This document shows, piece by piece, positions 1-31,056 of a stretch of 31,056 bases of DNA (the first letter of the stretch is position 1; the number at the start of each line of letters is the position of its first letter). A model generated the notes under the pieces. The model searched no databases. It saw nothing but the letters and a program-made list of their open reading frames with translations, and was not told where the DNA came from. The stretch is taken from positions 1 to 31,056 of IMG/VR virus record IMGVR_UViG_3300049479_000152, one strand, 5' to 3'. The translations under genes were made by a program, and so were the position numbers. The DNA comes from a virus.

Positions 1-1817
1 AAGTTCTGACCGAAGCTCTTGATTACGCCCTGAAGGATGCTTACTACACTGCTGAACTCTTTCAGGCGCTGTGGCCAAAGTACCTGGATAGCACTCCTTC
101 GATGGTTGCTCTCTGCGGTCACTATCATCTGAACGGTTCGATCATTCCGCTCGTAGATAACTGGTCCGAGTGGATTGAGGATGTTGAGCGTGTTTACAAA
201 GAATACAACGACGAAATGACGCAGATCTGTAAAGATCTGGTGTGGAAAACTTACGAAGACTGGCGCGTTCTCTACCTTAACGATCCCATCAAGGCTCAGC
301 AGTGGGTGCGCAAAGATCCGTGGGTTTCACAACTCGACTGGAAGGTCAAGTCTGCGAAAGGCAAGTATGCTCACATTCCAAACTGGGTTCGCCCTTTCAT
401 CAAGGACGAGAATCAGCATATCGGCGTGAAATCCAACCTGGCTCACCTGATGCTGAAGCTCAAGTACGAAGGAAGCCCGATGATCTTCACCAAGAATGAC
501 GGGTGGTGCTACCATGACGAAGACGGTAATCTAACGAAGATCCCACACCCGAAAGGCAATGGCGACAATGTTGGCGGGGTGTTGAGTAAAGATTTCGTCG
601 AAGATATGGCTGTTGGTCGCCTCAGCAGCGATCTCCCCGAGGCGAAACGCGCACTCGAGATTGCCAACTCCGTGTCCTACTGGACTTCCGTGCGAAAGCG
701 TGTGATGGACCGCATCTTCTTGCGTGCCAACAATCCTTACGGCGAGGACTCTTTGGTCACTCTGCCGGAGATTCTTTGCCACGGCACAGTTACTCGCAGA
801 ACCGTGGAATCGTTGATGGTTACGATGTGCTCCACCAAAAACTGGCGCATCGGCACTGAACTCAAAACGCGAGTCAAAGCTCCAGATGGTTGGAAGATTG
901 TTGGTGCAGACTTTGACGGTCAAGAAATGCAGATCGCCTCGATCTACAGCGACAAGTGGGAAGGCGGCCACGTCGGTTGTTCACCCTTTGGCTACAACGT
1001 CCTGAGTGGCTCGAAAGAGGCAGGCACGGACCCGCACTCCGCACTTGCAAAACTCTGCGGCATTGACCGAGACACGGCCAAGATCGTCGGTTTCGCTATC
1101 CTGTACGGAGCTGGTGTTCGTGCAGTGCAGACATACATCCGTCGCAAATACCCGGAGAAATCCCCTGAAGAAGTAAAAAACATTGCGTTCAAGCTCTTAC
1201 AGAGCAAGAAAGGAGCGCAACGAGATGGTCTATATGAAGGCGGCTTAGACAGCGGCTGCTTTAACTTTATGGAAGAGATCGCAATGCGAACTCGTGTGCC
1301 CCAGCTCCCTTGCCTGGGTACCAAGATCTCGACTGCGATGCGTCCGGCTGCCGTGGGCGACGACTTCAAAACCGGGCGAGTGAACTGGACAATTCAATCC
1401 TCCGGCGCTGAAATTCTGTCGATCTTCCTTACCTCCATCCACTGGCTCACCGAAGAATACAAGATTCCGGCACGGTTTATCCTTAGTATTCATGACGAGA
1501 TCTGGTTTATGACGCCAGACCGTTATGCAGAGCAGTTTGCTGTTCTGTTTCAAATCGCTCACATGTACACCTGGTCCCTGTTTCATTCTGCGGTTGGCAT
1601 CCCTGAACTGCCGTTGTCACGAGCTTACTTTTCCAGTGTTGCAATCGACAACCGGATTCGTAAGTCGCCTAAGGAAAAGACTGTCACTCCTTCCAACCCT
1701 GGCGGCGACAAAGAGCCATCTGGCTTGGAGTACTCGATGAAAGAGCTGAGTGAGATTGGGGCCATCGATAAACTGACAACTCGTTTCAACGCAATCAAGA
1801 AAGGTCTCATCAAATGA
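1..1817 (+). CDS. DNA polymerase, mitochondrial POLG-like family A (5'-truncated by window)
   Basis: Template-directed DNA synthesis for phage replication. The frame is open from base 3 to the stop at 1815-1817, so the gene starts outside the window and the ATG at 102 is internal. Visible parts: an Exo III-type motif Y-x3-D (Tyr codon at 24, Asp at 36) followed by ELFQALWPKYL; a spacer with DPWVSQLDWKVK, matching the DPW-x3-L-x-W pattern of POLG; GTVTRR; motif A GADFDGQE (Asp codon 909); motif B R-x3-K-x3-F-x3-YGAG (1068-1112); motif C SIHDE (Asp codon 1494); and a C-terminal AYFSSVAID ... TPSNPGG tail close to that of animal POLG. From Exo III Asp to motif A Asp is 291 residues, against about 491 in human POLG (recalled D399 to D890), so the spacer is much shorter. 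The stop overlaps the next ATG by 4 bases. The remaining exonuclease motifs lie outside the window. Confidence 0.95.
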   Translation, partial: VLTEALDYALKDAYYTAELFQALWPKYLDSTPSMVALCGHYHLNGSIIPLVDNWSEWIEDVERVYKEYNDEMTQICKDLVWKTYEDWRVLYLNDPIKAQQWVRKDPWVSQLDWKVKSAKGKYAHIPNWVRPFIKDENQHIGVKSNLAHLMLKLKYEGSPMIFTKNDGWCYHDEDGNLTKIPHPKGNGDNVGGVLSKDFVEDMAVGRLSSDLPEAKRALEIANSVSYWTSVRKRVMDRIFLRANNPYGEDSLVTLPEILCHGTVTRRTVESLMVTMCSTKNWRIGTELKTRVKAPDGWKIVGADFDGQEMQIASIYSDKWEGGHVGCSPFGYNVLSGSKEAGTDPHSALAKLCGIDRDTAKIVGFAILYGAGVRAVQTYIRRKYPEKSPEEVKNIAFKLLQSKKGAQRDGLYEGGLDSGCFNFMEEIAMRTRVPQLPCLGTKISTAMRPAAVGDDFKTGRVNWTIQSSGAEILSIFLTSIHWLTEEYKIPARFILSIHDEIWFMTPDRYAEQFAVLFQIAHMYTWSLFHSAVGIPELPLSRAYFSSVAIDNRIRKSPKEKTVTPSNPGGDKEPSGLEYSMKELSEIGAIDKLTTRFNAIKKGLIK

Positions 1818-2002
1818 AAAAGTCACGCAAGTCACGTGTCGCATCAGCTTCACTGGAAACCATGGTTGGTATTGCCGGAGTTTACTATCTGGTCACCCCC
1901 TATGATAAAAAAGGACGAGAAATTCCCTCCTCGGTCCATTGCGCTTACAACTCCGAGTACTTTTCTCCTCAACAAGCATTCACGATCTCTCGCGCCCTAT
2001 GA
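1814..2002 (+). CDS. small hypothetical protein, coupled to polymerase
   Basis: A 62-aa product starting MKKSRKSRVASAS, with a basic N-terminus and a hydrophobic stretch near residues 17-28 (ETMVGIAGVYYLVTP) that is too short and interrupted for a confident membrane helix. Its ATG overlaps the polymerase stop (ATGA, 1814-1817) and its own stop overlaps the next ATG at 1999, the usual sign of translational coupling. I do not recognise the family. The position suggests a polymerase-linked or junction gene, but no function can be claimed. Confidence 0.6.
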   Translation: MKKSRKSRVASASLETMVGIAGVYYLVTPYDKKGREIPSSVHCAYNSEYFSPQQAFTISRAL

Positions 2003-2223
2003 CGCCGTTCCCCCTTCCAATTGACCCTTACTTTCGAAAAGAGATAGTCTTCATGTGGATATGCGATATCGAGGATCGACTAAAGCTGGAAGATCTTGAA
2101 GGCGCAAAACAGAGTTGGAAAACTGCTCAGGAAATTTACTTGTCTCTGCCGCCTGGCGAAGGTTCCGAGTCGATTGAAAAGCAGCTTGTTGACGCGAGGG
2201 TAAAACTTGACAGATTCACTTAG
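1999..2223 (+). CDS. small hypothetical protein
   Basis: A 74-aa product if it starts at ATG 1999, which overlaps the preceding stop as ATGA. The frame is also open to an ATG at 1939, but that start would overlap the upstream gene by 64 bases, so 1999 is preferred. The protein begins MTPFPLPIDPYFRKE and has a helical, charged second half (CDIEDRLKLEDLEGAKQSW), with a KTAQEIYLSLP segment that could form a helical hairpin. No family is recognised. Its last codons contain a copy of the GGGTAAAA motif (2198-2205), so the promoter of the tail operon appears to lie inside this gene. Confidence 0.6.
   Translation: MTPFPLPIDPYFRKEIVFMWICDIEDRLKLEDLEGAKQSWKTAQEIYLSLPPGEGSESIEKQLVDARVKLDRFT
2198..2205 (+). 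promoter_or_regulatory. candidate late promoter core GGGTAAAA (site 1)
   Basis: Exact GGGTAAAA 27 bases before the tail chaperone ATG (2232). It is part of an 18-base string, CGAGGGTAAAACTTGACA (2195-2212), repeated exactly at 8697-8714 before the portal gene. It is the only site lying well inside a coding frame. The role is inferred from position and recurrence. Confidence 0.5.
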
Positions 2224-2231
2224 CAATTACT

Positions 2232-2561
2232 ATGCGAACCATTTCAACAGATGCTGGACAACCAACTCCGGCAGCGGACAAAAAACAAAAGCAGCTCGAA
2301 ACATTCTCCACTAAGATTTCAGACGGTCGAGAGATTCAAATCCGCGAAATGACTGGCCGCGATCTCCTGTATATGGAGAAAGAACTTGGCAAAGCCGGTG
2401 ACGTTGAGCGAGGTATGAAGATCATCGAGCGCCTGATTGTAGGCTCCGACAAGATCACTTACGACGAAATTCTTGACCTCGGCGTGAGAGACTTCAAGAA
2501 ACTCAGCGACCTCGTTGCCAAGGCAAGCGGATCCGATGAGGAAGACACCGACCCAAACTAA
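2232..2561 (+). CDS. tail assembly chaperone, short form
   Basis: A 109-aa protein, expected to coat or chaperone the tape measure during tail assembly. The middle contains SDGREIQIREMTGRDLLYMEKEL, the SDGR-x-hydrophobic ... R-x-x-TGRDL pattern typical of phage tail assembly (gpE/TAC-like) proteins. The C-terminus is acidic (GSDEEDTDPN). The frame ends directly after CCCAAAC with TAA (2559-2561), and the next frame (-1) is open across this point, so this is the unshifted product of a frameshift pair. It is the first gene of the tail block, after candidate promoter site 1. No strong Shine-Dalgarno is visible. The family call rests on motif and on the frameshift architecture. Confidence 0.8.
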   Translation: MRTISTDAGQPTPAADKKQKQLETFSTKISDGREIQIREMTGRDLLYMEKELGKAGDVERGMKIIERLIVGSDKITYDEILDLGVRDFKKLSDLVAKASGSDEEDTDPN

Positions 2562-2980
2562 TCGTTGAAGACCTTGAAGATTTCACGTATCTGCTAAGTT
2601 TCGGTAAGGGTGTTTCCCTTCACGTTCGAGAGCTTTGCCCGAAAGACTTTTATTTTGCGCAACTCCTGCGAAACAAAGAAACCGGGATGGTCCCTTTGAT
2701 CTCCCGGCTCATTCAGAATCACGACGACTTAGCGTATTTCACCCTTCCTCAAACGGAAAAAGTCTTCAAGTGGATTGGGGAAGAGATTATCAACGAAAAA
2801 GTCTTAACGGTCGAAAACTGGCTTGAGGTTTCTTTCCACTTGTGCAAACAACGTTGGGATAGCACTGTAGACTGGTTAGAGAAACAACCGATGAGCAAAA
2901 TTCTTGCAATGATCAACATTGTTGAAGATTTTGCGGAAAAGCAAGAGCAAGCGATCAAAAAGAACGCGAGGAAGAGATGA
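2232..2980 (+). CDS. tail assembly chaperone, predicted -1 frameshift fusion
   Basis: Predicted long product of about 249 aa: residues 1-109 of the short form, then a -1 shift on CCCAAAC (2552-2558), continuing from CTA at 2558 to the stop at 2978-2980. The downstream frame is open from 2540 and has no ATG until 2687, although its coding character (LIVEDLEDFTYLLSFGKG ... ELCPKDFYFAQLLRN) clearly starts before that ATG, which argues against independent initiation. The second half is helical and rich in Trp, Glu and Lys. This matches the G/G-T arrangement of lambda and the paired chaperones of Mu-like phages. An independent start at ATG 2687 (97 aa) remains possible but less likely. Confidence 0.75.
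2552..2558 (+). promoter_or_regulatory. -1 ribosomal frameshift slippery heptamer CCCAAAC
   Basis: C CCA AAC fits X XXY YYZ in the zero frame (CCA at 2553, AAC at 2556) and is followed at once by TAA. After a one-base slip both tRNAs can re-pair on CCC and AAA. A Shine-Dalgarno-like GAGGAAG (2538-2544) lies 7 bases upstream, a known stimulator position in the bacterial dnaX frameshift. I see no convincing downstream pseudoknot by eye. Confidence 0.8.
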
Positions 2981-3390
2981 TCAGTTTTCAAGTTAAGAAG
3001 GGCGGTTTCCTTCAGTTTAACCTAGACTGGTGGAAACCTACACAGAAAGAGTGGGCGCCCATTCTCTTGAAAGATCATGCCGTTCCTTGGCGCCAGGAAT
3101 CTGATCCCACTACGGGAAGACCTTGGGCTTCCCTCACACCAAAGTACGCGATTGCGAAACTTCGCAAATACCCTGGTCAACCGATTCTACGGGCAACAGG
3201 GTTCATGCAAAACGAAGCCCAGATTTTACCGAAAGGAGAAGGCTTCGAGGTGAAGGCCGCCCCGTATGGCGTATATCACCAGTTCGGAACTTCAAAGATG
3301 GCTGCGAGGCCGTGGATGGGCGTTCCGGACAAGTCTCTCAAGCAGATTGTTCCGATCGCTTGGAAAAACATTCTCACACAAAAACGTTAA
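2977..3390 (+). CDS. tail completion / virion morphogenesis protein (Mu gpG, P2 S-like)
   Basis: A 137-aa protein. The pattern PWASLTPKYAIAKLRK ... ILRATGFM ... YGVYHQFGTSKMAARPWMGV is the signature of the phage virion morphogenesis / tail completion family: a PW-x-x-L-[ST]-P-x-Y segment, a TG-x-[LM] helix end, then YA-x-x-HQFG and ARP[FW]-x-G. Members act at the top of the tail or at head-tail joining. The ATG overlaps the stop of the chaperone fusion frame by 4 bases, which fits coupling to the frameshifted product. The usual family length is about 130-180 aa, so it appears complete. Confidence 0.85.
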   Translation: MISFQVKKGGFLQFNLDWWKPTQKEWAPILLKDHAVPWRQESDPTTGRPWASLTPKYAIAKLRKYPGQPILRATGFMQNEAQILPKGEGFEVKAAPYGVYHQFGTSKMAARPWMGVPDKSLKQIVPIAWKNILTQKR

Positions 3391-3392
3391 TC

Positions 3393-3767
3393 ATGGCTAG
3401 AAAAAGAGCTCACAACGAAGACGGAACTTTCACCGCCGACGACACTTCGACCCCGCAAGTCAACGAGGCTTACGTGCAAGCTGAAGAGGTGAAAGTAGAG
3501 GCACAACCGGAACCCGCAGAGATTGAAGTTCAAATGTTGACTGAAGATCCAGTTCCAGCCGCGCCTGCTGTAGAAAAAGAGCAGATTGAGACTGACGTTC
3601 GCACGAAACTGCAGAGTCGCACTCAAGAAGAAGATATTTTCGTTCCAACCAGCCCCGCCGTTCTTGAAGCTGCTGCTAAGAAAGTGGCCGAAGAAGAAGG
3701 CTTTGAACTGAATCGTGGAACATCGATTGGCGCTCGTCTTTTGGCTCGCTCTCGTAAGATGGTCTGA
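3393..3767 (+). CDS. small acidic hypothetical protein
   Basis: A 124-aa product from ATG 3393 (MARKRAHNEDGTFTADDTS). The same frame is open from 3123, but that part overlaps the tail completion gene in another frame and is not supported. A short basic N-terminus is followed by a long low-complexity Glu/Pro/Ala/Val region (residues about 25-70), then a more ordered end (SPAVLEAAAKKVAEEEGFELNR). It resembles in style the 84-aa product at 28288, which also has a basic start and an acidic Pro-rich body. Family not recognised. The setting in the tail operon suggests a virion or assembly role. Confidence 0.65.
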   Translation: MARKRAHNEDGTFTADDTSTPQVNEAYVQAEEVKVEAQPEPAEIEVQMLTEDPVPAAPAVEKEQIETDVRTKLQSRTQEEDIFVPTSPAVLEAAAKKVAEEEGFELNRGTSIGARLLARSRKMV

Positions 3768-3769
3768 AA

Positions 3770-4132
3770 ATGATTACTCTGCCCTTCCAGCCCCAGTTCA
3801 CCTGGAGGAAACTCGGGTACCAGTACTACACCAATTCTCTTGAGTACCGTGCGGTGCTTGAGTTGAATCCTCAGTGGGACGTTACTGAACTTCCCCCGAT
3901 TGGTGCTCAACTCCTTCTACCCAACCCTGAGAGTTCTTCCGGAAGTTTGCAACAAGCTTCTTTTGTGTCCGGGAACGTTGAAGGGGCACAGGCAGACGAG
4001 ATCTTTCCGTTTGACTCAGAGTCTGAGTATGTTTCGTCGTTGAACAAATATACTCTGCAAGGCGTTGTCTTGCGAGAGTCTCTCAACGGGTATTCGTTTG
4101 ATAGCCTGCCTGCGATTACAGGTGTTCAGTAG
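3770..4132 (+). CDS. gpX/LysM-like tail protein
   Basis: A 120-aa product. The N-terminal 50 residues read W-x-x-LGYQYYTNSLEYRAVLELNPQW ... LPPIGAQLLLP. This fits the compact LysM/tail protein X pattern: an aromatic start, a helix ending in LELNP, then a PIGAQL-hydrophobic-LP strand. In P2 and Mu relatives such proteins sit in the tail or baseplate. The second half is unremarkable and acidic. Its stop (TAG 4130-4132) abuts candidate promoter site 2. The domain call is by eye and moderately sure. Confidence 0.6.
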   Translation: MITLPFQPQFTWRKLGYQYYTNSLEYRAVLELNPQWDVTELPPIGAQLLLPNPESSSGSLQQASFVSGNVEGAQADEIFPFDSESEYVSSLNKYTLQGVVLRESLNGYSFDSLPAITGVQ

Positions 4133-4139
4133 GGTAAAA
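4132..4139 (+). promoter_or_regulatory. candidate late promoter core GGGTAAAA (site 2)
   Basis: Exact match, sharing its first G with the stop codon of the gpX-like gene and lying 102 bases before the tail sheath ATG. It gives the sheath gene a long leader. Confidence 0.5.
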
Positions 4140-4145
4140 GTTAGT

Positions 4146-4211
4146 ACACATTTGTGTCCCAACAGTAGCTCTACGGAGACCACGTAGGAGTCATCCTTGC
4201 CTGCACTACTG
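4146..4211 (+). promoter_or_regulatory. structured leader RNA of the tail sheath gene
   Basis: The leader between site 2 and the sheath ATG contains nested inverted repeats. ACAC (4146-4149) can pair with GTGT (4154-4157). CAGTAG (4163-4168) can pair with CTACTG (4206-4211). Inside that, CTC-TACG (4169-4175) can pair with CGTA-G-GAG (4183-4190) with one bulged G. The outer and inner stems stack without a gap on the 5' side. Function unknown; mRNA stability or translation control are possible. Confidence 0.4.
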
Positions 4212-4241
4212 AAGGGAAAGAAGGAACACCCTCTTAAAAAC

Positions 4242-7200
4242 ATGGCCACATTTTCTCTTGGCGGTGGAACAACCCCCGGAGCTCCTGGTGTATACATCAA
4301 TGAGCGTGCCGGTGTTGTCGCAAACGCTGACGTTGCTAATTTTAGCACTGTTTACATGCTGGTGGAAACCGAAGAAACAGTGCCGGTTACAGTTTTCCCT
4401 TATAACACACCTACTCCGATCACTTCGCTGAACGACTATTTCGCCCTCGTTGGTGGAAGCGTTCCTGAGGCCCGGATTCCCTTGCTGAGCTACAACTGCG
4501 TTAACGAGTTTTTCCAGAATGCTCAGGTTGGTGATCTGCGTGTTGTTCGCGTTGGCACTCCTGATCAGATCGTAGAGATTGAGATTCTTCCTAACGGAAC
4601 CAAGCAGAGCAACGCAGGTCTTCCCTCGAACTTCGAGGCTGGAGACGTTGTTTACGCACAACTTGTAATCAACGGAAATCGCCTCGTAGCAGGCGATGGA
4701 TCTACAGGTTACACCAACGACGGAGAGTGGCTGGGTGTTCCGGTTACAATTCCCGTAGACTACATCCCTGGCGACGAAGTTAACAACCGCAGAATTTCTT
4801 CGGCTATCGCAATTGCGATTGCAGAGGCGATTGAGAGCAACCCGAGTGTTCGTAGCTCCGTCTACGTTCGTGATTTCGGTCTGGTAACTTCGATCAATCC
4901 TCTCTCAAACTCTGAGAATGCTTTCGTAAGCATTGCTGCCGCTACGTTTGACGCTAACGTGAGCGTTGTTCCGCTGGTTCTGCCAGTCGGTGCTCAGTAC
5001 GTCATGATGCAGAATGTTTATGACATTCAGAACATCGTTGGCCAACAGCAGAACCTGGAGCGAGTTCCCCAGGATTACATTCAGTGCATCGCGACCGCTT
5101 TCGACGGTCAGCAAGACCAAGGCTATCTGATCACTCCAACTGCGTACGCTCAGTTTGATGCTGATGGCCGTGCTGCTGTCGGAGCTGCTGCTGCCGATCA
5201 TTGCGCCAACAACAACTACAAGTGGATGGCTCTTGCTGATCCCGGTCCTTTCCTTGTGACCGACATCAACAAGTACAGCGCCTACACACCTCACGAGCCT
5301 GCTGCTGACCTGGTCACCGGAAACAAGTACCTGGTAGACAATGCCATGTACGAATGGGTTGGCACCGATGTCACTTACGACAAGCTCACCTACCAAGCTC
5401 TGATTGCTTCCCCCACGGCAGAAACCGCTATCTCTCAGTCTCGGAGTGCAACTCCTGTGGCCGCTGGTGAGAAAGTTGGCCTGCTGGATTCAGCCACATT
5501 CGAGGTTGATTCAACCGTTGACGACACAATGCTCGTTCTGTCAACTCAGAACTACTGGCCTGTGTCTTATCAGATTCAGGAAGTTACCTTCAGTAACGCC
5601 ACTGGTGACATTCTGAGCACGATTGGGGAAGATGGAACGATCTTTGTAATTGCTCCCCCGTATGATCTGGGGGCAACCGGTGATTACTCGTTTAACAACG
5701 TGTTCTTCGCCTACGACGCACCTAACGCTGTGTCCGTTCTGGATGAAGTCATTGCTGCTGGTGGTTCAATCAACCTGACGACCCCTGCCAATGCGATCAA
5801 CTTTGGCGGAGCCACTGGAACCTGCGACTTCACATACGTTGTTCCTTTCTACAGCCTGCCTCAGACAATTAACGGTCAGACTTCAAACCTTCTGCAGAAC
5901 ATTACTGGGGCCGCTCAGTATGTCAACACACTGCACCTTCCTGCTAGCCTTCAGGATGCTACCGCTAACTACCGTCTGAACTTCGTATCTCGTACAATCC
6001 TGAACCCCGACACTTCCGTGGCTGGTTCTACAGGAGCTTATACTGGCACGGCTCGGGTTACTTGTGTCGCTCACGGCTTGACGAGTGGTCAGAAACTGTA
6101 CTTCACTCAGCCGGTGAAGACCAACGCCGGAGTAAACCTCTTCCGTGCAACGACTAAAGTTTCTGAGGCGCTTTACTACGTTCAGGTGATCGACGCAGAC
6201 ACCTTCTGCCTGGCTGAGAGCTTAACCTCTTACACGGCTTCTTCTTTCGTAACGATTCCGAGCGGAACAACCTCCTTTGTCTCCAGCCCCACAATCTTCT
6301 ACACGAAGGTTCTTGGTGGTGAGGCAACTTCGGCCACTTTGGCTGAACTGTCGGTTATCCCGTTTGTTCGTGCTCGGAAGTACGGTCTGAATAGCGGCCT
6401 GATCGCTTCAGAAGCAGCTGTTGCAACTGCAGCTCCTGCTCCTGCCGCAACCAACCCTGAAGTCTCGATCTTCTTCAACAACAGCTTGACCGCTCTGGGT
6501 GTTGGTTTGATTTCACCTTTCGGTGAGAATTCTACCGCAGGTTGGCTGCCTGAGCTTACTCTTTCAGCCCCCGGTTCTCCTTCCACAACTCTCGAGAACT
6601 GGTACTGCACCCCAACCGTTGACCAGAACTTTGCTTCACAGGCATTCCTGGTTCCTTCCATCGACCCGATTGAAGGCGGTGACTACGAGGCAGATACCAC
6701 TGCTGCTGCGGGTGTTCTTGACACTGCCACCTTGTATGTCACTTCTACCGGTCTCTCAGCAACCGACTCCGGTACCGATATTCAAGCTGTTGTAGATAAA
6801 CTCGTAGGGGTTTACTTCAACGTTACTGTGGCTCCTACTGGCGCCGTTGGCCCTGATGGAGTAACTGAGGTTGCAGTTGGTGATCGGATCGCCGTGACTT
6901 ACAACGGAACCGCTTACGACTGGGTGGTTATCCCTGCTGGTGGCGACTTGAGTGTTGTTGGTCAACCTTGCTACGGCTCACAAGTTGGTCTGAACTTCAC
7001 CCCTGAGGCAACTCCTCCGAGTGCTCTCTGGCGCTTTGACCCAATCACCTCCACCGAAATCATCAGCGATGCGATCCGTGGCGTTGGGTTCAATGGTGTT
7101 CCCCAGGCTGAGTTCATTGAGGCTGGCGTTGACAATGTCAACCGTCTGTACAACGATAGCCAAAGGTACTTCCAACCTTTCGGTTTCATTGCTTACTACG

Positions 7201-7874
7201 GTCCTTACATCGAGAACGCTTCGGGTCAGTGGATTCCTCCTTCACCTTACGTGACCGGAATTGCTCTGCGTCGTTACCGCGCTGAAGGATATCAGTTCCC
7301 GCCTGCTGGTGTCAAGTATCAACTTGCCGACGCAGTGGCAGCTCAGATTCCGATCAACTCGGCTCAGCAAAACCTTCTCAACCCTGACGGTTGCAACGCA
7401 ATCCGTACCCTGCCTGGTTACCCAACCAGCGCGGTGTTTGTCTGGGGCGGAAGAACTCGCGTTAACACTGCTGACGCTCAACAGCGTCTGTACCAGTTCG
7501 TAAACACTCGCGTCATTCTGAACGTTGTTTACGGTTCGCTGAGAAATGCCTTCGATAGCCAGATCTTCAACGTTATCGATGGATTCGGTGTGGCGTTCAA
7601 CCAGATCATTTCGGTTGGTAATAGCGTTCTGAACCAGCTGTACTCTCGTGGTGCTCTGTTCGGCGCTCGCCCAAGCGACGCTTTCCAAGTTATCTGTGAT
7701 GCTCGAATCAACCCTCCTGCCTCACTCGAGAACGGAATCATTAACGCCAAGGTGTTTGTGACTCCTGTCCCGACTCTGGAAAGAATTCAGATCGATCTGA
7801 TCCGCGTTGCCGTTGGTCAAATGCAGAACGAGCTGAACGCTCAAGGACTGGGAACTAACAACACCGGTTTCTAA
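4242..7874 (+). CDS. contractile tail sheath protein, oversized
   Basis: A 1210-aa subunit of the contractile tail sheath. The ATG at 4242 is chosen over a TTG at 4197 because MATFSLGGGTTPGAPGVYINE gives the canonical sheath N-terminal arm. The last 280 residues are classic sheath: VFVWGGRTRVN, QFVNTRVILNVVYGSLRNAF, LYSRGALFGARPSDAFQVIC, and a final strand region VFVTPVPTLERIQIDLI. Common phage sheaths are about 380-700 aa. Here the middle (residues about 400-930) holds extra beta-rich material, including a domain at about 600-690 with VAHGLTSGQKLYF and YYVQVIDADTFCLAES, a module type seen in other phage structural proteins. These extra domains probably decorate the outside of the tail. It has its own candidate promoter and a long folded leader. 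Confidence 0.93.
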   Translation: MATFSLGGGTTPGAPGVYINERAGVVANADVANFSTVYMLVETEETVPVTVFPYNTPTPITSLNDYFALVGGSVPEARIPLLSYNCVNEFFQNAQVGDLRVVRVGTPDQIVEIEILPNGTKQSNAGLPSNFEAGDVVYAQLVINGNRLVAGDGSTGYTNDGEWLGVPVTIPVDYIPGDEVNNRRISSAIAIAIAEAIESNPSVRSSVYVRDFGLVTSINPLSNSENAFVSIAAATFDANVSVVPLVLPVGAQYVMMQNVYDIQNIVGQQQNLERVPQDYIQCIATAFDGQQDQGYLITPTAYAQFDADGRAAVGAAAADHCANNNYKWMALADPGPFLVTDINKYSAYTPHEPAADLVTGNKYLVDNAMYEWVGTDVTYDKLTYQALIASPTAETAISQSRSATPVAAGEKVGLLDSATFEVDSTVDDTMLVLSTQNYWPVSYQIQEVTFSNATGDILSTIGEDGTIFVIAPPYDLGATGDYSFNNVFFAYDAPNAVSVLDEVIAAGGSINLTTPANAINFGGATGTCDFTYVVPFYSLPQTINGQTSNLLQNITGAAQYVNTLHLPASLQDATANYRLNFVSRTILNPDTSVAGSTGAYTGTARVTCVAHGLTSGQKLYFTQPVKTNAGVNLFRATTKVSEALYYVQVIDADTFCLAESLTSYTASSFVTIPSGTTSFVSSPTIFYTKVLGGEATSATLAELSVIPFVRARKYGLNSGLIASEAAVATAAPAPAATNPEVSIFFNNSLTALGVGLISPFGENSTAGWLPELTLSAPGSPSTTLENWYCTPTVDQNFASQAFLVPSIDPIEGGDYEADTTAAAGVLDTATLYVTSTGLSATDSGTDIQAVVDKLVGVYFNVTVAPTGAVGPDGVTEVAVGDRIAVTYNGTAYDWVVIPAGGDLSVVGQPCYGSQVGLNFTPEATPPSALWRFDPITSTEIISDAIRGVGFNGVPQAEFIEAGVDNVNRLYNDSQRYFQPFGFIAYYGPYIENASGQWIPPSPYVTGIALRRYRAEGYQFPPAGVKYQLADAVAAQIPINSAQQNLLNPDGCNAIRTLPGYPTSAVFVWGGRTRVNTADAQQRLYQFVNTRVILNVVYGSLRNAFDSQIFNVIDGFGVAFNQIISVGNSVLNQLYSRGALFGARPSDAFQVICDARINPPASLENGIINAKVFVTPVPTLERIQIDLIRVAVGQMQNELNAQGLGTNNTGF

Positions 7875-7879
7875 ACTAA

Positions 7880-8170
7880 ATGAGAGTCATAATGAACAAG
7901 GAATTAACGTTACTGATTCCTGACTCTCTTCTACTACAGCTTGAACTAAGGGCCAGAGAGCAAGGGGTTTCAGTTGAAACCCTTTGCCTCTCCCTTCTTT
8001 CCGGCGTAAAACAAGAAGAGGATCTGGTTGATCCTTCCTACTATCGATCCTTGAGCCACACCGGAATGCGGCAAGAGGTGAACAAAGTCATTGAGAGTTC
8101 CCTTCCGTCCGAAGAAATTCGCAGAAGGTTGAACAACCTGGAATTTGAAATTTCCCGTAGATACCGATGA
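7880..8170 (+). CDS. ribbon-helix-helix-like small protein
   Basis: A 96-aa product from ATG 7880; a second in-frame ATG at 7892 (MNKELTLLIPDSLL) is an equally likely start. Residues 6-40 read ELTLLIPDSLLLQLELRARE followed by QGVSVETLCLSLLSG: a short strand, helix, turn and helix, as in Arc/CopG-type ribbon-helix-helix DNA-binding proteins. The C-terminal 45 residues are charged and probably helical. It lies between the sheath and a baseplate gene, 5 bases after the sheath stop, and overlaps the next start by 4 bases. It could be a late-gene regulator carried in the operon or a structural protein with a chance resemblance. The domain call is by pattern only. Confidence 0.6.
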   Translation: MRVIMNKELTLLIPDSLLLQLELRAREQGVSVETLCLSLLSGVKQEEDLVDPSYYRSLSHTGMRQEVNKVIESSLPSEEIRRRLNNLEFEISRRYR

Positions 8171-8544
8171 GCGTAACCGAGCCTTTAGCAGCGAGTATTC
8201 GAGGATTGGCTTACCCTTTGACTATCGTCAACGGGAATTTAGCGACAAGTGTAGACTACGCTTTGATAACGCAGCAAATTCGGAGCGTAGTCGAAACCCG
8301 TTACTACGATCGGGTTATGAGAGCAAACTACGGGATAGCAGATCAGGTTCTGAACGTCCTGGATCCGGGTCAAATCAACTCTGAACTGCAGGCATCAATT
8401 TCTGCAAACGTTTCAGGGTTATCTGACCTGAGCGTAACAGGGGACTGGAAATCACAGGGCGATGACGGGGTGTACCACGTTTTCATCCAGTACGCCGTAA
8501 ACGGAGTTCCCCAGCCACCGATGCAGTTTACTCTGGCAAACTGA
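8167..8544 (+). CDS. baseplate wedge protein, gp25/W (Mu gp46) family
   Basis: A 125-aa protein of the GPW/gp25 family, which forms part of the baseplate wedge next to the J/gp6 protein. Evidence: LAYPLTIVNGNLATSVDYALI, then IRSVVETRYYDRVMRANYG, the family's diagnostic I-x-x-[VL]-[LV]-x-T-x3-[ED]R-[VM]-M-x-x-x-YG motif, then a beta-rich end (VFIQYAVNGVP) ending FTLAN. Length is typical. The ATG overlaps the previous stop (ATGA). Its usual partner, the J-type protein, is not adjacent here but lies about 7.5 kb downstream (16056), with the head genes between. Confidence 0.85.
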   Translation: MSVTEPLAASIRGLAYPLTIVNGNLATSVDYALITQQIRSVVETRYYDRVMRANYGIADQVLNVLDPGQINSELQASISANVSGLSDLSVTGDWKSQGDDGVYHVFIQYAVNGVPQPPMQFTLAN

Positions 8545-8705
8545 TGTACTCTCTACAAGAAAAAGACATCTATCGACTAATCTCAGCTTGTCGGTACTAC
8601 ATGAGCCAAACATCAAGCGAGAAGATCTACGACGAATACTCGAGAATCCTGGCTAAACTTGAAAATTATATCTCGCAAAACTTCCCCGAGCTGCCTCGAG
8701 GGTAA
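8544..8705 (+). CDS. 53-aa hypothetical protein
   Basis: A short ORF, MYSLQEKDIYRLISACRYYM ... NFPELPRG, starting in a TGATG overlap with the gp25-like gene and filling the gap before the portal promoter. The composition is plausible for a real helical protein (Tyr, Glu, Lys and Ser rich) and the start is coupled. Its stop TAA (8703-8705) lies inside candidate promoter site 3. No family recognised. Without this ORF the 197-base gap would be the longest in the window. Confidence 0.55.
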   Translation: MYSLQEKDIYRLISACRYYMSQTSSEKIYDEYSRILAKLENYISQNFPELPRG

Positions 8706-8707
8706 AA
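8700..8707 (+). promoter_or_regulatory. candidate late promoter core GGGTAAAA (site 3)
   Basis: Exact match 34 bases before the portal ATG, within the 18-base string shared with site 1. The identical flank includes TTGACA, but no matching -10 is obvious at a standard spacing. Confidence 0.5.
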
Positions 8708-8741
8708 CTTGACATAAGGACTAGAACTACCAGAGGATTGG

Positions 8742-10139
8742 ATGGCTCAGAGATTTAAGACAGCCCCAGTGCCATCGGGAGAGGTAGCTCGTTATACTTC
8801 TGACCCCTATAATCTATCTTCGATCTACATGTTCGGGTCTAGCAGCCCGTTCACTGGTCAAGGTAATACGATTGTCAGGCCTAACGATGATCTCCTCATT
8901 CAAAAAGGCGGGAACCGTGCGCTAGTTGTATACCAGCGCCTTCTTTACGACGAGCAAGTTCAGGGCTGTTTTGCCAAACTTGTTCAAGAAATTACCTCCC
9001 GTCCATGGTACGTTGAGCAATATAGTGACAAACCCGGCGACGTAGCTGTAAGAGATTTCGTAAGCGAAGTGCTTGAAGAAATTCCTCTTGACGACATTTA
9101 CAAGGGACTTGCGGAAGCAATCATCACAGGGTTCTCCGTCGGAGAAGTGATGTGGAAGAAAACGAAAAGAGGCGTTATTCCGTTTGATGTACGGATGCGT
9201 GATCAACGTCGTTTTGTTTTCCAGGAAAAGGAAGATGCCCAAACGGGTTTCACAATGCGCTGCCTGACATTTAACCGAATGTTCGAAGGTGTTGAGCTTC
9301 CGACGCGCAAATTCATTGTCAATCGGTACTGGGTTTCTCACAATGGCGACCCTTACGGTTCATCCTTAGGCCGAATCTTGTACCCGCTCGTCAAGTTCCG
9401 TCGCAGGGCGATTGAGTCCTACGTGCTTTACGGCGACCGCTACGCCACGCCGACAGCCGTTGCGAAAGCCCCTTTGAGCGCAAGTACGAAAGAAATCGAC
9501 ACGTTGTACGACCATCTTTCCAACTTGAGCCAGGAGACGGCAATGATCCTCCCGGAGGGTTACGAGTTAGAGTTCGTAACGCCGTCCGGAAGCCCCGATG
9601 TGTTCAAAAACCTGATTGACTACATCGACAAAGAAATCAGCGTGTTGATTTGCGGAGAGAACGAAGCGGGGCAAGCTGAGGCTGGTTCCCGTGCTTCCTC
9701 CCAGGTTGCGAATGTTGTCCGAGTCGTGAAGGCGTCAGAACTTTCTGAGATCATTTCACAAAATCTTACGCAAACTCTCATTCGGTGGATCGTTGACCTG
9801 AACTTCGGAACTGACGTCGCTGCTCCCGTTCTTACTCGGGAGTTCCGAATCGAGGAATCAACTCTTACGATGCCGGACGTTTCTCTGCTTATTCAATCTG
9901 GTTTCACGCCGAAGAAAGAATGGCTGGAGAGACACTTCCGTGTTGAGTTGGAAGAGAAGAAAGAAAGTGGTGGCCCTGCTGACACCGCTTCGGCAACGAC
10001 TTACAACCCTGAAGAAGATCAGGACCTGTTCGGTTCAATTTTCGGGGATCAAAGTGGAACTGCGACCGAAGAAACTCCCCTCCCCGGGGAGGAGTCAGCA
10101 GACCAGCAGGAAACCTTGATTGCTGAGCAAGAAGGGTAA
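8742..10139 (+). CDS. portal protein, Mu gp29 / DUF935 type
   Basis: A 465-aa protein expected to form the dodecameric portal through which DNA enters and leaves the head. Seen: YQRLLYDEQVQGCFAKLVQEI, then ITSRPWYVE near residue 85, SVGEVMWKK, RMRDQRRFVF, then HNGDPYGSSLGRILYPLVKFRRRAIESY and YGDRYATPTAVAKAP, the DUF935 portal signature, followed by an acidic C-terminal tail of about 55 residues (GPADTASATTYNPEEDQDLF to EQEG). Length is near the family norm of about 450-520. GAGGATTGG before the ATG offers a usable Shine-Dalgarno. The protease and head morphogenesis genes follow in the order found in Mu-like phages. Confidence 0.9.
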   Translation: MAQRFKTAPVPSGEVARYTSDPYNLSSIYMFGSSSPFTGQGNTIVRPNDDLLIQKGGNRALVVYQRLLYDEQVQGCFAKLVQEITSRPWYVEQYSDKPGDVAVRDFVSEVLEEIPLDDIYKGLAEAIITGFSVGEVMWKKTKRGVIPFDVRMRDQRRFVFQEKEDAQTGFTMRCLTFNRMFEGVELPTRKFIVNRYWVSHNGDPYGSSLGRILYPLVKFRRRAIESYVLYGDRYATPTAVAKAPLSASTKEIDTLYDHLSNLSQETAMILPEGYELEFVTPSGSPDVFKNLIDYIDKEISVLICGENEAGQAEAGSRASSQVANVVRVVKASELSEIISQNLTQTLIRWIVDLNFGTDVAAPVLTREFRIEESTLTMPDVSLLIQSGFTPKKEWLERHFRVELEEKKESGGPADTASATTYNPEEDQDLFGSIFGDQSGTATEETPLPGEESADQQETLIAEQEG

Positions 10140-10141
10140 AA
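10134..10141 (+). promoter_or_regulatory. candidate late promoter core GGGTAAAA (site 4)
   Basis: Exact match overlapping the portal stop codon (TAA 10137-10139), 25 bases before the GTG start of the protease/scaffold gene. Confidence 0.5.
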
Positions 10142-10166
10142 AATGTTATCAGATCCCTTATAGACT

Positions 10167-12548
10167 GTGTTCACTAAAAGAATTCACGTATTTCGTGCGG
10201 GTGATCAGACCTCTGCCCAAGGAATCAAGCGGACATTCTCTCCAGAAGATCTTCAGCAAGTTGTCGACACATATGACCCTTCGGTCCATGAAGCTCCCAT
10301 AGTTCTTGGCCACCAGGGTGATAACGACAGTTTGCCTTCTTTTGGGTGGATCCAAGGATTTTCAAGAGAGGGACAAAATCTTTACGCAGATGTCTCTTTT
10401 ACGGACACCGCTAAAGATTTGGTCAAGAACGGTCACTACCGAAAAGTATCAATTTCCTTCTACTCCCCTGATAGCCAAATCAACCCGCACGGGGGAAAGT
10501 GGAGCGCAAGGCACCTGGCCTTGCTGGGGGCATCTCCCCCGGCTGTTAAAGGACTCGAACCTTTCTCATTTAATGAGGCAGAGGGGTGCTTTGACTTCGC
10601 AGTGACTTTGTCCCCGGACCAAATCTTTGATGACGAACTCGGTCCTACCCTGATCGTTGAAAAGAGCCCTCTCGAGGTTCTTCGCGAAAAACTTGAGGAA
10701 GTTCGACAAGATGTTTCATCCGCTGTCAAAGATCTTCAAGAGTCTGGCGATACTCAGAAGGAAACTGGCGTGGATGAAGCGGCTGGTGCACAAGCTCCGG
10801 CCGAAATAACCAGCCCCGAGGAAAACCAACAATTTACGGAGGGCGCCAAAACCAACGAAATCACTCAGCAGACGGCTGAACTTGAAGACCAATTCCCAGA
10901 GGAACAATTTATGGAAGACGGAAAAATCAGCCGTAAGCACGCCAAAGGTGCCCACGGCCAAGTAATGCAGGTTGTAGAAAACGTCTACGACGAGCAACAC
11001 AAAGAGCTGCCCCCTGCTCTTAAAAAGAAAGCCGAAGAAATGAAGGCCAAAGCCAAGGCTAACCCTGGCGAAAAGGTTGAAATGGAAGAAGGCGACGAAA
11101 TGGACTATGATGAGTCCGGTCGTTATGAAACAGCCCGTTCATCTGACAACGGTTACGCCGACCGGATGAGAACAGGCAAGGAAGGCAAAGGCGGTGTTGG
11201 CGACGACCGCATGAAAACTTCTAAGAGCAGTGAGCAGGAAGCCGATCGCGTTAGCGTTGCCAAGAACTCTGAGCAGGATTCCGATCGCAAAAGGACTGCC
11301 AAAGATGGCTCAGATAACGCAACTGGTGAATCCCGTTGGGCCGGTCAAGCCGATGCTGAAGATCGCACCATGAACGGCGATCAGTACGACACCGACGCTG
11401 ACAGCTACCCTGAACCGAATCAGCCTAAAACTGCTTCCGGTTCTAACCCTGCTGGCCGCGAAGATGCTAACACCAAGATTCCTACCGAAACCGAAGAATC
11501 GCCTGACAACGAAGTGTTCGCAGTCAGCACCATCAACGTTATGTCTGATGGAAGCATGCGCGTAATGCGTCAAAAGAGCAGCGATGGTCGTCAAGCCACC
11601 AAGGGCGGCAAGATTGACCACGCCGAGCCTGAAGCAGACGAGGTAACTTCCGAGCTGGGCGTAACTGCGATGGGCGAAGTTGACGATCTGACCCAAGGCA
11701 AAGCCAAACTCAAGAAAGGTCAACTGGAGCCTGGTCACTTTGAAGGTGGTGTTGCCGAAATCACCGGTCCTGACGGTGTGTTCGCAGAGGGTTACAAAGG
11801 AGAGAAGAAATCTTCCAAGAAGCAACTCACTCCTGGTGCAATGGATGAGATTGACGAAGCTGCTCAAGTTGTTAGTCCCGAAGGCGCTTTCGCTGAGGAC
11901 AATCTGAGTGGTGATTTTGAAGGTGGCCCTAATCAAACCGCCAAGCGTTCCGGAGGCGTTTTCGCTGAAGAGCACGGTGAGAAGAAGAGTCCTTACACCA
12001 AGACTGGATTCGGTTCCACTTACGAGGAAGACGGCGATGACGACGCCGACGAAGAGGACTACAACGAACTTTCCGCTGACCATTGTGGAATGGATTACGG
12101 CATGGGTTCAATGGCCCAAGCCAAGCCGGACGGTTTCCCCGCCGCCATCTTCGAGGAGCTCAACCGCCTGAAGAAAGAGCACTCCGAACTGCAGCGTCGC
12201 TTCGCTGAAGAGAAGATGAATGCCCGCAAGGCCAAGATCGCTTCTTTCGTTGAGTCACTCTACGAAGATGGTCGCCTGACCGATGGCATCATGCCTCAGT
12301 CCGAGCTGCAAAGCTACTGCGAAGGGCTTGACTTCGGAACTCTTGAGTTCTCCGAAGGTGAAACTGCCGCTACGAAGCTGCTTGGCCTGCTGAGCAAGCT
12401 TCCTCCGATGGTTTACTACGATGAGGTCGCCGGTGGAACTTTCCAGTTCGCTGAGGAAGATCTTGACCCTCACGCAAAAGCTCTGAAACTGGTTGAATCC
12501 GAAGGAATCGACTACGTTGAAGCTATCAAGCGCACAATGTACAACTGA
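10167..12548 (+). CDS. capsid maturation protease with scaffold-like acidic region (Mu gpI-like)
   Basis: A 793-aa product from GTG 10167; a typical gpI start (FTKRIHVFRAGDQTSAQGIKR) follows. The N-terminal 140 residues match the Mu I-type head protease: FSPEDLQQVVDTYDP, HEAPIVLGH, SFGWIQGF, LYADVSFTD, YRKVSISFY, and HLALLGASPPAVKGLEPF. From about residue 180 to 660 it is highly charged, Glu/Asp/Lys/Ser rich and low in hydrophobics. A helical region follows (FEELNRLKKEHSELQRRFAEEKMNARKAK, about 660-690, coiled-coil-like), then a folded tail ending YVEAIKRTMYN. This suggests protease and scaffold in one chain. FAE recurs (codons at 11781, 11889, 11962, 12201, 12447) and may be a cleavage signal. 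The usual Mu gpI is about 360 aa, so this is about twice as long. Confidence 0.82.
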   Translation: MFTKRIHVFRAGDQTSAQGIKRTFSPEDLQQVVDTYDPSVHEAPIVLGHQGDNDSLPSFGWIQGFSREGQNLYADVSFTDTAKDLVKNGHYRKVSISFYSPDSQINPHGGKWSARHLALLGASPPAVKGLEPFSFNEAEGCFDFAVTLSPDQIFDDELGPTLIVEKSPLEVLREKLEEVRQDVSSAVKDLQESGDTQKETGVDEAAGAQAPAEITSPEENQQFTEGAKTNEITQQTAELEDQFPEEQFMEDGKISRKHAKGAHGQVMQVVENVYDEQHKELPPALKKKAEEMKAKAKANPGEKVEMEEGDEMDYDESGRYETARSSDNGYADRMRTGKEGKGGVGDDRMKTSKSSEQEADRVSVAKNSEQDSDRKRTAKDGSDNATGESRWAGQADAEDRTMNGDQYDTDADSYPEPNQPKTASGSNPAGREDANTKIPTETEESPDNEVFAVSTINVMSDGSMRVMRQKSSDGRQATKGGKIDHAEPEADEVTSELGVTAMGEVDDLTQGKAKLKKGQLEPGHFEGGVAEITGPDGVFAEGYKGEKKSSKKQLTPGAMDEIDEAAQVVSPEGAFAEDNLSGDFEGGPNQTAKRSGGVFAEEHGEKKSPYTKTGFGSTYEEDGDDDADEEDYNELSADHCGMDYGMGSMAQAKPDGFPAAIFEELNRLKKEHSELQRRFAEEKMNARKAKIASFVESLYEDGRLTDGIMPQSELQSYCEGLDFGTLEFSEGETAATKLLGLLSKLPPMVYYDEVAGGTFQFAEEDLDPHAKALKLVESEGIDYVEAIKRTMYN

Positions 12549-12556
12549 GGTTTGAA

Positions 12557-13210
12557 ATGGATCTCCTCTCTCTGATTGGCATGGCCACGAAACGGAGGGG
12601 AGATTATTTCACCCAGGCCGAGGCTCTACGAAAGAAAGTGAACTCTCAAGCTGAGCTTGAAGAGCGCATGACGGAGGAGTCGAAAGTTTTGGTGAAAGGT
12701 CTTCGAGATAAGCAAATGAGATGGGAGGAGTACGAAAGGTCTCTTCTTGACAAAACTCTCATCTCTGCGCTTGCCGCTGTCAACCTCGGCGCCGAAGATA
12801 TCAACCCTCGCGGTAAAATGGAGCGGGCGTGGGCAACCATCGTTGGCGAAATGTTACCGCCTTTGCATGAATTTTTGGTTGAAACAAAAGACGCACTCGA
12901 CAACGGAGGTATTCTGTTGGGCGACAAAACACAAGATTTTAGTGAAGTTAAGAGTTGGCCTGGGTTGTTAGTTCGCGTTATTCGCTACTTGGCAAACCCT
13001 TCCTACTCTTTCTTCAACCTTGGTCAATACTATGTTCGACAAGATCAGGGATACCGGGAGATGAGACGAGTTCCGAAACTCGACTCAAGAACTTGTCCCG
13101 ATTGTGTAATGTTTGGTCGACTTGGTTGGCAACCTCTGGGCACCCTCCCCATGCCAGGTAAAGAATGTCAGTGCTACGACCGCTGCCGGTGTAGTATTGA
13201 ATACCGATAA
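12557..13210 (+). CDS. head morphogenesis protein, Mu gpF / SPP1 gp7-like C-terminus
   Basis: A 217-aa protein, mostly helical in the first half. The last 45 residues contain DSRTCPDCVMFGRLGWQPLG, then LPMPGKECQCYDRCRCSIEYR: a C-x2-C, a P-G-x3-C-x-C-x3-C-x-C pattern and the final [CR]-x-[IL]-x-YR, the ending common to gpF/gp7 minor head proteins, which is thought to bind zinc. The position after the protease and before the capsid genes fits. At 217 aa it is shorter than typical gpF proteins (about 300-430). GAGG lies just before the ATG. Confidence 0.7.
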   Translation: MDLLSLIGMATKRRGDYFTQAEALRKKVNSQAELEERMTEESKVLVKGLRDKQMRWEEYERSLLDKTLISALAAVNLGAEDINPRGKMERAWATIVGEMLPPLHEFLVETKDALDNGGILLGDKTQDFSEVKSWPGLLVRVIRYLANPSYSFFNLGQYYVRQDQGYREMRRVPKLDSRTCPDCVMFGRLGWQPLGTLPMPGKECQCYDRCRCSIEYR

Positions 13211-13218
13211 GGGTAAAA
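13211..13218 (+). promoter_or_regulatory. candidate late promoter core GGGTAAAA (site 5)
   Basis: Exact match starting directly after the stop of the head morphogenesis gene (TAA 13208-13210), 74 bases before the decoration protein ATG. It would transcribe the leader RNA at 13222-13273. Confidence 0.55.
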
Positions 13219-13221
13219 CCA

Positions 13222-13273
13222 TTCAGTTTAACTGGGTGTAAAAACAAGTCCCAGAGTAAACAAATTGAAGTCC
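13222..13273 (+). ncRNA. structured leader RNA, copy 1 (decoration gene)
   Basis: Three nested pairings: TTCA (13222-13225) with TGAA (13266-13269), GTTTA (13226-13230) with TAAAC (13257-13261), and CTGGG (13232-13236) with CCCAG (13250-13254), with a 13-base loop. It shares TTCAGTT at the start, GGGTGTAA plus AAGTCCCA in the centre, and TTGAAGTC at the end with copy 2 at 13781-13838. It is a cis-acting leader element. Function unknown. Confidence 0.5.
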
Positions 13274-13292
13274 TCATACTTTGGAGAATTCC

Positions 13293-13772
13293 ATGGCTAC
13301 AAACGCAGGTCCCGTATACGGCCGTCAGTACATCCGTTACGCAGAAACTTTCGAAGCTCCTGCTGACAACGAAGCCGGCGATCCCGGTGTAGTGGAAATC
13401 GGCGAATTCCGCGCCGTTTCTTATGCTACCTGGGCTGGCCCCAACTTCGCTGCTGCCCCCGATGCTTTCACTACCCCCGGTAGCGTAGTCACCATCGTTG
13501 GTATCAACCAGGCTTACATGCCTACCGCTCTGGCTCAACCTTACACCGCTCGTCAGCTGACCGTTGCTACCTCCGGTCTTCTGCTGGTTGAAGTTGCTCC
13601 AGCTGCTGTTCTGACCGATCTGACTCTGAACACTCAGCTCGAAATCAACTCCCTCGGCCAAGCCGTTGGCGTTGGCGACGGCACCCCCGTCACCCTGGAC
13701 GGTACCACTCCTCTGATTCGCGAGCAAATCGGAATCGGCGGTCGTAAGTTCGCCCTTGTCAGCTTCGCCTGA
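13293..13772 (+). CDS. putative capsid decoration protein
   Basis: A 159-aa product from ATG 13293, with GGAG (13283-13286) at a good spacing; a TTG at 13281 is not needed. It is rich in Ala, Thr, Val and Gly with almost no Lys, and beta-rich throughout: GVVEIGEFRAVSYATW, SVVTIVGINQAY, SGLLLVEVAPAAVL, ending GRKFALVSFA. A small beta-rich protein directly before the major capsid gene is the usual place for a head decoration or stabilisation protein. The motif match to a known decoration family (DUF2190-like) is weak, so the call rests mainly on position and composition. It has its own candidate promoter and a folded leader related to that of the capsid gene. Confidence 0.6.
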   Translation: MATNAGPVYGRQYIRYAETFEAPADNEAGDPGVVEIGEFRAVSYATWAGPNFAAAPDAFTTPGSVVTIVGINQAYMPTALAQPYTARQLTVATSGLLLVEVAPAAVLTDLTLNTQLEINSLGQAVGVGDGTPVTLDGTTPLIREQIGIGGRKFALVSFA

Positions 13773-13778
13773 TAATTA

Positions 13779-13838
13779 ACTTCAGTTGGGCATCCTTCGG
13801 GTGTAAGTCCCAACTGTGGTTTTCAACCATTTGAAGTC
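13779..13838 (+). ncRNA. structured leader RNA, copy 2 (major capsid gene)
   Basis: ACTTCA (13779-13784) can pair with TGAAGT (13832-13837), enclosing GTTGGG (13785-13790) with CCCAAC (13809-13814) and TGGTT (13817-13821) with AACCA (13825-13829): a compact three-way junction. The first arm can be capped by a CC-TTCG-GG tetraloop hairpin. Conserved pieces are shared with copy 1 (TTCAGTT, GGGTGTAA/AAGTCCCA, TTGAAGTC). It ends 27 bases before the capsid ATG. There is no T-tract, so it is not a normal terminator. Confidence 0.55.
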
Positions 13839-13865
13839 GTTTAACTATCTCGGAGCCTCCCTCCC

Positions 13866-14918
13866 ATGATGAACCTCCAGCAAACCTATGCTGGCGTAGA
13901 TCCAATTTTGACTACGCTCGCACAAGGTTTCATGCTTCCGGCGACTAATATCGCCAACTTTATTGCCCCCGTTGTTGACACCCCGACTCGTGCTGGCCGC
14001 ATTCTGCGCTTCGGCAAAGAGCAATTCGCCATCAACGACTTCCGTCGTGCTTACGGAACCAACATTCCGTTCGTTCAAAGCCGTTACGATGCCGAGCCTT
14101 ATGCGCTTGAGCAAGAAGTCGTGGCTTGGGAACTGCCCGAAGAAGTCATCGAGAACGCTGGTGAAGGTCCTGCTCAGGTTGACCTGCGTGCGATCGAAAC
14201 TCGCAACGCCATGTCTCGCCTGATGAATGCTTACGAGTACACTGTAAGCCAGGCCGTGACCGTAACCGCTGGTTACAACCCTTACGAGCCTACCGCTGGT
14301 GCTGGTACTCAGACCGGTCTTGGTTTCACCACCTGGGCTAACTTCCAGACCGCCTACGGTTCTGCCGCTGGTCCTTCGGCTTGGTCTTCACTGACTTCCA
14401 ACCCGATCGAGGACATCCTGACCCTGAAGCGTTCGGTTGCCAACCAAATCGGTATCCGTCCGAACTCGATGGTTCTGGGAACTGCCGTGTTTGATCAACT
14501 GCTGACCAACCAGGCTATCCTTGAGCGCATCAAGTACACCACTGCCGATTCAATCGACACAGACCTGCTTGCTCGTTACTTCGGTCTTGAGCGTGGTCTG
14601 CGCGTTGCTGAGGGCCGTTATCTTGCCACCGATGGCACCCTGCAGCCTGTGTTCCCTTCAAACGGAATCCTGCTGTTCTACAGCCCCAATGGTCCTTCAG
14701 ACAGCGTAATGCCTGCTGGTGGCGCTAATGCTGCTACCCCTGCTTTCGCTTACACCTATCAACTGACTGGCACCCCTGCTGTTCGCCCCGAGTACTACAT
14801 TCGTGAGCGTCGCGTGGTTCGTGCTGAAATCACTGTTGAGCGTGTTGTTAACCTGGTGGGTCTTGGTGCCACTGGTCTTATCGGTTCTGGCGCGATGATC
14901 TCCAACATTCTTGGTTGA
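13866..14918 (+). CDS. major capsid protein, HK97-fold
   Basis: A 350-aa shell protein. Seen: LAQGFMLPATNIANFIAPVV near the N-terminus, FGKEQFAINDFRRAYGT, then an E-loop-like acidic segment, ALEQEVVAWELPEEVIENA, a helical spine (RAIETRNAMSRLMNAYEYTVSQAV), PNSMVLGTAVFDQLLTN with the following ILERIKYTT (P-domain strand and helix typical of Mu-like and P22-like coat proteins), and a C-terminal VRPEYYIRERRVVRAEITVERVVNLV strand pair. There is no long N-terminal scaffolding (delta) region, so cleavage of the coat itself is not required. It follows the decoration gene and the folded leader and precedes the tube gene. It is probably the most highly expressed gene in the window. Confidence 0.9.
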   Translation: MMNLQQTYAGVDPILTTLAQGFMLPATNIANFIAPVVDTPTRAGRILRFGKEQFAINDFRRAYGTNIPFVQSRYDAEPYALEQEVVAWELPEEVIENAGEGPAQVDLRAIETRNAMSRLMNAYEYTVSQAVTVTAGYNPYEPTAGAGTQTGLGFTTWANFQTAYGSAAGPSAWSSLTSNPIEDILTLKRSVANQIGIRPNSMVLGTAVFDQLLTNQAILERIKYTTADSIDTDLLARYFGLERGLRVAEGRYLATDGTLQPVFPSNGILLFYSPNGPSDSVMPAGGANAATPAFAYTYQLTGTPAVRPEYYIRERRVVRAEITVERVVNLVGLGATGLIGSGAMISNILG

Positions 14919-14934
14919 TCCAAGAAATACATAA

Positions 14935-14943
14935 GGAGGTGTC
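14935..14943 (+). promoter_or_regulatory. strong ribosome binding site of the tail tube gene
   Basis: AAGGAGGTG, complementary to the 16S rRNA 3' end over nearly its full length, just before ATG 14947. Most other genes here have weak or no visible sites. Confidence 0.8.
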
Positions 14944-14946
14944 ATC

Positions 14947-15390
14947 ATGGCTATTTTAAGACCGATTACCAAGTCTCAGTACGAAGTTTCATTCACAGCT
15001 CTTGGTGGACCCACTTTCACAGCGGTGTTCACTAAGTTCAGCGGTGTCAAGGATTCAGCCGAAGACAGCAAGTACGCTAACGGTTCTGGAAACAGACTGT
15101 ACCACGTCATTGGACCGAGAACCGCAGACGACGTAACGTTAGAGGCCCCGTACGACCCTACCATCTTCAAACAACTCGAGCAATTCTGGCTTTCGTACAA
15201 CTGTGAGGAAATCACGGTTACCGTGACCCCTAAAGATTGCGTCGGCGCTGGTTCTGCTCCCGCAGGCGGCCAATACGTGCTTTACGGTTGCCAATACAAG
15301 TCAGTCACAACCGCTGACGTTGACCGTGAGAGCGGAAACGTTCAGACGATCGAGTGCTCGTTCACAGTTAACTACTGGGAGCGCACCTGA
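14947..15390 (+). CDS. tail tube protein
   Basis: A 147-aa protein that would build the inner tube inside the sheath. MAILRPITKSQYEVSFTALG, then a beta-rich body with FTAVFTKFSGVKDSAEDSKY, the 'F-x-x-[VC]-SG-[LV]' tube motif, HVIGPRTADDVTLEAPYDP (the DVTLE strand is diagnostic of gp19-like tube proteins), and a final TIECSFTVNYWERT strand. A near-perfect Shine-Dalgarno, AAGGAGGTG, ends 5 bases before the ATG, the strongest in the window, as expected for an abundant subunit. The tube gene is far from the sheath gene (7 kb apart), unlike the usual adjacent pair. An intrinsic terminator follows. Confidence 0.85.
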   Translation: MAILRPITKSQYEVSFTALGGPTFTAVFTKFSGVKDSAEDSKYANGSGNRLYHVIGPRTADDVTLEAPYDPTIFKQLEQFWLSYNCEEITVTVTPKDCVGAGSAPAGGQYVLYGCQYKSVTTADVDRESGNVQTIECSFTVNYWERT

Positions 15391-15413
15391 TCCTCGGGTT
15401 CAGAGTTACTTAT

Positions 15414-15438
15414 CCCCGGCTTCGGCTGGGGATTTTTT
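15414..15438 (+). terminator. rho-independent terminator after the tail tube gene
   Basis: CCCCGGC (15414-15420), TTCG loop, GCTGGGG (15425-15431): seven pairs with one G-T wobble, followed by ATTTTTTG. It closes the head/tube block and sits 3 bases before candidate promoter site 6. Confidence 0.85.
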
Positions 15439-15441
15439 GTA

Positions 15442-15449
15442 GGGTAAAA
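15442..15449 (+). promoter_or_regulatory. candidate late promoter core GGGTAAAA (site 6)
   Basis: Exact match directly after the terminator and 30 bases before ATG 15480. A terminator followed at once by this motif is the strongest context argument that it starts transcription. Confidence 0.6.
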
Positions 15450-15479
15450 CCAATTCAAGAAGGCAATCCGTAGGGATTC

Positions 15480-16046
15480 ATGAAGACAACTTTTTCTAGT
15501 GGTGTAATCGTTACAAGCCAGTGGCTTAACGGTGCTAAGCAAATTACGTTCGATGGTCAAGATCTCGATTGGCACTACCCCCCACTTGGTCTAAACTCGT
15601 TCATCACGGCTGGCCCGAACGGGCTTGACTCAAGATACGTTACTTTGAGCACCCCTCAACCAAACCTGGAAGGGGACAACGTTAGCGGGCTAGCAATTTC
15701 TGGAACAAAAGTTGTCACGGGTGTCTGGAATTTCGGATTTGCGGTGCCGCCGGGGGGGACGGAGAATGTGAAAGAGAACGCACCGAAAAGTTATACCACC
15801 AACGACAAATATAACTTCGCTGCTGGAATCAACCCTTCCACGATCCCACAAAGGTTCGACGCTCTTCAACTTGAAGACTTGATCACAAAACTCGTTCTTA
15901 AAGAGCAGATTGAGTACTTGTTGGACACTCTGGTGATTGACAATGGCTTCTACTACCTTGAGAACTCGGCAGGAGATCCTTGCCCCTGCAATAACTACTC
16001 TGCACCGGCACCTAACGCCAGCACAACGATTTGCGAACCCTGCTGA
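15480..16046 (+). CDS. hypothetical baseplate/tail protein with Cys-rich C-terminus
   Basis: A 188-aa product, first gene of the baseplate block after the terminator and promoter site 6. The N-terminal half is beta-rich with aromatic residues (VTSQWLNGAKQITFDGQDLDW, LGLNSFITAGPNGLDSRYVT); the second half has a helical stretch (LQLEDLITKLVLKEQIEYLLDTLV). It ends with four Cys in two pairs (DPCPCNN ... TTICEPC), which could bind metal. An inverted repeat AATCC/GGATT (15465-15469, 15474-15478) lies directly before the ATG and could mask or expose the start. I do not recognise the family. Confidence 0.7.
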   Translation: MKTTFSSGVIVTSQWLNGAKQITFDGQDLDWHYPPLGLNSFITAGPNGLDSRYVTLSTPQPNLEGDNVSGLAISGTKVVTGVWNFGFAVPPGGTENVKENAPKSYTTNDKYNFAAGINPSTIPQRFDALQLEDLITKLVLKEQIEYLLDTLVIDNGFYYLENSAGDPCPCNNYSAPAPNASTTICEPC

Positions 16047-16055
16047 GGCTGATAA

Positions 16056-19000
16056 ATGCCTAGATACGCACCATTACCGTCAGTTTCGATTGACCCTCGA
16101 AATGAAGCAGAGCTTGTTCAAGCTGCTTCACAAAGAGTATATCAAGCCTCTAACCAAACGTTAAACGACTTCAGCTCTGGAAACCCTTTGGCTGCTTTGC
16201 TGGAAGGGCAGGTTTTCGCGCAGGGTGAGTTTCTCTTTTGGGCGAACCAGCTGCCAGAAAAGATTCTGCTTGAGTGGATTGGTCCTTTCCTGGGTGCGAT
16301 GAGACGCCTTGGGACTGCGTCTCTCGCTCGGCTCGTACTTACAATACCGCCTTCAAACAGCCCTGTCACAATTCCCTCCGGCTCTTCGTTCACAACTGAC
16401 CCGAACATCACCGGCGGCCAAGTTTATTCTTTCTTGACTGCTGAGAATTACACTTTCTCGCCAGGAGAGACGGTTATTTACGTGCCGGTATTCTCAGAGT
16501 TTGTCGGGTCACTTTACAACGTACCTGCGAACTCGATCGTCGGCTCTTCAGCGATAAACGTCGCTGGTTTGAGTGCAATAAATCCCGAGCCCGCAACCGG
16601 CGGATCGGACGTTGAAACTTACCAGGAAGTTCAGGAACGTTTCTTCACGTTAATTCGTCGAAAGAACCCTGTAAGCGCGCAAGATTGGCAGGACTTCTTC
16701 ATCGACTTTTACGGAGTAGGGACTCAAACATCGGTGCAACCCAACAGAGGGTCCGAATTCTCGTACAATTATTTAACCGACTACATTCTGCCAAGCGGTC
16801 AAGTATCATTCTTCGTTCTTGGTCCTGGCGGTGTTGAACTGACTGAGGAACAACTCAGCAGGGGTCAGAATGTGGTGAACTTCTCTGTTCCGATCGGAAC
16901 AACGGGGCACCTGTATCCTCTAACACTTAGCCAGGTTCAATACGACATTACCCTGGAAGTGGACGCCAACAGTTCTTTCGGAGTGAATCTACGGAACTCC
17001 TCGTTGAACTTTCGGGACAGGCTTTTCCAGTTGCTTCAGCCTGGAAACGTTTTTCCTTCCTCTACCGATCCGAGCGTAAGCGACGTTGATTCCGCTTTCT
17101 ACGCAACGTTTGACGCGGACACTCGGTACGTTAACCCCCGAATTGTGGCCGCGAAGGCATACAACACTCCGCCACAACTCGGACCTTCCGCTGCGCTTTA
17201 CACGCAGGTCTACTCTTTTGACCCATCTGAGCAACTTCTGAATCAAAACGATTTGGTTCTGGAGACGATTCCGACAACGTCTTATTATCCCGTCCTTACC
17301 TCTTTCACTCCGTACTCTGCCGAAAAGAAAGATCAGACGATTTACGGAAATCTGGTCATGAGGCAAATTCAACTTCTGCAAGCGGGAAGTTACAACCAAG
17401 GTGACGTTGTTTACTGGAGTCCAGCGAGCGGTGGCGACGGAAAACTCCATGTGATCCTTGACAACATCAACATCGGCTCTTTAGCAGAGATTCCCCTTCT
17501 CGTTGCGGTTGGAGGCAAAATATCCGGAGAGAAAACCTACTCACCGTGGGTGGTTGGGAACAGCTACGTAAGCAATTTGGGCGGTTCTTACAACCCGGAC
17601 ATAGTAGAGTACGACTATGTTCCGGGTGACGGTCAATTCGTTCCCGAAACGCCCCAAGAACTCTTGATCGGCCCCATCTCCGCCTTAGGGACAATTACTC
17701 CCGGTTTAGGGTATACAAACGGGAATTATACGAATGTTCCCTTGGTAAACACTACCGGATTCGGCGTAGGAGCAACAGCAAACATCACGGTTTCCGGCGG
17801 CGTTGTAACAGCAGTGGCGCTTGTCTCTCCCGGTGAAGGTTATACGCCAGGGTCGATTTTAACAGCAGCTGATTCAAACCTTGGCAACAGTGGAGTTGGC
17901 GCTGGTTTCAGCATCCCTGTTACAGCAGTTACCGTTCCAAGAATCGGAAGTTTGGTTTGGGTTGTTGATCAGAACTTCACCCTTCAGGCTCCCTCAAATA
18001 ACACAACAAGCGCACTTTCCGCAGGTCTTTTAGGAAGTTCGGTGGTCCCCAACTCGCTGGTTCCCGGAAACTCGTATTTGTCTGGAACGTGGGTTACCAC
18101 CCCTCAAATCGGATCCGGACCGAATGCGGTGGCAGACCCTTATTACAACTACGTGGACCCTTTGAAGGGTGGCGTGAACAAATTTGCCTACGTTTTGCAG
18201 GGATTTGTGTACGAGCCAAACGACTTAGCGGTCAAAGAATACTTCGACACACTTGTTGAGTTCGGCATCATCCAAGAAATCGTGGTTCAAAATGCTGACC
18301 TCGGTTTGCCAGTGTACAAGTACAAACCCCGTTTCCCGGTGGGAACCTACCTGGAGTACAAAGAATCGAGTGTGTCAGCACCGCAGTATTTTGTGGCAAC
18401 TCAGTACTTCACGCCGGACAGCACTCTGATCAACGATTTGCTGGATGAGAACCTTGTTTTACCGCTGGCTTACACGCCTTCTCAGGTAGTTTCACTTGCT
18501 GAGTCTATTAACAACGGCACGGTTAAAACTCCGCAGAGAATGTTCCGGTTCTTTAAGGGCGACACCACATTCTTCAGACAAGGTAGTGAGATTTTTTCCT
18601 ACACTGCGACAACGAACGTAACACCGCTGTTTGACTTTTCAGTCTACTTTGAGAACCAAGTGTTTGTGCCCTCGGCTGATGTCGCTGACAGCGCCCTCCT
18701 AACTCTACCGTACATTCCCTATTTCAACCCGGACTACTCGCTCTACTCCGAGGATACGATTGTTTCGGAAGATGGTCGAAACTTGTATCGAGTCATGCGA
18801 GCTTTCTCGCCAGTGCCAACCGTTACCGATTGGACGAACACTACTGTCGTCAACACAACCAGAATCGAAGAGTACGAAGGTAACCTTCTTCGGTACGTGA
18901 ATGCTTACACTTGCGACGAGCAGATCAAATCTCAGTTTGGTCGGGATATCTCGGCGATCAAACTTGGCATCGCAAGCATTACGCTGATTCCTAAGAATGG

Positions 19001-19148
19001 TGGCAGGTTCAGTAACGCTTCGGCTCCCTACTTATACGTTTGGGAGAATGCTTCCACTTCGACGGAAGTTCCGCAGCTTTCCTGGTTCACTGGAACAACC
19101 TACCCCTATTCGCCGCCGAACTATAGAAACGGGACTATGGGGCTATGA
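16056..19148 (+). CDS. baseplate wedge protein, J/gp6 (Mu gp47) type, enlarged
   Basis: A 1030-aa protein. The N-terminal 330 residues follow the Baseplate_J pattern: LAALLEGQVFAQGEFLFWAN, LGAMRRLGTASLARLVLTI, VTIPSGSSF, then VPVFSEFVGSLYNVPANSIV, GGSDVETYQEVQERFFTLIRR and VSAQDWQDFF, which is the usual 'GG-x-[ND]-x-E-x4-R' hinge followed by the 'T-x-x-DY/DW' segment. The rest is an extension unlike usual J proteins (about 300-500 aa). It includes, at about 545-630, a glycine-rich repeat-type module (LGYTNGNYTNVPLVN, GFGVGATANITVSGG, GEGYTPGSIL) that recurs in cyanophage structural proteins, and further beta-rich domains. It would connect the wedge to peripheral baseplate parts or fibres. It overlaps the next start by 4 bases. 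Confidence 0.82.
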   Translation: MPRYAPLPSVSIDPRNEAELVQAASQRVYQASNQTLNDFSSGNPLAALLEGQVFAQGEFLFWANQLPEKILLEWIGPFLGAMRRLGTASLARLVLTIPPSNSPVTIPSGSSFTTDPNITGGQVYSFLTAENYTFSPGETVIYVPVFSEFVGSLYNVPANSIVGSSAINVAGLSAINPEPATGGSDVETYQEVQERFFTLIRRKNPVSAQDWQDFFIDFYGVGTQTSVQPNRGSEFSYNYLTDYILPSGQVSFFVLGPGGVELTEEQLSRGQNVVNFSVPIGTTGHLYPLTLSQVQYDITLEVDANSSFGVNLRNSSLNFRDRLFQLLQPGNVFPSSTDPSVSDVDSAFYATFDADTRYVNPRIVAAKAYNTPPQLGPSAALYTQVYSFDPSEQLLNQNDLVLETIPTTSYYPVLTSFTPYSAEKKDQTIYGNLVMRQIQLLQAGSYNQGDVVYWSPASGGDGKLHVILDNINIGSLAEIPLLVAVGGKISGEKTYSPWVVGNSYVSNLGGSYNPDIVEYDYVPGDGQFVPETPQELLIGPISALGTITPGLGYTNGNYTNVPLVNTTGFGVGATANITVSGGVVTAVALVSPGEGYTPGSILTAADSNLGNSGVGAGFSIPVTAVTVPRIGSLVWVVDQNFTLQAPSNNTTSALSAGLLGSSVVPNSLVPGNSYLSGTWVTTPQIGSGPNAVADPYYNYVDPLKGGVNKFAYVLQGFVYEPNDLAVKEYFDTLVEFGIIQEIVVQNADLGLPVYKYKPRFPVGTYLEYKESSVSAPQYFVATQYFTPDSTLINDLLDENLVLPLAYTPSQVVSLAESINNGTVKTPQRMFRFFKGDTTFFRQGSEIFSYTATTNVTPLFDFSVYFENQVFVPSADVADSALLTLPYIPYFNPDYSLYSEDTIVSEDGRNLYRVMRAFSPVPTVTDWTNTTVVNTTRIEEYEGNLLRYVNAYTCDEQIKSQFGRDISAIKLGIASITLIPKNGGRFSNASAPYLYVWENASTSTEVPQLSWFTGTTYPYSPPNYRNGTMGL

Positions 19149-20428
19149 GTCAACAGCTTATTCCCATTGACGGTGGGGTTCAAACCATTCAGACGAGCAC
19201 GCAAGGTAGGACTATTAGCACCTTGTCTGATCAGTCAATCGAGGTTAAGAACCTGAGAACCAGGGAAACCGAGTGGATTCCAGGGGGAAGGCCGATTTAC
19301 AGACGCTTGCCCGCTGTAAGTGAGACCTACCAAGTCAACTTCTTTGACATAATCCCTGCGTCAAACACTGCTATTCAACTTGACACAGTTCAAGATGTAG
19401 GGTATGTTTTCATCCCGTGGGGAGAGGGCATCTTCGGACCTACTTCCCTTGAGGTGGTTGCTTCTGCAACTTTTGAAAACTTGATTGTCAAGTCGGGTCA
19501 GGTTGTGTGGAAGTATGGGACGATCGCAGTCCCTCCAACCATTCTCAATCTGAAAGAGTTGGATTTCGACAGCGGTCGCTATCTTGTTGCTTATCAGCTT
19601 AGCTACGACGACAGCCCAGTTGAACATCTTTACCAAGTTAACGACTATTTGTTAACTGGAACCAAGTTGCTGATCACATCGAGCACCGATTCGGTTATCG
19701 GGTGGAGATACCCTGCTCTGAACGCTTTCCTGAGCTCAGACACCTTTTGGTCGAACCAGGACAGCTACTTCCCGTCTTCCACTCAGCCCACTTCCACTTT
19801 CCTGGAGTGGGTTAGTGGCGATGACCTACCTTCGGCGTTTTCAAAGGTTGTTTTGCGGTGCCCATCAGGTTCGAGCTTTTCTGGAAGCGCAACGTTGAGC
19901 TATGTTCTGAGCAGCGGTCCACAAGAAGTTGTCACAGCTTCTGTGAGTCTGGACGACACTAGTCAATACTTTGAGTTTCTTATCCCTTCGCCTAGTTTTC
20001 AAACCGGGTGGAGAGTGGATTTCACCGATCTGAACATGAAAATTCAGACGATCACTGTCTCGGGGGTAGTTACCAAGATGACGAAGAAAGCTGGAGCTTC
20101 TTCGCGTTGTGCGCTTTCAATCTACCCTGAGAATGCTGTTCCAAACACAGTTACAAACACTGACGGGGAAGAAATTCCCGTAACCTACTGCAACCTTGCA
20201 TTCATAGATGTTGGCTCAGACTATCTGTTGCAAGACATACAGGATATTCGACCAATCATTCACCGCGAATACAAGCCCGTTGCGGACTGGTTGACGAAGC
20301 CTTTCGATGAAGAACTCATCGACTTCTATGAACAATTCTCAGGGTATTCTGTTTTGTGGATGAACCCGGTCGTCTGCATGAGCCAAGAATATCTGTCTCT
20401 TGAACTTTACGGTGTGGAACTAACTTAA
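19145..20428 (+). CDS. hypothetical baseplate/tail protein
   Basis: A 427-aa product coupled to the J-type gene (ATGA overlap at 19145-19148). It starts MSQQLIPIDGGVQTIQTST, is beta-rich for most of its length (PSGSSFSGSATLSYVLSSGP, QTITVSGVVTKMTKK), and ends with an acidic, aromatic, more helical part (KPFDEELIDFYEQFSGYSV). There is no signal peptide or membrane helix. No family recognised. Tight coupling between the wedge gene and the next 1001-aa gene suggests it is a baseplate component assembled with them. Confidence 0.7.
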   Translation: MSQQLIPIDGGVQTIQTSTQGRTISTLSDQSIEVKNLRTRETEWIPGGRPIYRRLPAVSETYQVNFFDIIPASNTAIQLDTVQDVGYVFIPWGEGIFGPTSLEVVASATFENLIVKSGQVVWKYGTIAVPPTILNLKELDFDSGRYLVAYQLSYDDSPVEHLYQVNDYLLTGTKLLITSSTDSVIGWRYPALNAFLSSDTFWSNQDSYFPSSTQPTSTFLEWVSGDDLPSAFSKVVLRCPSGSSFSGSATLSYVLSSGPQEVVTASVSLDDTSQYFEFLIPSPSFQTGWRVDFTDLNMKIQTITVSGVVTKMTKKAGASSRCALSIYPENAVPNTVTNTDGEEIPVTYCNLAFIDVGSDYLLQDIQDIRPIIHREYKPVADWLTKPFDEELIDFYEQFSGYSVLWMNPVVCMSQEYLSLELYGVELT

Positions 20429-23400
20429 ATGACAGAAGCAAATCCTAGTTTTAGTCCAAGCGAATTTGAGCTTCGGAATTTCACTAACAAGTATCTGTCA
20501 CCCGAGCAAACCACTCAGGTTGACCTTGCCAAGTCACGAGTAAACGGGCAACTGGACTTCCTGGCGCAAATGCTGGGTTGGAGCGGAAGCAACTACTGGA
20601 CAAATCTCCCTGAAACCGTTTCTCAGAAAAGGCAACTTCTAGGGGGAACGTTCGGAGTATACAACAATTTCGTTCTTCCTCGTGTCTTCTCTGTCAGAAC
20701 TTGGGACAATATTGAAGATTTTTCCTCACCGAATGTTGCAGTCGTTGAGATTGAAAGAGACGACCGAATTTCCGCAGGGCAGACGGCATACCTTGACACC
20801 GATAGTTACACCATTCAGTCGCTCTCGGAAACTTCCGGCAGAATGCTTCTGAACTTTGGGGAAGTAGACGACACATTCTTCACCAAGATCAACAGCAATG
20901 TTCAGCTGCGAATTGACGTACCTAGCGCAAGACCCGCACCGTTTCTTCGCCCGAGCATCGGAGTTGCTGGAGATAACTCTTTCCACTGCAAAGAAGAACT
21001 ATCCTTTAGTCCCGTAACGACTTTGTTTGATGGTCCGACTTTGTTCGATGTTCCGCCTCCAACTATTGGGAAACTTATTTTGTTCCCGAGTTACGACACC
21101 GGCGAACTTTTCCCTTACCTCTTCCCAATCTTGTTCGCGGGATCTGTGTATGCGTTCGACAAACCTGTGTTCCTGTCGTACAGCAGTTCCCTGAGTGTAG
21201 ATATCGCCCCTGAGTACGACGAAACGATTGAGCGCTGGGTGCTTAGACTGCCGGCCAATCTGACCCCGACTTCTGTAGGAGTTACCGCATTTCTGTCGAC
21301 AGATGGCTATAGCCTGGAAGTTAAGATTCAAAGTTGGGTTGACCCGTCTGATTGGGGAGGGTCTTGCAGCCTTGAGAATTTCCGGGGAGCGTGGGGGAAC
21401 AAAGGCGGTGCGCTGCCATTTAACTTGGCGTTCGACAGTCTTTCCATTCACGGGTACGACGAAGAAAAGTCCCTATATTTCCCCACTCTTGAGAGAAGTC
21501 TGGAGTTCAACGATCTGGTAGACCGGGTTTATGCACAGCGGGCTGAAGTTGATGCGGGCATTCCAGGTGATCTGCCGCCAGGAAAACTTTGGTGGAACAG
21601 CTCCACAGGAAAACTCGCGGTCCAAGTGAAGCAAGAAGGTGATTGCCCATTTTGGGTGGAAGTCACCTACCGAGAAGCACCTGAACAAGAGTTGATCCCT
21701 GACTTTGTGTTTCCGGATGTCGATTCCTTTTTGTCAGGCTTCGGCCAGGTACCAGAAAATACGACTTGCATCGTCATTGTTGACATACAAGGTTTGACCG
21801 ACTCGGCGAATATTCTGGGCATTGAAGGGGGATTCCCTGGTCCTGGTAGTTTGTACCTGTACCCTCAGCCTGGAACGCAGTACTGGGTTCCGATTCGTTT
21901 CCTATTTCAGAACGAGTTCGACTTCTCTGCGGCGAGTCAAGGTATACCGTTAAATGTGCCGACCTACGTTTACAACTCAGATGGGCTTTCGCCGTCCACT
22001 TCAAATTACTCGATCAACAATTTAGAGTTTGTGGTCTCAGGGCAATACCAAACAATCCTGTGCAAGGAAGAAAATAACTTTGACTGGACCTTGTTTCCAG
22101 ACTCAATCTTGAAGTTTATTGCGGACAGTTCTCTTTATGATGGTCCGCTGGAAGGCGAACTGTGGTGGGATTACGCTGACGCGAACGTAGGAGCACGTAA
22201 TGCTCAGATTTTGCTTGAAAGCGGGTGGACCCCCTTGAATGACAACGTGGCACTTTCATCTCCGCCAAGCACTTACGACCCTAGTACAATACGTTTCTAT
22301 TGCGATGGGAACTTGCTCGAGGACGGGCAAAGCCTCGTAACAGCAAACTACAACATTTCCTACGAAACCACAACAGTAGTAGGTTCTTACAGTTTCACAT
22401 ACCGAGCTTTCAACCTTCAGGGAAAAACACAATTCCCCCGGATTGAAATCTCTGACTCACTGACCTCTTCGTATCGTCTGGACATCTCGTCGTTGGTTTT
22501 CAGCGGTGTGATTTACAAGATGTCGCCTAATGTGTACGACGCTGAAACCCCCCTAAGGTTGTGGAAGACCCAGCACCTTCAAAGCTCAGACTCAGAGAGT
22601 TTGATTGCGCGGGGGACTTATCCGAACCCGCTGGTAGCGGACCTCAACAACGGGCCAGCTCTTGATAACTGGCAACGTTTCTTCGTTCGTCTCCCTCTTG
22701 ATTACGGTCGCAATGGAGCACTGTGGCAGAAGACTGCCCTGGTTTGCGAAGATTTCTCTTACTTCGGTAGCAACATCGAGCCGGAGAGAATGGATTGTCC
22801 GCCACCTGCGAGCCTTCCGGAAATTTACGAAGAAGTTTCCCTCCGGGGTGATAGAACGGACTACACCTATGTGTATTCTGAGCCTTACTTCTACTCCACC
22901 GTCCTGTACGACGATTTCTCGTTTGTGGATGCGTCCTACACAAATGCTTCGGTTCGCCCAATCGTCGACATTGACTACGACGATTTCACGGAAGCGCAGT
23001 TTGTGGAGTACGACCCTCTTCACAACCGACTCGTAGATTTCTCCAAAGAAGGTTTCGGTAACTGGCAAGGTGTTTACTTGAACATCAACGCATGCAGTTT
23101 CCTTTCAGGGTACTATGTGAATGACCTTTTGGATGGGGCGGTGGAGTTAATTGAAGCGCCAGTATGGGACGCAAGCATTTACAAGTTCCCCCCAACCTGC
23201 GACAATCCGTCAAAAACTTACGATGTAGATGCAAACAACTACAAGATCGGTTACGCATACTTTGTGGCCGATGCGTCCGCTGCGGAGGACGGTTTCTTCG
23301 ACGTTCAGCAGGAAGCAGCGTGGAGATTTGCTGAAACGCAACCTCAAACTCTTTACATCACACCGGACTGCCCTGCCGAGCCTTCCGGACCCGGAGAGCC

Positions 23401-23434
23401 AATCACCGTTACAATCTTGCCGACACCCGGATAA
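20429..23434 (+). CDS. large hypothetical baseplate/tail protein
   Basis: A 1001-aa product starting directly after the previous stop (ATG 20429). The first 90 residues are helical and polar (DLAKSRVNGQLDFLAQMLGW). The rest is rich in Tyr, Phe, Asp, Pro and Ser with many beta segments. Two places carry the phage surface motif P-G-x-LWW: LPPGKLWWNSSTGKLAV (about 384-400) and GPLEGELWWDYAD (about 573-585). These modules are common in cyanophage fibre and baseplate proteins. It ends in a Pro-rich tail (PAEPSGPGEPITVTILPTPG). No overall family recognised. It is the last gene of the baseplate run before the duplicated adhesin cassette, so a peripheral baseplate or fibre-socket role is plausible. 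Confidence 0.7.
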   Translation: MTEANPSFSPSEFELRNFTNKYLSPEQTTQVDLAKSRVNGQLDFLAQMLGWSGSNYWTNLPETVSQKRQLLGGTFGVYNNFVLPRVFSVRTWDNIEDFSSPNVAVVEIERDDRISAGQTAYLDTDSYTIQSLSETSGRMLLNFGEVDDTFFTKINSNVQLRIDVPSARPAPFLRPSIGVAGDNSFHCKEELSFSPVTTLFDGPTLFDVPPPTIGKLILFPSYDTGELFPYLFPILFAGSVYAFDKPVFLSYSSSLSVDIAPEYDETIERWVLRLPANLTPTSVGVTAFLSTDGYSLEVKIQSWVDPSDWGGSCSLENFRGAWGNKGGALPFNLAFDSLSIHGYDEEKSLYFPTLERSLEFNDLVDRVYAQRAEVDAGIPGDLPPGKLWWNSSTGKLAVQVKQEGDCPFWVEVTYREAPEQELIPDFVFPDVDSFLSGFGQVPENTTCIVIVDIQGLTDSANILGIEGGFPGPGSLYLYPQPGTQYWVPIRFLFQNEFDFSAASQGIPLNVPTYVYNSDGLSPSTSNYSINNLEFVVSGQYQTILCKEENNFDWTLFPDSILKFIADSSLYDGPLEGELWWDYADANVGARNAQILLESGWTPLNDNVALSSPPSTYDPSTIRFYCDGNLLEDGQSLVTANYNISYETTTVVGSYSFTYRAFNLQGKTQFPRIEISDSLTSSYRLDISSLVFSGVIYKMSPNVYDAETPLRLWKTQHLQSSDSESLIARGTYPNPLVADLNNGPALDNWQRFFVRLPLDYGRNGALWQKTALVCEDFSYFGSNIEPERMDCPPPASLPEIYEEVSLRGDRTDYTYVYSEPYFYSTVLYDDFSFVDASYTNASVRPIVDIDYDDFTEAQFVEYDPLHNRLVDFSKEGFGNWQGVYLNINACSFLSGYYVNDLLDGAVELIEAPVWDASIYKFPPTCDNPSKTYDVDANNYKIGYAYFVADASAAEDGFFDVQQEAAWRFAETQPQTLYITPDCPAEPSGPGEPITVTILPTPG

Positions 23435-23442
23435 GGGTAAAA
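23435..23442 (+). promoter_or_regulatory. candidate late promoter core GGGTAAAA (site 7)
   Basis: Exact match directly after the TAA of the 1001-aa gene, 23 bases before ATG 23466, followed by CCCCTATAACGC. Confidence 0.55.
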
Positions 23443-23605
23443 ACCCCTATAACGCTTGTAGCAGGATGGCCAGGCAGGGTGATACGGGCAAGGCACCCGG
23501 AGTTTACATTAACGAGGGTATTTGGGTAAGACCTTCGACGAAGAAACCTGACTTCGGTGTCGCGGGACCTCAACGAGTCTTTACGGTTCCGGCACCATCA
23601 CCTCC
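23435..23605 (+). repeat. duplicated promoter-anchor cassette, copy 1
   Basis: About 170 bases covering the promoter motif, leader, start codon and first 45 or so codons of the adhesin gene. They align without gaps, by eye, to 24628-24798 (offset 1193). Similarity stops sharply upstream of the GGGTAAAA motif and just after the Pro-rich linker. Most differences are third-codon changes. Confidence 0.85.
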
Positions 23606-24611
23606 TCCACCACCTCCGGCAGAAGCACTAATCACATTAACTGCCTCGCCTACCGCAGTCGTTAATACCGGGGCAACTAACATTGTTTTCAGCTTCACGC
23701 GGACCGGGTCAACTGTTGACCCGCTGGCTATTAATTTCAACGTTGGGGGGACGGCGATTCTTGGAACGGACTACACTCAGTCTGGTGCCGCTTCTTTCTC
23801 GCCAACCAGCGGAAGCATTCTCATTCCTGCAGGGCAAACCACTGGTCAAATTACGATTGACCCAGACCCAGCCGCCTCGATCGTATCCAGCGAAACTGTT
23901 GAAATTACCTTGGTTTCGGGTTCCGGGTACACGCCGGTAACGATCAACCCAGTGGTTGGAACCATCTACGAGGATATACTCCCTGTTGCAATACAGCAGA
24001 ATATCTATATTCGAAGCATTCTTGAAACCATCGGTGGAAACCTGCTGACAGGGGAGGTTAACACCCCTGGGCCCGATCCAACCCTTCCGGTAGTTTCCAT
24101 GCCACCCGTTGTAGGTACGGGGGGACCAAGTAACCAAATTTTTGAGCTTATCAGTGATTCTGTTGGGTCTTACGGTATCTTTATCCTGGGCTCAAACGGT
24201 GATTTTGAGTACACTGTTGATTTAACCAACCCGATAGTCCTTAACCTCAGCCCTTACACCCCTCCTTACTACACCGGTGTGAGTGAACCATTCCACTTCC
24301 GTGTTACAGACCTCGCCGGAAACACTAGCGAGGGTTTTGTAAACGTTTCTATACAGGCTAGTTACACAAGGGTCGCTGCTGCTTTCACTTTTGACCCCAT
24401 TCCGCCCGTTCCCCCTAACCAAGGAAAGAAAATGTGGCATCTAAACGTCCCCCTTATATCCACCTTAGCCGATCCGAACTACACATTCTTCGGCTTAAAC
24501 TACCCATGGACCGGACCAGTAACAGATCCTCCCCCATACATCACAGGTTATACCGACCAGGCTGGAAATTGGCTTATAGGTGGCCCTCCCCCTAGTGGAT
24601 TCTTTGACTGA
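23466..24611 (+). CDS. adhesin/fibre-like protein with sheath-type N-terminal motif and Calx-beta domain
   Basis: A 381-aa product from ATG 23466 (GCAGGATGG context, same as its paralogue at 24659). The frame is open further upstream, but that part overlaps the preceding gene. Layout: residues 1-45, an anchor with KAPGVYINEGIW and RVFTVPAP; a poly-Pro linker at about 42-50; a Calx-beta-like domain at about 52-165 (LTASPTAVVN, FSFTRTGSTVDPLAINFNVG, LGTDYTQSG, ILIPAGQTTGQITI, SETVEITLVSG); a second beta domain at about 215-305 resembling cadherin/VCBS-type adhesin repeats (GDFEYTVDLTNPIVLNLSPY, HFRVTDLAGNTSEGFVNVSI); and a Pro/Gly/aromatic end. Such domains bind cells or other virion parts. It probably attaches to the tail through the N-terminal motif (inference). 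Confidence 0.75.
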   Translation: MARQGDTGKAPGVYINEGIWVRPSTKKPDFGVAGPQRVFTVPAPSPPPPPPAEALITLTASPTAVVNTGATNIVFSFTRTGSTVDPLAINFNVGGTAILGTDYTQSGAASFSPTSGSILIPAGQTTGQITIDPDPAASIVSSETVEITLVSGSGYTPVTINPVVGTIYEDILPVAIQQNIYIRSILETIGGNLLTGEVNTPGPDPTLPVVSMPPVVGTGGPSNQIFELISDSVGSYGIFILGSNGDFEYTVDLTNPIVLNLSPYTPPYYTGVSEPFHFRVTDLAGNTSEGFVNVSIQASYTRVAAAFTFDPIPPVPPNQGKKMWHLNVPLISTLADPNYTFFGLNYPWTGPVTDPPPYITGYTDQAGNWLIGGPPPSGFFD

Positions 24612-24627
24612 GCCCTAGACTGTGAGC

Positions 24628-24635
24628 GGGTAAAA
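24628..24635 (+). promoter_or_regulatory. candidate late promoter core GGGTAAAA (site 8)
   Basis: Exact match 23 bases before ATG 24659, followed by CCTTATAATGC. It is part of the duplicated cassette. Confidence 0.55.
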
Positions 24636-24798
24636 AACCTTATAATGCTTGTGATAGGATGGCTAGGCAGGGTGATACGGGCAAAGCGCCCGGAGTTTAC
24701 ATTAACGAGGGCATTTGGATAAGACCTTCGGCGAAGAAACCTGATTTCGGCACCTTGGCGCCGCAAAGAGTTTTTACGGTTCCGGCACCACCGCCTCC
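24628..24798 (+). repeat. duplicated promoter-anchor cassette, copy 2
   Basis: Gap-free counterpart of 23435-23605, carrying the promoter motif, leader, ATG and anchor codons. After the shared VPAP linker the two genes diverge completely, so the cassette has acquired different distal domains. Confidence 0.85.
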
Positions 24799-25171
24799 CT
24801 CTCCCGCATTTTCTACAGCAGTTACCCCTTCAAGTGCAGGAGAAGGGAGCACTTTTACAGCCTCTGTCAACACAACCAACGTTGCAGATGGCACTGTAAT
24901 CCCCTTTATAGTAACAGGTAGCGCAAAACTTGTCACAACCAGTGGCAATATCACAATCACCGGAAACTTTGGCTCAACCCCGATTCTGACACAAGTTGAC
25001 CCCGGGACGAACAACGATGTCGCTACTTTCACACTGCAAGGAATAGCCACCGGCAAGCCTAGCACTTCGGCAAATTTTACAATCACCGACATTCCTACGC
25101 TGTATAACTTCGAAGCCTCCTGGCGAAACTGCAATAGCCTGACATCTTTCACCGTTAATACCCCTGAATAG
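24659..25171 (+). CDS. fibre anchor protein, first part of split repeat fibre
   Basis: A 170-aa product. Residues 1-45 repeat the anchor of the 23466 protein (KAPGVYINEGIW, RVFTVPAP). A Pro/Ser linker follows, then a beta domain of about 90 residues (TPSSAGEGSTFTASVN to STSANFTITD), then one unit of the array found in the next gene (ASWRNCNSLTSFTVNTPE), and then TAG (25169-25171). The next frame, one base out of phase, carries on with the repeat array from ATG 25174. This looks like one fibre gene interrupted by a small insertion (removal of the 5 bases TAGCC at 25169-25173 would rejoin the frames), or a natural two-part fibre translated by coupling. Confidence 0.75.
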   Translation: MARQGDTGKAPGVYINEGIWIRPSAKKPDFGTLAPQRVFTVPAPPPPSPAFSTAVTPSSAGEGSTFTASVNTTNVADGTVIPFIVTGSAKLVTTSGNITITGNFGSTPILTQVDPGTNNDVATFTLQGIATGKPSTSANFTITDIPTLYNFEASWRNCNSLTSFTVNTPE

Positions 25172-25173
25172 CC

Positions 25174-28100
25174 ATGCCATCCTTCAACTGCGACCCTAAT
25201 GTAAATACGACCGGGGTGGTAGATTTCTCTGACGGTTGGCGTAATTGCACGTCTATAGTCAATTTTCCGCCCAAAGATTTGAGTTCGGGAGTTAACTTCT
25301 ACCGAACCTGGGACGGCTGCTCTGCGATGCAAAGTATTGCAACACTAAACCTGTACTATCAGTTAGCCGACGCAACCGAGTTCGTCTCAACGTGGGAGGG
25401 TTGTTCCAGCCTCACAAGTTTTCAACCAAACCTGAACCTGAGTTCAGCCAATCTTTTCGACCGAACCTGGAAAAACTGCACCAGTTTGACCAGTTTTCCG
25501 TTTACAGTTATTGAATCAGGGACCACGTTTACGGGAACTTGGGCGGGGTGCAATTCTCTAACGTCTTTCCCTTTGCTTGACTTCAGTTCTGCCACAGTTC
25601 TTGGAAATGGTTTTGGGGGAGGGGCTTGGGAAGGTTGCACTAGTCTGGCATCTTTTCCCGCTATAGACACATCTTCCGCCACGGGTTTTACTAGAACTTG
25701 GAGAAATTGCTCGTCTCTGACCTCTTTCCCGCAGATCGATACGGGGTCCGGACTCAGTTTTTATGAGACCTGGTACGGGTGCGGCGGGTTAACCTCGTTC
25801 CCAACCATCAATACCAGCAATGGGGTGGGTTTCCTTAGAGCTTGGTGGGGTTGCAATAGTCTTACATCATTCCCCCAACTAGATTTCAGTAATGCTTACA
25901 ATCTGGAAGAGACATGGGGAGAGTGTTATTCACTCACATCATTCCCTCAAATAACATTGAAACCTCCGGGTAGTCCGGGTCAACCACTAAACTCATTAGT
26001 GAGAACGTGGTTAAATTGCGAAAGTTTAACTTCATTCCCTTTACTGAATACTTCGGGTATCACATCTTTCTCGGGAACTTGGCAAAATTGTTACGATCTT
26101 GAAACTTTCCCCCCCCTGGATACGAGTTCAGCTACCAGCCTTTATAGGGCTTGGATGCGTTGCTCGTCCCTGACTTCTTTCCCACTAATCGACACGTCTT
26201 CGGTGGGTAATTTAAACGATACTTGGCGAGAGTGTAATTCACTTACTTCTTTCCCGCTCATAGACACAAGCAGTTGTACTACTTTAGGGTACACCTGGTT
26301 GGATTGTAGTGGTCTTACTTCTTTCCCGCTTCTCAACACAAGTAATGTTACAACTTTTGACGGGGCATGGAGAAACAACTCAAGTCTTACATCTTTCCCA
26401 CTGATTGATACCAGTTCAGGGTCAGTGTTTGGGGGCCAAAATAATTTCCAAAGTCTCGGATTTACCGGAACCTGGCAAGGTTGCACCGGCCTGACTTCCT
26501 TCCCCGCTCTGAACTTTGACAACGGCACGATTTTTGAGGCAACTTGGCTTAACTGCACAAACCTAGCCGACTTTCCCCCTAATCTTTTCGACAACTGTGC
26601 AGCTACTAACTTCACCGTGGCTTGGCGGGAATGTGCGCTTACAGCTGAGAGCATCGAAAACATTCTGGTTTCCATTGATGCCGGCGGAGCCCTTAACGGA
26701 ATTCTCGATATTTCGTTAGGAACTAACGCTGCCTACGGAGACTGGACTGCCCCCGCTATTGTCGCTTTCGACAACTTGGAGGCCAAAGGTTGGAACATTT
26801 TGTACAACAATTTGGCGAACCGTTGGTTAGCCTACAGCACGATTGACGAAGGGGCTGTCAACAGTCACAACTCGGCCGTGGGGCCAGGAGGGGAGATCTA
26901 CTCTTTCATTGCCAACAGCACAGGGTCAGAGTTGAGTAAATTCTCAATTTTTGGAAATTTGGAGTGGTCAAAAACTATTTCACCACCCAACACTCAGTAT
27001 GAATGGGGTCCGGTTGCGGTTTCTCAAACGGTTCACTCACTGCCGGACGACAAAGTTTTAACTGTCGTAGACGACAACAACGGAAATCACCACTTCATTT
27101 GTCTCAACTCTTCCGGTCAGACGATTTACAATCAAGCTCTTGACGGCAGTTACGAACAGAACTGGGAACTTCGTGCACTGAATAATGCCAGAACTCAGAT
27201 GCTTGTCTCGGAGTTGCAGCAGTATCAACCTCACGTCTGCAATTTAATTGACGTTACGAATGGCTCGTTCCTAAAACGATTCTCTTTCTCGCGACCGGAC
27301 AGTCTACCTGTTTGGCGCATTATTGCCGCTGATCAAAAACCGAACGGAAACTGGGTTTTGGCTGGAATTCTAAATGGACTTCCTTACGACCGGTTTTTGG
27401 TAGAGGTAGACGAAACGTTTACAAACGTTGTTCAAGCGGTCGATCTTGGTGGCATTTCTATATACGCTATTCTCTTTCATCCTGAGTCGGGGGGCTATCT
27501 CCTTCTAGAAGGTAGCAACGGAAGAATTCACCTCTTAGATGAGTTTTTCCAACCGATTGAAACAAGGACTTTCTCGGGTTGGGCAACATCTATGCAACCC
27601 TCGACCACTGGTTTCTATATTTGGAACAGTTACGTCAACTTTTACTCGGACCTTGGAATGCCTGGTTGGCCAAGCCTTGTGAATTTGATTGACTACGACT
27701 GGAACCTGAATGAAGTGAGTTTCTTCACACAGGTGAACGGAATAAGCCCCTACTCTGCCGCAGCGAGTCTCGATACGGTAAACCAGCGTGTGATTATTAC
27801 GCCAAGTGGAATTGGCCTGTATGGTGGTGGTGGTGGAACCGCTGCTTACAAATACGTTTCCTCTCTAGATTTCCTTCAGCCCTTGGCTGCAGGTGGAACT
27901 CCAATCTTTGCTGACAACCCGCCGGGTTATGGTCTCTACGCTCGCAGTGAAATCAACCCAACCACTTTGCCAGTAATTGGTCCTCCCACGATTACCGCGA
28001 CAAGTGTGTCCATGAGCATAGTTCCAGAATCGAATGTTCCAACAATTGCCCCTACCCTTAGCTTCCAAAACTCAGCTCAAACTTTCGATTTGGTGGTTTC

Positions 28101-28212
28101 CACCGTACCTGGACCGCCTGTTCCGCCACCAGTTGCGTCCTCGTCATGGTTCCAATCTGTTGACGACTGGAAATATAATGCCGACGCGACACAAATCTGG
28201 CCTGGGCCTTAA
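25174..28212 (+). CDS. BspA/DUF285-like repeat fibre protein
   Basis: A 1012-aa product; ATG 25174 lies 2 bases after the previous stop with no visible Shine-Dalgarno, so translation probably depends on coupling. Residues about 20-490 hold 19 units of about 23 aa, consensus TW-x-x-C-x-SLTSFP-x-[IL]-[DN]TSS, a variant of the BspA/DUF285 leucine-rich-like repeat with Trp where MF is usual. The array ends in a typical cap (LTAESIENILVSIDAGGALNG, then FDNLEAKGWNILYN). Residues about 510-910 look like a beta-propeller (repeated hydrophobic-strand/turn units such as KVLTVVDDNNGNHHFICLN and GGYLLLEGSNGRIHLLDEF). The C-terminus is Thr/Pro-rich and ends SSWFQSVDDWKYNADATQIW. It is likely a host-recognition fibre or surface protein. 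Confidence 0.8.
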   Translation: MPSFNCDPNVNTTGVVDFSDGWRNCTSIVNFPPKDLSSGVNFYRTWDGCSAMQSIATLNLYYQLADATEFVSTWEGCSSLTSFQPNLNLSSANLFDRTWKNCTSLTSFPFTVIESGTTFTGTWAGCNSLTSFPLLDFSSATVLGNGFGGGAWEGCTSLASFPAIDTSSATGFTRTWRNCSSLTSFPQIDTGSGLSFYETWYGCGGLTSFPTINTSNGVGFLRAWWGCNSLTSFPQLDFSNAYNLEETWGECYSLTSFPQITLKPPGSPGQPLNSLVRTWLNCESLTSFPLLNTSGITSFSGTWQNCYDLETFPPLDTSSATSLYRAWMRCSSLTSFPLIDTSSVGNLNDTWRECNSLTSFPLIDTSSCTTLGYTWLDCSGLTSFPLLNTSNVTTFDGAWRNNSSLTSFPLIDTSSGSVFGGQNNFQSLGFTGTWQGCTGLTSFPALNFDNGTIFEATWLNCTNLADFPPNLFDNCAATNFTVAWRECALTAESIENILVSIDAGGALNGILDISLGTNAAYGDWTAPAIVAFDNLEAKGWNILYNNLANRWLAYSTIDEGAVNSHNSAVGPGGEIYSFIANSTGSELSKFSIFGNLEWSKTISPPNTQYEWGPVAVSQTVHSLPDDKVLTVVDDNNGNHHFICLNSSGQTIYNQALDGSYEQNWELRALNNARTQMLVSELQQYQPHVCNLIDVTNGSFLKRFSFSRPDSLPVWRIIAADQKPNGNWVLAGILNGLPYDRFLVEVDETFTNVVQAVDLGGISIYAILFHPESGGYLLLEGSNGRIHLLDEFFQPIETRTFSGWATSMQPSTTGFYIWNSYVNFYSDLGMPGWPSLVNLIDYDWNLNEVSFFTQVNGISPYSAAASLDTVNQRVIITPSGIGLYGGGGGTAAYKYVSSLDFLQPLAAGGTPIFADNPPGYGLYARSEINPTTLPVIGPPTITATSVSMSIVPESNVPTIAPTLSFQNSAQTFDLVVSTVPGPPVPPPVASSSWFQSVDDWKYNADATQIWPGP
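25228..26640 (+). repeat. protein-coding repeat array, 19 units of about 69 bases
   Basis: Diverged tandem units encoding W-x2-C-x-SLTSFP. One unit (about 26371) has Asn for Cys, and three units carry insertions (near 25600, 25970 and 26420). A twentieth unit lies in the upstream gene at about 25118-25170. DNA identity between units is low while the protein pattern is kept, so the array is old and under selection. Confidence 0.85.
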
Positions 28213-28230
28213 CCTAACCACAAGGCTGTC

Positions 28231-28249
28231 GCACACAGTTTCCGTGTGC
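28231..28249 (+). other. hairpin after fibre gene
   Basis: GCACAC (28231-28236) can pair with GTGTGC (28244-28249) with a 7-base loop, followed by CCCC-CGAG-GGGG and then promoter site 9. There is no T-tract, so a terminator role is unproven. Confidence 0.3.
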
Positions 28250-28257
28250 CCCCGAGG

Positions 28258-28265
28258 GGGTAAAA
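28258..28265 (+). promoter_or_regulatory. candidate late promoter core GGGTAAAA (site 9)
   Basis: Exact match 22 bases before ATG 28288, downstream of a hairpin, at the head of the last gene block. Confidence 0.55.
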
Positions 28266-28287
28266 GTTACCAGTCTTTAACCCACAG

Positions 28288-28542
28288 ATGGCCCCTAGAC
28301 GACGCAAAACACCTTCGCAGATCGAACCGAGTACAATTGAAACTATGGAAGACGAATCAACATTTAGCTTGGAAGAAACGGTTGAAACTCCTTCGGAAAC
28401 AGTTGAAGTAGTTGAAACGGTAAAAGAACCTTTGAAGCCGAAACCGACAGGTCGAACGATTTCTCCGCCGGTTGCACCCGTTCCGCCCAAACGCCATCCC
28501 CGAAACTTACCGAAATTCTCACAGTTTCGTAAGGACATCTGA
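28288..28542 (+). CDS. small charged Pro-rich hypothetical protein
   Basis: An 84-aa product: a basic N-terminus (MAPRRRKTPSQ), an acidic Glu/Thr/Val middle (EETVETPSETVEVVETVKEP), and a Pro-rich basic end (RHPRNLPKFSQFRKDI). Probably largely disordered. The same charge layout is seen in the 124-aa product at 3393. It is the first gene after promoter site 9 and lies 2 bases before the spike gene. Function unknown; it may be an assembly factor or minor virion protein. Confidence 0.6.
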   Translation: MAPRRRKTPSQIEPSTIETMEDESTFSLEETVETPSETVEVVETVKEPLKPKPTGRTISPPVAPVPPKRHPRNLPKFSQFRKDI

Positions 28543-28544
28543 GC

Positions 28545-29348
28545 ATGCACCAACCCAAACTCAGAGCTTCTGAATTTGTAAGCCAGTTTGTTGCAATGCT
28601 CAATGCAACTGAGGCGAACATGAAGTTTGCTGGACTGCCTCGGGGAACTCTGCGTGGAACGATTGTGGATATCAACGATCCGCTGGATCGGGGGAGAGTG
28701 AAGGTCATCTTTGACGACCACAACATCGAAATCCCCCAAATCTCTGGTGCCACCGGAGAGTTTTCCGCCGAGCGCGAAGGCCAACAAGCCAAACCATCGC
28801 ATTGGATTGACACTTCCCCTGCGTTCAAGGGGAAACAACCGAAAGGATTGGTCGGAAAGCGTGTAAACATCGTACCGTCAAGCGGGGAGTACCAGTACGC
28901 CATCCTCCAAGATGTCTTGTACGACCCCCAACTTCTGACTTCAAAGGCAGAGAAAAACCTTAAGATGCCGGACAACAGCACGATGATTCGGCTGCCGGTA
29001 TACCCCGCAGGAAGCCTTCCGCCCGCATCCAAAGAAAACCACGGTTGCACCGTGATTGAAGAAGGGGGACCAATGAGCTCCGACTGGTTGTGTGTCTGTC
29101 TGAAACGAAACGGCAACTATATCTGGGTCCGCCACGTTGACTTAGCGCATGGTCATGCAGGCGAAAACGATGGAACTCAGCCAAACGACAGCCGTGGCGA
29201 CGCAGAACAGCCTGTCAAGGAGCAATCCATTTGGGACTTTGTTTTCCCCACTTCGGCAAAGGAAATGAGCAAAAACTCTGCTTACGGAACTTCTCCTCGC
29301 CCAAACCCCTACGGCGGAAAAGCCACCTGGTACAAACCTCCCTCTTGA
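28545..29348 (+). CDS. baseplate hub/spike protein with gp5/gpV-type OB fold
   Basis: A 267-aa product. After a helical N-terminus (SEFVSQFVAMLNATEANMKF), residues about 30-110 read LPRGTLRGTIVDINDPLDRGRVKVIFD ... WIDTSPAF ... VGKRVNIVPSSGEYQYAILQDVLYD. This is the GxV-x-x-[IN]-DP-x-x-xGRVKV pattern of the phage base V / gp5 N-terminal OB domain, which sits at the hub above the tail tip. No lysozyme domain or long beta-helix of HxVxVxxxG type is visible. The C-terminal part has WLCVCLKRNGNYIWVRHVDLAHGHAGEND and ends in a Pro/Gly tail. The spike tip may be a separate gene outside the window. Confidence 0.75.
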   Translation: MHQPKLRASEFVSQFVAMLNATEANMKFAGLPRGTLRGTIVDINDPLDRGRVKVIFDDHNIEIPQISGATGEFSAEREGQQAKPSHWIDTSPAFKGKQPKGLVGKRVNIVPSSGEYQYAILQDVLYDPQLLTSKAEKNLKMPDNSTMIRLPVYPAGSLPPASKENHGCTVIEEGGPMSSDWLCVCLKRNGNYIWVRHVDLAHGHAGENDGTQPNDSRGDAEQPVKEQSIWDFVFPTSAKEMSKNSAYGTSPRPNPYGGKATWYKPPS

Positions 29349-29351
29349 ACT

Positions 29352-29774
29352 ATGGCAATTCGTCGTCCCGGAATTCAATCGCCCACTTGGCTCTTTCAGG
29401 ATTTTCTCTACTACGAAGATCCTCCGAGTGAGTTACGTTACCTATTGGTGAAGTGGGACGGGGAGATTTTCGATCGAGTCTCAGAAACTTTCGACTATAG
29501 CAATCCGCCTTACGCTGATGATGAGCAGCGCGGCGGTTCAATCGTTGCTCGAATCGACTACACGATCGAAGGTTTTCTTGTTACAATCGACTCCTGGGAA
29601 GTGAACTGGAGAGACGAGTGGCCGCTCCGGTTGGCTGCGAATTACCTTCAAAATTGCAAATACCGGGAGTGGGACGGTTACGTCATTCAAGTTCCACAAG
29701 ACGCTTATTCGTTCTGGGTGAGTGAGTACTTCCACCCGTTCTCCAACGACCCTCGTACCAATCTTTATAGCTGA
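29352..29774 (+). CDS. hypothetical protein between spike and connector genes
   Basis: A 140-aa protein, unusually rich in Trp and Tyr (WLFQDFLYYEDPPSELRYLL; WEVNWRDEWPLRLAANYL). It contains a beta-type core (GGSIVARIDYTIEGFLVTIDSW) and ends YSFWVSEYFHPFSNDPRTNLYS. It is complete, starting 3 bases after the spike stop and ending 8 bases before the connector gene. No signal peptide or membrane helix. I do not recognise the family. Its neighbours suggest a virion protein of the hub or neck. Confidence 0.65.
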   Translation: MAIRRPGIQSPTWLFQDFLYYEDPPSELRYLLVKWDGEIFDRVSETFDYSNPPYADDEQRGGSIVARIDYTIEGFLVTIDSWEVNWRDEWPLRLAANYLQNCKYREWDGYVIQVPQDAYSFWVSEYFHPFSNDPRTNLYS

Positions 29775-29782
29775 GGAAGCTG

Positions 29783-30862
29783 ATGGCTGCGCCTAAGATC
29801 AAGGAAATTCTAGTTTCGACACCGACGACGGTTGTTCTGTACTTTGACGCGCCACTGGACACAAATGTTCCGGTTCCGCTCACTTCCTTCACCGTCAATT
29901 ACGGGCAGTACGGGGTGGAAACCCTGATCTATTCTTCGGACACGATGGTGTCTCTTGGATTGGACAGCACTCTAACCCCCTGGGACCAAGCATTCGTTTC
30001 CTACGAACCGCCTCTTGACCTCAACCTTTGCCTGCGCGGGCCGATTCCCCCTACGGCGAACGACGTTGTCAAGAAACGCAACGCCTCTCGAGCTTTTTAT
30101 CGCGTTGCAGCGAGAAACACTCTTGCACCGGATGAAACAACCGATGGCTCTCGAGTTCAGTCTAACCTGGGCCAAACCATCGGCGGATACGGCTTCCCTT
30201 ACCAGAACCGTTCCGGCGTACTCACAAACAACAAGACCGACCCGAGGAGTGCTTCACCCGACGACTTCATTATCGCGTTCGGCCTCAAAGAAGCCATTCA
30301 GCTAACAAACATTGACGACGCAGCAGCCACGACAGTGAATGTGGCGAAGCTGCACATGGCGATTCAAGACGCCAACTCTCTGATTGACTCGTACATTGAG
30401 CAGTCAGGCAAGGCTGGCATGGTGCTAATTACAAGCAATCGCCGCCGCACCGCACTCACAATCGCCCGTTACTATCTCGACACGGTTCGCCGCAGAGAAG
30501 ACGTCTACAAGGATTACGACGCCGCTCTGAAGCAGATGCAGGCCGAGATGGGAATGACTGCGATTCGCGCAGGGAATGGGGACTCGGCCATTGATACGCC
30601 TCAGGGAATTATGCGGTCCTGGCGCATTCCTCAACGCTACAACTCGGTTTCTGGCAAAGGTCTTTCAGGCTGGACAACCGATACAGCTGGAGACCAGGCC
30701 CCGGATTACCGCATCGGTTGGGGAGCAATCGGGCAGAATAACGACTTCCCGAACTGGATCACGTCCAACAATTTCCTGGAGTTGGGCGGAACGCTGCAGA
30801 TTTCTCAACCGAACGATGCTGGCGGCTGGTATATCGACGGCTCAAACACGAATTTCCCGTAA
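29783..30862 (+). CDS. Mu gp36-like head-tail connector with N-terminal SwmB/Ig-like domain
   Basis: A 359-aa product with GAGGAAG before the ATG. Residues about 155-265 match the DUF1320/Mu gp36 helical connector pattern: SPDDFIIAFGLKEAIQLTNI, a helix LHMAIQDANSLIDSYIEQSG, then RRRTALTIARYYLDTVRRREDVYKDYDAALKQM. In Mu this protein lies between the capsid gene and gp37 and belongs to the neck. Here it is fused to an extra N-terminal beta domain (residues about 1-85: VVLYFDAPLDTNVPVPLTSF to AFVSYEPP), which resembles the SwmB-type Ig-like fold, and to a C-terminal tail of about 90 residues rich in Asn, Gly and Trp. The usual family length is about 140 aa, so the fusion is unusual. Confidence 0.72.
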   Translation: MAAPKIKEILVSTPTTVVLYFDAPLDTNVPVPLTSFTVNYGQYGVETLIYSSDTMVSLGLDSTLTPWDQAFVSYEPPLDLNLCLRGPIPPTANDVVKKRNASRAFYRVAARNTLAPDETTDGSRVQSNLGQTIGGYGFPYQNRSGVLTNNKTDPRSASPDDFIIAFGLKEAIQLTNIDDAAATTVNVAKLHMAIQDANSLIDSYIEQSGKAGMVLITSNRRRTALTIARYYLDTVRRREDVYKDYDAALKQMQAEMGMTAIRAGNGDSAIDTPQGIMRSWRIPQRYNSVSGKGLSGWTTDTAGDQAPDYRIGWGAIGQNNDFPNWITSNNFLELGGTLQISQPNDAGGWYIDGSNTNFP

Positions 30863-30865
30863 ACC

Positions 30866-31056
30866 ATGGAACTTAACACAATATCCCGTATCGAGCAGTT
30901 CATTGTTGATGCTCTTGTTGCCTCCCCCTTGATTCCAATCAGTGTGAATGTTCTTCGCCTCGCAGACGCGATCGAAAACGAGGGAGTGGTGCAGCAAACT
31001 AACAACATCGTCGTGCGTTACACGGGTTCTTCAAACACAGTCAAGAATCGCATTCC
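30866..31056 (+). CDS. Mu gp37-like (DUF1834) protein, 3'-truncated by window
   Basis: An open frame from ATG 30866 to the window end, 63 codons seen: MELNTISRIEQFIVDALVAS, then a beta segment (IPISVNVLRLADAIENE) and NNIVVRYTGSSNTVKNR. The opening 'I-E-x-x-I-x-x-A-L-x-A' helix and the later V-V-x-Y-x-G strand fit the Gp37/DUF1834 family, which follows gp36 in Mu and is thought to act as a tail terminator or neck protein. Synteny with the gp36-like gene 3 bases upstream is the main support. Only the N-terminal part is visible. Confidence 0.6.
   Translation, partial: MELNTISRIEQFIVDALVASPLIPISVNVLRLADAIENEGVVQQTNNIVVRYTGSSNTVKNRI

Follow-up and report, generated by a model that had tools for sequence, protein, structure and literature searches.

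The 8-mer GGGTAAAA very probably serves as the start switch of late genes in a little-studied group of cyanophages, judging from its placement and conservation across related genomes. We put the probability at roughly 0.78 that the motif is a promoter element of the -10 type and that a phage sigma factor reads it, whichever of two candidates, gp152 or gp142, that factor is. A promoter core with a lineage-specific sigma factor had been proposed in a first-pass annotation of this DNA, and it is still the best reading in view of the initiator, the footprint in orthologues, the leader RNA of the sheath gene and the sigma genes of relatives. None of the titles and abstract openings listed by literature searches describes GGGTAAAA as a promoter; a mention within the S-TIM5 and S-CBWM1 genome papers is possible.

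The window, the whole 31,056-nt stretch of viral DNA analyzed here, holds nine exact copies of GGGTAAAA, all on the + strand and at the coordinates that the first-pass annotation had listed. It had noticed no further copy, and there is none in the window (- strand copies, 0). Of all 8-mers in the window, the motif has the highest observed/expected ratio, and in 100 dinucleotide shuffles of the window the two strands together held a mean of 1.09 copies (maximum 4), with 0/100 shuffles reaching nine. Spans from the motif end to the start codon had been described as 22–102 nt, with seven of nine within 22–34 nt, and both ranges are correct; the starts at 4242, 13293 and 23466 are ATG codons chosen inside longer open reading frames for the distance measurement. 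Eight of the nine sites are indeed intergenic or at or next to a stop codon; the exception, 2198, falls within the final 26 bases of the open reading frame before it. The count of nine holds, but the independence of the sites does not, as 23435 and 24628 precede near-identical gene starts, which leaves about eight independent sites.

The sites stand before genes for several virion components (distances are from motif end to start codon, all on the + strand). The copy at 2198..2205 lies 26 nt before gene 2232, which is tail assembly chaperone-like (PF10109 match at 2.6e-5, just under the cut-off), with a predicted +1 at 2212 and the exact motif kept in 36/36 orthologues. The copy at 4132..4139 (predicted +1 4146) lies 102 nt before the tail sheath gene, 4242–7874, and is kept in 38/39 orthologues. 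Before the portal gene (8742–10139), the motif at 8700..8707 (distance 34 nt, predicted +1 8714) is kept in 58/79 orthologues and is found within 70 nt in 56/80 loci; this site shares with 2198 an 18-base string, as had been noted. The head maturation protease gene (10167–12548) follows the copy at 10134..10141 by 25 nt (predicted +1 10148; kept in 73/75 orthologues), and gene 13293, adjoining the major capsid protein (MCP) gene, follows the copy at 13211..13218 by 74 nt (predicted +1 13225; 32/41 orthologues). The copy at 15442..15449 begins 3 nt after the terminator-like hairpin reported there earlier and lies 30 nt before gene 15480; its initiator A is probably 15457, and the motif is kept in 27/27 orthologues. 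The last three copies are at 23435..23442 (before gene 23466; distance 23 nt; predicted +1 23449), a near-duplicate of the next site, at 24628..24635 (before gene 24659; 23 nt; predicted +1 24642) and at 28258..28265 (before gene 28288; 22 nt; predicted +1 28272); for these, the orthologue comparison covers one relative each.

Taken together, regions upstream of orthologues of the nine site genes carried the exact motif in 267/300 cases, versus 6/434 at other genes, so the comparison of orthologues suggested in the first-pass annotation comes out in favor of its proposal. For this footprint, exact copies were tallied over the 140 nt preceding each tblastn match that extends into the first 6 residues; whole-contig duplicates were removed by hand, and near-identical strains are still included. 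A motif equally common antisense would have spoken against a promoter, and it is not: GGGTAAAA occurs 33 times forward and once in reverse in the complete relative S-CBWM1, where it is the top over-represented 8-mer, and 299 times versus 0 by strand in 80 related loci. Across 16 related contigs taken whole, 273 copies share the orientation of the portal gene and 3 oppose it, compared with 30 for a backwards-read control, with some near-duplicate contigs included in these sums. S-TIM5 showed no enrichment (8 and 4 copies by strand). Within S-CBWM1, 22 of the 33 copies lie 20–45 nt upstream of a start codon (null expectation: mean 1.05, maximum 5), and copies also lie 31 nt and 10 nt upstream of tRNAs (19573 and 24755). 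Chance or composition has the shortness of the word in its favor and nothing else, and its probability is negligible against the shuffles, the 299:0 strand ratio and the footprint.

From the genes served (portal, protease, sheath, the gene adjoining MCP, and tail) and from a block of 38 forward genes in S-CBWM1 with no GGGTAAAA before them, we infer that the motif would act late. We note that this block was chosen after the gap was seen, and that, from its length alone, such a motif-free gap would not be surprising (P 0.18).

An alignment of 155 sites gave the logo [AC]GGGTAAAA[CT][CT][AT]..[CT]A, with an initiator 7 bases downstream of GGGTAAAA and no positional signal from -60 to -2. An A at +14 was present in 100/155 sites (p 1.9e-24) and was frequent in all four bins of start-codon distance (0.76, 0.71, 0.58 and 0.54), with A at +15 (0.69) commoner than at +14 (0.58) in the 28–34 nt bin. 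Eight of the nine window sites have the pyrimidine-A initiator. A flexible -35 box was considered and rejected, as 4–6-mers at -32..-11 of the 155 sites showed no excess over chance. Because the initiator lies 7 bases downstream and there is no signal from -60 to -2, GGGTAAAA is best described as a putative -10-type element without a -35 box. In the proposed mechanism, it would occupy about -14 to -7 as the -10 element of S-CBWM1-like cyanophage late promoters. A phage sigma, most likely of the SigF/SigB-like gp152 type, would capture the host RNA polymerase core and read the 8-mer through its region 2.4, with no -35 box needed, and transcription would begin at the pyrimidine-A 7 bases downstream, ahead of virion gene blocks.

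Alternatively, GGGTAAAA could be the site of a DNA-binding activator or of a phage single-subunit RNA polymerase, for a simple site of this kind would likewise show an 8-bp core and no partner. We consider this improbable, since motif and initiator are spaced as for a -10 element, sigma genes are present in relatives and the core matches -10 boxes of group 3 sigma factors. In addition, the S-CBWM1 and S-TIM5 annotations, in which many genes are hypothetical, name no phage RNA polymerase.

The RNAs predicted to begin at these sites include a structured leader upstream of the tail sheath gene (4146..4241, + strand), consisting of a 5'-terminal hairpin and a three-way junction. In an alignment of 19 of 32 distinct leaders, compensatory change was seen in 15/21 pairs and 92.8% of cells were paired; 12 shorter or differently built leaders and that of S-CBWM1 were left out, and leaders without GGGTAAAA had been dropped from the leader set. 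Shuffles equaled these values in 0/500 cases on four of five measures and 1/500 on the fifth. The helix set was written after viewing the alignment, and in 5/19 rows the first pair is either missing or preceded by a base. The window had no Rfam match at gathering thresholds, and five matches in the sheath leader (E up to 10) were far below family cut-offs. The 5' leader of gene 13293 (13225..13292, + strand) has a conserved hairpin, 13232–13236 with 13250–13254, and an invariant TTGAAGTC; compensatory change was seen in 2/5 pairs and 100% of cells were paired (22 of 25 distinct leaders), with two of the five measures not exceeding shuffles.

The sheath leader bears on whether GGGTAAAA acts as RNA, in mRNA processing or translation initiation, which its position near start codons on the coding strand could suggest. 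However, the covarying sheath RNA begins at about the predicted +1, so that the conserved structure starts after the motif and not around it, and the A at +14 tracks the motif across differing start-codon distances. Copies in the window are mostly 22–34 nt upstream of the start codon, too far for a ribosome site, and copies also precede tRNAs in S-CBWM1, where a translation signal leaves the 10-nt copy unexplained. We therefore give an RNA-level signal little credence.

The first-pass annotation had suggested looking for a phage sigma factor elsewhere in the genome; among relatives, sigma genes were recovered, including the SigF-like gp152 and a second sigma, gp142. A contig whose portal is identical to that of the window encodes gp152; the window phage, whose record holds only 31 kb, presumably encodes it as well. 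The best profile matches of gp152 are SigBFG and SigF models. Sigma region 2 (PF04542) was matched in 19/19 alignment members at E <= 1 and over the cut-off in S-CBWM1 gp152, and comparison with region-2 structures gave Z up to 12.6. Against TIGR02980, gp152 scored 53.4 bits, below the cut-off of 234.35; by this score it is related to, but outside, the curated SigB/SigF subfamily. The C-terminal part is less clear: region 4 models match S-CBWM1 gp152 only at residues 119–136, the place of region 3, a C-terminal profile matched no sigma in the PDB, and the structural alignments that extend into sigma domain 4 do so at rmsd above 20. The predicted model has middling confidence (mean pLDDT 68), and a Foldseek search of viral models ranked S-TIM5 SigF third, with low TM-scores.

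All 13 of 13 contigs with a gp152-clade sigma (E < 1e-90) carry strand-biased GGGTAAAA. The second sigma was found in 5/6 GGGTAAAA records (not found in G001, a contig that may stop short of that place) and 0/5 S-TIM5-like records; a scan for close relatives with gp142 returned only S-CBWM1 itself, and profiles reached more. Because gp142 tracks GGGTAAAA almost as closely as gp152, the reader cannot be picked out by co-occurrence alone, and within the main reading gp142, an ECF/SigK-like type, could be the factor, with gp152 serving other (middle) promoters. We regard this as unlikely. The best models of gp142 are general sigma-70/ECF and SigK, with SigBFG weaker (4.9e-10) and a weak region 4 match, whereas SigBFG and SigF are the best models of gp152, and GGGTA is the SigB -10. 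The S-CBWM1 gp142 gene also sits behind a variant motif, AGGTAAAA, a position more in keeping with a target than with a master. Finally, S-TIM5-like records have a gp152-type sigma only, yet place an 8-mer about as far from start codons. We infer that gp152, rather than gp142, would read GGGTAAAA.

That second 8-mer, GTTTAAAG, accompanies a diverged gp152-like sigma in the S-TIM5 lineage. In four contigs whose gp152-like sigma matched at E near 1e-63, there were 1–4 copies of GGGTAAAA and no gp142 was found; in the three of these examined, GTTTAAAG stood in place of GGGTAAAA. It precedes virion genes, with the start codon 20–30 nt downstream in 41/68 filtered sites and nearer in five; the 68 are those of 103 copies with an open start codon within 60 nt, after near-duplicates were removed. 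The 74 S-TIM5 upstream regions analyzed were hand-picked from virion genes and their neighbors. GTTTAAAG has no second box, and in S-TIM5 relatives its initiator is diffuse. We rejected the idea that GTTTAAAG is a SigB-like -35 box, as start codons are too near to leave sufficient room for a start site. We read GTTTAAAG as a putative -10-type element with a diffuse initiator; because of that diffuseness, the register shared with S-TIM5 relatives rests on start-codon distance.

An unannotated 8-mer thus becomes a testable regulon with predicted start sites and two named candidate specificity factors, in a widespread cyanophage group (one scan of viral contigs found 196 stretches encoding portal relatives). 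If gp152 alone suffices, this would be a -10-only late promoter system without the clamp coupling of T4, and two lineages in which sigma and motif changed as a pair would provide a natural experiment on -10 box reading by region 2.4.

The T4 late motif is TATAAATA, and GGGTAAAA differs from it as had been claimed; S-CBWM1 has 0 copies of TATAAATA. T4 late promoters, served by the sigma gp55 with gp33 and the gp45 clamp, have an 8-bp element at the -10 place and no -35 box (PMC2988020). The cyanophage promoters proposed here are alike in these two features, in the virion genes they precede and in having a phage sigma of the sigma70 family, here a candidate; unlike in T4, the conserved motif is GGGTAAAA and the best models for the candidate sigma are of the SigF/SigB type. 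Eight records, including S-CBWM1 and S-TIM5, both titled complete, had no match at E <= 1 to the gp33 co-activator (PF16805) or to the T4-type clamp gp45 (PF02916), in searches that ran without a T4-like positive control, could miss divergent gp33 versions and did not extend to bacterial-type clamps; PF16805 was matched under the cut-off in 7/14 control genomes. Among cellular systems, the Bacillus subtilis SigB promoter is described as GTTTAA-N15-GGGTAT (PMC9847131) and the Synechocystis SigF promoter as TAGGC at -32 and GGTAA at -12 (PMC2758279). The GGGTAAAA core resembles these group 3 promoters in GGGTA/GGTAA at the -10/-12 place, but it has no GTTTAA (-35) or TAGGC (-32) partner and would be used by phages for virion genes. 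GTTTAAAG of the S-TIM5 lineage is like GGGTAAAA in being an 8-mer before virion genes, with a gp152-like sigma and no second box, and differs in its letters, its diffuse initiator and the lack of a detected gp142. A broader scenario, to which we give slightly less than even odds, is that two sister cyanophage lineages with gamma-type DNA polymerase would run late transcription through a captured SigF-type sigma without -35 use and without gp33/gp45 partners. In this scenario, sigma and -10 element would have diverged together (GGGTAAAA with gp152, GTTTAAAG with S-TIM5 SigF), late mRNAs, the sheath mRNA among them, would carry a new conserved structured leader, and the whole would constitute a second, independently evolved -10-only late system beside that of T4.

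The viral record under study (the window, 31,056 bases) contains head, tail and baseplate genes. Its DNA polymerase shared 58.5% identity with the enzyme of Synechococcus phage S-CBWM1 and 39.5% with the S-TIM5 enzyme, and its portal was 64% identical to the S-CBWM1 portal. We interpret GGGTAAAA, an 8-mer found before nine genes in the window, as a -10-type promoter element read by a phage sigma factor, with a probability of about 0.78. On recount, the copies, their strand, distances to genes and context were all as the first-pass annotation had described (9 on the plus strand, 0 on the minus strand). Shuffled windows had a mean of 1.09 copies on both strands together, and none of 100 shuffles reached nine. 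The downstream genes include tail sheath, portal, head maturation protease and a tail-chaperone-like protein, and five of the nine had no clear family in a family search. The sites at 23435 and 24628 should not be counted as independent, since the gene starts behind them are near-duplicates. The adjoining genes concerned (23466-24611 and 24659-25171) have near-identical 5' ends and promoters, likely reflecting a duplicated gene start. The next ORF, 25174-28212, encodes a long protein with visible repeats.

The motif was also enriched in relatives. In the complete 139-kb genome of S-CBWM1, a cyanophage, GGGTAAAA ranked first among 8-mers by over-representation. Intragenic and antisense copies, which the first-pass annotation had proposed counting in a complete genome, were few, with 1 reverse copy compared with 33 forward (1.33 expected) and 5 of the 33 wholly within a gene, though the genome is 90% coding. 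For 22 of the 33, an annotated start followed at 20-45 nt; 2000 null draws averaged 1.05 such copies and gave 5 at most. Forward gene starts with a copy 15-100 nt upstream numbered 0 of 38 in the 26.7-47.4 kb block and 27 of 135 elsewhere, but this block was picked after the gap was seen, and a gap that long has P 0.18 under uniform placement. Recurrent non-coding strings, for example GATGTGAAAGATT..CACTGTCCCA and GCGGTAAACCGCCCTTTAC, also precede several S-CBWM1 genes, some just ahead of GGGTAAAA, and are perhaps terminators or small RNAs.

Across 80 loci around portal relatives, we counted 299 forward and 0 reverse copies. Comparison of orthologue upstream stretches, another check proposed at first pass, found the exact 8-mer in 267 of 300 stretches for the nine site genes versus 6 of 434 for other window genes. 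Retention at the six well-sampled site genes was 36/36, 38/39, 58/79, 73/75, 32/41 and 27/27, with one relative available for each of the remaining three. The 20-base flanks on each side of distinct motif-bearing sequences had a mean top-base frequency of 0.44-0.61. The motif was missing from 21 of 79 portal upstream stretches. Six of these (L135, the same contig as L022; L025; L032; L043; L045; L048) appear coding-like, with another gene between promoter and portal, and the motif may lie farther upstream in such loci.

Aligned sites suggest that GGGTAAAA has the form of a promoter. In an alignment of 155 sites, drawn from eight genomes or contigs and de-duplicated, A occurred at +14, counted from the first G of the motif, in 100 (p 1.9e-24), usually with a pyrimidine before it. 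Within the window, pyrimidine-A fell precisely at +14 in eight of nine sites and was shifted one base downstream in the ninth. When 129 of the 155 sites were sorted into four bins by how far away the first start codon lay, A frequency at +14 was 0.76, 0.71, 0.58 and 0.54; since it was high in all four, the A belongs with the motif, although in the 28-34 nt bin A was commoner at +15 (0.69). With transcription starting (+1) at this A, GGGTAAAA would cover -14 to -7, where a -10 element sits. The aligned sites carried no signal from -60 to -2 upstream of the motif, and a free-spacing search for a -35 box upstream found nothing above chance. That GGGTAAAA acts in translation instead is argued against by S-CBWM1 copies 10 nt ahead of one tRNA gene and 31 nt ahead of another.

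At two window sites the gene lies well downstream, leaving leaders before sheath (4146-4241) and before the gene preceding MCP (13225-13292). From the predicted +1, the sheath leader forms a hairpin at its 5' end together with a three-way junction. In an alignment of 19 of 32 distinct leaders, some with the first pair one base later or missing, 15 of 21 pairs showed compensatory changes and 92.8% of cells were paired versus 74.4% in shuffles, falling to 36-44% when partners were slid 1-3 columns. Because conserved structure begins at about the initiator-predicted start, it provides independent support for that start. The sheath leader may represent a new cis-regulatory RNA in mRNAs of structural genes. 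The second leader has a conserved hairpin in which two of the five pairs carry compensatory changes, and it exceeds shuffles in three of five measures and not in two; an invariant TTGAAGTC stretch lies close to its start codon. An Rfam scan of the leaders returned no family at gathering threshold.

The phage sigma factor that the first-pass annotation suggested looking for was found twice in S-CBWM1, as gp142 and gp152. The best models for gp152 were SigBFG (2.8e-14) and SigF, both under their cut-offs, and those for gp142 were general sigma-70/ECF and SigK, with SigBFG weaker (4.9e-10). Among 16 viral contigs searched, 12, most of them shorter, had no sigma match; gp152 orthologues (56-57% identity) occurred in G003, G006 and G001 (the last with a portal identical to that of the window), and gp142 relatives in G003, G006 and G012. 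Of 14 further lineage contigs (G017-G030), 13 carried a gp152-clade sigma and all 14 showed strand-biased GGGTAAAA; 0-4 copies were present in eight additional contigs whose sigma matches were more distant.

The sister lineage of S-TIM5 differs in both sigma and 8-mer, suggesting that the two changed together. S-TIM5 SigF is 25% identical to gp152, and GTTTAAAG occurred in 22 of 74 S-TIM5 upstream regions, hand-picked as virion genes and neighbours, versus 0.8 expected. GTTTAAAG was the top 8-mer in the related contig G034 (23 versus 1.9 expected) and enriched but not top-ranked in contigs G036 and G038 and in S-TIM5. Of 68 filtered sites, 41 placed it 20-30 nt ahead of a start; these 68 yielded no second box, and its initiator was diffuse. 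We consider it a candidate late promoter motif of this lineage (S-TIM5 pieces L004-L007 and the three contigs). All three contigs encode a gp152-like sigma (E near 1e-63), and gp142 was not detected in them. That gp142 reads GGGTAAAA, a share counted within our overall probability, would fit its detection in five of six GGGTAAAA-lineage records and none of five S-TIM5-like records, but seems the less likely reading given that the S-TIM5 lineage has only the gp152 type, which points rather to gp152 in the window lineage. In the gp152 structure model (mean pLDDT 68), sigma domain 2 is clearly recognisable (Z up to 12.6), and a helix-turn-helix sits at the region 3 place. Loss of -35 reading by gp152 is supported on the DNA side; protein-side observations are mixed, since region 4 models did not match the S-CBWM1 gp152 C-terminal part and its C-terminal profile found no sigma among solved structures, whereas multi-domain structural alignments extend into sigma domain 4.

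The T4-type late motif, TATAAATA, had 0 copies in S-CBWM1, consistent with the first-pass view that GGGTAAAA is distinct from it. We do not class the GGGTAAAA system with the T4 late system, as the motif differs and gp33 and gp45 families were undetected in 8 records searched with no phage positive control. No earlier report of GGGTAAAA appeared among the titles and abstract beginnings surveyed; the original S-TIM5 and S-CBWM1 papers may mention it. Bacillus subtilis SigB promoters, given as GTTTAA-N15-GGGTAT, share GGGTA of the -10 with the GGGTAAAA core (PMC9847131), and Synechocystis SigF, placed with SigB in a review, has a -12 box GGTAA (PMC2758279). The T4 late promoter is described as 8 bp at the -10 place with no -35, read by gp55 and gp33, which together make up a split sigma that the clamp gp45 activates (PMC2988020); the GGGTAAAA system likewise has an 8-bp element at the -10 place without a -35. 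In Microcystis phage Ma-LMM01, also a cyanophage, SigA-like promoters are reported throughout (PMC5780444), so the GGGTAAAA system is not a general cyanophage solution.
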